DNA from: Theodoxus fluviatilis
Lineage: Eukaryota; Mollusca; Gastropoda; Cycloneritida; Neritidae
NCBI GenBank assembly: GCA_034096865.1
Contig: JAWQFJ010026616.1
Location: 1 to 64,000, forward strand
DNA length: 64,000 bases
Reading direction: 5' to 3'
This document shows, one piece after another, positions 1 to 64,000 of the stretch. Every line of letters starts with the position of its first letter. The first letter of the stretch is position 1. The translations under genes and the position numbers were made by a program. The notes under the pieces are model-generated. The model saw nothing but the letters and a program-made list of their open reading frames with translations. It made no database searches and was not told the DNA's origin.

Positions 1-2382
1 CATGAGATGCAGCAGGAGAGGGCACTGAGACAAATGGAGCAGGATATAGCACTGAAGCAGCAGGAGAAGCAGCAGGAAATAGCACTGAGACAGATGGAGC
101 TGGAGATGCAGAAAGTGGAGATGCAGAAAGAAGTCAAACTTAGAGAACTAGAACTACAAGCCAGAGATAGGAGAGAATCCAGTGGTAGTCACAGCAGTGA
201 GTCGGTCACCGTGAAGGTGGACAGAGTTCCAGCATTTGATGAGGCAAATCTGGAAAGCTACTTTGAGTATTTTGAGAAGACTGCTATCACCTGGAACTGG
301 CCCAGAGAAAAGTGGACAGCACTCCTACAGTCCGTGCTAGTAGGAAAAGCACGCGACGTTTTTGTTTCCCTAACTACAGAAGACAGTAAGGACTATGTGA
401 GAGTGAAGGAAGCCATCTTGCGGGAATACCAACTCGTACCTGAAAGCTATAGAAAGAAATTCCGTAGCCTGCAGAAAGCAGAGAGAAAAACTTTCAGAGA
501 ATTTGCACATGACCTGAGAACCACGTTTGACAGGTGGTTACGGGCAGAAGAGGTAGGAAATAGCTATGAGAAGCTCAGGGAGACAATACTCATGGAGGCG
601 TTTCATGAGAGGGTGACTGACGATCTCAGGATGCATCTGTCAGATCGCAGGGTAGAAACCCTAGATCAGGCCGCTACAGTATGCGACACATACGCGGCAG
701 TGCACTGCCAAGTAGGGAATGCAGGGAGAGGGAATTCTCCAGCACAAGGGAAGTTTGGAGGTGGGAAACCTCACCAGAGGGCATATGACAATTCTAGGAA
801 TGGAAGTCATAGTCGAGGGAACCATGCAGGGCATAGGAACCAGGGTGGAGAGAAACGGGAAGGGATAGACCTTTCCAAGATCCAGTGCTATCAATGTAAG
901 GAGTTCGGCCATTTCTCCAGAGATTGCCGCCTTAACCAACCAACGTCTCAGTCTATGTTTGTGTATCGCGTATCCAGGGAGCAGCCCGAAACGCAGTGGC
1001 TAGGCAGGGAGGGTGTAGAACCCACTAAAGGAGTCGAATCTCGCCCGATCACCGGTCTGGGACCGAGAGGGGAATTCGATCCTTACATCAGTCAGGGACT
1101 GATAGGATTGCCAGGCGGAACGAAGCAACGTGTCCGTATGCTTAGGGATACCGGCGCTAATGTGACAATAGTGCGCGGTGATGTACTGCCATTCAATAGC
1201 CGAGAGACAGACAGGAGGACTTGGTTATCAGGAATCATTCCTGGAGTCGGGAAATACGTTCCCACCCATCAAATAGAGATAGAGAGTGATCTAGTCTCAG
1301 GGACTGTGAAGGTAGCAGTTCTAGATGGGATGAAAGGCTGTGGAAGCTTTGATGTCATTTTGGGTAATGACCTAGTGCAACCTGCCAGGCAGGTCAAGCT
1401 AACCCTAACTTCACCCCCAGCGGTGACAGCAGATAGGGAGAAGGAGACAGGTTTCTCAGCATGTGAGGTGACACGTGCGCGTAGAAGAGAAGCAGAAAGG
1501 GAGATAGATATCTCGGAGACCTTCCTAGGAGAGAATTCAGAGACAGTAGTCCGAGGAGAGAAATCAGACCTAGAGGTCAAAGACAGGAGTCAGACAGGGA
1601 AGTCGGACACAGAAGTCAGCGACAGGAGTCGAAAGGAAGAGTCAGATATAGGGCAGGACAGTGACGTACCTAGCCAGGGATCAGAGGGGAGTACAGAGGC
1701 GGATGCCAGTACAGGCACCCCAGTAGAGGTAAACTCCAGCAAAGAAGACAACCTGTTAGAGGAACAGACGGGAGATAGAGAACTCAAACCCCTGTTTGAG
1801 CAAGTCATCCCCAAGGAAGTAGTGCAAGTGGAGAAAGGAGACAGAGAAGAAGCATTAGTGCAAGTGGAGAGAGAAAACAAGGCAAGCGTGAGAGCGTGTC
1901 TGTGTTTATCGGTTCCTGCCGATAGTGGTGTGAATGTCATGAAGGGTGACAGGGCAGAAGAGAGCAGCGAGAGTGACCACGCTGGGATGGAGAGTGAGAG
2001 ATACAAGAGAAGTGTATCGAGTAAACGCCATCCGCGGCGAGATGTCCGATTGAAGAGAGTGCCTGAGACTAGCTTAGGAGGTGAGAAATGTGTGCCTTTC
2101 CCAGTGGTGACTGTGGAAGGAGGAGACGTGTGTGTGAAAGAAGAGGAGGAGAGGACAGTTGAAGGAATGATGAGTGTACTACAGCCCCATGTGGCCATGG
2201 AAGACTGCAAGAGGGAGGTGAGGACTGAATCTTGTGTAGAGACAAGGATGGAAAGTGCTGAGCCCATTGAGACCCCAGGTGGCGGGTGGACAGTGCGTGT
2301 TAATGACTGTCCCGGCGAGGCAAAGCAGAGAGGGAGAAGATGGCGTGAATGGAAGAAACGGAAGAAAGGAAGAGAAGTCTGA
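1..2382 (+). CDS. Gag-protease polyprotein of a Ty3/Gypsy-like LTR retrotransposon (5' partial)
   Basis: The frame is open from the window edge; the first Met is at 7, giving 791 residues to the stop at 2380-2382. Residues 1-60 are a Gln/Glu/Met-rich coiled coil. Residues about 70-230 resemble a retrotransposon capsid (Gag) domain. A CCHC zinc knuckle (CYQCKEFGHFSRDC) starts at residue 294. A retropepsin-like aspartic protease follows, with the catalytic DTGA at residue 381 and an ILGND motif near 451. The last 300 residues are Glu/Ser/Lys-rich and low in complexity. Such proteins package element RNA and process the polyprotein. No reverse transcriptase, RNase H or integrase follows the stop, so this is a gag-pro-only element, a separately coded gag, or a host-domesticated gag. 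The real start may lie upstream of the window. Confidence 0.85.
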   Translation, partial: HEMQQERALRQMEQDIALKQQEKQQEIALRQMELEMQKVEMQKEVKLRELELQARDRRESSGSHSSESVTVKVDRVPAFDEANLESYFEYFEKTAITWNWPREKWTALLQSVLVGKARDVFVSLTTEDSKDYVRVKEAILREYQLVPESYRKKFRSLQKAERKTFREFAHDLRTTFDRWLRAEEVGNSYEKLRETILMEAFHERVTDDLRMHLSDRRVETLDQAATVCDTYAAVHCQVGNAGRGNSPAQGKFGGGKPHQRAYDNSRNGSHSRGNHAGHRNQGGEKREGIDLSKIQCYQCKEFGHFSRDCRLNQPTSQSMFVYRVSREQPETQWLGREGVEPTKGVESRPITGLGPRGEFDPYISQGLIGLPGGTKQRVRMLRDTGANVTIVRGDVLPFNSRETDRRTWLSGIIPGVGKYVPTHQIEIESDLVSGTVKVAVLDGMKGCGSFDVILGNDLVQPARQVKLTLTSPPAVTADREKETGFSACEVTRARRREAEREIDISETFLGENSETVVRGEKSDLEVKDRSQTGKSDTEVSDRSRKEESDIGQDSDVPSQGSEGSTEADASTGTPVEVNSSKEDNLLEEQTGDRELKPLFEQVIPKEVVQVEKGDREEALVQVERENKASVRACLCLSVPADSGVNVMKGDRAEESSESDHAGMESERYKRSVSSKRHPRRDVRLKRVPETSLGGEKCVPFPVVTVEGGDVCVKEEEERTVEGMMSVLQPHVAMEDCKREVRTESCVETRMESAEPIETPGGGWTVRVNDCPGEAKQRGRRWREWKKRKKGREV

Positions 2383-2662
2383 ACTTGGAGGAATGGTCGA
2401 ATGGGAATGAGAAAATGGATATGTCTGTCTGACTAGACCTATAGTTCACTAGCTGACGACTACGACCAGAGACATGTGTAACCTTTCATGGGTAAAAGCA
2501 AACGTGTGTCTATCCTCCTGTGTTTTCCCCCTTTTTTTGTCTTTGCATGCCACTGTATTGATGTATTCACCATGGATAGTGATTAGAAAATGTGTAACTG
2601 TCAGAGAAAGTTATATCCTTATATGAAGCAGACAAATGATGTGTCGTGTAGTCATTTACCCC
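2383..2662. other. Non-coding stretch after the gag-pro ORF
   Basis: No ORF of note. It begins purine-rich (about 2345-2420) and then has a T-run near 2530. The purine-rich part could be a polypurine tract ahead of a 3' LTR, but no matching 5' LTR is in the window to test this. Confidence 0.3.
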
Positions 2663-2826
2663 CATCGTGAATTCCAAATCCCCTGTAATTCACGACATTA
2701 GGTGTAGGGATGTCATGAATAGAGAGCTTTTGCTTAAGTTGGTTCAATGTACACATTTATCCATTCATCGTGAATTCCAAATCCCCTGTAATTCACGACC
2801 TTTAGGTGTGGAGATGTGATGAATGA
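2663..2826. repeat. Twofold tandem repeat carrying a hairpin
   Basis: A unit of about 60 bp at 2663-2722 recurs at 2766-2826, a period of about 103 bp. Each unit holds an inverted repeat CGTGAATT / AATTCACG with a 13-base loop. The position upstream of a TATA-like box suggests LTR U3 repeats, which is inference. Confidence 0.65.
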
Positions 2827-2839
2827 AGATATTTTAGTT

Positions 2840-3899
2840 GTAAGTTAGTTAAGGGAATAAGATTTTGAGCCAGCCAGTTCTCAAATCTAGCCTTTAGATA
2901 CGCCAGCCAGCAGTTAGGAAATCGTGCTAAGGTGGGAAGGTTTGAAAAAGGACAAAGGAAATGTGGACTTTCTACTGCGTATGGCCTGTGCCAAAAATAG
3001 GACTGGTCAGTGTGTGTAGACAAAGGGACCCAGTCTCGTGACGCCCGACCTTGTGATGCCGATCGCTTGGTCAACAACTCGTGACTATAGGAGACAAAGG
3101 AATTCACCTTGTAAACAAGGTCCCATGACCAGGAGTCTCGTGACCAGGGCAAGATGGCGTCTGGAGAGCCATTGGTCAGTACAGGACACTGAACGCGCCT
3201 ATAAATTCTTCCACGGCCCTCCCTCACTCTCTTTCTCACCGACTACCATCGCCACCCTTGGACGGGTGACGTGAAGCCCAGGTCAACCAGATGGGCGGGA
3301 TGAAATCCCGCCACGCGACCCGAGAGAGCATCAGGCAGCCAGGCCTGATTAGACCTGACCGCGTCCTAGCAGACGCCTGACCCGGTTCAAGCCTCAACGC
3401 CCGCCCCACGCAAATCGACAGGATGACGAAACAGCCCACCAGAGTCCAGGCCGGCCTACCCACGCCACGCCTGACCTACTCCGAGTTTCAGCTTGGAGGG
3501 GAGACGATTGATGGAACCCTCCCTTCCACTTGTACCATGCTTCAACGAGCCCTGACCAGGCTATAAATCACAAGTAGTGACCCCACCGTTCTTCACCTCT
3601 ATAAGAAAGACACTACGTTCAACGGCGGTCAGCAGAGACTGACGCAATCAGATAAGTGTTGTAACTCAAAGGCTGGCTGGCTAAACCTTACATTTTGATA
3701 CCTTAAATTAGTCATAGTAAGAATTATCATTTCACCTGTATTATTAAAAGTCATCTTTAAAGTCCAATTCACACTTTCTCCTCTGTGCTGTCTTGTTCAC
3801 TTGCATTGCATGGAATGAAAGAGAATGTTATGGAACGGTAAGAAAAACCCCTAGACCGATCTCTCTTGAATGGGAGATAAAGAGCCCCGTTCGTAACAG
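2840..3899 (+). promoter_or_regulatory. LTR-like region with TATA box
   Basis: A good TATA box (CTATAAAT) lies at 3199-3206, followed about 30 bp later by a pyrimidine-rich initiator-like stretch (CTCACTCTCTTTCTCACC). Long coding capacity is absent. The block ends near 3899 with GTTCGTAACA, a CA end as LTRs have. Together with the gag-pro ORF upstream this fits a 3' LTR, but without the 5' LTR the borders and identity are unproven. Confidence 0.4.
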
Positions 3900-4566
3900 T
3901 CCTCATTGGCATAGTGGTGCGTATTGTTATTGTATGCTAATTATGACCTGGAGCTCAGGTCAATCTCAGCGGCTGCTGTGATTGGCCGAGCCCAGGCCGC
4001 TTTCTAGGAAGCAGTCGAAGCTCCGCCCGCTGGGGCGAGAGTGTTTACGTGTTGGGCTTGTGCGAAGTTGGAGTGTGTTATTGTTTTGGGGGTGGCCATT
4101 TTTGGGGTTGGGCTTTTCTTTTGACCATTGTTATTGATTAAAACTTGTCATAAATTGAATTCGCTCCTCAGTTGTCTATTTTTTTTGTTGTTTTACCCTG
4201 TTTATATTTATTATGGTTGCAGAAACATGGCAGCTCGGGTTTTGTTGAAAACCTAGAGTAGTAGTAGTATACGATAGTTCGTGGTCATTAGAATTATTCA
4301 TATATCTACCTACACAAACACGTCACAGAGAGCTTAACTAGAAGATAAACGAGTCCTCCCTTGTAAGAAGTGAGTCCTCTGCGGCATTGCACGTAGAGTG
4401 AAGTTGTTATGGCGATACTGTTTACTGATTGTCACCGCTGTGTATCGACCAGTGCGTGAATAAAGTTTATCGGAAACGACCACCAGCGTTTGTGAACTTC
4501 GACTTCCCTGCGCAAGCTAGGAGAACCCCCGTACAACAGGATATTGCAAAGAAAGCGAGTGCAACA
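3900..4566. other. Unclassified flank just outside the palindrome
   Basis: Contains an inverted CCAAT box (GATTGG, near 3982) and a GC-box-like CCGCCC near 4025, then AT-rich DNA. At 4222 a TTATGGTTGCAG acceptor-like site precedes AAACATGGCAGC. These could mark a promoter or first exon, but no protein similarity is recognisable. Confidence 0.25.
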
Positions 4567-4659
4567 CAACCAACACGCCCTGCATTCATAGCAAGCACTT
4601 AATGAAGGTGACAAGCACCTGTAAGATCTTTGGATGATCGGAGTTTGTGTGCCGTTGAC

Positions 4660-5010
4660 AGCTTGAAAGGATAAAGGTTTTCACTATCATATAGTCCCAC
4701 ATCGCGCTGTGGTGGGTGCTCATACAACACACGTTTATTCCCTGGTCACAGGGCCACTCTTACAATCGCTCACTCAACTGATAGGGTGCATGCAAACAGG
4801 CTGCGGAAGAATGAGCCATGGTTGATTTCATAATTGTCCCCCTCAGCCCTCACACGTACTCATTTTAACTCCTAGGTAGAGAGAGAAACGATGCGAGTCA
4901 ACGCTTTCTCAAGGATGCAATTCTGTTATCGGTGCAGCTTCGAACGTCACGCCCTCTAGCCACAAACGAGTGCATGTCAAGCGTGCTAACAACTCGGCAA
5001 GAAAGTAATG
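4660..5010 (-). mobile_element. Old tRNA-derived SINE-like copy, left arm
   Basis: Read on the minus strand, a degenerate A-box-like stretch (about 4990-5010), a B-box-like GTTCGAAGCTGC (about 4940-4955) and a CTTGAG..TTAACTC segment match the younger SINE at 54459. The same copy is mirrored at 60440-60790, so it predates the arm split. Confidence 0.55.
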
Positions 5011-5086
5011 TGTGTGTGTGTATTGCACCTGTTCTGCAATGTTCCTGTTTCATGCAGTGATGCTGAATCATATCTTTCATTAACAG

Positions 5087-5563
5087 TTCATGGATGACGC
5101 AACGCCCTCCATAAGGGCTCAGCGTGTATCGCGCAACGACCATATGAAAATCATACTGATGGCACATATGCCTAACTCCAAGCACTTTATCTCTACCATT
5201 GGACAGTGCGCCTGTGCCAAAGCAAGCCAGTCTTTGCAAGTCTCTGATGTTGAAATCGCTCTTGAGATAAATATGTCGCTTGCACCTTTCAACGTACGGG
5301 TAAAACATTTGGATGGAATTCCGTGTGACGAAAACTCGTACACAGTAGAAGGGGTGGAAAGTAAACACGTGTGGCATTTCCTGAAGTCCCTCTGCCTCCT
5401 GGCTGCCAGTGAGCTCACGGAGCAAGGCTTCAGGGTGGCGGTCCGACTGGATCCTCGCATCGAGGCAGGCTGTCGAGGAGAGCTGGAGGCTGCTGGCACG
5501 ATCGGTGCACTGCGGACAATCTACAAGTTCTCCTTCCTGGACAACCAGGTGGTCATGTACTGA
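5087..5563 (+). CDS. Unidentified terminal exon (159 codons, intact in left arm)
   Basis: Starts after a convincing splice acceptor (ATCTTTCATTAACAG) and stays open to a TGA at 5561-5563. The product begins F-M-DDATPSIRAQRV and ends FSFLDNQVVMY; it mixes alternating hydrophobic stretches with Glu/Arg-rich helices. I do not recognise the family. The Met near the start is probably internal, because the mirrored copy has GTG (Val) there. The right-arm copy keeps only the first half. No upstream exon of the same gene is recognisable between 4000 and 5000, so the rest of the gene may lie outside the window. Confidence 0.5.
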   Translation, partial: FMDDATPSIRAQRVSRNDHMKIILMAHMPNSKHFISTIGQCACAKASQSLQVSDVEIALEINMSLAPFNVRVKHLDGIPCDENSYTVEGVESKHVWHFLKSLCLLAASELTEQGFRVAVRLDPRIEAGCRGELEAAGTIGALRTIYKFSFLDNQVVMY

Positions 5564-5708
5564 GTGCGGGAACAGTGACAACCAGGTGAAATCTCCATGT
5601 CCAATGTCCTGTCACCATCTTTGATTGGAAATGAGGTTGTCCTTGATGTTAGGAAGGCTCTTAAACTCTTCTTTCCTGTAGACTCAGCTAATGCACGAAA
5701 ACAAATGT

Positions 5709-5734
5709 CATGTGCACACACACATGCACGTACA

Positions 5735-5787
<53 letters not shown>

Positions 5788-5790
5788 ACT
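5709..5790. repeat. (CA)n microsatellite
   Basis: Runs of CA with few interruptions; the mirrored (GT)n lies at 59898-60002 and is longer and differently interrupted. Confidence 0.95.
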
Positions 5791-6239
5791 ATCACTATCG
5801 GCGCCATTCATGTTTCTTGAACATTTGTTGGTAAGCATGTCAAAACGAGTTTGTGGGTGTTTAAATATATAGTTTTATAAATACATATATGAAATACAGA
5901 GCTTGAAATGTTTGACTCCGTGCAACATTTCAAAAGAAAACGCATAATTGCAAGGCAGTCAGATTGTGCTTCATTGATTAGCAATTCACAAATGATTTTT
6001 TGGTACATATCTATTTTTTGCATATATACGCTTTAAATCCTATACTTTTTATGAATTCAACGCGTTGTGTTTGTTCTATGAAGTATGTAATGGTACACAG
6101 AATAATGCAAAATATTTGCTTTTAGTAATAGACTTCTTATAGGTGGATAAACTTAGAAAATCCTTGTCTCGAGCGTCTAGGACGAAAAGCCTGTGATCAA
6201 AAAGGAAAAGTCCTATCTGAAGCCTCAGAACATCATCTT

Positions 6240-6334
6240 TTGGTGGTGGTGGTGGTGTTAGTAGTAGTAGTAGTAGTAGTGGTAGTAGAAGAAGTAGTAA
6301 TACTAGTAGTAGTAGTAGTAGTAGAAGTAGTAGC

Positions 6335-6369
<35 letters not shown>

Positions 6370-6372
6370 CAA

Positions 6373-6420
<48 letters not shown>

Positions 6421-6540
6421 CAGAAGAAGTAGTAGTAGTAGTAGTAGTAGCAGAAGTAGTAGTAGTAGTAGTGGTGGTGGTGGTGGTAGTAGAAGTATTA
6501 CTAGTAGTAGTGGAGGTAGTCGTAGTAGTGGTGGTAGTCA

Positions 6541-6596
<56 letters not shown>

Positions 6597-6625
6597 CATG
6601 CAGTAGTAGTCGTGGTAGTCATCAT
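6240..6625. repeat. (AGT)n trinucleotide microsatellite, left block
   Basis: About 385 bp of AGT with GGT, AGA and AGC variants. The mirrored (CTA)n block is 58538-58720. Long Val or Thr homopolymer ORFs here are repeat artefacts. Confidence 0.95.
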
Positions 6626-6662
6626 CATCATGGCTTTGCCTCGTTTATGAAGATCTGGAAGG

Positions 6663-7304
6663 TCATGGTCCACGTCCTTTGCAGGCCCGCTCATGACTTA
6701 GAAGTCCGACGAGGGATCGGCAGGTCCGGTCGCAGTAGCTGCAGGGGAAGGTCTGGTCGGTCGCAGCTGCCTCGTTCTTTCTCCTATTTCGCTTTTCTTT
6801 TATGGAGGCCCCACGAGTGTTCTCGAAGGGGACGACGGCCCTGCTCACGACGAGCCGCCATGTGTCACGATCTACAGCAAGCGTTGACCAACGGCGATGG
6901 TCTATGTGGCAAGCATTGAGGGACTTCCTGAGGCAGTCTTTGTAGCGTTTCTTTGGTTCCCCTCTGTCACGTTGGCCAGTGGAGAGTTCGCCATACATGG
7001 TGACCTTAGGCAGGCGATACTCTTCCATCCTGTGGACATGTCCTGCCCAGCGCAGCTGTGATTTTAGTAGCATGGCCTCAAAGCTGGTGACCCCAGCCTG
7101 TTCGAGGACCTCGATGTTTGGGATGAAGGCACTCCAGTGGATGTTCAGGATGGTGCGGAGGCAGCGCTGATGAAAGCGCTCAAGGAGTCGTATGTGGCTG
7201 CGATAGGTGACCCATGATTCAGAGCCGTATAGGAGAGTGGTAACTACAACAGTCCTGTAGACACTAATCTTGGTACTTTTCTTTACGTGCTTGTTGTTCC
7301 ACAC
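6663..7304 (-). pseudogene. LINE C-terminal region with Cys/His finger
   Basis: 213-residue open frame from the 3' end of the left-arm LINE. It carries the post-RT motif YGSESWVT, the RWAGHVHRM block, a GEPKKRYKDCL motif and a final C-x2-C-x12-H-x4-C nucleic-acid-binding finger. It is continuous only because the break points fall upstream of it. Confidence 0.8.
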
Positions 7305-7412
7305 ACGTTTGTACAGTCTGCCAAATGCTTTGTTTGCCTTTGCCAGTCTGTTGTCAATCTCCTTGTCTACTCGGGCATCTGATGTGATGACGCACCCCAG
7401 GTAGGTGAACCG

Positions 7413-8168
7413 TTATACTGACTTCAGTTCTGCTTCGCCGATGGGGATGTGGAGAGGATGGTATTCTTCCCGAGGTGCAGGTTGGTGGAGGACCTCAGTC
7501 TTTTTTAGGCTTACTTCAAGCCCGAAGAGCTGGGCAGCCTCTGCGAAACAGACTGTGATGCGCTGCAGGACCCTCTCTGTGTGGGCAACAAGGGCAGCAG
7601 CATCTGCAAAGAGGAGATCCCGTCTCAATTGTTCAAATGTTTTTGTGTGAGCCTGAAGACGTCTGATATCAAAGAGGTTACCGTCAAGACGGTACCTGAT
7701 GTAGATTCCGTCTTCATTAACAAGATCTTCCGTGACCTGCTTGAGCATCATGCTGAAGAAGATGGTGAACAGAGTCGGTGCCAGGACGCAACCATGCTTC
7801 ACCCATTTGGTAATGCAGAATGGCTCTGACAGGTCATTGTTCAGTCGGACTTGACCGCGTTGATCTTCATGTAGCTGGATTAGCATGTTGAGAAACTTTT
7901 AGGGCCAGCCTAGTCGCTCCATGATCAGCCAGAGTCCCTTCATGCTCATAGTGTCGAACGCTTTCGTTAGGTCTACAAAAGCAATGTATTGGCCCTTGTT
8001 CTGCTCCCGGCACTTCTCTTGGAGCTGTCTGAGGACAAACACCATGTCTGTTGTGCTCCTGTTGGCTCTGAAACCACATTGACTTTCTGGCAGGTGATCT
8101 TCAGCGATGGTTGGCACCAGTCGATTCAGGAGAATTCTTGCAAGGATTTTTCCTGTAATAGAGAGCAA
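7413..8168 (-). pseudogene. LINE reverse transcriptase fragments with a changed catalytic motif
   Basis: Two frames (7899-8168 and 7413-7886) together cover the RT fingers and palm. The first has FRANRSTTDM and VDLTKAFDT. The second has the palm box as FADAAALV, where active elements have two Asp residues in a row; the second Asp is Ala (codon at 7599-7601). A stop separates the two frames. The copy cannot be active. Confidence 0.8.
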
Positions 8169-8669
8169 GGTGATTCCTCGGTAGTTGGAGCAGTCCGACT
8201 TTTCTCCCTTGTTTTTGTACAGGGTAATGATGACTGCATCGCAGAGGTCTTGCGGCAGCTTGCCCTGCTCCCAGAAACAGAGGAAGAGCTCGTGGAGTCT
8301 GGTATGTAAAGCAGGGCCCCCATGCTTCCAAATCTCCGGTGGAATGCCATCGAGCCCGGCCGCCTTGCCGTTCTTTAGCTGGTCTATGGCTTTTGTGATC
8401 TCTTCAAAAGTGGCGGCTCGTCCAGTTCCACCTTAGCTGGTTGTTGGGGGAGGGCCGAGGCGAAGAATGGCCGCGTCCTGGACGATGCGGTCGGCACTGA
8501 AGAGTGTTTGAAAGTGCTCCGACCAGCGGCTTAGAATGGATGCCCTGTTTGTAAGGAGCGCCCGGCCATCTACGCTGCGCAGGGGACTCTGGATCTGATG
8601 TGAGGGGCTGTATACTGCCTTAAGAGCTACTTAGAAACTCTTATAGTCGCCACTGTCTGCACACAGCTG

Positions 8670-8747
8670 TGTTCAGTGGTAGTAGTGGTAGTGGTATTAT
8701 ATAGTAGTAGTAGTAGTGGTATAGTAGTAGTAGTAGTAGTTAGTAGT

Positions 8748-8787
<40 letters not shown>

Positions 8788-8800
8788 TGTTGTTGTTATT
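8670..8800. repeat. (AGT)n microsatellite, right block
   Basis: Continuation of the AGT tract on the far side of the left-arm LINE; mirrored by (CTA)n at about 55829-55875. Confidence 0.9.
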
Positions 8801-9185
8801 GTGTTTGTTTTGTCTTTCAAGTGGTGTGCATGCAGTAAATTATCGATTTTTTTCCAGCAGTCAGCGAAGACCTCAGTGCCACGAGCATGAGGAGATTGCA
8901 CAGAGAGCGGAGACAACTTCTGTCCCTGCATGAGCTGCCTGCAGAATTCGTGCGTCATCCAAGACCCGCGACTGGGCGCCGTCTGACTAAACAAAACAAA
9001 CGTGACATTGTATTTTGAGAATTCAGTTGTACATTCTGTAAGGTCATTTCAAATTGTAAAACGGCACAATAATGATGCACCAAACTCTAGTTCCATTTTG
9101 TCTCTCTTAGTGAGACCTTGCTTTGCATGTGGTTTTCTGCAGAAGTGTCGATATTGATTCAATCAGGTAAAAAAGGTGGATATAT
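8800..9185. other. Single-copy-looking spacer shared by both arms
   Basis: No convincing coding exon. Mirrored at 55160-55365 and 55638-55830 with several percent divergence. The right arm has an extra about 275-bp block inside it. Confidence 0.5.
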
Positions 9186-9189
9186 TGGT

Positions 9190-9505
9190 CTATGAAGAAG
9201 AAGAGGAGGAGGAAGATAAAAAGGAGGAAGAGGAGGAGGAAAAGCAGGAGGACGAGGAGGAGCAGGAGGACAAGGGGGAGGAGGAGCAGGAAGACGCGAG
9301 GGGGAGGAGGAGGAAGAAGAAGAAAGTAGGAGGAGGAGGAAGAAGAAGAAAATAGGAGGAGGAGGAGGAAGAAAGAAGGAAGGAAGAAGAAGAAAGGAGA
9401 AGGTAGGAGGAGGGGGAGGAGGAAGATGAAAGAAGGAGGAGGAGGAAGAGGAAAAGGAAGAAAAAGAAAGGAGGAGCAATAAGGGGAGTGGGGGCTGGAG
9501 GAGGA
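9190..9505. repeat. Purine-rich (GGA/GAA)n tract
   Basis: Over 300 bp almost pure purine on the plus strand. The mirror is the CT-rich tract 54855-55152. Mirror-type polypurine DNA can form triplexes; that is general knowledge, not shown here. Confidence 0.9.
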
Positions 9506-9740
9506 AGATCCAAATTTAAATCGAGAACTGCTCTTTAGAGCTTGTACCAGATATTCTATTTCTTGTTACTCGGATTTTTGTTGTCCCTGTCACGATAAAA
9601 AGACTATTCATAAATGTATGATAATTTCTTGTATATCTTAATGTACAACTTAGAGGAAAATAAATTCCATGCACAAGACAGACAGATCAAATTTGTTTTG
9701 TTTGCGTTGGTTTTTAAAAATTTGCTTAGAATTTTTAATT

Positions 9741-9978
9741 TGGGTAATTAGAATGATTCGTGTATGAGGAGAAAAGCAATAAAGGTCAGGCGTGCAAGTG
9801 TTTTTATTGAATGTCGCAGCCTTTCCTCATAAAAGCTCTAGCATTTCGCAGTGATACTTCTCCCCACACTTCCAAGAATTTGAATGATTGAAATTTACTT
9901 CCTTGTCAGCACTTTCCATTCATAAACGATCTCACCTCTGGAAAACTGCAGGTATATTGTCAACCTTAACAGATCCCC
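9741..9978. repeat. Dispersed 235-bp repeat, copy 1 (left arm)
   Basis: Runs from GGTAATTAGAATGATTCGTG to CCTTAACAGATCC. A second direct copy is at 13128-13362 and the mirrors are at 49088-49320 and 53981-54217. Each copy abuts a microsatellite. Confidence 0.85.
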
Positions 9979-9989
9979 AGTGCACAGAG

Positions 9990-10160
9990 ATATAGATGGA
10001 TGGATGGACGGATGGATGAATGGATGGATAGTCTCTCTCTCTTTCTCTCTCTCTCCCCGTCTCTCTCCTCTGTCTCTACCCCCCCCCACCCCCCCCCCGA
10101 CCCACCCACCCCCCCCCCCCCCCCCCCCCACCCCCCCCCCCCCCCCCCCTCTCTCTCCCT
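9990..10160. repeat. (GGAT)n, (CT)n and poly-C cluster
   Basis: GGAT repeats at 9992-10028, CT repeats to about 10075, then about 70 bases that are nearly all C. The mirror at 53861-53965 has a G run of only about 19, so the arms differ strongly in length here. Confidence 0.9.
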
Positions 10161-10735
10161 TTCTGAAACTTCACTGTGTGCGTGCCAGCCATTGGACAGG
10201 TCCTTGACAGAGGACTTTTTTCCTTCCTGAAGATGGAGACAGGACACATTTTTTCACGCATGCATCCAGTTTATAATCGGTTTCACGACAGCAAGATATT
10301 GTGTTATGCCTTTCATTCATCGATTTTTTTCTTTCTTTCTCTTTTCCTGCTTTGTCTTGTTTTAGTCTTCCTTTTTTTCCTCTTTATGCTTCATTTCATT
10401 TCTGCCATCTCTCCTATACCCACCCCACTCTGTGTTTCACAGGCTTACCAACTGACGGTATTGACATTTTTACCATTAAACCCTGCATCATCGTCCTCTT
10501 CAAATTCTGAGTTAATTTTCATTTTTTAGCCTCTTCTATATACGTCATTGTTTCTTTCCACTTTAGTCAAGCTCTACTTTCTGCACGACATTGGGGGACA
10601 AGCACAGAGAGACTTCGATCTTCAAGGAACACGCGTCAAAGGGAATGTCTGTGTGCTTGTTTGTTCCTGCATCAGTCAGTGCTGTGGTAGCTTCCTTGCA
10701 TCAAGACGGAATCTATCGGCCTATGACCATGTATA

Positions 10736-10830
10736 TGAATAAATGAATGAACGGATGAATGAATGGGTGAATGAATGAATGAATGAATGAATGAATGAGT
10801 GAATGGATGAATGAACGAGAGAAAAAATGA
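10736..10830. repeat. (GAAT)n microsatellite
   Basis: Tetranucleotide repeats that abut a member of the short CCTATCAGCC-type repeat family; mirrored at 51600-51695. Confidence 0.9.
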
Positions 10831-10935
10831 ATGGATTTTTACTGACCATCAGCCTTAGCGGGCTATGGAACGTCTTTGACCACAAAATCACTACACCTGG
10901 TTAGAGTAAGAGCAATTAAGCCGTTTCGAATTCCC
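10830..10935 (-). mobile_element. Short SINE-like repeat, member 1
   Basis: Contains the family core (ACCATCAGCCTTAGCGGGCT) next to a tetranucleotide tail. Read on the minus strand, the body is followed by an (ATTC)n tail, as in a SINE. Mirrored at about 51530-51640. Confidence 0.6.
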
Positions 10936-11378
10936 GAGACGTTGGCTATTTATGGTGGGTTTAGTGTTATTACTCCCAACCTTCACGCGCCGCAACCATC
11001 CGTGATTTGATCCAGCAAAAACCACATCATGTAGACATGGAAGATTTAGACTTATTGGCATCATGGGATACTAGGCCTACTAAACTAGAGCTTCAAATTG
11101 GTGCAAAAATGACAGAAATTGGATGATTCAAAATTAATTTATTGCAGATTGTAGTAATCAACATGTATCTGCAAATCAGTCCTTTGAAGACACAGGCAGT
11201 GAGAATAAAAAGTCCTTGTCAACCAGGGTCTAAAGTGTTTTACAAAGTTATGGCAGAGCTAGCCTAGAAAAGACCGATTTCAGACGCACACGATTACGAT
11301 GCCGTGAGAGTCAAATCTTCTATACAACCCATGCAGACTCGGTGCTTTTCAAACCCCACGGAAAGGAGATCGCTTCTC

Positions 11379-11757
11379 TAAAACTGTGAATTAAACCACT
11401 TATAAAACTGCAATTATCTTCAATATTTTCAGACATGCTTTAAATATGGCCCCAGAAGCTAGAAATAGCTAAAACTCAAATTTGACAAAAGTTGGATCGG
11501 ACACTTTGCTTGCGTTTTCTGGCTTTTTGCTCCAACGACTCTTAGTACATTTTTCCGGATCAAGGTGAGCACTTATCTAAAACTGTGAATTAAACCTTCT
11601 TTTAAAAAAAAGGTTATTGTAATCTTCAAAACACTCAGAGATGCCAGAAAATGGCCCCAGAAGCTAGAAATAGCTAAAATTCAAATTCGACAAAAGTTGC
11701 TTGCTTTTTCTAGCATTTTGCTCCAGCGACTTTTGAACCTTTCGCCAGATTAGGTCA
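11379..11757. repeat. Diverged tandem duplication of about 200 bp
   Basis: 11379-11577 and 11578-11757 both start CTAAAACTGTGAATTAAACC and share GGCCCCAGAAGCTAGAAATA. Mirrored at about 50695-51062. Confidence 0.75.
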
Positions 11758-11762
11758 CATGT

Positions 11763-11965
11763 GAATGAATGATAGAATGAATGAATGAACTTTTTAACGA
11801 CCATCAGCCTTTCTAGGCTATGGAAGGCTTTAGGCCACGAAAATAACTAGACCTCTGGCAAGAGAATGAGCAAGTCAAGTATATTTTCCCTTGTACGCAT
11901 TTCATGAATCGCGTAGGGAGACACAATGGGTCTATTCTTACCCCCAGCCCACAGGGGGTACATCC
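11763..11965 (-). mobile_element. Short SINE-like repeat, member 2
   Basis: Fuller family member: on the minus strand it runs from CCCTGTGGGCTGGGGGTAAG through GTCTCCCTACGCGATTC to the CAGCCTTTC core and an (ATTC)n tail. Mirrored at about 50485-50690. Confidence 0.65.
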
Positions 11966-12229
11966 ACATGTACTGCGCATGACAGACCAGACTACAGTTG
12001 CTTGAAGATTTCAAGCCAACATCCTGCACGGTTGTCAGGGGTCACGTGTTGTTTTCTGCAACTTTAAAGCTAAAAACACGTTGCATGTCTATTGTGCTGT
12101 ACATGTGCCATTTTCTCCAGAAACGATATTAAGAACCGAATAATTTTATGGTTGAAATATCTGTCAGGTTTGACGATTTAGCCTATTTTTCTCAACCATA
12201 GTTACTTATAGTTAGGTAGACTGCTACAG

Positions 12230-12578
12230 GAATAGGTAGGTAGGTAGGTTGGAAGGTAATGTAGGTAGGTGGGTAAGGTAGGGTAGGGTAAGATAAGGTA
12301 GGTAGGTAGGTAGGTAAGGTAGGGTAGGGTAAGGTAAGGTAGGGTAGTGTAAGATAAGGCAAGATAAGGTAAGGTAGGTAGGTAACGTTGGGTAAGGTAA
12401 GATAAGGCAAGATAAGGTAAGGTGGGTAGGTAGGTGGGTAAGGTAGGGTAGGGTAGGGTAGGGTAGGGTAGGGTAGGGTAGGGTAGGGTAGGGTAGGGTA
12501 GGGTAGGGTAGGGTAGGGTAGGGTAAGGTAGGGTAGTGTAAGATAAGGCAAGATAAGGTAAGGTAGGTAGGTAGGTAT
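12230..12578. repeat. (TAGGG)n-type pentanucleotide array
   Basis: About 350 bp of GGTAG/GGTAA/GGGTA units, with a pure (GGGTA) core at about 12440-12525. The mirror (CCCTA) array is at 49878-50222. It is a pentamer, not the TTAGGG hexamer, and sits internally. Confidence 0.95.
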
Positions 12579-12631
12579 GGGTGTTGATTTAGTCCGGCAT
12601 CTTGTCATCAATATGCAACTATATGCAAGCA

Positions 12632-12835
12632 GGGGGATGGATGGATGGATGGATGGATGGTGTTTTACGGCCTATCAGCCTTTGAAGACTATATAAGGCC
12701 AGTAAGCACGAAAATCACTTGAACAGTATACAGTAAACGCAAATCAAGTCACAGTGTTCCTAGTTATTCCCCTCTTACGAAATCCGTAGGGAGACGCAGT
12801 GGGTCAATTCTTACCCCGAACCCACAGGGGGATGC
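12632..12835 (-). mobile_element. Short SINE-like repeat, member 3
   Basis: Family member flanked by (GGAT)n. Minus strand: CCCCCTGTGGGTTCGGGGTA, then GTCTCCCTACGGATTTCG, then AGGCTGATAGGCCGTAAAAC and the (CATC)n tail. Mirrored at about 49617-49820. Confidence 0.7.
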
Positions 12836-12941
12836 AAGCAGGGGGAAAAGCTGGAATCTTTGGGAGTAAGTTGTGAGTGGTCACTAGGAAACATCAACAT
12901 GTTTAGTTCGCCTTATAAATGTTATTTGATTAATTAGAATG

Positions 12942-13128
12942 GATGGATGATGGACAGTGTTTTACGGCCTATCAGCCTTTGTAGGCTATGTAAGGCCATT
13001 AAGCACAAAAATCACTAGAACAATTTAAAATAAATGTAAATCAAGTATCGGTGTCCCTAGTTATTCGCCTCTTACGAATCGCGCAGAGAGACGCGGTGGG
13101 TCAATTTTTACCCCAAACCCACAGGGGG
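12942..13128 (-). mobile_element. Short SINE-like repeat, member 4
   Basis: Same layout as member 3, in the same orientation and only 100 bp away; ends in CATC repeats on the minus strand. Mirrored at about 49330-49515. Confidence 0.7.
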
Positions 13129-13362
13129 AGAGTAATTAGAACGATTCGTGTACGAGGAGAAAAGCAAAGTAGGTCAGACGTGCAAATGTTTCTATTGAAT
13201 GTTGCAGCCTTCCCTCATAAAAGCTCTTGCATTTTGCAGCAATACTCCTCCCCACACTTCCATGCATTTGAATGATTGATATTTACTTCCTTGTCAGCAC
13301 TTTCCATTCATAAACGATCTCACCTCTGGATAACTGCAGGTATACCGTCAGCCTTAACAGAT
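13128..13362. repeat. Dispersed 235-bp repeat, copy 2 (left arm)
   Basis: About 90% identical by eye to 9741-9978 and in the same orientation. The pair brackets about 3.4 kb in each arm. Confidence 0.85.
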
Positions 13363-13420
13363 TGAGTGATTGAACATTATTTTCCAAGGGAAATTAATGA
13401 ATTGAGCACACCTGCTTGTC

Positions 13421-13431
13421 TGAGAGAGAGA

Positions 13432-13517
<86 letters not shown>
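13421..13517. repeat. (GA)n microsatellite
   Basis: Nearly pure GA for about 95 bp. In the mirror (48939-49032) part of the tract is (CA)n, so the arms differ in composition as well as length. Confidence 0.95.
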
Positions 13518-13523
<6 letters not shown>

Positions 13524-14700
13524 AAGTCAAGGGCCACTGGAAGATGAACACTATTGTTCAATGTAATCCTTGAAAAAAATTTAAACAGTAATTCACCTGA
13601 AATTGGCTGAAGCACTCCTAGTACACTTCAACAGCAGGCCTGGATATACATGTACAGGTGATTTCAGTACGAGGAATATTCATTCACTTGGCAATGCACG
13701 TCTTTTTTTAATCTGAAAATGAACCCAAAACCCCCCAAAACATAGTATATTCCGAGTTTATTAATAAAGCAAAAGGAGCAACAAGATTAACACATTTATT
13801 AAAATTAGTTGTAGAAAAAACAGATCCAAAAGGAACAGTTTCAACTTGCATGCCCTTTTGCAAAAACAACTGAGCAGAATATGACAAACAATGCATAGGA
13901 ATCCGAATCACAATAAACTCAGTTGTGAAATTACACCTCCAGTAAAATGCAGGCTTCACAAGAAAAAAAACACACCAAAAAACCCACCACAGACGACCTA
14001 CCCACCCACCCCTGGTCTTAAAGAAAGAAGAGAAAAAAAGCAGCAAAAAACTACTCTGCATCATGTCTTCCTATGGCACACACCTTGCAGTCACTCTGAG
14101 TGATCATGTATCACTTGTCAAGTCAACAAAACCTCAGTCAGAAAACTCTTAATCAGCTATTAGCTGTACTTTGCCATACCTGTAAAATGCTAAAATATTG
14201 TATTCTTGATTGAAATTGCAAGTAAAAAAACAACAATAGGATAGAAAAATTCCCTCTACAAGGTTACCCATTCCATTTCCATCAAAATCACAGGGTACTA
14301 ATATCCATTGCTTCCTCTCAGTCAGAATCTTCATTAATTTGCTGTTTATCTTCATCATTACTCTGAACATAGGAATGGAGAACAAAACTTGTGTAGCATC
14401 AATGTATAATTGCACGGGAACAGCAAAACAAAACTGGTACACAAATGTTTTACAAATTACACAGGCACCAAAGTACACTCATCAAGCACACACCCTTGGC
14501 ACAAAATGCACTATCATAAGGAATATACATATTGATATATTCACAGATAACACAAATTGAACACAAGAGACCACATGCCAAAATGGTTCATTTGACATTT
14601 CATAGGAGTTGCAACAACATTTTGTGTAAAAGTTTAAAGATACATAATCTGAAAAGATGAACAAGAAATTGACAATGCTGCTGTGGCGAGATCAACCCCT
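13518..14700. other. AT-rich region without recognisable gene
   Basis: ORFs of 60-118 codons here are not conserved in frame with the mirrored region (47760-48935), which differs by indels and substitutions. No splice-framed exon or known domain seen. Confidence 0.5.
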
Positions 14701-14814
14701 TCTCCCTTTGGATTAAGTTATTTTACTTCTTTAGGATTAACCTATTATGGGTCCGCTGGGCGTAGATAGCGAATTATTATGGCTCCGCCAGCCATAGCTT
14801 AGTCGAACGTTCCA

Positions 14815-15125
14815 TGCCCATGTTCGCGGGAAAGTGTTTCCATTGGTTGGAAGGGAGAACGACACTGGAGACTTGGCGATGGAGGGGACTCGTCTTAAAT
14901 TGGGGTCCTGCGATTGGCTGGAAAATGACAGTGTTCGATCGCGTCCGTGCAGAAGGTATAAATATGCCTGAAAACCAGTGCCCAGCTTCGGCGAAAACAA
15001 CATCATGATCTAACGCCACCCCGATGACTGCGTCACCCTCCGCGCCAGAAGTTGCGTCATTCCTTGTCACTTCAGAAAAGATGCCGATGGTTGCGTCACC
15101 CTCCGCGCCAAGATATTACGTCATC
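14815..15125 (+). promoter_or_regulatory. Promoter-like cluster: CCAAT boxes, TATA box, CRE/ATF-like sites
   Basis: Two CCAAT-type boxes (CCATTGGTTGG at about 14838; GCGATTGGCTGG at about 14908), a TATA box (GGTATAAATATG, about 14955) and then four CRE/ATF-like sites (TGCGTCA at 15028, 15053 and 15092; TACGTCA at about 15117). The segment TGCGTCACCCTCCGCGCC occurs twice about 64 bp apart. Order and spacing fit a plus-strand RNA polymerase II promoter, possibly from an LTR. No ORF follows that I recognise. Mirrored at 47305-47615. Confidence 0.5.
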
Positions 15126-15161
15126 CTTCCTCCCTGCACTCCACATTGAGAGGAGATACCA

Positions 15162-15200
15162 CGCTTGCAACACCCGTGTCCATCTCCAGGTGAAGATACG
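15162..15200. repeat. Single copy of a 37-bp unit that is triplicated in the other arm
   Basis: One unit (GCAACACCCGTGTCCATCTC core) here; three tandem units at 47161-47270. Confidence 0.8.
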
Positions 15201-16186
15201 AAGCCGTCCATACAGAAAGAATACCGACGACTGAGAGAAAAGGCAGAGACCTCTTTGAAAGAATACAAATTGGTTTTGCTATGGTTGTGCTTGTGATCGA
15301 ATACAATTGCTATTCCCCTTCCCCCTTCTCTTCCCTCCGGTGCATCAAGAACTGCTGCGACAAAGATCCCAAGGGCAGGGGGCCCTCGTGAAGGCTGAGC
15401 GTTTGAACCACGATTGACACGCAGCTCCCGTTCGCGAGCAGCAGCCGAGACAAGAGTGAAGGACACGGTCAGATAAGTAATTACTTTTGATCGGCTGGCG
15501 GACCATTTATTCTCTTACATGATTATGAGTATTGTTGCTTCTGCTTGATTTATCCCTCACGTTAACCTTGATTAATTCCTCCATCCCCTGGCATGGTAAT
15601 TAAAGAGATTTTGACCTATGACCTCACCGTCTTTCTGTCTTTTGTTCATGGGAACGACTGTTTGAGAGAGTGTTACAAGTGGATTAAGTGATTTCCCCTA
15701 GACCTTTGACCTTTCAGTATAACGAGCTGGTCCGGCACGTGACACTGCCCTTATAAGATATGAACAGAGATGGGACTCTGGGGGTAAACTGATGAAAATA
15801 AATGTGTGAAATGTCATGGTAGAACAATGATAGTCTTCCGTTATGCATACATATGACTTGCATACATTATTACTCAATCAGGCCCACTTCCAGTTCTGGT
15901 TGCTGTGCTTCAAATTCCTTATCTGCTAATTACTCTGACATTCCACTTGACAAGAAAGGAATCCCATGTGCATGATGTGTTTGCAAAGCAGTACAATTGG
16001 TGGCTGTCCCTGGGTGGCAGGGAAGAACTTGACCCTTGCCCTGGCATCTCAGCTGTGACTGTGGGGTCTGCCAGCACTACAGAAAAACACCCACTCTTTA
16101 CTTTTGTACTTGCCCGCCTTACTATCCAAGAAAACATAGCAACACCTATACCAGATCATTTCATGACTTTCTCCCTTCATTACTTG

Positions 16187-16345
16187 CAGCATATGCTGCC
16201 ACTAGCAGGCTTGGGCCAGGCATGATCTTGCAGCATGTGCTGCCACTAGCAGGTTTGGCCCAGGCATGATCTTGCAGCATATGCCACAACTAGCAGGCTT
16301 GGCCCAGGCATGATCTTGCAGCATATGCCACAACTAGCAGGGCAA
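16187..16345. repeat. Minisatellite, about 43-44 bp unit
   Basis: About 3.5 copies of a unit containing GCAGCATATGC, CACTAGCAGG and GGCATGATCTT. Mirrored at 46008-46163 with variant copies. Confidence 0.85.
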
Positions 16346-16494
16346 GGGTTAAACTGTGCATGTCTGTGAGACTGGGTGTGGCTCTACAGACCCAGTCCAG
16401 ACTTGCAGGAACACCTTGTATGCTGGATCTGCATGCATGGAATAGTACAACAGTGAAGCACTTGCAGTAGAGAGAGCTGAAGTGGTTGGAAGAG

Positions 16495-16640
16495 CAAATG
16501 CAGCACTATGCTCCACGGCAATTGCAGCACTATGCTCCAGGGCAATTGCTGCACTATGCTCCAGGGCAATTGCAGCACTATGCTCCAGGGCAATTGCAGC
16601 ACTATGCTCCAGGGCAATTGCTGCACTATGCTTCACTGAC
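16495..16640. repeat. 24-bp minisatellite
   Basis: About six copies of a unit with GCACTATGCTCCAGGGCAAT. The period is a multiple of three, so all frames stay open and give spurious QHYAPGQL-type ORFs. Mirrored at 45700-45841. Confidence 0.9.
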
Positions 16641-16799
16641 TGATGCCAGAGCAGAGCTTCAGTGCTGGGCTGGCAGTAGTGACCACAATGGAGAAATCTC
16701 CCCGAGAGATTCCAACTGCAGCTCCAACTGAATTTCTGCAACATTTATATTAAATACAAATGTTTTCTCCTTCTTCACCAATATGGCGAAGATATAGGT

Positions 16800-16803
<4 letters not shown>

Positions 16804-16845
<42 letters not shown>

Positions 16846-16846
16846 G
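16804..16846. repeat. (CA)n microsatellite
   Basis: About 20 CA units; mirrored (GT)n at 45487-45525. Confidence 0.95.
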
Positions 16847-17454
16847 CCCCCAAGTATGATTAAGGATTTCTTTCAACATGAACATGACAGCTGTCCACAG
16901 CTGATATCACTGTCCACATTTCTGCTGCACTTCAAATTTCACCTCAGTACCTTGCTTTGGAATACCACTGTACAGCATGGGTTCATCACTTTCAGCTTAT
17001 AGCAGCTGCTGTGATCTTAATCCATCATGGCCAGATGCAACGTGCACATTCCGTCTCCCTCTAAGATCGGGTCAGATCTGGCAAATTTTTCTAAGTATCA
17101 TTGACAGTGATTTGAGCTTATGGCTATTTAGGGAGCAGAAAAATTATATTTTGGATCTTTTCAATTTAGTGACATTGAAATACATTTTTAAAAAAGGGTA
17201 TGAACTAGGACTAGGAGCAACAATGATGTAGTGGTGTAGCATGTTCATTTAGCATTCTAACAGCACTTATATCTTGTCATCACTAGGATGTATATAAGTG
17301 GAGAAATACTTTTTTGAATGAATGAAGTCAACCTTGTGTTCTTGGTGGGAAAAAGTTCAAACTTTAGGAAATCTTTTTCATCATGCACAATTGGTCATAA
17401 TGGGTTAAACAGTCCGTTCTTATTAGCAACATCCCCCATGGCACATTTTCTTAA

Positions 17455-17694
17455 ATCTTCTAGAGCAAGTGTTCCACATCTTTCACAGCAAATGTTTCAC
17501 ATCTTCTAGAGCAAATGTTCTGCATCCTCAAGAACAATGTTGCACATCCTCTAGAGCAAGCATTCCACATTTTCCACAAGTGTTCCACATTTTTACAGCA
17601 AGCATTCCACAGTAATTGTTCCACATTTTCTACAGCAAGTGTTCCACATCTTCTACAGCAAGTGTTCCACATTTTCCACAGCAAGCATTGCACA
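17455..17694. repeat. Degenerate 24-27 bp minisatellite directly after the DFFB stop, left copy
   Basis: Repeats of a unit like GTGTTCCACATTTTCTACAG begin immediately 3' of the minus-strand stop at 17695. It would form the start of the 3' UTR. Mirrored at 44636-44875. Confidence 0.8.
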
Positions 17695-17896
17695 TCAGCT
17701 GACACAGAACTCCTGCCATTTGAGGTTGGGCGACTGAGTGCGAGCGGCCTTCTTGTGGCAGCCCACGTGCACCAGCTTGAGGTTTTGTCTGGAGAAGAGC
17801 AGCTGGTAGACTCGCTCTGGGTCCAAGTCCTTATTTTTGGGCTTCTTCTTGGCCGCCTCAAGCAGGGTGGGGATTACCTCCCTTGATTTCTCAATG
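17695..17896 (-). CDS. DFFB: DFFB exon 6, left copy (nuclease C-terminal part and stop)
   Basis: 202 bp, acceptor CCAATGCAG, TGA stop at 17697-17695. Encodes IIEKSREVIPTLLEA and LKLVHVGCHKK, ending EFCVS. Confidence 0.93.
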
Positions 17897-20880
17897 CTGC
17901 ATTGGGGAGGAGAAAAAGTGGGTGAAAAGTGTCTTTTGATGCAATCAACAATAGGTAAGATGCAACACAAGACAAACATACAGAAATGAGCAAGCTTTCA
18001 GATTGATGCCATTCTCAGATGGAGTTTCCAAGTATGCATGTACATGTTAACTTGCACTCAATGACTCATGCATGCTCATTTGCACTCTCACTCATGCACA
18101 CACGTTTGCACTCATACTCATGAACATTTTTTTTCTCACATTCATGCATGCACATCTGCACTCACGCTCGTGCAATCACAACTGCACTCACACTCATGCA
18201 TGCACATTTGCACGTACTCATGAATATACATATGCACTCATATTCATGCATGCACATTTTCACTTGCATTTATTTAAGCGGATTTGCACTCACACTCGTG
18301 TATCACATTTGCACTCAACATTCATGGTGCACATTTTGCACATATGAATATACATTTGCACTCACACTCATGCATGCACATTTTCACTTGCACTTATGTA
18401 AGCTGATTTGCACTTGCACTAATGCATGCACATTTGCACTCACACTCATGCATGCACATTTGTGCTCACACTCATGCAGGCACATTTGTGCTCACACTCA
18501 TGCACACACATTTGCACTCAACACTCAAGCATGCACATTTGCACTCACACTCATGCACACACATTTGCATTCAACACTCACGCATGCGCATTCACACTCA
18601 TGCATGCACATTTGCACTCACACTCATGCATGCACATTTGCACTCACACTCATGCACACACATCTGCACTCACTGACATATTTGCACTCACACATGCATG
18701 CACATTTGCACTCACACTCATGCACACACATCTGCACTCACACTCACATATTTGCACTCACACTCATGCATGCACTTTTGCACTCTCATGCCTACACATC
18801 TGCACTCACACTCATGCATGCACATTTGCACTCACACTCATGCATGCACATTTGCACTCACACTCATGCATGCACATTTGCACTCACACTCATGCATGCA
18901 CATTTGCACTCACGCTCATGCATGCACATTTGCACTCACACTCATGCATGCACATTTGCACTCACACTCACACATCCGCCTACAATTGAGTAAGCTCTCT
19001 CTGCCCCCCTGTATACACTTATATATACATATCCCCAACTTATTGCCAAATTTATCTGAGGTCATCCCAACACTGATGGACTAAACAGAACATGTCCTCC
19101 TCTTGACTGCTGTTGAAAGAGTGGTCACAGACAAGTGAATTACAGAAGAGATCCATTCCTGGTGTACATAATTATTCATATAAACCCCGTCTCATCTAAA
19201 GTTATCCCTAATTTCTCATTGCACTACACCAACGTCTTGCCCCCAAATAGGGCTTCTTCAGGGCCATACACCGAATAACACCACGACATTAAGAAAGATA
19301 TATTATTACTGTATTAACACCACCCAGAATATTTTAACCCTTTATCACCCTACATTGGAGAGTTAAGTTCTCAAAATTGTACAGAACTTCAAGGAGACAC
19401 AACACAAAATAAAATAAAAAAATAAAAAATTTAAAGTGGGGTAACGATGGGTGGCAACAGGTGCTTTCGGTTCAAAGGGTTAAGAGATACAACTCTTAGA
19501 ACACTTTTGGTACAAACTTCCATTCTATTTTAGCAATTCTAGGTGGCATGTATATTGATTATTCTAGCTGACTGTAGTCAGAAAGGGGCCATTAAAACTA
19601 GGGCTATTATGGGGTAGGTCGAATGTAAAAGGCTGACTTCTCTTAGCATGCAAAAAAACAAACAAAAAACAATCCATACAAAACACCAAGATAAGGAAAT
19701 CGAAAATAAAATTGTTGTAGTTAGCGTCACATGGCAAAAAACCCAAAACAAAACAAACCCAAAGGGTTGATGGGTCAGCCTGATATTTCATTTTTATTAT
19801 ATTTAGAAGGGGCCAGATTTAACATAAATCAACATATCACTGAAAATGCTTTAAAAAAAAGAGCAAACTTAAGTAGTGGATTTTCTGAGTGCTCATTGGG
19901 CAGGGAAGATGAATCAGCATGCAGTCCATTATTTACAATCAATTTTGTTTTTCATGATCAGGAAAAAAAGTTGATGGTTGACTTAAAAAAATAGGATCAG
20001 TCAGGTCACCATAATCACAACTATTCTTTTTGATTGACTTGATCAGCTTGTGAGTAACGGGGAACAATCAAACCCTGACAACTACCATTATCACCACCAC
20101 CCCTTCCCAGTCAGCAGACTGATCCAGGACAGACAGGAACTCCAGGACAGACAAGTCCGGGACAGACAGCAACTCACATGTGGTCCAGGTTCCAAAGGCC
20201 AAACATGAGGCGGTGCTCCCTGGAGGCGTAGGGGTTGATGGAGTGCTTCTTGTCGCAGGCTTCCATGTCAAATGGACCCTCGCAGTGGAACCAGCCTTTG
20301 GCGTCACACATGCGCCCACCAGAGGGCGCAGTGCGGACGAAGTAGGCACCGTGGGAGTCCTGCACTTTGACCAGGTCACTGACCTCCTCCATGAGGTCAT
20401 CCAGCATGGACGCTGTATTTGTGTCACTCTCCCTCTCTATCTGGTCCTTGGCCTGAACGAGCATGAAGAGAAAGAAGAATGAGTGCATGACTGAATAAAT
20501 AAATCAATGAGCAATTTTTCACAATATTATGGGGATTAGTTATTACAACGGAGAAGATAATCTGTAATGAGTATTGTTTTATTTTCTATCAGACAAATGC
20601 AGTGTACTGCTTATGCAAGAGATAACACAACACCTTCATCCAAAGATCGACAAACTTCAGAAACAACAACAAAAGGCATTTAAGTGATAATTTGAACTTC
20701 CTGAAAACTTCATTCCAAAGTCTTCAAACTTAAACAAGTTGCAGCAAGACATGAGTGCATGGTCTTCATTATCCTTTATGCAGTATAGACATATTGGAAC
20801 AAATGCATGAGTGGAAAATGAATTAGCAGGAGGGTGGGTACAATAATAAGCACATCAGTAAGTGGGCAAAGTGAGAGAGA

Positions 20881-20932
<52 letters not shown>

Positions 20933-23900
20933 GAGTGGGGAAGTGAGTGATGGATGGATGGATGGATGGAGTTTAAGGGCCTATCAGCCTTGTAGGCTAT
21001 ATAAGGCCACAACGTTAAAAACACTTCCGGGAAGTGAGTGAATGAGTGAGTGAATCCATGAATGAGAGAGGGAGAGGATGTGAGTGAAAAAGTGTAAGAG
21101 TGAGAGTTAAAGCCAGTGAGTGAATAAATAAGTGAGTGAGCAAAATAGTTCAAACCTTGGGGCTACCCAATACTGTGCAAGTCTACAAAAAAATCACACA
21201 TCAAATCTTTGTTTGCAAGAGCAGACAAGAAGGGCAAAGCCCATACGACTCACATGGTTGACCTTGACCTTTATATGACCTTGACCTTCAGGTGACCTTC
21301 AAGGTCAAACAACTAAACCTACCAATGACATCATACACAAAGAAATGCTTTACACATTTTTCCTACCAAAATACATGTGACCTTGACCCAAGGTCAAGGT
21401 CATCCAAGGTCATGCAACACAAAGCTGTTAATTCAAGACATAGGAAGCACAATGGTGCTTATTGGCACTTTCTACCATGAGATATAGTCACTTTTAGTGG
21501 TTCACTACCCCATTTTGGTCACATTTCATAAGGGTCAAAGTGACCTTGACCTTGATGATATGTGAACAAATGTGTCTCATGATGAAAGTATAACATGTGC
21601 CCCACATAATTATTAAGTTTGAAACAGTTATCTTCCATAGTTCAGGGTCAAGGTCACTTCAAAATATGTATACAATCCAACTTTGAAGAGCTCCTGTGAC
21701 CTTGACCTTGAAGCAAGGTCAACCAAACTGGTATCAAAAGATAGGGCTTGCTTTGACCTATATACCACTTGTAGCTAAGGTCGTCATTCTCAATAACGTG
21801 GGAGAAAATTGGGAAAATGTGAAAAATGACTGTTTTTGAGACCACATTTATGGCTCCTGTGACCTTGACCTTGAAGCAAGGTCAAGTCACTATGTATGTT
21901 TTTTGAGGCCTTGTCATCATACACCATCATGCCACATTTGGTGTTGATAGACTTAATAGTCTCCGAGAAAAATCCAACGTTTAAGTTTTTTACGCCCGGA
22001 CGGACGGACGGACGAAACGGCTGAGTACATAGACTCACTTTTGCTTCGCATGTGAGTCAAAAAAGGAAGAACTGAAACAGCAGAGACACAGGTGAATTAA
22101 GAAAAATGGACCGGACACTGACAGTGAAATGCACAGGGACAAAGCTGTGAAAAGAAATCCCAATAACCAATTATACAATTACAAATGCTATGATGGATAG
22201 CTCCTTGGTGTCAAATCACAAACTGAGTCTTAAAATCGCACGCAGCAAAAACGCAGTAGAGGCTGACAAAGATGATGCGGGTGGATTTTGTGCATTTTGA
22301 CGTTTTGACAAAACTGAATCCTACATACATTTAATTTACATAATCAAATGTTGAAAAGTTTGGGTTTTTTTTTGCTTTAAAAACACAAAAAATTGCACTT
22401 TATTTCACCAACACAATAAAAAGTATTATATATTCTTTTCCTGTTTTGCATTATTAGTTGAATAATAACATTCATTTGGTGTCAAGATCAAATACTTTTC
22501 CATGTATTTATCATTCTATGTTCAGAAGTAGATTTTCTCTACCAACCTGCCAAATTTTGAGCTTATGCATGCACTAAAGAGGCCTGTTGCTAATGAAAAA
22601 ATGTGGATAAGTTGTTGAATCTTTCACCCTTGATTTCTCAAGAGCCGTCAGCACACCACCTCTCTTTGAATGAGCATAACTTTAACAGTTTTTAGAGTTG
22701 GAGTTTAATTTTTCAAATGAAAGATTTTTTTGTGTGCAGATTTTGCATATGAATATCTCAAAATCTAATTTTCGCAAGTTCAGACTCAGTTTGTGAAAAC
22801 TGGTCACAAATGATGTCCCTGTTGGTTTAAACATTTTCTGTTGCTTCCAACAGTTTCAGTCCCACACAAAGGAGGAATAAAGAGGACACATGCAGGCTTA
22901 CAGCGGAGTAGTAGCTGCGTATCCTCTGCTGGGCGCTGTTCCTCATCACGTCACTTTTGGTCTTGAACTTCTTGTTGACGCCTGCAAGGAACCAGACATG
23001 GCAACAGTCATGAGTTTCTGCTGAGAAGAGTTTGCACTCACGGTCTCCTTGACAACTGGCTTTGGTTTTTGCACTAGTAATGCTACAAGGCATCAGTTAA
23101 ATTCTGCCTACAGCTACACTGGCATGTTTCACAAGAACTTTCTCCCAGAATGTAACATTTCAGTTTTTACTTTGAAATGACTTCTCATATTGCCCCTGGG
23201 ATGTGTACAGCATTGGATTCCCTGTTACCGCTCCTTGTAAAAATGGGACCTCATAAAACAAATATCACCTTTTGACGTTACCGAAAGAAAGAAAAAAAGA
23301 AGAAGAGGAAATGTGTTGGATGCATAGATCTCTGAATACAAATTATGTAAGCAGAAGTAACAAATTGCAGCTGACACCTTAAGACTGCATATCATGACAG
23401 TGGAACTACAGTTACTTCTGAAAGTGGTTTACCTCATCCTCTTATGTCTCAGTAATCAAATAGCAAGTAAATTATTCACTTGGCATTTCTGCATGCACAC
23501 ACAAACTCATACATTTGTGCCGAGTGTCTTACACACATACAAACACTCAGTCCCACATACACGCATACACACATGCCCCTTTTAAACTATACTGTCTTGC
23601 CTTATATGATTTGAGAGCACGCTGCATATTTACAAGTCTAGAGTCTGACAGTAACGACCCAATCAGATCTCTCATGTCCAGCAGACAAAAGAAGGAAATT
23701 CAATCTTTAAGTACATATCTATACCGAGCATTTAAGCTGAGGCAGGACACTCTGGAGTATGGAGAGCACGGCAGTTTTTACACTGTTAAGATAATTTTCT
23801 CTTGTGATGTTGAATAGGAAATATTTGTACACTATTTTCTTGAAATGGGCCGGTGGTCTTATCTATAATACATTTTTTCAATTTTTGGGGGGTTCATTTG

Positions 23901-25679
23901 TTTGTTTGCGCTCTCTCTCTCTCTCTCTCAAACACAAACACAGTACACAGAGACACAAACATAGAGACACATGCATACATACACACAAACATACACACAC
24001 ACACACAAACACACACAATCTATTGTACCTTCAAACCAGTCTTCGTGTTCCCGGCGGTCTTCAGCGTCAATCTTGGTGTCCAGCATGTCCAAGTACGTAG
24101 ACATTACGTACATCTTCTCTGGTGCCGCGTCATCCTGGAGCAAGTCTCGGATCTGTCCTGCCAGCTCCTTCCGTCTGGACGCCAAGTACAGCTTGTTGAG
24201 TGCCTCGTGTATCATGGAACCCGCTGCAGAAAGATGGTTGTTTTGATGATAATGATGATGACAATAATGATAAAGATTATAATATTAATGATACTGATAG
24301 TACTGGTGTATACATCTTCCACACGTAAGTGTGAATGCTGCTCAGGGTTATATGGCATATATATGTACACACCTCAAAAGAAGGACAAGGGAAAACCCTG
24401 TGAATTAAATAATTTAATTAAACAATATCGAAATAAATAAATCAAAATTATAATACATGTACACACATACACAAAAGGTGTTGGCCCACGGCTAAAAGCC
24501 TTCCGAGACACGAAAAATGAAATTAATTTAAACCAAAAATAAACCAAAAGCAGGAGACAAGATAATAATAGTACTCATATGTACGAAGAAGAGAAAAAAG
24601 AAATAATAATAATACAAAAAGAAGATAATATTTACATGGTGTATGAACCCGTGGGGACCAGTGCGAGGAAAGGTGCTACCCCTCCGGGTTCATCCTGTTG
24701 AGTGAGTCCCTCGACAGGATGAACCCGGAGGGGTAGCACCTTTCCTCGTACTGGTCCCCACGGGTTCATACACCATGTAAATATTATCTTCTTTTTGTAT
24801 TATTATTATTTCTTTTTTCTCTTCTTCGTACATATGAGTACTATTATTATCTTGTCTCCTGCTTTTGGTTTATTTTTGGTTTAAATTAATTTCATTTTTC
24901 GTGTCTCGGAAGGCTTTTAGCCGTGGGCCAACACCTTTTGTGTATGTGTGTACATGTATTATAATTTTGATTTATTTATTTCGATATTGTTTAATTAAAT
25001 TATTTAATTCACAGGGTTTTCCCTTGTCCTTCTTTTGAGGTGTGATAGTACTGGTGGTAAGGCAAAAAAAAAGGTTGTGGTTAAGGTAACAGACCAAAGA
25101 AAAACAAGAAGGGCAAAGCCCACACGACTCACATGCTGAGAGGATGTGAAAAATGGCTGTTTTTTAGACAACATTTACGGCCCCTGCGACCTTGACCTTG
25201 AAGCAAGGTCAAGTCACTATGTATGTTTTTAGACGCCTTGTCATCATACACCATCATGCCAAATTGGGTGTTGATAGACTAAATAGTCTCCGAGAAAAAT
25301 CCAACGTTAAAGTGTTTTACGGATGACAGGACGCCCGGACAGACGAAACGGGTGAGTACATAGACTCCCTTTTGCTTCGCATGTGAGTCAAAAAGGGGTC
25401 AGTGGGTCAGCCTAAACTGTTTTTCTTCTCTTCTTTTATTTGTAATAGAAAAGGCCAGACTAAACATAAACCATACATTTTTCACTTAAAACATCTATTT
25501 ATATGACTTAAATAGAGAATTCCACAAGGAAAATGGGACAGCATGCAGTTTACTGTTTACTGTCACTTTTTTTGGGGGGGGGGCATAATTATAACAGTTC
25601 AGGGCCAGCATAAAAAATAGGGTCGATTGGGTTATCATAGGCACTATATTTTTTTTAATGATGATGATATTAATGTTGT

Positions 25680-25731
<52 letters not shown>

Positions 25732-28700
25732 AATTAAGAGGAAAACAAGGACTCTATTGATTGAATAACAAACCAATGACAACAACAACAGCAGCAGCTG
25801 ATGCATGCAAGTTAATTTTGGAGACTTCAGCCCTAGGCACCACAGATGGGTGTCTGGCATCTCAAGGCACACAGTCACCCGGGAAAAGACAACAGTGCCA
25901 TCTGTACTCATGGCCCTGCAGACAAAACTCTCAGACTTGCTCAGTTTCAGTCTAGGCACATAATTCTTTAAAACTTTTTTAAAGACAAACTTTGCAGAGG
26001 AGATGGCATCACTGTAAGCAAAACCCCATCCATGATGGTGATATCATTGTTTCTAGGATAAGCAATCCAAGGAAAATCATGCAGGCTGAGCACCCTAGAT
26101 ATACTATGTGTGACCCCCACAAATGATTTTCCATTTATTATTACATAATTATTATTTCCCTTTTCTATTGCATAAATATGAACATTTGTGTGTGTGTTAT
26201 GGGTAGCAGTTCTTGTGTTAAGGATGCATTTTTACATCCCACTGCACTGTTAGCCTGTGCCTTATTTTCCTTCTGTAGCAGACGATGGTTTAGACCTACT
26301 CTCAACAGGCACATTCTCTCCCCTTTCTACTTCTATTACCTCCCCCTGACATGGATAGTATGTCGTCACGGGATTGTGATGTTGAAAAAAAAGAAACAGT
26401 TCTGCAAGGATTTTGTCCCAATACGGATTTATGTGTACTGCATTCCTTTGGATTTTGTCTTCATCAACCAGGGAGTTGCGATTTGAGAATGGTACGGTGA
26501 GGAAACTACGTACGGTTCGAGGACCAGAAAGGACTAAATCCGTTTCATCAACCAGGGAGTTGCGATTTGAGATGGCATGGTGAGGAAACTACTATCGGTT
26601 AGAGGACCAGAAAGGATTAAATCCGTTTCATCGTCCAAGGAGTGACGCTGACATGTGTGTAGCAGATCGGGCCTGATGTGCTGGTGGGAGCAGTCCTGAG
26701 GTGAATGAAGTGATTGAAGTTGATGTTGAGGTTGGTTGTAATAAAGAGAGGAAATGAAGCAGTGAGCGCGGTTGTCCCTCTACTCTCGCTTCTTCTCGTA
26801 TCTTTCTGTCGACCATCTGGTCACATTAGGAAGCTACACAAAATGTGCATGTAGTGCTATGAATAACATTACCCCCACTTCTTAAAAAGCTCAGGCTTTT
26901 TAATGTAGCTTTGCAGCTTGGCAGTTTACATCTGTCATTTCATTCACTAACCTGCAACGAGTACAGTAAATCTGGTATTTCCCACACTGCTTCAGAATGC
27001 ACAACCCTGCAGTCCTGATATGGCAAAGCAGATAACTGCTTCTTGCTACCTTTAACTCATTGCTTACGCAGCTCAACCACGTGGTTGCGATGACGCCAAC
27101 ACCCTTTGGCTACGCAGCGCAACTACGTGTTGCGGTCGCCGTAATGAATTTTTCCTATCTCAGTGGCTGTTTCAAGGGAAGTAAATCGTACAGCTCTTTA
27201 TTCTCTATCCAATTTGTGTTCGCTGGAGTTACCTTTTCTTTAGTATAGTCCCCATGAGAAAGCTAGATGTAGTAGAAGCTACGCTCACCCTACGTCGTGT
27301 TTACGCGCTTGTCGACATGGAGTCGCGTTGTCGAAGGAAATCGAGCGGTGATGAAAATGACGAAGTATTAGAAGTGTGGATGGAAGAAGGGTCTGATACT
27401 GAAGATCTAGGTGGATATTGGACTTCTGAAGAAGATCTTTATGATTCTGATGCGGAACGAGAATGAAGCGGTGGCTGACAGCGAAGACGAATCGACTTCG
27501 TGGCTGACAGCGAAGACGAATCGACTTCGTCGCCGTCGACGTCAGAGAGAGAGGAAGAGATAGAAACGGTGTTTACAGCAGACACAGACATCGATTCGGA
27601 TGCAGAGGATGCCGAAAACCTTCTCTACTCCTCCAATGAGCTGTACCACACAAAAGAGGACTATGCCGAGTAGGGCGCCTTCTTCTCTCAGAAGGCCATT
27701 TTGAGACTTTTCTTCTATTCAGACAGAGACAGATTGCAGTGAGTAAGTGTATATTTTCTGATTTCACCTCTCCGACTTGCTAAAAAAAAAAAATCATTTT
27801 CAAGCATTTTTTTATCCTGTAGTCAATCATTCATCAATATAGTTTGATGTGGAAATACTGATTTCAGAACTGTTGTGCAAAATCTATCTCTTGACTATTA
27901 GTACAATACATTAGGTGTAAAAAAAAAAAAGAAAATCAAAATTGCATGTACCTGGTGTTTAAAAAAAAAATCCCCAATTTTCTTACTGCATATTGTAACT
28001 ATCCAGCACTTCAGCTAGAAAGTGCAAATGATTTTCTTTCTTGTGGTACCAAATATTAAACAGTTATTCAAAATTTGGACTTTGTGTGATTTTTTGAAAA
28101 CTTAAAAAAACACTGCATACAGAGGTAAATTTCCTAATGCTATCCCTGCGAAAGCAATGAGTTAACCTTGAGCAGACCTGTGCACCCTCCATTGGAATAA
28201 TCATAAGACAAGAAGATAAAAATCGTAAGATTTTTGGAAAAATCATAAGATTTAAACGACTCGCCCGTGAACGGCGCAATTAGCGGGTCATCAGCTGTTC
28301 GCATCCAACCCTCACTGTCATCCTCTCCCACCTCTCGATCACTCGCAGCTTGAGAGGTCGGCATTCTTGAGCTAATTACAGCTTGCCTGATCACTTCATC
28401 TAAAGTTTCCTCATCATCTTCATCTTCGGCAGCTGAAGGATTAAAATCCTCAAACAGATTTCGCGATCGCGACATGTTGCCTCGAGCGTCCACTTCCATT
28501 CGTACAGGATAGCCCATAATTTCTACTATACCGCACATAAAATCGCCCTGATTTTTGATTGGCCAAGCTGAAGACTGTAGAGAAACCTCTTCTGCATGAA
28601 CTGGAGTCAGTAAACGTAGAGTTATATGATAGGCTTGTACTTTGGAGAGAGTCAGAACGCACGTGGTGTCTGAAACGACAAATGCAGCGCTTGCCACTGG

Positions 28701-29229
28701 CGGACCACGAAGGCGAGCGCAGCAATTGCCGAAACTGGCCGAAATTGTACAGAAAAAAGTAATGCCGGTCCGTAGAGTGAAAAATCAGAAGAGTTTTCAT
28801 GCCAGGCGAAAATCGTAAAAATTACGATTTTATCGTTCATGCCAGGCGAAAATCGTAAAAATTACGATTTTATCGTACAAGTGCACAGGTCTGCTTGAGT
28901 ATTACATTCGAATTGAGATGGGTTTTCTGGCAGCATAACTTCATAAACATAAATGCCTTCAAGTCCACAATTTTGCACACAAAAATTGGGGGGTAAAGAT
29001 CAAACAACTGTGAGTTCTCATCGACCATTACATGTGAAAGTGAAAATAAACTGTCCAAACTACTGGGGACCTTGGCAGTGTGATATGCAACATACAAACC
29101 TCCCCTCCATCTTTCTCCCTCCCTCAGGAACACAAAGACAGTCTGAGCAGGGAGTTTCTTGAAAAATGTTTCATCTTCAACCAGTGTCCCGTCATCTTCA
29201 ATCACAACCTTCACTTCATCAGGGTCAAG
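17695..29229 (-). CDS. DFFB: DNA fragmentation factor subunit beta / caspase-activated DNase, exons 2-6, left copy (exon 1 absent)
   Basis: Five exons join as 29229-29100, 24223-24029, 22981-22902, 20452-20178 and 17896-17695, with GT/AG sites and matching phases (1, 1, 0, 2), giving 293 residues plus stop. Exon 2 is the second half of the CIDE-N domain (EDDGTLVEDE..FVFL). Exons 5-6 hold the His-me (beta-beta-alpha metal) nuclease: GWFHCEGPFDM, HSINPY, WNLDH and KLVHVGCHKK, covering the conserved His/Asp/Lys positions known in CAD. CAD cuts chromatin in apoptosis after caspases remove its inhibitor ICAD. Vertebrate DFFB is about 340 residues; the missing part is the first roughly 40 residues. 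No such exon lies between 29230 and the fold point. The C-terminal basic tail of vertebrate CAD is also absent. Confidence 0.93.
17897..20177 (-). other. DFFB intron 5, left copy
   Basis: Contains the 24-bp minisatellite at 18065-18975 and AT-rich DNA at 19000-20170 with no recognisable gene. Confidence 0.8.
18065..18975. repeat. 24-bp minisatellite with CATGCATGCACATTTGCACT unit
   Basis: Over 35 copies of a unit with CACTCATGCATGCACATTTG. Because 24 is a multiple of three, several frames remain open and give His/Thr/Cys-rich pseudo-ORFs. The right arm array (43197-44280) has different copy variants and a SINE inside it. Confidence 0.92.
20178..20452 (-). CDS. DFFB: DFFB exon 5, left copy (nuclease core)
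   Basis: 275 bp, acceptor CGTTCAG, donor GTGAGT. Encodes AKDQIERE through WNLDH, including HSINPY. Compared with the right copy I see only silent changes (for example AAT/AAC and GAC/GAT). Confidence 0.94.
20876..20928. repeat. (GA)n microsatellite in DFFB intron 4
   Basis: Mirrored (CT)n at 41332-41385. Confidence 0.95.
20945..21030 (-). mobile_element. Short SINE-like repeat, member 5 (truncated)
   Basis: Core GGCCTATCAGCCTTGTAGGC next to (GGAT)n. Mirrored at about 41224-41312. Confidence 0.6.
21226..22063. mobile_element. AGGTCA-rich dispersed repeat, full-length copy A (left)
   Basis: Begins ACAAGAAGGGCAAAGCCC, with short inverted ends GACTCACATG / CATGTGAGTC, and ends ..GCATGTGAGTCAAAAAA. 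It holds at least 20 AGGTCA/TGACCT half-sites, mostly as TGACCTTGACCTT or TCAAGGTCA. Other copies: 25107-25394 and 29428-30166, plus three mirrors. No transposase; non-autonomous. Confidence 0.8.
22064..22901 (-). other. AT-rich part of DFFB intron 4, left copy
   Basis: No repeat or gene recognised. Differs from its mirror (39363-40194) by about 2-3% and small indels. Confidence 0.5.
22902..22981 (-). CDS. DFFB: DFFB exon 4, left copy
   Basis: 80 bp, acceptor CCTTGCAG, donor GTAAGC. Encodes GVNKKFKTKSDV..RIRSYYSA. The joining Gly codon is GGC here and GGA in the right copy, a synonymous change. Confidence 0.92.
23913..24020. repeat. (CT)n and (CA)n tracts next to DFFB exon 3
   Basis: Lies in intron 3 within 10-115 bp of the exon 3 donor. 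Mirrored at 38248-38355. Confidence 0.9.
24029..24223 (-). CDS. DFFB: DFFB exon 3, left copy
   Basis: 195 bp, acceptor TTTCTGCAG, donor GTACAA. Encodes the helical linker region from AGSMIHEALNKL to HEDWFE (the CAD dimerisation/C2 region by position). Protein identical to the right copy. Confidence 0.93.
24309..25042. mobile_element. Foldback (hairpin) element in DFFB intron 2, left copy
   Basis: 24369-25043 is an almost perfect inverted repeat of about 325-bp arms centred at 24706 with a short spacer (about 24697-24714). The insertion is bounded by 14-bp direct repeats TGATAGTACTGGTG at 24295-24308 and 25043-25056. About 60 bp of non-palindromic DNA precedes the hairpin. No coding capacity. 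Mirrored at 37226-37959. Confidence 0.9.
25107..25394. mobile_element. AGGTCA-rich repeat, internally deleted copy B (left)
   Basis: Same ends as copy A but jumps from the 5' part to the 3' part near 25137. Mirrored at 36874-37162. Confidence 0.8.
25667..25733. repeat. (GAT)n microsatellite
   Basis: About 17 GAT units; mirrored (ATC)n at 36536-36601. Confidence 0.95.
26459..26632. repeat. Twofold tandem repeat, about 88 bp unit
   Basis: TTCATCAACCAGGGAGTTGC recurs at about 26459 and 26546, each followed by GAGGAAACTAC and GAGGACCAGAAAGGA. Mirrored at about 35636-35810. Confidence 0.8.
27052..28165. mobile_element. piggyBac-like TTAA element in DFFB intron 2, left copy
   Basis: Bounded by TTAA at 27052-27055 and 28162-28165 with inverted ends TTAACTCATTGCTTACGCAG / TTAACTCATTGCTTTCGCAG. 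Contains an acidic 70-codon ORF (27254-27466; GSDTEDLGG, SEEDLYDSDAERE) that resembles the acidic N-terminus often seen in piggyBac transposases, and no catalytic domain. Target and end structure point to a non-autonomous piggyBac derivative. Confidence 0.75.
28173..28893. mobile_element. Non-autonomous DNA transposon (possibly hAT-like) in DFFB intron 2, left copy
   Basis: 13-bp perfect inverted ends CAGACCTGTGCAC / GTGCACAGGTCTG, flanked by 6-bp direct repeats CTTGAG (28167-28172, 28894-28899). It sits 7 bp from the piggyBac-like element. One end holds two 40-bp tandem units (28799-28878), each with the palindrome AAATCGTAAAAATTACGATT. The 185-codon minus-strand ORF inside matches nothing I recognise. 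Confidence 0.75.
29100..29229 (-). CDS. DFFB: DFFB exon 2, left copy (CIDE-N, second half)
   Basis: 130 bp, acceptor TTGTTACAG, donor GTTTGT. Encodes LDPDEVKVVIEDDG through GERWRG and one extra base. Starts in phase 0. Confidence 0.92.
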
Positions 29230-29427
29230 CTGTAACAATCAAAATATCAAAAAGTGTACAGGGCTGCATCTCCTTCCATGCAACTGGTGCAGGGACAAGT
29301 CTGTATGCATGTGCAATATGTTATGTCAACATGACAGCAAAAGCATGCAATTAAATAGCCTCCCAGCACAGGTAAGGTCAGCATGATATCAAATTAACTA
29401 TAAGAAAGTGCACACATTAGTCCATTC

Positions 29428-30166
29428 AAGACACAACAAGAAGGGCAAAGCCCATACGACTCACATGCTTGACCTTGACCTTTATATGACCTTGACCTTC
29501 AGGTGACCTTCAAGGTCAAGGTCAAACAACTAAACCTACCAATGACATCATACACAAAGAAATGCTTTACACATTTTTCCTACCAAAATACATGTGACCT
29601 TGACCCAAGGTCAAGGTCATCCAAGGTCATGCAACACAAAGCTGTTAATTCAAGACATAGGAAGCACAAGGTGCTTATTGGCACTTTCTACCATGAGATA
29701 TAGTCACTTTTAGTGCTTCACTACCCCATTTTGGTCACATTTCATAAGGGTCAAAGTGACCTTGACCTTGATGATATGTGAACAAATGTGTCTCATGATG
29801 AAAGTATAACATGTGCCCCACATAATTATTAAGTTTGAAACAGTTATCTTCCATAGTTCAGGGTCAAGGTCACTTCAAAATATGTATACAATCCAACTTT
29901 GAAGAGCTCCTGTGACCTTGACCTTGAAGCAAGGTCAACCAAACTGGTATCAAAAGATAGGGCTTGCTTTGACCTATATACCACTTGTAGCTAAGGTCGC
30001 CATTCTCAATAACGTGGGAGAAAATTGGGAAAATGTGAAAAATGACTTTTTGAGACCACATTTATGGCTCCTGTGACCTTGACCTTGAAGCAAGGTCAAG
30101 TCACTATGTATGTTTTTTGAGGCCTTGTCATCATACACCATCATGCCACATTTGGTGTTGATAGAC
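29428..30166. mobile_element. AGGTCA-rich repeat copy C (left), cut by the central TTAA element
   Basis: Collinear with copy A up to GATAGACTTAA, where copy A continues TAGTCTCCGAG for about 110 bp more. Here the TTAA element begins instead, and the missing distal part is not found on the other side of it. Confidence 0.85.
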
Positions 30167-32100
30167 TTAACCCTCTGCGCACCGTCGGCGGTCATAACCG
30201 CCGAAGTAGTTACCTCCCCTCACAGCCGTCGGCGGTTATAGTCGACAAACTGATGCCCTGCGTTCCGTTGACTCTGCTTCATCTCTGCTACGGTGTAGCA
30301 GGGTCAGGAGTTTCGATTGGTCGGTTTCTTTAATTATTTTTAAAGCACGTTACCATTAAAAGTAGAGGGTTTTGGAGGCCCCCTTTGAATACACGAATCC
30401 CCAATATTATTTCACACTCAAATTTATCACTATTGATCGAAGAAACGACATAATAAAAGTATTAGGGTGGAAAATCATTCATACACAATCTTTGGTGACG
30501 TTTCACCCAGTGGCAGAGGTCAACTTCCTGTCAAAGGTCGCGCAGCAGCTAGAGCGTTTGCTGTGCCTAGCAACGATGAAACTACAGAACTCGTAGCCGC
30601 ATTTGATTGGCTCATACTAAACACAACTAATTGGAAGTCACTCCACGGTAAACATGCTTCGAACCATGGAGTTTACATAACATGGAAGTGGAATACGTGC
30701 CGATTGCTGTCAAATTTCGAAGAAATAAATGTTTTCGTGCTCTCATCACCGTGGCAGAGTGGATTGTATGTCTTGGTTTGATATTTGTAGTAAACGTCGG
30801 CATTTATACCCATGAGAGTAACAATTTAGCAGACGACACACATGTTTGGATTTCCTTGACCTTCCTCTATGACTGGTGATGGTTACCTCCCTTTTGTTAT
30901 TAATGGATTTTCGACCCTAATGCTTTTATTAAGTCGTTTCTTCGTTCAAGAGTGATAAATTTGAGTGTGAAATAATATTGGGGATTCGTGTATTCAAAGG
31001 GGGCCTCCAAAACCCTCTACTTTTAATGGTAACGTGCTTTTAAAATAATTAAAGAAACCGACCAATCGAAACTCCTGACCCTGCTACAGCGTAGCAGAGA
31101 TGAAGCAGAGTCAACGGAACGCAGGGATGGGCATGTTTGACCCTGCGTTCCGTTGACTCTGCTTCATCTCTGCTACGCTGTAGCAGGGTCACGAGTTTCG
31201 ATTGGTCGGTTTCTTTAATTATTTTTAAAGCACGTTACCATTAAAAGTAGAGGGTTTTGGAGGCCCCCTTTGAATACACGAATCCCCAATATTATTTCAC
31301 ACTCAAATTTATCACTCTTGAACGAAGAAACGACTTAATAAAAGCATTAGGGTCGAAAATCCATTAATAACAAAAGGGAGGTAACCATCACCAGTCATAG
31401 AGGAAGGTCAAGGAAATCCAAACATGTGTGTCGTCTGCTAAATTGTTACTCTCATGGGTATAAATGCCGACGTTTACTACAAATATCAAACCAAGACATA
31501 CAATCCACTCTGCCACGGTGATGAGAGCACGAAAACATTTATTTCTTCGAAATTTGACAGCAATCGGCACGTATTCCACTTCCATGTTATGTAAACTCCA
31601 TGGTTCGAAGCATGTTTACCGTGGAGTGACTTCCAATTAGTTGTGTTTAGTATGAGCCAATCAAATGCGGCTACGAGTTCTGTAGTTTCATCGTTGCTAG
31701 GCACAGCAAACGCTCTAGCTGCTGCGCGACCTTTGACAGGAAGTTGACCTCTGCCACTGGGTGAAACGTCACCAAAGATTGTGTATGAATGATTTTCCAC
31801 CCTAATACTTTTATTATGTCGTTTCTTCGATCAATAGTGATAAATTTGAGTGTGAAATAATATTGGGGATTCGTGTATTCAAAGGGGGCCTCCAAAACCC
31901 TCTACTTTTAATGGTAACGTGCTTTAAAAATAATTAAAGAAACCGACCAATCGAAACTCCTGACCCTGCTACACCCTAGCAGAGATGAAGCAGAGTCAAC
32001 GGAACGCAGGGCATCAGTTTGTCGACTATAACCGCCGACGGCTGTGAGGGGAGGTAACTACTTCGGCGGTTATGACCGCCGACGGTGCGCAGAGGGTTAA
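30167..32100. mobile_element. Palindromic TTAA-bounded (piggyBac-like) element at the fold point
   Basis: TTAA at 30167-30170 and 32097-32100, inverted ends CCCTCTGCGCACCGTCGGCG. Inside are two mirrored 871-bp units (30256-31126 and 31141-32011), each of which has its own inverted ends of about 215 bp starting CCCTGCGTTCCGTTG. So palindromes are nested three deep. Middle ORFs (30467-30781, 30682-30879 and mirrors) show no transposase motif. The flank right of 32100 is the mirror of the left flank, not the expected continuation of the interrupted repeat. Confidence 0.85.
31127..31140. other. Asymmetric 14-bp spacer at the fold point
   Basis: ATGGGCATGTTTGA separates the two perfectly mirrored arms; the arms begin with GCAGGG on the left and CCCTGC on the right. 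A short non-palindromic spacer is what a foldback inverted duplication or a template turn-around leaves. Confidence 0.85.
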
Positions 32101-32838
32101 GTCTATCAACACCAAATGTGGCATGATGGTGTATGATGACAAGGCCTCAAAAAACATACATAGTGACTTGACCTTGCTTCAAGGTCAAGGTCACAGGAGC
32201 CATAAATGTGGTCTCAAAAAGTCATTTTTCACATTTTCCCAATTTTCTCCCACGTTATTGAGAATGGCGACCTTAGCTACAAGTGGTATATAGGTCAAAG
32301 CAAGCCCTATCTTTTGATACCAGTTTGGTTGACCTTGCTTCAAGGTCAAGGTCACAGGAGCTCTTCAAAGTTGGATTGTATACATATTTTGAAGTGACCT
32401 TGACCCTGAACTATGGAAGATAACTGTTTCAAACTTAATAATTATGTGGGGCACATGTTATACTTTCATCATGAGACACATTTGTTCACATATCATCAAG
32501 GTCAAGGTCACTTTGACCCTTATGAAATGTGACCAAAATGGGGTAGTGAAGCACTAAAAGTGACTATATCTCATGGTAGAAAGTGCCAATAAGCACCTTT
32601 GTGCTTCCTATGTCTTGAATTAACAGCTTTGTGTTGCATGACCTTGGATGACCTTGACCTTGGGTCAAGGTCACATGTATTTTGGTAGGAAAAATGTGTA
32701 AAGCATTTCTTTGTGTATGATGTCATTGGTAGGTTTAGTTGTTTGACCTTGACCTTGAAGGTCACCTGAAGGTCAAGGTCATATAAAGGTCAAGGTCAAG
32801 CATGTGAGTCGTATGGGCTTTGCCCTTCTTGTTGTGTC
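32101..32838. mobile_element. AGGTCA-rich repeat copy C, mirrored (right arm)
   Basis: Mirror of 29428-30166, with a 1-base difference in a homopolymer (about 32600). Confidence 0.85.
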
Positions 32839-33038
32839 TTGAATGGACTAATGTGTGCACTTTCTTATAGTTAATTTGATATCATGCTGACCTTACCTGT
32901 GCTGGGAGGCTATTTAATTGCATGCTTTTGCTGTCATGTTGACATAACATATTGCACATGCATACAGACTTGTCCCTGCACCAGTTGCATGGAAGGAGAT
33001 GCAGCCCTGTACACTTTTTGATATTTTGATTGTTACAG

Positions 33039-33168
33039 CTTGACCCTGATGAAGTGAAGGTTGTGATTGAAGATGACGGGACACTGGTTGAAGATGAAAC
33101 ATTTTTCAAGAAACTCCCTGCTCAGACTGTCTTTGTGTTCCTGAGGGAGGGAGAAAGATGGAGGGGAG
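33039..33168 (+). CDS. DFFB: DFFB exon 2, right copy
   Basis: 130 bp; acceptor TTGTTACAG, donor GTTTGT; second half of CIDE-N (43 codons plus one base). Confidence 0.92.
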
Positions 33169-36100
33169 GTTTGTATGTTGCATATCACACTGCCAAGGTC
33201 CCCAGTAGTTTGGACAGTTTATTTTCACTTTCACATGTAATGGTCGATGAGAACTCACAGTTGTTTGATCTTTACCCCCCAATTTTTGTGTGCAAAATTG
33301 TGGACTTGAAGGCATTTATGTTTATGAAGTTATGCTGCCAGAAAACCCATCTCAATTCGAATGTAATACTCAAGCAGACCTGTGCACTTGTACGATAAAA
33401 TCGTAATTTTTACGATTTTCGCCTGGCATGAACGATAAAATCGTAATTTTTACGATTTTCGCCTGGCATGAAAACTCTTCTGATTTTTCACTCTACGGAC
33501 CGGCATTACTTTTTTCTGTACAATTTCGGCCAGTTTCGGCAATTGCTGCGCTCGCCTTCGTGGTCCGCCAGTGGCAAGCGCTGCATTTGTCGTTTCAGAC
33601 ACCACGTGCGTTCTGACTCTCTCCAAAGTACAAGCCTATCATATAACTCTACGTTTACTGACTCCAGTTCATGCAGAAGAGGTTTCTCTACAGTCTTCAG
33701 CTTGGCCAATCAAAAATCAGGGCGATTTTATGTGCGGTATAGTAGAAATTATGGGCTATCCTGTACGAATGGAAGTGGACGCTCGAGGCAACATGTCGCG
33801 ATCGCGAAATCTGTTTGAGGATTTTAATCCTTCAGCTGCCGAAGATGAAGATGATGAGGAAACTTTAGATGAAGTGATCAGGCAAGCTGTAATTAGCTCA
33901 AGAATGCCGACCTCTCAAGCTGCGAGTGATCGAGAGGTGGGAGAGGATGACAGTGAGGGTTGGATGCGAACAGCTGATGACCCGCTAATTGCGCCGTTCA
34001 CGGGCGAGTCGTTTAAATCTTATGATTTTTCCAAAAATCTTACGATTTTTATCTTCTTGTCTTATGATTATTCCAATGGAGGGTGCACAGGTCTGCTCAA
34101 GGTTAACTCATTGCTTTCGCAGGGATAGCATTAGGAAATTTACCTCTGTACGCAGTGTTTTTTTAAGTTTTCAAAAAATCACACAAAGTCCAAATTTTGA
34201 ATAACTGTTTAATATTTGGTACCACAAGAAAGAAAATCATTTGCACTTTCTAGCTGAAGTGCTGGATAGTTACAATATGCAGTAAGAAAATTGGGGATTT
34301 TTTTTTTAAACACCAGGTACATGCAATTTTGATTTTCTTTTTTTTTTTTACACCTAATGTATTGTACTAATAGTCAAGAGATAGATTTTGCACAACAGTT
34401 CTGAAATCAGTATTTCCACATCAAACTATATTGATGAATGATTGACTACAGGATAAAAAAATGCTTGAAAATGATTTTTTTTTTTAGCAAGTCGGAGAGG
34501 TGAAATCAGAAAATATACACTTACTCACTGCAATCTGTCTCTGTCTGAATAGAAGAAAAGTCTCAAAATGGCCTTCTGAGAGAAGAAGGCGCCCTACTCG
34601 GCATAGTCCTCTTTTGTGTGGTACAGCTCATTGGAGGAGTAGAGAAGGTTTTCGGCATCCTCTGCATCCGAATCGATGTCTGTGTCTGCTGTAAACACCG
34701 TTTCTATCTCTTCCTCTCTCTCTGACGTCGACGGCGACGAAGTCGATTCGTCTTCGCTGTCAGCCACGAAGTCGATTCGTCTTCGCTGTCAGCCACCGCT
34801 TCATTCTCGTTCCGCATCAGAATCATAAAGATCTTCTTCAGAAGTCCAATATCCACCTAGATCTTCAGTATCAGACCCTTCTTCCATCCACACTTCTAAT
34901 ACTTCGTCATTTTCATCACCGCTCGATTTCCTTCGACAACGCGACTCCATGTCGACAAGCGCGTAAACACGACGTAGGGTGAGCGTAGCTTCTACTACAT
35001 CTAGCTTTCTCATGGGGACTATACTAAAGAAAAGGTAACTCCAGCGAACACAAATTGGATAGAGAATAAAGAGCTGTACGATTTACTTCCCTTGAAACAG
35101 CCACTGAGATAGGAAAAATTCATTACGGCGACCGCAACACGTAGTTGCGCTGCGTAGCCAAAGGGTGTTGGCGTCATCGCAACCACGTGGTTGAGCTGCG
35201 TAAGCAATGAGTTAAAGGTAGCAAGAAGCAGTTATCTGCTTTGCCATATCAGGACTGCAGGGTTGTGCATTCTGAAGCAGTGTGGGAAATACCAGATTTA
35301 CTGTACTCGTTGCAGGTTAGTGAATGAAATGACAGATGTAAACTGCCAAGCTGCAAAGCTACATTAAAAAGCCTGAGCTTTTTAAGAAGTGGGGGTAATG
35401 TTATTCATAGCACTACATGCACATTTTGTGTAGCTTCCTAATGTGACCAGATGGTCGACAGAAAGATACGAGAAGAAGCGAGAGTAGAGGGACAACCGCG
35501 CTCACTGCTTCATTTCCTCTCTTTATTACAACCAACCTCAACATCAACTTCAATCACTTCATTCACCTCAGGACTGCTCCCACCAGCACATCAGGCCCGA
35601 TCTGCTACACACATGTCAGCGTCACTCCTTGGACGATGAAACGGATTTAATCCTTTCTGGTCCTCTAACCGATAGTAGTTTCCTCACCATGCCATCTCAA
35701 ATCGCAACTCCCTGGTTGATGAAACGGATTTAGTCCTTTCTGGTCCTCGAACCGTACGTAGTTTCCTCACCGTACCATTCTCAAATCGCAACTCCCTGGT
35801 TGATGAAGACAAAATCCAAAGGAATGCAGTACACATAAATCCGTATTGGGACAAAATCCTTGCAGAACTGTTTCTTTTTTTTCAACATCACAATCCCGTG
35901 ACGACATACTATCCATGTCAGGGGGAGGTAATAGAAGTAGAAAGGGGAAAGAATGTGCCTGTTGAGAGTAGGTCTAAACTGTCGTCTGCTACAGAAGGAA
36001 AATAAGGCACAGGCTGAACAGTGCAGTGGGATGTAAAAATGCACCCTTAACACAAGAACTGCTACCCATAACACACACACAAATGTTCATATTTATGCAA

Positions 36101-36536
36101 TAGAAAAGGGAAATAATAATTATGTAATAATAAATGGAAAATCATTTGTGGGGGTCACACATAGTATATCTAGGGTGCTCAGCCTGCATGATTTTCCTTG
36201 GATTGCTTATCCTAGAAACAATGATATCACCATCATGGATGGGGTTTTGCTTACAGTGATGCCATCTCCTCTGCAAAGTTTGTCTTTAAAAAAGTTTTAA
36301 AGAATTATGTGCCTAGACTGAAACTGAGCAAGTCTGAGAGTTTTGTCTGCAGGGCCATGAGTACAGATGGCACTGTTGTCTTTTCCCGGGTGACTGTGTG
36401 CCTTGAGATGCCAGACACCCATCTGTGGTGCCTAGGGCTGAAGTCTCCAAAATTAACTTGCATGCATCAGCTGCTGCTGTTGTTGTTGTCATTGGTTTGT
36501 TATTCAATCAATAGAGTCCTTGTTTTCCTCTTAATT

Positions 36537-36588
<52 letters not shown>

Positions 36589-39500
36589 ACAACATTAATA
36601 TCATCATCATTAAAAAAAATATAGTGCCTATGATAACCCAATCGACCCTATTTTTTATGCTGGCCCTGAACTGTTATAATTATGCCCCCCCCCAAAAAAA
36701 GTGACAGTAAACAGTAAACTGCATGCTGTCCCATTTTCCTTGTGGAATTCTCTATTTAAGTCATATAAATAGATGTTTTAAGTGAAAAATGTATGGTTTA
36801 TGTTTAGTCTGGCCTTTTCTATTACAAATAAAAGAAGAGAAGAAAAACAGTTTAGGCTGACCCACTGACCCCTTTTTGACTCACATGCGAAGCAAAAGGG
36901 AGTCTATGTACTCACCCGTTTCGTCTGTCCGGGCGTCCTGTCATCCGTAAAAACACTTTAACGTTGGATTTTTCTCGGAGACTATTTAGTCTATCAACAC
37001 CCAATTTGGCATGATGGTGTATGATGACAAGGCGTCTAAAAACATACATAGTGACTTGACCTTGCTTCAAGGTCAAGGTCGCAGGGGCCGTAAATGTTGT
37101 CTAAAAAACAGCCATTTTTCACATCCTCTCAGCATGTGAGTCGTGTGGGCTTTGCCCTTCTTGTTTTTCTTTGGTCTGTTACCTTAACCACAACCTTTTT
37201 TTTTGCCTTACCACCAGTACTATCACACCTCAAAAGAAGGACAAGGGAAAACCCTGTGAATTAAATAATTTAATTAAACAATATCGAAATAAATAAATCA
37301 AAATTATAATACATGTACACACATACACAAAAGGTGTTGGCCCACGGCTAAAAGCCTTCCGAGACACGAAAAATGAAATTAATTTAAACCAAAAATAAAC
37401 CAAAAGCAGGAGACAAGATAATAATAGTACTCATATGTACGAAGAAGAGAAAAAAGAAATAATAATAATACAAAAAGAAGATAATATTTACATGGTGTAT
37501 GAACCCGTGGGGACCAGTACGAGGAAAGGTGCTACCCCTCCGGGTTCATCCTGTCGAGGGACTCACTCAACAGGATGAACCCGGAGGGGTAGCACCTTTC
37601 CTCGCACTGGTCCCCACGGGTTCATACACCATGTAAATATTATCTTCTTTTTGTATTATTATTATTTCTTTTTTCTCTTCTTCGTACATATGAGTACTAT
37701 TATTATCTTGTCTCCTGCTTTTGGTTTATTTTTGGTTTAAATTAATTTCATTTTTCGTGTCTCGGAAGGCTTTTAGCCGTGGGCCAACACCTTTTGTGTA
37801 TGTGTGTACATGTATTATAATTTTGATTTATTTATTTCGATATTGTTTAATTAAATTATTTAATTCACAGGGTTTTCCCTTGTCCTTCTTTTGAGGTGTG
37901 TACATATATATGCCATATAACCCTGAGCAGCATTCACACTTACGTGTGGAAGATGTATACACCAGTACTATCAGTATCATTAATATTATAATCTTTATCA
38001 TTATTGTCATCATCATTATCATCAAAACAACCATCTTTCTGCAGCGGGTTCCATGATACACGAGGCACTCAACAAGCTGTACTTGGCGTCCAGACGGAAG
38101 GAGCTGGCAGGACAGATCCGAGACTTGCTCCAGGATGACGCGGCACCAGAGAAGATGTACGTAATGTCTACGTACTTGGACATGCTGGACACCAAGATTG
38201 ACGCTGAAGACCGCCGGGAACACGAAGACTGGTTTGAAGGTACAATAGATTGTGTGTGTTTGTGTGTGTGTGTGTATGTTTGTGTGTATGTATGCATGTG
38301 TCTCTATGTTTGTGTCTCTGTGTACTGTGTTTGTGTTTGAGAGAGAGAGAGAGAGAGCGCAAACAAACAAATGAACCCCCCAAAAATTGAAAAAATGTAT
38401 TATAGATAAGACCACCGGCCCATTTCAAGAAAATAGTGTACAAATATTTCCTATTCAACATCACAAGAGAAAATTATCTTAACAGTGTAAAAACTGCCGT
38501 GCTCTCCATACTCCAGAGTGTCCTGCCTCAGCTTAAATGCTCGGTATAGATATGTACTTAAAGATTGAATTTCCTTCTTTTGTCTGCTGGACATGAGAGA
38601 TCTGATTGGGTTGTTACTGTCAGACTCTAGACTTGTAAATATGCAGCGTGCTCTCAAATCATATAAGGCAAGACAGTATAGTTTAAAAGGGGCATGTGTG
38701 TATGCGTGTATGTGGGACTGAGTGTTTGTATGTGTGTAAGACACTCGGCACAAATGTATGAGTTTGTGTGTGCATGCAGAAATGCCAAGTGAATAATTTA
38801 CTTGCTATTTGATTACTGAGACATAAGAGGATGAGGTAAACCACTTTCAGAAGTAACTGTAGTTCCACTGTCATGATATGCAGTCTTAAGGTGTCAGCTG
38901 CAATTTGTTACTTCTGCTTACATAATTTGTATTCAGAGATGCATCCAACACATTTCCTCTTCTTTTTCTTTCCTTTCTTTCGGTAACGTCAAAAGGTGAT
39001 ATTTGTTTTATGAGGTCCCATTTTTACAAGGAGCGATAACAGGGAATCCAATGCTGTACACATCCCAGGGGCAATATGAGAAGTCATTTCAAAGTAAAAA
39101 CTGAAATGTTACATTCTGGGAGAAAGTTCTTGTGAAACATGCCAGTGTAGCTGTAGGCAGAATTCAACTGATGCCTTGTAGCATTACTAGTGCAAAAACC
39201 AAAGCCAGTTGTCAAGGAGACCGTGAGTGCAAACTCTTCTCAGCAGTAACTCATGACTGTTGCCATGTCTGGTTCCTTGCAGGAGTCAACAAGAAGTTCA
39301 AGACCAAAAGTGACGTGATGAGGAACAGCGCCCAGCAGAGGATACGCAGCTACTACTCCGCTGTAAGCCTGCATGTGTCCTCTATATTCCTCCTTTGTGT
39401 GGGACTGAAACTGTTGGAAGCAACAGAAAATGTTTAAACCAACAGGGACATCATTTGTGACCAGTTTTCACAAACTGAATCTGAACTTGCGAAAATTAGA

Positions 39501-41325
39501 TTTTGAGATATTTGTATATCTGCACACAAAAAAATCTTTATTTGAAAAATTAAACTCTTACTCCAAAAACTGTTAAAGTTATGCTCATTCAAAGAGAGGT
39601 GGTGTGCTGACGGCTCTTGAGAAATCAAGGGTGAAAGATTCAACAACTTATCCACATTTTTTCCTTAGCAACAGGCCTCTTTAGTGCATGCGTAAACTCA
39701 AAATTTGACAGGTTGGTAGAGAAAATCTACTTCTGAACATAGAATGATAAATACATGGAAAAGTATTTGATCTTGACAACAAATGAATGTTATTATTCAA
39801 CTAATAATGCAAAACAGGAAAAAAATGTATAATACTTTTTAATGTGTAGGTGAAATAAAGTGCAATTTTTTTTGTTTTTAAAGGAAAAAAAACCCTAACT
39901 TTCCAACATTTGATTATGTAAATTAAATGTATGTAGGATTCAGTTTTGTCAAAACGTCAAAATGCACAAAATCCACCCTCATCATCTTTGTCAGCTTCTA
40001 CTGCATTTTTGCTGCGTGCGATTTTAAGACTCAGTTTGTGATTTGACACCAAGGAGCTATCCATCATAGCATTTGTAATTGTATAATTGGTTATTGGGAT
40101 TTCTTTTCACAGCTTTGTCCCTGTGCATTTCACTGTCAGTGTCCGGTCCATTTTTCTTAATTCACCTGTGTCTCTGCTGTTTCAGTTCTTCCTTTTTTGA
40201 CTCACATGCGAAGCAAAAGTGAGTCTATGTACTCAGCCGTTTCGTCCGTCCGTCCGTCCGGGCGTAAAAAACTTAAACGTTGGATTTTTCTCGGAGACTA
40301 TTAAGTCTATCAACACCAAATGTGGCATGATGGTGTATGATGACAAGGCCTCAAAAAACATACATAGTGACTTGACCTTGCTTCAAGGTCAAGGTCACAG
40401 GAGCCATAAATGTGGTCTCAAAAACAGTCATTTTTCACATTTTCCCAATTTTCTCCCACGTTATTGAGAATGACGACCTTAGCTACAAGTGGTATATAGG
40501 TCAAAGCAAGCCCTATCTTTTGATACCAGTTTGGTTGACCTTGCTTCAAGGTCAAGGTCACAGGAGCTCTTCAAAGTTGGATTGTATACATATTTTGAAG
40601 TGACCTTGACCCTGAACTATGGAAGATAACTGTTTCAAACTTAATAATTATGTGGGGCACATGTTATACTTTCATCATGAGACACATTTGTTCACATATC
40701 ATCAAGGTCAAGGTCACTTTGACCCTTATGAAATGTGACCAAAATGGGGTAGTGAACCACTAAAAGTGACTATATCTCATGGTAGAAAGTGCCAATAAGC
40801 ACCATTGTGCTTCCTATGTCTTGAATTAACAGCTTTGTGTTGCATGACCTTGGATGACCTTGACCTTGGGTCAAGGTCACATGTATTTTGGTAGGAAAAA
40901 TGTGTAAAGCATTTCTTTGTGTATGATGTCATTGGTAGGTTTAGTTGTTATGACCTTGAAGGTCACCTGAAGGTCAAGGTCATATAAAGGTCAAGGTCAA
41001 CCATGTGAGTCGTATGGGCTTTGCCCTTCTTGTCTGCTCTTGCAAACAAAGATTTGATGTGTGATTTTTTTGTAGACTTGCACAGTATTGGGTAGCCCCA
41101 AGGTTTGAACTATTTTGCTCACTCACTTATTTATTCACTCACTGGCTTTAACTCTCACTCTTACACTTTTTCACTCACATCCTCTCCCTCTCTCATTCAT
41201 GGATTCACTCACTCATTCACTCACTTCCCGGAAGTGTTTTTAACGTTGTGGCCTTATATAGCCTACAAGGCTGATAGGCCCTTAAACTCCATCCATCCAT
41301 CCATCCATCACTCACTTCCCCACTC

Positions 41326-41377
<52 letters not shown>

Positions 41378-44300
41378 TCTCTCTCACTTTGCCCACTTAC
41401 TGATGTGCTTATTATTGTACCCACCCTCCTGCTAATTCATTTTCCACTCATGCATTTGTTCCAATATGTCTATACTGCATAAAGGATAATGAAGACCATG
41501 CACTCATGTCTTGCTGCAACTTGTTTCAGTTTGAAGACTTTGGAATGAAATTTTCAGGAAGTTCAAATTATCACTTAAATGCCTTTTGTTGTTGTTTCTG
41601 AAGTTTGGCGATCTTTGGATGAAGGTGTTGTGTTATCTCTTGCATAAGCAGTACACTGCATTTGTCTGATAGAAAAGGAAACAATACTCATTACAGATTA
41701 TCTTCTCCGTTGTAATAACTAATCCCCATAATATTGTGAAAAATTGTTCATTGATTTATTCATTCAGTCATGCACTCATTCTTCTTTCTCTTCATGCTCC
41801 TTCAGGCCAAGGACCAGATAGAGAGGGAGAGTGACACAAACACAGCGTCCATGCTGGATGATCTCATGGAGGAGGTCAGTGACCTGGTCAAAGTGCAGGA
41901 CTCCCACGGTGCCTACTTCGTCCGCACTGCGCCCTCTGGTGGGCGCATGTGTGACGCCAAAGGCTGGTTCCACTGCGAGGGTCCATTTGACATGGAAGCC
42001 TGCGACAAGAAGCACTCCATCAACCCCTACGCCTCCAGGGAGCACCGCCTCATGTTTGGCCTTTGGAACCTGGACCACATGTGAGTTGCTGTCTGTCCCG
42101 GACTTGTCTGTCCTGGAGTTCCTTTCTGTCCTGGATCAGTCTGCTGACTGGGAAGGGGTGGTGGTGATAATGGTAGTTGTCAGGGTTTGATTGTTCCCCG
42201 TTACTCACAAGCTGATCATGTCAATCAAAAAGAATAGTTGTGATTATGGTGACCTGACTGACCCTATTTTTTTCGGTCAACCATCAACTTTTTTTCCTGA
42301 TCATGAAAAACAAAATTGATTGTAAATAATGGACTGCATGCTGATTCATCTTCCCTGTGATATGTTGATTTATGTTAATTCTGGCCCCTTCTAAATATAA
42401 TAAAAATGAAAAGATCAGGCTGACCCATCAACCCTTTGGGTTTGTTTTGTTTTGGGTGTTTTGCCATGTGACGCTAACTACAACAATTTTATTTTTAATT
42501 TCGTTATCTTGGTGTTTTGTATGGATTGTTTTTTGTTTGGTTTTTTGCATGCTAAGAGAAGTCAGCCTTTTACATTCGACCTACCCCATAATAGCCCTAG
42601 TTTTAATGGCCCCTTTCTGACTACAGTCAGCTAGAATAATCAATATACATGCCACCTAGAATTGCAAAAATAGAATGGAAGTTTGTACCAAAAGTGTTCT
42701 AAGAGTTGTATCTCTTAACCCTTTGAACCCCAAAGCACCTGTTGCCACCTATCATTACCCCCCTTAAATTTTTTTAATAAATATTTTATTTTGTGTTGTG
42801 TCTCCTTGAAGTTCTGTACAATTTTGAAACTTAACTCTCCAATGCAGGGTAATAAAGGCTTTAAATATTCTGGGTGGTGTTAATACAGTTGTAATATGTC
42901 TTTCTTAATGTCGTGGTGTTATTCAGTGTATGGCCCTGAAGAAGCCCTCACTGTGGGCAAGATGTTGGTGTAGTGCAATGAGAAATCAGGGAGAAAGATG
43001 AGACGGGGTTTATATGAATAATTATGTACACCAGGAATCTGTAATCCACTTGTCTGTGACCACTCTTTCAACAGCAGTCAAGAGGAGGACATGTTCTGTT
43101 TAGTCCATCAGTGTTGGGATGACCTCAGATAAATTTGGCAATAAGTTGAGGATATGTATATATAAGTGTATACAGGGGGGCAGAGAGAGCTTACTCAATT
43201 GTAGGCGGATGTATGAGTGTGAGTGCAAATGTGCATGCATGAGTGTGAGTGCAAATGTGCATGCATAAGCGTGAGTGCAGATGTGTGGGCATGTGTGTGA
43301 GTGCAAAAGTGCATGCATGAGTGTGAGTGCAAATGTGCATGCATAAGCGTGAGTGCAAATGTACATGCATGAGTGTGAGTGCAGATGTGTGGGCATGTGT
43401 GTGAGTGCAAAAGTGCATGCATGAGTGTGAGTGCAAATATGTGAGTGTGAGTGCAGATGTGTGTGCATGAGTGTGAGTGCAAATGTGCATGCATGTGTGA
43501 GTGCAAATATGTCAGTGAGTGCAGATGTGTGTGCATGAGTGTGAGTGCAAAAGTGCATGCATGAGTGTGAGTGCAAATGTGCATGCATGAGTGTGAATGC
43601 GCATGCGTGAGTGTTGAATGCAAATGTGTGTGCATGAGTGTGAGTGCAAATGTGCATGCTTGAGTGTTGAGTGCAAATGTGTGTGCATGAGTGTGAGCAC
43701 AAATGTGCCTGCATGAGTGTGAGCACAAATGTGCATGCATGAGTGTGAGTGCAAATGTGCATGCATTAGTGCAAGTGCAAAGCAGCTTACATACGTGCAA
43801 GTGAAAATGTGCATGCATGAGTGTGAGTGCAAATGTATATTCATATGTGCAAAATGTGCACCATGAATGTTGAGTGCAAATGTGCATTCACGAGTGTGAG
43901 TGCAAATCTGCTTAAATAAATGCAAGTGAAAATGTGCATGCATGAATATGAGTGTTGTTGTTGTTGTTGCGTACCTGGGCTAAACACTCCCAGGATCACC
44001 CAAGTGGGTGAGATGATTGCGTGTGTGACTGTTTTTGAACACCCCGCCATATAGGCAGCCACACTCCGTCTTCAGGGGAGTGATGAATATGAGTGCAAAT
44101 GTATATTCATGAGTATGTGCAAATGTGCATGCATGAGTGTAAGTGCAGATGTGATTGCACGAGCGTGAGTGCAGATGTGCATGCATGAATGTGAGAAAAA
44201 AAATGTTCATGAGTATGAGTGCAAACGTGTGTGCATGAGTGAGAGTGCAAATGAGCATGCATGAGTCATTGAGTGCAAGTTAACATGTACATGCATACTT

Positions 44301-44635
44301 GGAAACTCCATCTGAGAATGGCATCAATCTGAAAGCTTGCTCATTTCTGTATGTTTGTCTTGTGTTGCATCTTACCTATTGTTGATTGCATCGAAAGACA
44401 CTTTTCACCCACTTTTTCTCCTCCCCAATGCAGCATTGAGAAATCAAGGGAGGTAATCCCCACCCTGCTTGAGGCGGCCAAGAAGAAGCCCAAAAATAAG
44501 GACTTGGACCCAGAGCGAGTCTACCAGCTGCTCTTCTCCAGACAAAACCTCAAGCTGGTGCACGTGGGCTGCCACAAGAAGGCCGCTCGCACTCAGTCGC
44601 CCAACCTCAAATGGCAGGAGTTCTGTGTCAGCTGA
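33039..44635 (+). CDS. DFFB: DNA fragmentation factor subunit beta / caspase-activated DNase, exons 2-6, right copy (exon 1 absent)
   Basis: Exons 33039-33168, 38045-38239, 39283-39362, 41806-42080 and 44434-44635; all splice sites and phases agree and the product equals the left copy. The gene order CIDE-N, helical middle, His-me nuclease is that of CAD, and the residue patterns HSINPY, LDH and VHVGCHKK are kept. It is divergent from the left copy, 5' ends facing across about 3.8 kb. Between 31141 and 33038 no exon encoding the start of CIDE-N is seen, only repeats, so this copy too lacks a start codon and promoter in the window. Absence of damaging changes says the sequence comes from a functional gene. 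Confidence 0.93.
33375..34095. mobile_element. Mirrored non-autonomous DNA transposon (right copy of 28173-28893)
   Basis: Same 13-bp ends and CTCAAG flanks in reverse orientation. Confidence 0.75.
34103..35215. mobile_element. Mirrored piggyBac-like TTAA element (right copy of 27052-28165)
   Basis: TTAA at 34103-34106 and 35212-35215; the acidic 70-codon ORF is 34801-35013 on the minus strand, identical to the left copy. Confidence 0.75.
36874..37162. mobile_element. AGGTCA-rich repeat copy B, mirrored
   Basis: Mirror of 25107-25394; ends TGACTCACATGCGAAGC and GGGCTTTGCCCTTCTTGT. Confidence 0.8.
37226..37959. mobile_element. Foldback element, mirrored (right copy)
   Basis: Mirror of 24309-25042, with the 14-bp flank repeats CACCAGTACTATCA at 37212-37225 and 37960-37973. 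The few substitutions between hairpin arms (for example the GTGCGAGG/GTACGAGG pair) are kept, so it was present before the arms separated. Confidence 0.9.
38045..38239 (+). CDS. DFFB: DFFB exon 3, right copy
   Basis: 195 bp; acceptor TTTCTGCAG, donor GTACAA; helical middle region. Confidence 0.93.
39283..39362 (+). CDS. DFFB: DFFB exon 4, right copy
   Basis: 80 bp; acceptor CCTTGCAG, donor GTAAGC; KKFKTKSDV and QQRIRSYYSA. Confidence 0.92.
40195..41033. mobile_element. AGGTCA-rich repeat copy A, mirrored
   Basis: Mirror of 21226-22063 with minor changes (short loss near 40950). Confidence 0.8.
41806..42080 (+). CDS. DFFB: DFFB exon 5, right copy (nuclease core)
   Basis: 275 bp; acceptor CTCCTTCAG, donor GTGAGT; GAYFVRTA, GWFHCEGPFDM, HSINPY, WNLDH. 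Confidence 0.94.
43197..44280. repeat. 24-bp minisatellite, mirrored array
   Basis: Unit AGTGTGAGTGCAAATGTGCA; copy order and variants differ from the left array, as expected of alleles or diverged paralogues. Confidence 0.92.
43955..44082 (-). mobile_element. 5'-truncated SINE with (AAC)n tail, right arm only
   Basis: 128-bp insertion inside the minisatellite, bounded by a 13-bp target duplication ATGAATATGAGTG (43942-43954 and 44083-44095). On the minus strand it reads CCTGAAGACGGAGTGTGGCT, GCCTATATGGCGGGGTGT and ends (AAC)n. This 3' domain resembles SINE tails I associate with molluscan genomes (from memory). Confidence 0.85.
44434..44635 (+). CDS. DFFB: DFFB exon 6, right copy
   Basis: 202 bp; acceptor CCAATGCAG; TGA at 44633-44635; IIEKSREVIPTL and LVHVGCHKK. 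Confidence 0.93.
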
Positions 44636-44875
44636 TGTGCAATGCTTGCTGTGGAAAATGTGGAACACTTGCTGTAGAAGATGTGGAACACTTGCTGTAG
44701 AAAATGTGGAACAATTACTGTGGAATGCTTGCTGTAAAAATGTGGAACACTTGTGGAAAATGTGGAATGCTTGCTCTAGAGGATGTGCAACATTGTTCTT
44801 GAGGATGCAGAACATTTGCTCTAGAAGATGTGAAACATTTGCTGTGAAAGATGTGGAACACTTGCTCTAGAAGAT
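44636..44875. repeat. 3'-UTR minisatellite after DFFB stop, right copy
   Basis: Units such as GAAAATGTGGAACACTTGCT, mirrored from 17455-17694. Confidence 0.8.
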
Positions 44876-45484
44876 TTAAGAAAATGTGCCATGGGGGATG
44901 TTGCTAATAAGAACGGACTGTTTAACCCATTATGACCAATTGTGCATGATGAAAAAGATTTCCTAAAGTTTGAACTTTTTCCCACCAAGAACACAAGGTT
45001 GACTTCATTCATTCAAAAAAGTATTTCTCCACTTATATACATCCTAGTGATGACAAGATATAAGTGCTGTTAGAATGCTAAATGAACATGCTACACCACT
45101 ACATCATTGTTGCTCCTAGTCCTAGTTCATACCCTTTTTTAAAAATGTATTTCAATGTCACTAAATTGAAAAGATCCAAAATATAATTTTTCTGCTCCCT
45201 AAATAGCCATAAGCTCAAATCACTGTCGATGATACTCTGAAAAATTTGCCAGATCTGACCCGATCTTAGAGGGAGACGGAATGTGCACGTTGCATCTTGC
45301 CATGATGGGTTAAGATCACAGCAGCTGCTATAAGCTGAAAGTGATGAACCCATGCTGTACAGTGGTATTCCAAAGCAAGGTACTGAGGTGAAATTTGAAG
45401 TGCAGCAGAAATGTGGACAGTGATATCAGCTGTGGACAGCTGTCATGTTCATGTTGAAAGAAATCCTTAATCATACTTGGGGGC

Positions 45485-45486
<2 letters not shown>

Positions 45487-45525
<39 letters not shown>
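45487..45525. repeat. (GT)n microsatellite, right arm
   Basis: About 20 GT units, mirror of 16804-16846. Confidence 0.95.
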
Positions 45526-45530
<5 letters not shown>

Positions 45531-45699
45531 ACCTATATATATCTTCGCCATATTGGTGAAGAAGGAGAAAACATTTGTATTTAATATAAATGTTGCAGAA
45601 ATTCAGTTGGAGCTGCAGTTGGAATCTCTCGGGGAGATTTCTCCATTGTGGTCACTACTGCCAGCCCAGCACTGAAGCTCTGCTCTGGCATCAGTCAGT

Positions 45700-45841
45700 G
45701 GAGCATAGTGCAGCAATTGCCCTGGAGCATAGTGCTGCAATTGCCCTGGAGCATAGTGCTGCAATTGCCCTGGAGCATAGTGCTGCAATTGCCCTGGAGC
45801 ATAGTGCTGCAATTGCCCTGGAGCATAGTGCTGCATTTGCC
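45700..45841. repeat. 24-bp minisatellite, right arm
   Basis: Mirror of 16495-16640, unit GAGCATAGTGCTGCAATTGC. Confidence 0.9.
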
Positions 45842-46007
45842 CCTCCAACCTTCCATCCACTTCAGCTCTCTCTACTGCAAGTGCTTCACTGTTGTACTAT
45901 TCCATGCATGCACATCCAGCATACAAGGTGTTCCTGCTTCCTGCAAGTCTGGACTGGGTCTGTAGAGCCACACCCAGTCTCACAGACATGCACAGTTTAA
46001 CCCTTGC

Positions 46008-46163
46008 CCTGCTAGTTGTGGCATATGCTGCAAGATCATGCCTGGGCCAAGCCTGCTAGTGGCAGCATATGCTGCAAGATCATGCCTGGGCCAAGCCTGC
46101 TAGTGGCAGCACATGCTGCAAGATCATGCCTGGCCCAAGCCTGCTAGTGGCAGCATATGCTGC
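46008..46163. repeat. 43-44 bp minisatellite, right arm
   Basis: Mirror of 16187-16345, with GGCAGCATATGC and AAGATCATGCCTGG in each unit. Confidence 0.85.
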
Positions 46164-47160
46164 AAGTAATGAAGGGAGAAAGTCATGAAATGATCTGGTA
46201 TAGGTGTTGCTATGTTTTCTTGGATAGTAAGGCGGGCAAGTACAAAAGTAAAGAGTGGGTGTTTTTCTGTAGTGCTGGCAGACCCCACAGTCACAGCTGA
46301 GATGCCAGGGCAAGGGTCAAGTTCTTCCCTGCCACCCAGGGACAGCCACCAATTGTACTGCTTTGCAAACACATCATGCACATGGGATTCCTTTCTTGTC
46401 AAGTGGAATGTCAGAGTAATTAGCAGATAAGGAATTTGAAGCACAGCAACCAGAACTGGAAGTGGGCCTGATTGAGTAATAATGTATGCAAGTCATATGT
46501 ATGCATAACGGAAGACTATCATTGTTCTACCATGACATTTCACACATTTATTTTCATCAGTTTACCCCCAGAGTCCCATCTCTGTTCATATCTTATAAGG
46601 GCAGTGTCACGTGCCGGACCAGCTCGTTATACTGAAAGGTCAAAGGTCTAGGGGAAATCACTTAATCCACTTGTAACACTCTCTCAAACAGTCGTTCCCA
46701 TGAACACAAGACAGAAAGACGGTGAGGTCATAGGTCAAAATCTCTTTAATTACCATGCCAGGGGATGGAGGAATTAATCAAGGTTAACGTGAGGGATAAA
46801 TCAAGCAGAAGCAACAATACTCATAATCATGTAAGATAATAAATGGTCCGCCAGCCGATCAAAAGTAATTACTTATCTGACCGTGTCCTTCACTCTTGTC
46901 TTGGCTGCTGTTCGCGAACGGGAGCTGCGTGTCAATCGTGGTTCAAACTCTCAGCCTTCACGAGGGCCCCCTGCCCTTCGGATCTATCATCTTTGTCGCA
47001 GCGGTTCTTGATGCACCAGAGGGAAGAGAAGGGGGAAGGGGAATAGCAATTGTATTCGATCACAAGCACAACCATAGCAAACCAATTTGTATTCTTTCAA
47101 AGAGGCCTCTGCCTTTTCTCTCAGTCGTCGGTATTCGTTCTGTACGGACGGCTTCGTATC

Positions 47161-47270
47161 TTCACCCGGAGATGGACACGGGCATTGCAAGCGTGTCTTC
47201 ACCCGGAGATGGACACGGGCATTGCAAGCGTGTCTTCACCCGGAGATGGACACGGGTGTTGCAAGCGTGG
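47161..47270. repeat. Three tandem copies of a 37-bp unit
   Basis: TTCACCCGGAGATGGACACG starts at 47161, 47198 and 47235; the other arm has one copy at about 15162. Confidence 0.9.
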
Positions 47271-47304
47271 TATCTCCTCTCAATGTGGAGTGCAGGGAGG
47301 AAGG

Positions 47305-47615
47305 ATGACGTAATATCTTGGCGCGGAGGGTGACGCAACCATTGGCATCTTTTCTGAAGTGACAAGGAATGACGCAACTTCTGGCGCGGAGGGTGACGCA
47401 GTCATCGGGGTGGCGTTAGATCATGATGTTGTTTTCGCCGAAGCTGGGCACTGGTTTTCAGGCATATTTATACCTTCTGCACGGACGCGATCGAACACTG
47501 TCATTTTCCAGCCAATCGCAGGACCCCAATTTAAGACGAGTCCCCTCCATCGCCAAGTCTCCAGTGTCGTTCTCCCTTCCAACCAATGGAAACACTTTCC
47601 CGCGAACATGGGCAT
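47305..47615 (-). promoter_or_regulatory. Mirrored promoter-like cluster (CRE/ATF sites, TATA, CCAAT)
   Basis: Reverse complement of 14815-15125 with all listed boxes kept; a minus-strand transcript would run through the 37-bp triplication. Confidence 0.5.
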
Positions 47616-48934
47616 GGAACGTTCGACTAAGCTATGGCTGGCGGAGCCATAATAATTCGCTATCTACGCCCAGCGGACCCATAATAGGTTAATCCTAAAG
47701 AAGTAAAATAACTTAATCCAAAGGGAGAAGGGGTTGATCTCGCCACAGCAGCATTGTCAATTTCTTGTTCATCTTTTCAGATTATGTATCTTTAAACTTT
47801 TACACAAAATGTTGTTGCAACTCCTATGAAATGTCAAATGAACCATTTTGGCATGTGGTCTCTTGTGTTCAATTTGTGTTATCTGTGAATATATCAATAT
47901 GTATATTCCTTATGATAGTGCATTTTGTGCCAAGGGTGTGTGCTTGATGAGTGTACTTTGGTGCCTGTGTAATTTGTAAAACATTTGTGTACAAGTTTTG
48001 TTTTGCCGTTCCCGTGCAAATTATACATTGATGCTACGCAAGTTTTGTTCTCCATTCCTATGTTCAGAGTAATGATGAAGATACACAGCAAATTAATGAA
48101 GATTCTGACTGAGAGGAAGCAATGGATGTTAGTACCCTGTGATTTTGATGGAAATGGAATGAGTAACCTTGTAGAGGGAATTTTTCTATCCTATTGTTGT
48201 TTTTTTACTTGCAATTTCAATCAAGAATACAATATTTTAGCATTTTACAGGTATGGCAAAGTACAGGTAATAGCTGATTAAGAGTTTTCTGACTGAGGTT
48301 TTGTTGACTTGACAAGTGATACATGATCACTCAGAGTGACTGCAAGGTGTGTGCCATAGGAAGACATGATGCAGAGTAGTTTTTTGCTGCTTTTATTTTT
48401 TTCTTTTTTCTTCTTTTTTTTTAAAAGCAGGGGTGGGTAGGTGGGTGGGTCGTCTATGGTGGGTTTTTTGGTGTTGTGTTTTTTTCTTGTGAAGCCGGCA
48501 TTTTACTGGAGGTGTAACTTCACAACTGAGTTTATTGTCATTCGGATTCATATGCACTGTTTGTCATATTCTGCTCAGTTGTTTTTGCAAAAGGGCATGC
48601 AAGTTAAAACTGTTCCTTTTGGATCTGTTTTTTCTACAACTAATTTTAATAAATGTGTTAATCTTGTTGCTCCTATTGCTTTATTAATAAACTGGGAAAA
48701 GACTATGTTGTGGTTTTGTGTGTGTTCATTTTCAGCTTTAAAAAGACATGCATTGCCAAGTGAATGAATATTCCTCCTTCTGAAATCACCTGAACATGTA
48801 TATCCAGGCCTGCTGTTGGAGTGTACTGAGGAGTGCTTCAGCCAATTTTAGGTGAATTACTGTTTGATTTTTTTTCAAGGATTACATTGAACAATATTGT
48901 TCATCTTCCAGTGGCCCTCGACTTTAAAAAAGCT

Positions 48935-48938
<4 letters not shown>

Positions 48939-49032
<94 letters not shown>
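48939..49032. repeat. (CT)n(CA)n compound microsatellite
   Basis: Mirror position of the (GA)n at 13421-13517, but with an added (CA)n block of about 30 bp. Confidence 0.95.
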
Positions 49033-49033
<1 letters not shown>

Positions 49034-49087
49034 GCAGGTGTGCCCAATTCATTAATTTCCTTTGGAAAATAATGTTCAATCACTCAA

Positions 49088-49320
49088 TCTGTTAAGGCTG
49101 ACGGTATACCTGCAGTTATCCAGAGGTGAGATCGTTTATGAATGGAAAGTGCTGACAAGGAAGTAAATTTCAATCATTCAAATGCATGGAAGTGTGGGGA
49201 GGAGTATTGCTGCAAAATGCAAGAGCTTTTATGAGGGAAGGCTGCGACGTTCAATAGAAACATTTGCACGTCTGACCTACTTCTTTGCTTTTCTCCTCAT
49301 GCACGTATCATTCTACTTAC
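49088..49320. repeat. Dispersed 235-bp repeat, copy 2 mirrored
   Basis: Mirror of 13128-13362, beginning ATCTGTTAAGGCTGACGG. Confidence 0.85.
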
Positions 49321-49877
49321 TCTCCCCTTGTGTGTTTGGGGTAAAAATTGACCCACCGCGTCTCCCTGCGCGATTCGTAAGAGGCAAATAACTAGGGACA
49401 CCGATACTTGATTTACATTTATTTTAAATTGTTCTAGTGATTTTTGTGCTTAATGGCCTTACATAGCCTACAAAGGCTGATAGGCCGTAAAACACTGTCC
49501 ATCATCCATCCATTCTAATTAATCAAATAACATTTATAAGGCGAACTAAACATGTTGATGTTTCCTAGTGACCACTCACAAATTACTCCCAAAGATTCCA
49601 GCTTTTCCCCCTGCTTGCATCCCCCTGTGGGTTCTGGGTAAGAATTGACCCACTGCGTCTCCCTACGGATTTCGTAAGAGGGGAATAACTAGGAACACTG
49701 TGACTTGATTTGTGTTTACTCTAAACTGTTCAAGTGATTTTCGTGCTTACTGGCCTTATATAGTCTTCAAAGGCTGATAGGCCGTAAAACACCATCCATC
49801 CATCCATCCATCCATCCCCCTGCTTGCATATAGTTGCATATTGATGACAAGATGCCGGACTAAATCAACACCCATAC

Positions 49878-50222
49878 CTACCTACCTACCTTACCTTATC
49901 TTGCCTTATCTTACACTACCCTACCTTACCCTACCCTACCCTACCCTACCCTACCCTACCCTACCCTACCCTACCCTACCCTACCCTACCCTACCCTACC
50001 CTACCCTACCTTACCCACCTACCTACCCACCTTACCTTATCTTGCCTTATCTTACCTTACCCAACGTTACCTACCTACCTTACCTTATCTTGCCTTATCT
50101 TACACTACCCTACCTTACCTTACCCTACCCTACGTTACCTACCTACCTACCTACCTTATCTTACCCTACCCTACCTTACCCACCTATCTACATTACCTTC
50201 CAACCTACCTACCTATTCCTGT
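49878..50222. repeat. (CCCTA)n pentanucleotide array, right arm
   Basis: Mirror of the (TAGGG)n array, slightly shorter. Confidence 0.95.
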
Positions 50223-51599
50223 AGCAGTCTACCTATCTATAAGTGACAATGGTTGAGAAAAATAGGCTAAATCGTCAAACCTAACAGATATTTCAACCAT
50301 AAAATTATTCGGTTCTTAATACCGTTTCTGGAGAAAACGGCACATGTACAGCACAATAGACATGCAACGTGTTTTTAGCTTTAAAGTTGCAGAAAACAAC
50401 ACGTGACACCCCTGACAACCGTGCAGGATGTTGGCTTGAAATCTTCAAGCAACTGTAGTCTGGTCTGTCATGCGCAGTACATGTGGATGTACCCCCTGTG
50501 GGCTGGGGGTAAGAATAGACCCATTGTGTCTCCCTACGCGATTCATGAAATGCGTACAAGGGAAAATATACTTGACTTGCTCATTCTCTTGCCAGAGGTC
50601 TAGTTATTTTCGTGGCCTAAAGCCTTCCATAGCCTAGAAAGGCTGATGGTCGTTAAAAAGTTCATTCATTCATTCTCATGTGACCTAATCTGGTGAAAGG
50701 TTCAAAAGTCGCTGGAGCAAAATGCTTGAAAAGCAAACTTTTGTCGAATTTGAATTTTAGCTATTTCTAGCTTCTGTGGCCATTTTCTAGCATCTCTGAG
50801 TGTTTTGAAGATTACAATAACCTTTTTTTAAAAGCAGGTTTAATTCACAGTTTTAGATAAGTGCTCACCTTGATCCAGAAAAATGTACAAAGAGTCGTTG
50901 GAGCAAAAAGCCAGAAAACGCAAGCAAAGTGTCCGATCCAACTTTTGTCAAATTTGAGTTTTAGCTATTTCTAGCTTCTGGGGCCATATTTAAAGCATGT
51001 CTGAAAATATTGAAGATAATTGCAGTTTTATAAGTGGTTTAATTCACAGTTTTAGAGCAGCGATCTCCTTTCCGTGGGGTTTGAAAAGCACCGAGTCTGC
51101 ATGGGTTGTATAGAAGATTTGACTCTCACGGCATCGTAATCGTGTGCGTCTGAAATCGGTCTTTTCTAGGCTAGCTCTGCCATAACTTTGTAAAACACTT
51201 TAGACCCTGGTTGACAAGGACTTTTTATTCTCACTGCCTGTGTCTTCAAAGGACTGATTTGCAGATACATGTTGATTACTACAATCTGCAATAAATTAAT
51301 TTTGAATCATCCAATTTCTGTCATTTTTGCACCAATTTGAAGCTCTAGTTTAGTAGGCCTAGTATCCCATGATGCCAATAAGTCTAAATCTTCCATGTCT
51401 ACATGATGTGGTTTTTGCTGGATCAAATCACGGATGGTTGCGGCATGCGAAGGTTGGGAGTAATAACACTAAACCCACCATAAATAGCCAATGTCTCGGG
51501 AATTCGAAACGGCTTAATTGCTCTTACTCTAACCAGGTGTAGTGATTTTGTGGTCAAAGACGTTCCATAGCCCGCTAAGGCTGATGGTCAGTAAAAATC

Positions 51600-51695
51600 C
51601 ATTCATTTTTTCTCTCGTTCATTCATCCATTCACTCATTCATTCATTCATTCATTCATTCACCCATTCATTCATCCGTTCATTCATTTATTCATA
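51600..51695. repeat. (ATTC)n microsatellite, right arm
   Basis: Mirror of 10736-10830; also the tail of the mirrored SINE-like member 1. Confidence 0.9.
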
Positions 51696-51958
51696 TACAT
51701 GGTCATAGGCCGATAGATTCCGTCTCGATGCAAGGAAGCTACCACAGCACTGACTGATGCAGAAACAAACAAGCACACATACATTCCCTTTGACGCGTGT
51801 TCCTTGAAGATCGAAGTCTCTCTGTGCTTGTCCCCCAATGCCGTGCAGAAAGTAGAGCTTGACTAAAGTGGAAAGAAACAATGACGTATATAGAAGAGGC
51901 TAAAAAATGAAAATTAACTCAGAATTTGAAGAGGACGATGATGCAGGGCTTAATGGTT

Positions 51959-52289
51959 AATTTTTTTATTTTTTTTTAAACGTAACTTTATTCACTGTTT
52001 ACAAGAACGCCACACATGAAAAAAGGACGTAAATGTATGTACATGAACAGGATCAAGACTAACATCCAGTCTTGCGACTTAAACGCGCACGAATTTAGAG
52101 GCTGATCGAGTTATTCTCAAGACAGAACTGTCGGTTACTTTCTTCGCACCCGTGCAGCTTGCTCGTGCTGGTTCTGCCTTGTTGATGACCTGCTGCGAGT
52201 CCTCGTGCTGCCCGCGTGGCCCGAGATGTCGCCGGGTTTGTTGTGTCTGGCGGCGGCTGGGTGACGGTTGACCTGTGACGGGGCTGGAT
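51959..52289 (-). pseudogene. 5'-truncated processed retrocopy of an unidentified mRNA, right arm only
   Basis: Read on the minus strand: an open C-terminal reading frame ending ..SSVLRITRSASKFVRV with stop at 52081-52079, a 3' UTR, an AATAAA signal (about 51989) and then a poly-A of about 17 bases with one T. No intron is seen. The left arm has the empty site (near 10470) with only TAATGGTAAAAATGTC. The parent gene is not recognised; the C-terminus is basic and Ser/Arg-rich. Typical LINE-mediated retroposition. Confidence 0.75.
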
Positions 52290-52314
52290 AAAAATGTCAA
52301 TACCGTCAGTTGAT

Positions 52315-53559
52315 CATTCTGAACACAGAGATAGTATCTCTGATACAGGTTGGTCACGTGACTTCGGCTCCACATTCCAATGGTTTTACCAATCAAAATT
52401 CAACATGATCAAAAGACCATCGAGAGTAAAAAGATACGATTCTATTTCACTCCAATTATTTATCCCGATAGATAAACACAAATTTAGTGTTCTAATAAAA
52501 CTAATCTATGAGATTTTCAGGAAATCATTTGAGAACTACTTTTAGCGCGAACGTCGTCTATAAGGTTGCAAACTGCCTTGAGCACGTGCGATTTTGTGTA
52601 TACACGTGTATACACAATCTTTGGAACTAGTAATAGTAGTATAAACAAGCGAAAAAGATTCCTATCGCTCCGGGCTGGTGACGTGAATCTATGGTTATAC
52701 TCTCGCCAGTAAATGCTTTCTGGCCGGAACCTGTGGTCTAACTACCTTCACACTGTTTGACTATAGCTGCTGAAGTCCACACTTCGATCATTCGTGTATC
52801 GACTGATGGTAAGTGATTTAACCTACATTCCGTTGCTAACTGAAAATCGGTGGATATAGGGAAAAAGGAGGGAAGGGTGTGCGGGAAGGGGAGATCAAGA
52901 TGCTCGTCTGAACACCTCCCACCTCCCCACAGTCCAGTCTGAAATGACTGAATTATCCAAACACAACGCACCATGCATCTAGAACTAAGATTTTACTCAC
53001 TGTTGTCTGTGTTGAACGTTGATCGAATGAAGTTTCTTCTGTAGGAATCCGTCCGATTCCAAAGTTCGATATCATCGGAGAGCTCAGAAGCAGTTTTTCT
53101 GTTTAATCCTTCTAAGCATACATTAAATTAATGATTCCTCATCAGTAAAAGCACTCAGCGGGTTTCTGGGCGTATCGTACTATCGTTCCAAAAGATTATC
53201 ATTATGCAGACGGGATTGGTTGCCTTACTCGCACAATGAAGTATAATTGTTGCTGTTGTATTCAAAGTCCTTATAATTAGTAGAGTTCACAATATTACAC
53301 TCTTGTGATTCGAATTTTACCGCATACAAGTTTTACATTTATGGGAAATCGATGTTTAGAAAATGAACTGACGGAAAGATGGCTGCCAGTATCGAGTGTA
53401 TCACAACAAGCGGAGGAATACACTCAACGATGTGATTATGCCATTCAGCGTGGCTGAGACTCAGTGTTGAATGGTGGTATGCATGTTATGGAAGAATTAA
53501 GGCTATCACGTGACCAACCTGTTCCTGAGACTGTATTGACAGTCTCAGCCACGCTGAAT
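52315..53559. mobile_element. 1.25-kb non-autonomous DNA transposon, right arm only
   Basis: Bounded by 10-bp direct repeats GTCAGTTGAT (52305-52314 and 53560-53569); the left arm has the empty site GTCAGTTGGT. Subterminal inverted repeats share ACAGGTTGGTCACGTGA about 30-40 bp from each end. A further inverted pair, ATTCAGCGTGGCTGAGAC, lies at about 53440 and at the end. No transposase ORF. A 10-bp duplication would suit a Mutator-like element, but the family is unproven. Confidence 0.75.
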
Positions 53560-53860
53560 GTCAGTTGATAAGCCTGAGAAACACAGAGTGGGGTGGGTAT
53601 AGGAGAGATGGCAGAAATGAAATGAAGCATAAAGAAAAAAAAGGAAGACTAAAACAAGACAAAGCAGGAAACGAGAAAGAAAGAAAAAAATCGACGAATA
53701 AAAGGCATTACACAATATCTTGCTGTCGTGGAACCGATTATAAACTGGATGCATGCGTGAAAAACCGTTTCCTGTCTCCATCTTCAGGAAGGAACAAAGT
53801 CCTCTGTCAAGGACCTGTCCAATGGCTGGCACGCACACTATGAAGTTTCAGAGAGAGAGA

Positions 53861-53965
53861 GAAAGGGGGGGGGGGGGGGGGGGGCAGATGGAGAGAGAGA
53901 GAGACGGGGAGAGAGAAAGAGAGACTATCCATCCATTCATCCATCCGTCCATCCATCCATCTATA
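53861..53965. repeat. Poly-G, (GA)n and (ATCC)n cluster, right arm
   Basis: Mirror of 9990-10160; G run only about 19. Confidence 0.9.
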
Positions 53966-53980
53966 TCTCTGTGCACTGGG

Positions 53981-54217
53981 GATCTGTTAAGGCTGACGGT
54001 ATACCTGCAGTTATCCAGAGGTGAGATCGTTTATGAATGGAAAGTGCTGACAAGGAAGTAAATTTCAATCATTCAAATGCATGGAAGTGTGGGGAGGAGT
54101 ATCACTGCGAAATGCTAGAGCTTTTATGAGGAAAGGCTGCGACATTCAATAGAAACACTTGCACGTCTGACCTTTATTGCTTTTCTCCTCATTCACGAAT
54201 CATTCTAATTACCCAAA
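53981..54217. repeat. Dispersed 235-bp repeat, copy 1 mirrored
   Basis: Mirror of 9741-9978, about 6% different from it. Confidence 0.85.
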
Positions 54218-54458
54218 TTAAAAATCTTAAGCAAACAAAACAAAATTTGATCTGTCTGTCTTGTGCATAGAATTTATTTTCCTCTTTGTTGTACATTAAG
54301 ATATTATCATACATTTATGAATAGTCTTTTTATCGTGACAGGGACAACAAAAACCCGAGTAAAAGCAATAGAATATCTGGTACAAGCTCTAAAGTGCAGT
54401 TCTCAATTTGGATCTGGATCCTCCTCCTCCACCGCCCACCCCCCTTCCTGCCCCTTGT

Positions 54459-54840
54459 GGGCTCTGTGGCCGAGTGGTTAGCGCGCTGGACCAACAGTCG
54501 CTTGCGGTCAATGGGTACGGTGTTCGAAGCTGCGCGGTTCCCAGAGTTGCATCCTTGAGCAAGATGCTTAACTCGCATTGTTTCTCCCCACCCAGGAGTA
54601 AAACCGGGTACCTGTGAGGGCAATGTTGACAAAACATAGTGCGATTAACCCTTGTATGCGGCCAAGCGCCATCATCGGGTTGGAATACTCCCCAGGGAGC
54701 AGAGTTGGTGCTGGTACCTGACTGGGTGAGTCTTATATGTCTCACTATGTTTGTTGTGAGGGACCAGTGAGGATTGATCAAGATGCCCAGTGATCAGGGG
54801 GTAAAAAGTGTAAAGCGGTTTCATACCCATATAAAACCAC
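54459..54840 (+). mobile_element. tRNA-derived SINE, right arm only
   Basis: Head with A box TGGCCGAGTGGTTAGCGCG (about 54467-54485) and B-box-like GGTGTTCGAAGCT (about 54519), like a class II tRNA (Leu/Ser). The body includes CAGAGTTGCATCCTTGAGCA and ends ATACCCATATAAAACC before the CT-rich tract. Absent from the left arm near 9480. An older relative lies at 60440-60790. Confidence 0.85.
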
Positions 54841-54854
54841 ACCTTTACCTTTTT

Positions 54855-55152
54855 TTTCCTTTCTTTTTCTTCCTTCTCTTCTTTTCCTCTTCCTCCTCCT
54901 TCTTCTTTCATCGTCATCCTCCCCCTCCTCCTTTCTTCTTTCTCTTCCCCCTCCTTTCTTCTTCTTCCTCCTTTCTTCCTCCTCCTCCTACTTTTTTCTT
55001 CTTCCTCCTCCTCCCCCTTGTCTTCCTGTTCCTTCTCCCCCTTGTCCTCCTGCTCCTCCTCGTCCTCCTGCTCTTCCTCCTCCTCTTCCTCCTTTTTAAT
55101 CTTCCTCCTCCTCTTCTTCCTCCTCTTTAATCTTCCTCCTCCTCTTCTTCTT
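54855..55152. repeat. Polypyrimidine (TCC/TTC)n tract, right arm
   Basis: Mirror of 9190-9505. Confidence 0.9.
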
Positions 55153-55363
55153 CATAGGCAAATACATCCATCTTTTTTACCTGATTGAATCACTGTCGAC
55201 ACTTCTGCAGAAAACCACATGCACAGTAAGGTCTCACTAAGAGAGGCGAAATGGAACTAGGGTTTGGTGCATCGTTATTTTACCTTTTTACAAATTGAAA
55301 TGACATTACAGAATGTACAACTGAACTCTCCAAATACACCGTCACGTTTGTTTTGTTTAGTCA

Positions 55364-55448
55364 GACAAAATTCGTAATACATGTACAAGCAAGCGTGCGA
55401 GAACATTTAGCCCAGACTTATCTCCCCTAATATACCTATGTTAAAAAT

Positions 55449-55520
<72 letters not shown>

Positions 55521-55637
55521 TGAGAAGACGGGGTAGCTATATTAAAGTTGATACAATTAGGTCTGGACAGAGCAAACTAGAGCAAATAACGAGAACAACC
55601 CAGTAATTCAATGAACTACATGTACAACAAGAGCGAC
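55364..55637. repeat. Right-arm-only block with (GT)n
   Basis: Extra 275 bp between GTCAGAC and GGCGCCCAGTCG, including (GT)n at 55452-55520. The left arm joins these two points directly near 8980. Origin not clear. Confidence 0.7.
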
Positions 55638-55859
55638 GGCGCCCAGTCGCGGGTCTTGGATGACGCACGGATTCTGCAGGCAGCTCATGCAGGGACAGAA
55701 GTTGTCTCCGCTCTCTGTGCAATCTCCTCATGCTCGTGTCACTGAGGTCTTCGCTGACTGCTGGAAAAAAATCGATAATTTACTGCATGCACATCACTTG
55801 AAAAACAAAACAAACACAATAGCAACAACAATAACTACTACTACTACTATACTACTACA

Positions 55860-58530
55860 TGTACTACTAGTACTGGATCAATATGTTAGTAATCTCCGTA
55901 GTATTATGGCAGAAGCTAGAACTGAGGACATTATATCTGGTGAGCATTTCGATGTCAATGCCACACCTAACTCTATCTCAACATATCTTGTAAGTGCTGC
56001 TGATTTTTTAAAGAGAACAATAGTGTATAATGGGAAATTTAGATATTGTAGAGAATGGTACAATAGAACCTGCTGGGATTCAAAGAAGACCGCTTGGAAG
56101 AAACTAAGACACTACTTATCTAGAAACACAGAAGAGAACAGGGCAGCTTACATTAAATCCATGAATGAATATAAACAACTAATCAGACAGACAAAATCTG
56201 CATATTGGCGTTCCGTGAGTGAAATGCTGGCTAGCAGTGTCCGTGACTCTCAGAGATTCTGGAAAAAAAACGTTCAGAAGCTTTATGTGGAGTCCAGTGT
56301 GATTAAAATTTCTCCAGAGACGTGGTATGAACATTTTAATAACCTCTTTTCTTCTTCGAACTAAGTCCCAGATGACTGCATTAACTCGTCTCGTGATTTT
56401 TTTTCCATGCTACAATGACACTAACGGTGTAATTGACTCTCCAATATCTGAGGAAGACGTTTTGATTGCTCTGTCTCATATTAAAAAAGAGAAAGCGACA
56501 GGGACTGATTTAATCATAGGAGACATGCTACAGAGTGCAAGACATCTCCTTCAGCGTTCCTGCTACGATTGTTCAATGACATTTTTGCATCAGGGGTATT
56601 TCCTCAGCTTTGGTCGGAGTCAATTATTCATCCTGTGCACAAGAGTGGAAACTATGACTCTCTCGATAACTATCGAGGAATAGCTCTAACCAGTATACTT
56701 AGTAAGGTGTTTGTCCATATATATTGAACAAAAGATTGCTTTTTTGAGTTGAAATGAATGGCTTACAAAGAGAGGAGTGGGTTGGCTTTCGGCGTGGCTA
56801 CTCCACGATAGACAATATTTTTGTTTTCTATGGCAATGTGCAGAAATGTCTTAACAGAAAAAGAAAATTGTATGCATGTTTTGTTGATTTTAGAAAAGCC
56901 TTCGATTCAGTCGATCGCCATGTTTTGCTGGACATTCACTAAGAAATGGGGTTCAAGGGAGATTACTCAAAATTCTCAGAGCAATGTACGAGGCGGTACA
57001 ATACTGCGTACGCGGCACTCAGGGACAGTCCCAGTTCTTCGAAAGTTTAGTGGGACTGAAGCAGGGCTGCAAAATCAGTCCCCTTTTGTTCTCAGTTATG
57101 GTCAATGAGTTAATAGAGGAAGTTTCTGTTAATGCAAAACATGGTGTACAGCTCAAGCCAAATACACCTAGCTTGAGTATACAAGATTCTATTTGCGGAC
57201 GATGTCGTGGTCTTTTCGGATACTGCAATGGGTCTACAAAACCAGCTTAACTGTTTAAAGAATGCTTCTAACACGTAAGGCCTGACAATAAATACTGCTA
57301 AGACAAATGTTATATTTCGGTCAGGTGGTTACATAGCTTCCTATGAGAAATGGTACCTTGGTGAAGAAGAAATCAAAATAACAAATGAATACAAATATCT
57401 AGGTGTTAAGTTCACTCCTAAACTTTGCGTTTGTATCACTAAGAAGAATCTGGCCTGTAGAGCTAAAGCTGCTCTATTATGATTAGAACCTTAAGAAAGA
57501 TCACTCATGTACCTGCTGCTGTATTTTTCAAGCTGTTTGATGCTTAAATTCAGCCCTTTCTGTTGTACGGGGCAGAGGTTTGGGGAGTTCATGAATGCAA
57601 AGCCATTGAAGGTGTTCATCTGCATGCTATACGTTTTTGAATGTTTCCTCAAGAACCCCCAATTTAATGTGCTATGGTGAAACAGGACGCTTTCCTTTGC
57701 ACATTAATGCTGCTTTAAGGAGTATAAAGTACTGGCTGAAGATTCTGAAGATGGACAATGACAGACTACCTAAAAGAGTTTATCGTATGATGTGTAGTCT
57801 TCCTCACAATTGCGTCTCACGGGCTATGATGGTACAGAATTTGTTGGTCAAGTTTGGTTTTGAAAGTGTTTGGATGGACCAGTCCACTGCAAATGATCGA
57901 GTCTTCATTAAGTGCCTTCGAGATAGACTTATAAATCATTTCCGTATTCAGTGGATGGAAAACCTGAATGGAAGTAACAGATATATTTTCTACAAAGAAA
58001 TAAAAAATCAGTATGTAGTAGAAAAGTACCTTAGTTGTATCGATAAAAAGGTTTTCAGATATGTTTTCGTCCGCTTTAGAATGGGCATCACTGATTTGTA
58101 CATCCATAGACGAAGATATATGAAGCAATCATATGACTTGTTGTGTCCATTATGTAGAGAAAAAGAGGAGGATGAATTTCATTTCATGTTGGAATGCCCT
58201 GCTCTGCAGGACTTGAGGGAACGGTACCTGTTGTTACATCTTGTGCCACCTATTGAAAATCCAATGAAAACTCTTTTAAGCAATGAAAACGACACTATAA
58301 CTAGAGCAACAAGTGTTTATCTGTACAAAGCCTTCAATCGAAGAGATTTGGCTGTAAATTCACCAGAATGTAACGCTTTCTATTTGGATGAATAGGTAGA
58401 CATGCATATTTGATGCGATGTCGGCACAGATGTTCCACCTGATGTATCTCCATGTGCTTAATGTATATTGCTTGCTTTGCTTTGAAAAAGGCCAGAGGCC
58501 TACCCAATAAACCGTTCGTTTGTTCGTTCG
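55860..58530 (+). mobile_element. Degenerate non-LTR retrotransposon (LINE), right arm only
   Basis: Plus-strand pieces in order: a pre-RT region (55910-56364; YCREWYNRTCW, KSAYWRSVSEML), an RT start with KKEKATGTD (about 56490), NYRGIAL (about 56670), GFRRGYSTIDNIF (about 56785), VDFRKAFDSVDR (56885), GLKQGCKISPLLFS (57055) and FADDVVVFSD (57192, catalytic Asp pair kept), then a C-terminal region of 252 residues (57637-58395) with CPLCREKEEDEFHFMLECP. It ends in AATAAACC and a (TTCG)n tail, as CR1/RTE-type elements do. Frameshifts and stops break it. Confidence 0.9.
57637..58395 (+). pseudogene. LINE C-terminal region (post-RT)
   Basis: 252-codon open frame of the right-arm LINE, with a Cys/His motif C-x2-C-x9-H-x4-C near residue 185. 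The upstream RT is in other frames, so this is a remnant. Confidence 0.8.
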
Positions 58531-58537
58531 TTCGTAC

Positions 58538-58618
58538 TACTAGTACAACGACGACGACGACGACTATGCTACTACTACTATGACTACCACCATTACTACT
58601 AGTACATCTATTACCACC

Positions 58619-58651
<33 letters not shown>

Positions 58652-58664
58652 GTTACTACTACTG

Positions 58665-58703
<39 letters not shown>

Positions 58704-58720
58704 ACACCACCACCACCACC
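58538..58720. repeat. (CTA)n/(CAC)n microsatellite, right arm
   Basis: Mirror of 6240-6625, less than half as long. Confidence 0.95.
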
Positions 58721-59004
58721 AAAAAATGATGTTCTGAGGCTTCAGATAGGACTTTTCTTGTTGATCACAGGCTTTTCGTCCTAGACGCTCGAGACAAGGA
58801 TTTTCTAAGTTTATCCACCCATAAGTTGTCTATTACTGAAAGCAAATATTTTGCATTATTCTAAATACCATTACATACTTCAGAGAACAAACACAACGCG
58901 TCGAATTCATAAAAATTATAGGATTTAAAGCCGATATATGCAAAAAATAGATATAAGTACCAAAAAAAACATTTGTGAATTGCTAATCAATGAAGCACCA
59001 AAAC

Positions 59005-59731
59005 GTTCATCACATCCCTTGTTCTGTCTCGTCTCGACTATGGAAACTCTCTTCTCGCTGGCATCCCTGACACTCTGCTTAACAAACTCCAGAAAGTTCA
59101 GAATTGTGCTGCTAGGCTAGTTTTTCGATGTCCCAAGCGTACCCATGTCTCTCCACTCCTACATACACTTCACTGGCTCCCCATCTCTCAGAGGATAGAT
59201 TATAAACTTGCTACTTTGTGCTTCAAGGCCATCAACAACACCGCACCACACGCTCTTACAGAAATTCTTACAGTCTACACGCCCTCCAGATCTCTACGCT
59301 CAGCTGCTGACTCTAGAATGCTTAAGGTCCCCCGCCGTAACAAGAAAACTCAAGGACAGCGTGCCTTCTCCTATATTGGACCTGTAACCTGGAATAGTCT
59401 CCCTCTCTCAGTCCGTCATTCTGACACTCTGCCCCAGTTCAAAAGTGCTCTAAAGACCCACCTCTTCCGATCCGCCTTTCCCGCTGAGCTGCTTCGCCTT
59501 ACTTGACCTGGCCTGCAAGTGCTGTGTATATTGTATAGTTTGTTCTATTGGATCTTAGTTTTGTTTTTTGTTTATGTGTGTAGTGTGTGAGTTTTTGTAG
59601 GAATGTGGTGTTGAGCGGTTGTATGAGTGTTGATTCTTTGAATTGTAAACGCCATGAGCTTGCCTGTCAAGGGAAGGTATGTGCGTATGAATAAACTATA
59701 TTATTATAATAATAATTATTATTATTATTAT
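59005..59731 (+). mobile_element. 5'-truncated LINE 3' end, right arm only
   Basis: Encodes the C-terminal part common in CR1/L2-like elements: LDYGNSLLAGIP, VQNCAARLVF, LHTLHWLPISQRIDYKLATL, YTPSRSLRSAADSR and GPVTWNSLPLSVR (clean from 59216 to 59506), then a 3' UTR and an (ATT)n tail. The left arm has the empty site near 5970. Confidence 0.9.
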
Positions 59732-59894
59732 TGCCTTGCAATTATACGTTTTCTTTTGAAATGTTGCATGGAGTCAAACATTTCAAGCTCTGTATTTCAT
59801 ATGTATTTATAAAAATATATATTAAAAAACCCACAAACTCGTTTGGACATGCTTACCAACAAATGCCCAAGAAACATTAATGGCGCCGATAGTG

Positions 59895-59897
<3 letters not shown>

Positions 59898-59967
<70 letters not shown>

Positions 59968-60002
59968 TGTGTGTGTGTATGTATGTGTGTGTGTGTGTGC
60001 AT
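59898..60002. repeat. (GT)n microsatellite, right arm
   Basis: Mirror of 5709-5790. Confidence 0.95.
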
Positions 60003-60046
60003 GTGCGTGTATGCACATGACATTTGTTTTCGTGTTTTAGCCGACC

Positions 60047-60352
60047 CTACTCCATCTGTTGTACTGTGCTTTGTAATGTCCATCTACAATGCCTAGAGTG
60101 TGAGCTTTGGTCAAATATGGTTCCATCCAAATCTTTTACTTGTACGTTGAAAGGTGAAAGCGACATATCTATCTCAAGAACGATTTCGACATCAGAGACT
60201 TGGAAAGACGCTTTTGCTTTGGCAATGGCCCACTGTCCAATGGTGGAGATAAGATTGTCGGAGCTGGGAATAAATGCCATCAGATACTTTTTCATTTTGT
60301 CGTTGTGAAATACACGCTGAACTCTTATGGAGGGCGTTGCGTCATCCACGAA
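60047..60352 (-). pseudogene. Truncated mirrored copy of the unidentified exon at 5087-5563
   Basis: After the same acceptor (TTAACAG) it reads F-V-DDATPSIRVQRV and stays similar for about 75 codons to VKDLDG. It then diverges and stops, because about 330 bp of the left sequence are missing. Amino-acid differences are many (about 25%), far more than between the DFFB copies. Confidence 0.6.
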
Positions 60353-60439
60353 CTGTTAATGAAAAGATGTGACTCAGCATCACTGCATGAAACAGGAACA
60401 ATGCAGAACAGGTGCAATACACACACACACACACAGTGC

Positions 60440-60790
60440 TTACTTGCAGAGTGATTAGCACGCTTGACATGCACTCACTTGTGGCTAGAGGGTGTGACGT
60501 TCGAAGCTGCACAGATCCCAGAATTACATTCTTGAGCGAGCGTTAACTCACATTGTTTCTCTCTCTACCAAAGGAGTTAATGTGAGTACATGCGAGGGCT
60601 GAGGGGAACAATTGCATGCTTTACATCAGCTGAAAGAGCGATTGTAAGAGTGGTCCTGTGTCGAGGGAATAAACGTGTGTTGTATGAGCACTCCCCACAG
60701 CGCGATGTGGGACTATATATATATGACAGTGAAAACCTCCATCCTTTCAAGCTGTCAACAGCACACAAACTCCGATCATCCAAAGATCTT
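60440..60790 (+). mobile_element. Old tRNA-derived SINE-like copy, right arm
   Basis: Mirror of 4660-5010; A-box-like GAGTGATTAGCACGCTTGAC and B-box-like GACGTTCGAAGCTGC. Confidence 0.55.
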
Positions 60791-60857
60791 AGATGTGCTT
60801 GACGCCTTCATTGAGTGCTTGCTATGAACGCAGGGCGTGTGGGTTGCATAGAAGAAA

Positions 60858-61907
60858 TACGTCAGTCAGACTGGTACTATTTCAATACAACACATTAGAA
60901 ATTGTTCAAATGACTTTTTCCAAGGGGACGACCATCGAAAGACTTTGAGACTAGGATTGCCGTGTCAAAATCTTTCATCATGGCTGTAAGCAAACATTCT
61001 TTCTGCTGACTTTTTTATCCCCCGTCGCCACAGTGCAACGACCATTCCACATGTAGAGGCAGGCAGAGAAAGAGGTGGGAAGACAACATCAAATAGTGGA
61101 CAGGCTTGACCTTTGCTGACTCACAGCGAGCCACAGAGGATAGAGACCGATGGAGGAAGATTGTCCGAAAGTCATCAGTGGTGCCTCAACAACCCATCTC
61201 AGGATTAAGAGAATGAATGATGAAATGATGAATGAACATCTGGCTGGGTAGAGACAATGGAGATCGAATACATTTGCCCAAAAATGGAACTCTGACACCC
61301 GCACAGCTTCGAACACCACTCCTTCTGGCCGCAGAGCGACCGCAAGACCAGCCCCCTGACCACTGCACAGGAACCCACACATGCCATGTACTGTGGTCTT
61401 TCTGGTTCCCAACCCACACAACGTCCTTGGCACAAGCATGCACGCACATGCATATACACACACGCGCGCACAGATACGCTCATTGAGTTTCTCTGTTCGT
61501 TCGTCCGTCCTTTCGTGCGTGCGTCCGTTATAAATATTCTTGCTGATTTTTAGTTGTAATCAAACTATCGTCATGGTTTCATGCTATTTTTTTAACCATA
61601 ATCAACCGATCTTTATTCATCAAAAGGTATGGACACATGCTCTTCTACTATATGCATTCCAGTTCTTATCCTGCAAAGATAGAGGGTCTCAAGTGGCTGC
61701 TACTTTTTTAGAATAACCAAAGGCAAAGGTCCAAGAGAACATGACTGCGTCCAGGCGAGAGAGATGCTGAAGAACTTGCTTATGGACGAAGTTAAGAACG
61801 ATACAGACTTCACAGCAGTTTTGCACATGATTGAACACACCAAGTGACATCTCGAATGGCCCAAGAACTTTTTCAAAGGAAAAAAGCAACCAGGATGCAC
61901 ATTAACT
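60858..61907. other. Right flank, no recognisable gene
   Basis: Outside the palindrome. Contains short purine-rich and (CA)-rich parts near 61430-61470 and an interrupted CGTC/CGTG run near 61500. ORFs below 125 codons with no domain I recognise. Confidence 0.45.
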
Positions 61908-63610
<1,703 letters not shown>

Positions 63611-63631
63611 GATTTATAAGATAGTAAGTAA

Positions 63632-64000
63632 GTTTGGAAGGAGTGGTCGGTACACCAAGACAGGCTAAGAATGTGCCGGGAGGAACCATTGCCACTCTGG
63701 GTCCGGAGGAAGAGGAATCGTCTGCTTCACCTGCCACCACCAGCCCCTGATACCACGGGGCAGGGTAATGGTGTGTGGGACTTTGTCGCGGATGGTTTCT
63801 TTTCAGATGAACCAGAAGTTCCCATCTACTGTCAATGCCGGCAACCTGACAATGGGCAGCTGATGATAGCCTGTGATGCCTGCTATGAATGGTTTCATGT
63901 TAAATGCTTGAATATTTCAATTGCAGAGGCAAAGCGGTTGGATTATTTCATCTGCCCTAGCTGTCGTCGAATGGGGGGGTCAATGCTAATGATCCCTCCT
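63632..64000 (+). CDS. PHD-finger protein fragment (3' partial)
   Basis: The frame is open from a TAA at 63629 to the window edge; the first Met is at 63671. A basic and Pro-rich start (RRKRNRLLHLPPPAP) is followed by a PHD finger: YCQC, then CDACYEWFHVKC, then FICPSC, the C4HC3 pattern with the usual WFH. PHD fingers mostly read histone H3 tails. An AG acceptor (TTTCTTTTCAG) at about 63806 could make the PHD part an exon. Both a host chromatin gene and a retrotransposon-borne PHD domain are possible; the LINE next to it makes the second plausible. Confidence 0.6.

Follow-up and report, generated by a model that had tools for sequence, protein, structure and literature searches.

A 56-kb inverted repeat in a Theodoxus fluviatilis contig is probably a false foldback join that divides the DFFB gene

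Introduction

Taken at face value, contig JAWQFJ010026616.1 of the gastropod Theodoxus fluviatilis (assembly GCA_034096865.1) holds a giant palindrome and, within it, a duplicated, 5′-truncated apoptotic nuclease gene. Does this arrangement belong to the chromosome, or was it produced on the way to the assembly? We analyzed positions 1 to 64,000 of the contig (the window), and consider it highly probable that the palindrome arose through a false foldback and does not exist in the chromosome; the giant palindrome and the duplicated, truncated DFFB gene are most likely both false.

Results

Extent of the inverted repeat

Self-alignment of the window gave inverted matches running from 4567–4782/60846–60625 inward to a single self-match of 22.5 kb (19901–42357, 99.3% identity), and in the left arm 23,860 of 26,560 bases lay under loosely collinear inverted matches of at least 150 bp. 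The palindrome centred on 31127–31140 that a first-pass annotation had described is thus present in the sequence, and since five shuffled versions of the window (10-bp blocks) yielded zero inverted matches at E 1e-20, a chance origin was rejected. Neither a tRNA nor, at the gathering score, an RNA family was found in the window. Elsewhere in the assembly there are four COX1-family matches, of which the one on C10175, translated with genetic code 5, shares 99% identity with Clithon retropictum, as fits a neritid snail; a published T. fluviatilis draft was built with Flye from PacBio data at ∼13x, the raw reads being ∼5.7 kb long (PMC10917513).

Gene and repeat order, said to be kept throughout the arms, breaks down at ∼6.6–8.7 kb on the left and 55.6–58.4 kb on the right, where unlike LINE-like sequences reach 49–69% in a forced alignment. 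Insertions between the arms are indeed present, though more than the seven counted earlier: the arm alignment contains 16 unbroken gaps of at least 45 bp, nine being extra sequence in the right arm and seven in the left, a count in which gaps inside the unalignable zone carry little meaning. Features are collected in Table 1.

Table 1. Positions of features in the window
Feature	Position	Strand	Remarks
LTR retroelement at contig start	1..3899	+	gag-like ORF 1–2379
Left arm of inverted repeat	4567..31126	+	inverted matches
Outermost homologous segment, left arm	4567..5318	.	∼14% diverged from 60121–60846
Left DFFB exon 6	17695..17896	-	includes stop codon
Left DFFB exon 5	20178..20452	-	catalytic domain
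Left DFFB exon 4	22902..22981	-	alignment
Left DFFB exon 3	24029..24223	-	alignment
Left DFFB exon 2	29100..29229	-	second half of CIDE-N domain (PF02017)
TE2, left-arm TIR element, 871 bp	30256..31126	-	∼233-bp terminal inverted repeats, ATG/ATG 3-bp duplication
Unpaired centre, 14 bp	31127..31140	.	between mirrored elements
Right arm of inverted repeat	31141..60857	-	last matched base 60846
X, mirror element, 871 bp	31141..32011	+	3 differences from TE2; flanks TGA and CAT, without 3-bp duplication
Right DFFB exon 2	33039..33168	+	alignment
Right DFFB exon 3	38045..38239	+	alignment
Right DFFB exon 4	39283..39362	+	alignment
Right DFFB exon 5	41806..42080	+	alignment
Private right-arm insertion, 141 bp	43955..44095 (approximate limits)	.	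13-bp flanking repeat, AAC-rich end
Right DFFB exon 6	44434..44635	+	includes stop codon
Private right-arm insertion, 1,255 bp	52315..53569 (approximate limits)	.	10-bp flanking repeat

DFFB is divided between two contigs

Each arm carries exons 2–6 of the apoptotic nuclease gene DFFB (CAD, DFF40; caspase-activated DNase), and exon 1 was found in neither arm. Searching the entire assembly for DFFB (E ≤ 10, all 13 candidates scored) gave 11 matches, with exon 1 found once, at 142271–142411 of another contig (C654), and exons 2–6 found twice, both sets on the contig of the window (C15443); a third copy of exons 2–6 was not found in this search. When the C654 exon 1 is placed before either arm, an open frame of 339 residues runs to the stop, and the two proteins are identical. 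The exon changes between the arms had been described as synonymous only, which holds for the DFFB exons, where three synonymous codon differences (codons 155, 193 and 200) and no non-synonymous one occur in 882 bases, and fails for an outermost coding-like segment, where protein identity is 66% over 87 residues.

The second half of the PF02017 domain is found in the arm and its first half, by alignment, on C654, while PF09230 extends over three exons. The domains, exon-by-exon alignment and length agree with mollusc DFFB orthologues, 13 of the 14 fetched being 336–341 aa long with a similar N-terminus. Compared with known DFFB, the protein shows nothing unusual; its exons are split across two contigs.

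Contig C654 ends in a copy of the element found at the centre

C654 is 144,380 bp long and ends ∼2 kb beyond DFFB exon 1, its final 160 bp matching the end of the TIR element at the palindrome centre at 96–97%. This is what a misjoin would be expected to leave behind: the true neighbour of the join, carried by a separate contig that stops there. Since 6 of 160 sites differ (counted by eye) between the C654 element and the outer end of X, the former is not the same copy as the latter, a point against the misjoin. The C654 end had one full-length match among the best 40 of 599 candidates, and a 3.4-kb inner arm piece had two among the best 40 of 1,441. C655 and C15444, the contigs with the following numbers, were compared over their opening 1,000 bases and matched neither the element nor the window nor the end of C654.

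With terminal inverted repeats of ∼233 bp and 3-bp target duplications, the element fits the description of a short TIR (MITE-like) transposon. In the left arm's gene direction, TE2 has CAT on both sides and X has no duplication; the 14-bp centre opens with TCA, the last three bases of the C654 flank, and closes with CAT, the target duplication of TE2. By coincidence alone, a shared TCA would be expected 1 time in 64. On these flanks, X may be read as a chimera, formed at the join, of TE2 and a partner element, TE1. Exact 3-bp flanking repeats were seen in eight of 12 elements with two readable ends (4/5 in one set and 4/7 in another, setting aside two mirror elements and truncated pieces); the four elements lacking them count against the misjoin.

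Two other origins of the centre were rejected. An exact-pattern search for perfect element ends 0–30 bp apart matched only this centre, and other pairs have other spacers, so it is not a fixed composite element; a simple switch within one element's own TIRs would leave one element interior, and two are present.

A proposed foldback at two inverted elements

In the true locus that we propose, C654 with exon 1 would lead into TE1, then 8 bp of host DNA with the duplicated target bases, then TE2 in the opposite orientation, and finally exons 2–6, with TE1 and TE2 making up a near-perfect 1.75-kb inverted repeat in the first intron of DFFB. At this pair either a library molecule would have folded back or the assembler would have followed a mirrored path, thereby joining exons 2–6 of one haplotype to exons 2–6 of the other and leaving the exon-1 side as a separate contig that ends inside TE1. 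Alternatively, a foldback molecule would have been extended by the two haplotypes. We infer that the arms are two alleles, that the C654 element is TE1, and that the fold arose in the library or in the assembler; one folded molecule alone is contradicted by the private inserts and the 2–3% differences. The first-pass annotation had likewise preferred two haplotypes brought together by a false or foldback join, and this reading gains support from the single exon 1 on C654, the continuing frame, the target duplications fitting one intron, and a second fold at the same element family (see below).

Divergence along the arms

The stretch between 10.5 kb and the centre was divided into seven zones, in which substitutions outside tandem repeats (with 17.4–19.0 kb omitted as such) amount, going inward, to 2.16, 1.76, 2.93, 0.0, 2.14, 0.0 and 0.18%. 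This alternation of ∼0% and 2–3% blocks resembles that expected between recombining alleles. Within ∼7.4 kb of the centre there are 8 substitutions in 6,793 bases, and further out 195 in 10,374; coding and non-coding divergence (3/882 versus 83/8,918, p = 0.086) form a weak contrast, which also counts against the misjoin. Over the whole length, arm identity ranges from ∼100% down to 86% at the outer end, such that the allele-like difference, a 0–3% mosaic, is seen from 10.5 kb to the centre, while the outermost segment is ∼14% diverged instead. Both extremes weigh against the misjoin: two haplotypes alone need not give near-identical inner arms, and the outermost divergence, with its low protein identity, is too much for ordinary alleles.

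A second folded contig

Another contig, C16706, also contains a palindrome at an inverted pair of the same element family. Its two elements differ in 53 of 922 columns, the last at 886, and their flanks mirror each other at 99.7% over 1.79 kb; outside the elements, the identity trend resembles that of the window, the inner arms being more alike. The same 5 bp, ACTAT, stand at both borders of the first element, which may be a genuine insertion into a pre-existing mirror. Around three other element pairs (on C950, C18698 and C13605), no long palindrome was present in the stretches read. The contig end predicted as the partner of C16706 was not found by exact pattern, the seven places it gave all lying more than 1,500 bp inside their contigs, and this too speaks against the misjoin.

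Alternative explanations

The main alternative, which we consider unlikely, is a real germline palindrome. The DFFB region would once have been duplicated in inverted orientation, by foldback or break repair at the pair of inverted elements, gene conversion would now hold the inner arms similar as the outer ones diverge, and the ordinary DFFB (C654 plus a third set of exons 2–6) would exist but be collapsed or unassembled. Identity that declines from ∼99.9% close to the centre to 86% outermost agrees with this, and C16706 has a similar trend; so does the fact that homology ends at a single place in each arm (4567/60846), where the flanks differ, and the first element of C16706 may have inserted into a mirror that was older. 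Large palindromes seeded by inverted repeats were reportedly described by Tanaka et al. in 2002. Yet both copies lack exon 1 without having gained a non-synonymous change or frame break, the third set of exons 2–6 that the C654 exon 1 requires was not found, the 0% blocks beside 2–3% blocks are the expectation for recombining alleles, and at least two events at the same element family would be needed. Extended to the family, the claim would be that real palindromes, C15443 and C16706 at the least, have arisen time and again in this snail from inverted pairs of the TIR element, with centre-outward gene conversion making the gradient and DFFB present as one intact and two 5′-truncated copies; this we hold to be equally improbable.

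A real rearrangement by the element's own transposase is very unlikely. Such an alternative transposition would join the outer end of TE1 to the DNA next to TE2's outer end, and only some chromosomes or cells would carry the product. The C16706 mirror does start at the outer end of the element or no more than a few tens of bases inside it, and its first element is otherwise a different copy; however, the elements have their last 36 bp in common, so that ordinary homology could account for a switch there as well, and any long product would give a dicentric or acentric arm. That the arms are diverged duplicates from two genomic places, wrongly joined at the element, is scarcely credible, since 10.5–31 kb differs by 0–3%, the DFFB proteins are identical and a single exon 1 was found, even though the outer end is 14% diverged, with 66% protein identity and no other assembly match for that protein.

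Comparison with known systems

False haplotype (‘heterotype’) duplications (PMC9516828) likewise show two allele-like copies of one region as an apparent duplication, whereas the copies here meet head to head where two elements lie inverted. Foldback artefact reads from PacBio and Nanopore share the near-perfect mirror around a point; library preparation is their most likely source according to the authors, who add that they can tangle assembly graphs (PMC12870357). Unlike such reads, the present case needs two haplotypes for its private inserts and 2–3% outer differences. Sex-chromosome palindromes with arm-to-arm gene conversion are also large inverted repeats with very high identity near the centre, their arm identities being given as >99.9% and >99% (PMC3723533, PMC8981503). 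By comparison, the arms here go from ∼100% to 86% and DFFB has no exon 1 in either arm; neither >99% identity along the arms nor complete genes within them, as in palindromes of the Y/X type, were found.

A missing first exon, a contig ending in the same repeat, and target-site duplications that match across contigs together make a cheap test of a palindrome that requires no reads.

The outer end of the homology

Because 667 bp still lie between the end of the homology and the left LTR element, the insertion of that element does not by itself explain the stop, a further point against the misjoin. In assembly searches, the segment 4567–5318 as a whole had no further match, its protein had two matches and no other in the assembly (7 of 7 candidates scored), and the open frame 5084–5560 had no relative at E 0.001 (19 candidates). 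Among the matches listed, the repeat of the LTR element ends near 3899 in most copies and forms a direct pair 3.5–4.6 kb apart on at least seven contigs.

Extent and centre of the inverted repeat

Compared with itself, the window gave inverted matches from 4567/60846 inward to the centre, the longest of which (19901-42357) aligns with itself at 99.3% identity. Of the 26,560 left-arm bases, 23,860 lie under loosely collinear inverted matches; at an E-value of 1e-20, none arose in five windows shuffled in blocks. The inverted repeat described in the first-pass annotation is a sound observation. A 14-bp spacer (31127-31140) forms the centre and separates two opposed 871-bp elements, each with terminal inverted repeats (TIRs) of ∼233 bp. 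On the left, TE2 has ATG at both borders; the mirror element on the right is bordered by TGA and CAT, with no 3-bp repeat. Exact 3-bp repeats flank 8 of the 12 elements with two readable ends (4/5 and 4/7 in two sets, with two of the latter seven lying in copies of another repeat and so not independent), a count that omits truncated pieces and both mirror elements (the right one here and the left one of contig C16706, neither with a 3-bp repeat) and that becomes 8/14 when these two are included.

The missing first exon lies on another contig

In each arm lie five exons of the caspase-activated DNase gene DFFB, with PF09230 on three of them and a CIDE-N domain on the innermost. We searched the whole assembly (965,456,814 bases, 19,668 contigs) with the full-length Gigantopelta orthologue (P0006) and obtained 11 matches, all 13 candidates being scored: exons 2-6 were matched twice, both times on the window's own contig, C15443, and exon 1 once, on contig C654 (Table). 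The stretch from exon 2 to the centre yielded no exon 1, this search included, so the centre falls inside intron 1. The C654 contig is 144,380 bp long, and its final 160 bp, preceded by ...ATTCA, form the beginning of one copy of the central element. Its exon-1 region has one full-length match in the assembly (best 40 of 599 candidates scored), and for a 3.4-kb piece of inner arm there are two, the two arms themselves (best 40 of 1,441). Exon 1 of C654 is in frame with exons 2-6 of either arm and yields 339 residues and a stop; the two proteins are identical, the three codon differences being synonymous. Thirteen of 14 mollusc orthologues fetched have 336–341 aa and a similar N-terminus, the remaining one having 291 aa and a different N-terminus.

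The palindrome as a probable foldback join

The true order would be C654 - TE1 - AACATGCC - TE2 - exon 2, with TE1 an element on the exon-1 side; the two elements would have inserted within a few bases of each other in a single intron. The spacer, read in gene direction, starts with TCA and ends with CAT; the latter recurs beyond the left-arm element and the former in the C654 flank, and both repeats fit this order. The mirror element has its outer flank in common with TE2 and its inner flank with TE1, as would a chimera of these elements. Compared with the outer end of the mirror element, the C654 copy has differences at 6/160 sites (counted by eye), so the outer end of TE1 is absent from the window. 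We conclude that the palindrome most probably arose when two allelic copies were joined by foldback at the inverted element pair, which supports the first-pass preference for a false or foldback join.

Foldback reads occur in PacBio and Nanopore data, with library preparation thought their most likely source, and can tangle assembly graphs, according to PMC12870357; PMC9516828 treats false haplotype duplications. Among the matches listed in our literature search, which were part of all hits for some queries, none dealt with contigs that fold into palindromes about inverted TE pairs, a weak negative.

Seven zones between 10.5 kb and the centre (17.4-19.0 kb excluded as tandem repeats) have, in order toward the centre, 2.16, 1.76, 2.93, 0.0, 2.14, 0.0 and 0.18% substitutions outside tandem repeats, and these abrupt steps between 0 and 2–3% suit alleles in a recombining population. 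Within 7.4 kb of the centre the arms are almost identical (8/6,793 substitutions versus 195/10,374 further out), as expected if a foldback molecule of one haplotype had been extended outward by both. Near-identical innermost arms would also arise by gene conversion in a real palindrome carried by the animal, though we consider such a palindrome unlikely.

The allele reading gives no good account of the outermost piece (4567-5318 versus 60121-60846), which is ∼14% diverged. Its candidate protein is 66% identical between arms over 87 residues; an assembly search found no third match to this protein, and a DNA search no further match of the piece as a whole (best 40 of 2,861 candidates scored). 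A 159-aa open frame (5084-5560) follows a plausible splice acceptor, has no database relatives at E 0.001 and has one partner. The 667 bp between the left-end retroelement and the first homologous base have no right-arm counterpart in the window self-comparison. The left end of the contig, which is 66,263 bp long, is an LTR retroelement and the right end extends 5.4 kb beyond the homology, so homology may resume farther out, beyond the contig.

Coordinates of features in the window and of the exon 1 match
Feature	Position	Remark
LTR retroelement	1-3899	left contig end
159-aa open frame	5084-5560	left arm
Partner of this frame	60095-60355	diverged, truncated
677-bp spacerless self-palindromic element	24368-25044 and 37224-37900	one per arm; 99.0% self-complementary
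PHD-finger (PF00628) open frame	63632-64000	right edge of window; near LINE-like sequence
DFFB exon 1	C654:142271-142411	sole match in assembly

A second palindrome at the same element

With the centre as query, four further contigs matched across the element-element junction (C950, C18698, C16706 and C13605; best 40 of 2,191 candidates scored). For C950, C18698 and C16706 we read 20 kb around each junction, and for C13605 bases 1-9,999, a stretch extending just 1 kb past its element. C16706 is palindromic from position 1 to ∼19.7 kb (∼19,725), and at its centre lie two inverted copies of this TIR element with the spacer ACTATATA. In the stretches read, the other three are not palindromic around their elements; C950 has one set of repetitive, low-identity (∼80%) inverted matches, while a separate palindrome of 242 bp lies elsewhere in C18698. 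Outside its elements, C16706 resembles C15443 in its almost identical innermost arms. Because its two elements differ at 53/922 columns despite flanks mirrored at 99.7% over 1.79 kb, the first is a different insertion. The mirror begins at or within the last few tens of bases of this first element, as in a jump between inverted copies. Since ACTAT (5 bp) is common to both borders of the first element, this element could also be a genuine insertion into an older mirror.

On these four contigs and C15443, whole or partial copies of the element are placed head to head just a few bases (up to 14) apart; all five were found with such a junction as query, so that this says nothing of frequency. Several insertions sit inside short CAGAGA...TCTCTG-like palindromes, and these sites and the head-to-head copies possibly reflect a target preference.

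Other observations in the assembly

On contig C1485 (58,137-62,634), two copies of the LTR of the left-end retroelement, each 96% identical to the query, stand in inverted orientation with 3.6 kb between them, whereas on seven other contigs this LTR forms direct pairs; C1485 is possibly another folded contig. Five of 20 sampled contigs have a length exactly divisible by 2,500 (C2500, 72500; C6500, 27500; C14500, 12500; C15500, 15000; C18500, 65000), as does C18698 (145000), seen separately, and perhaps a program cut the assembly at fixed steps. The COX1 sequence of the assembly shares 99% identity with that of the neritid snail Clithon retropictum, which makes the host a neritid. Contigs C17463 and C10939 carry COX1-family genes without internal TGA codons, bacterial in look, which may be microbial sequence in the assembly.
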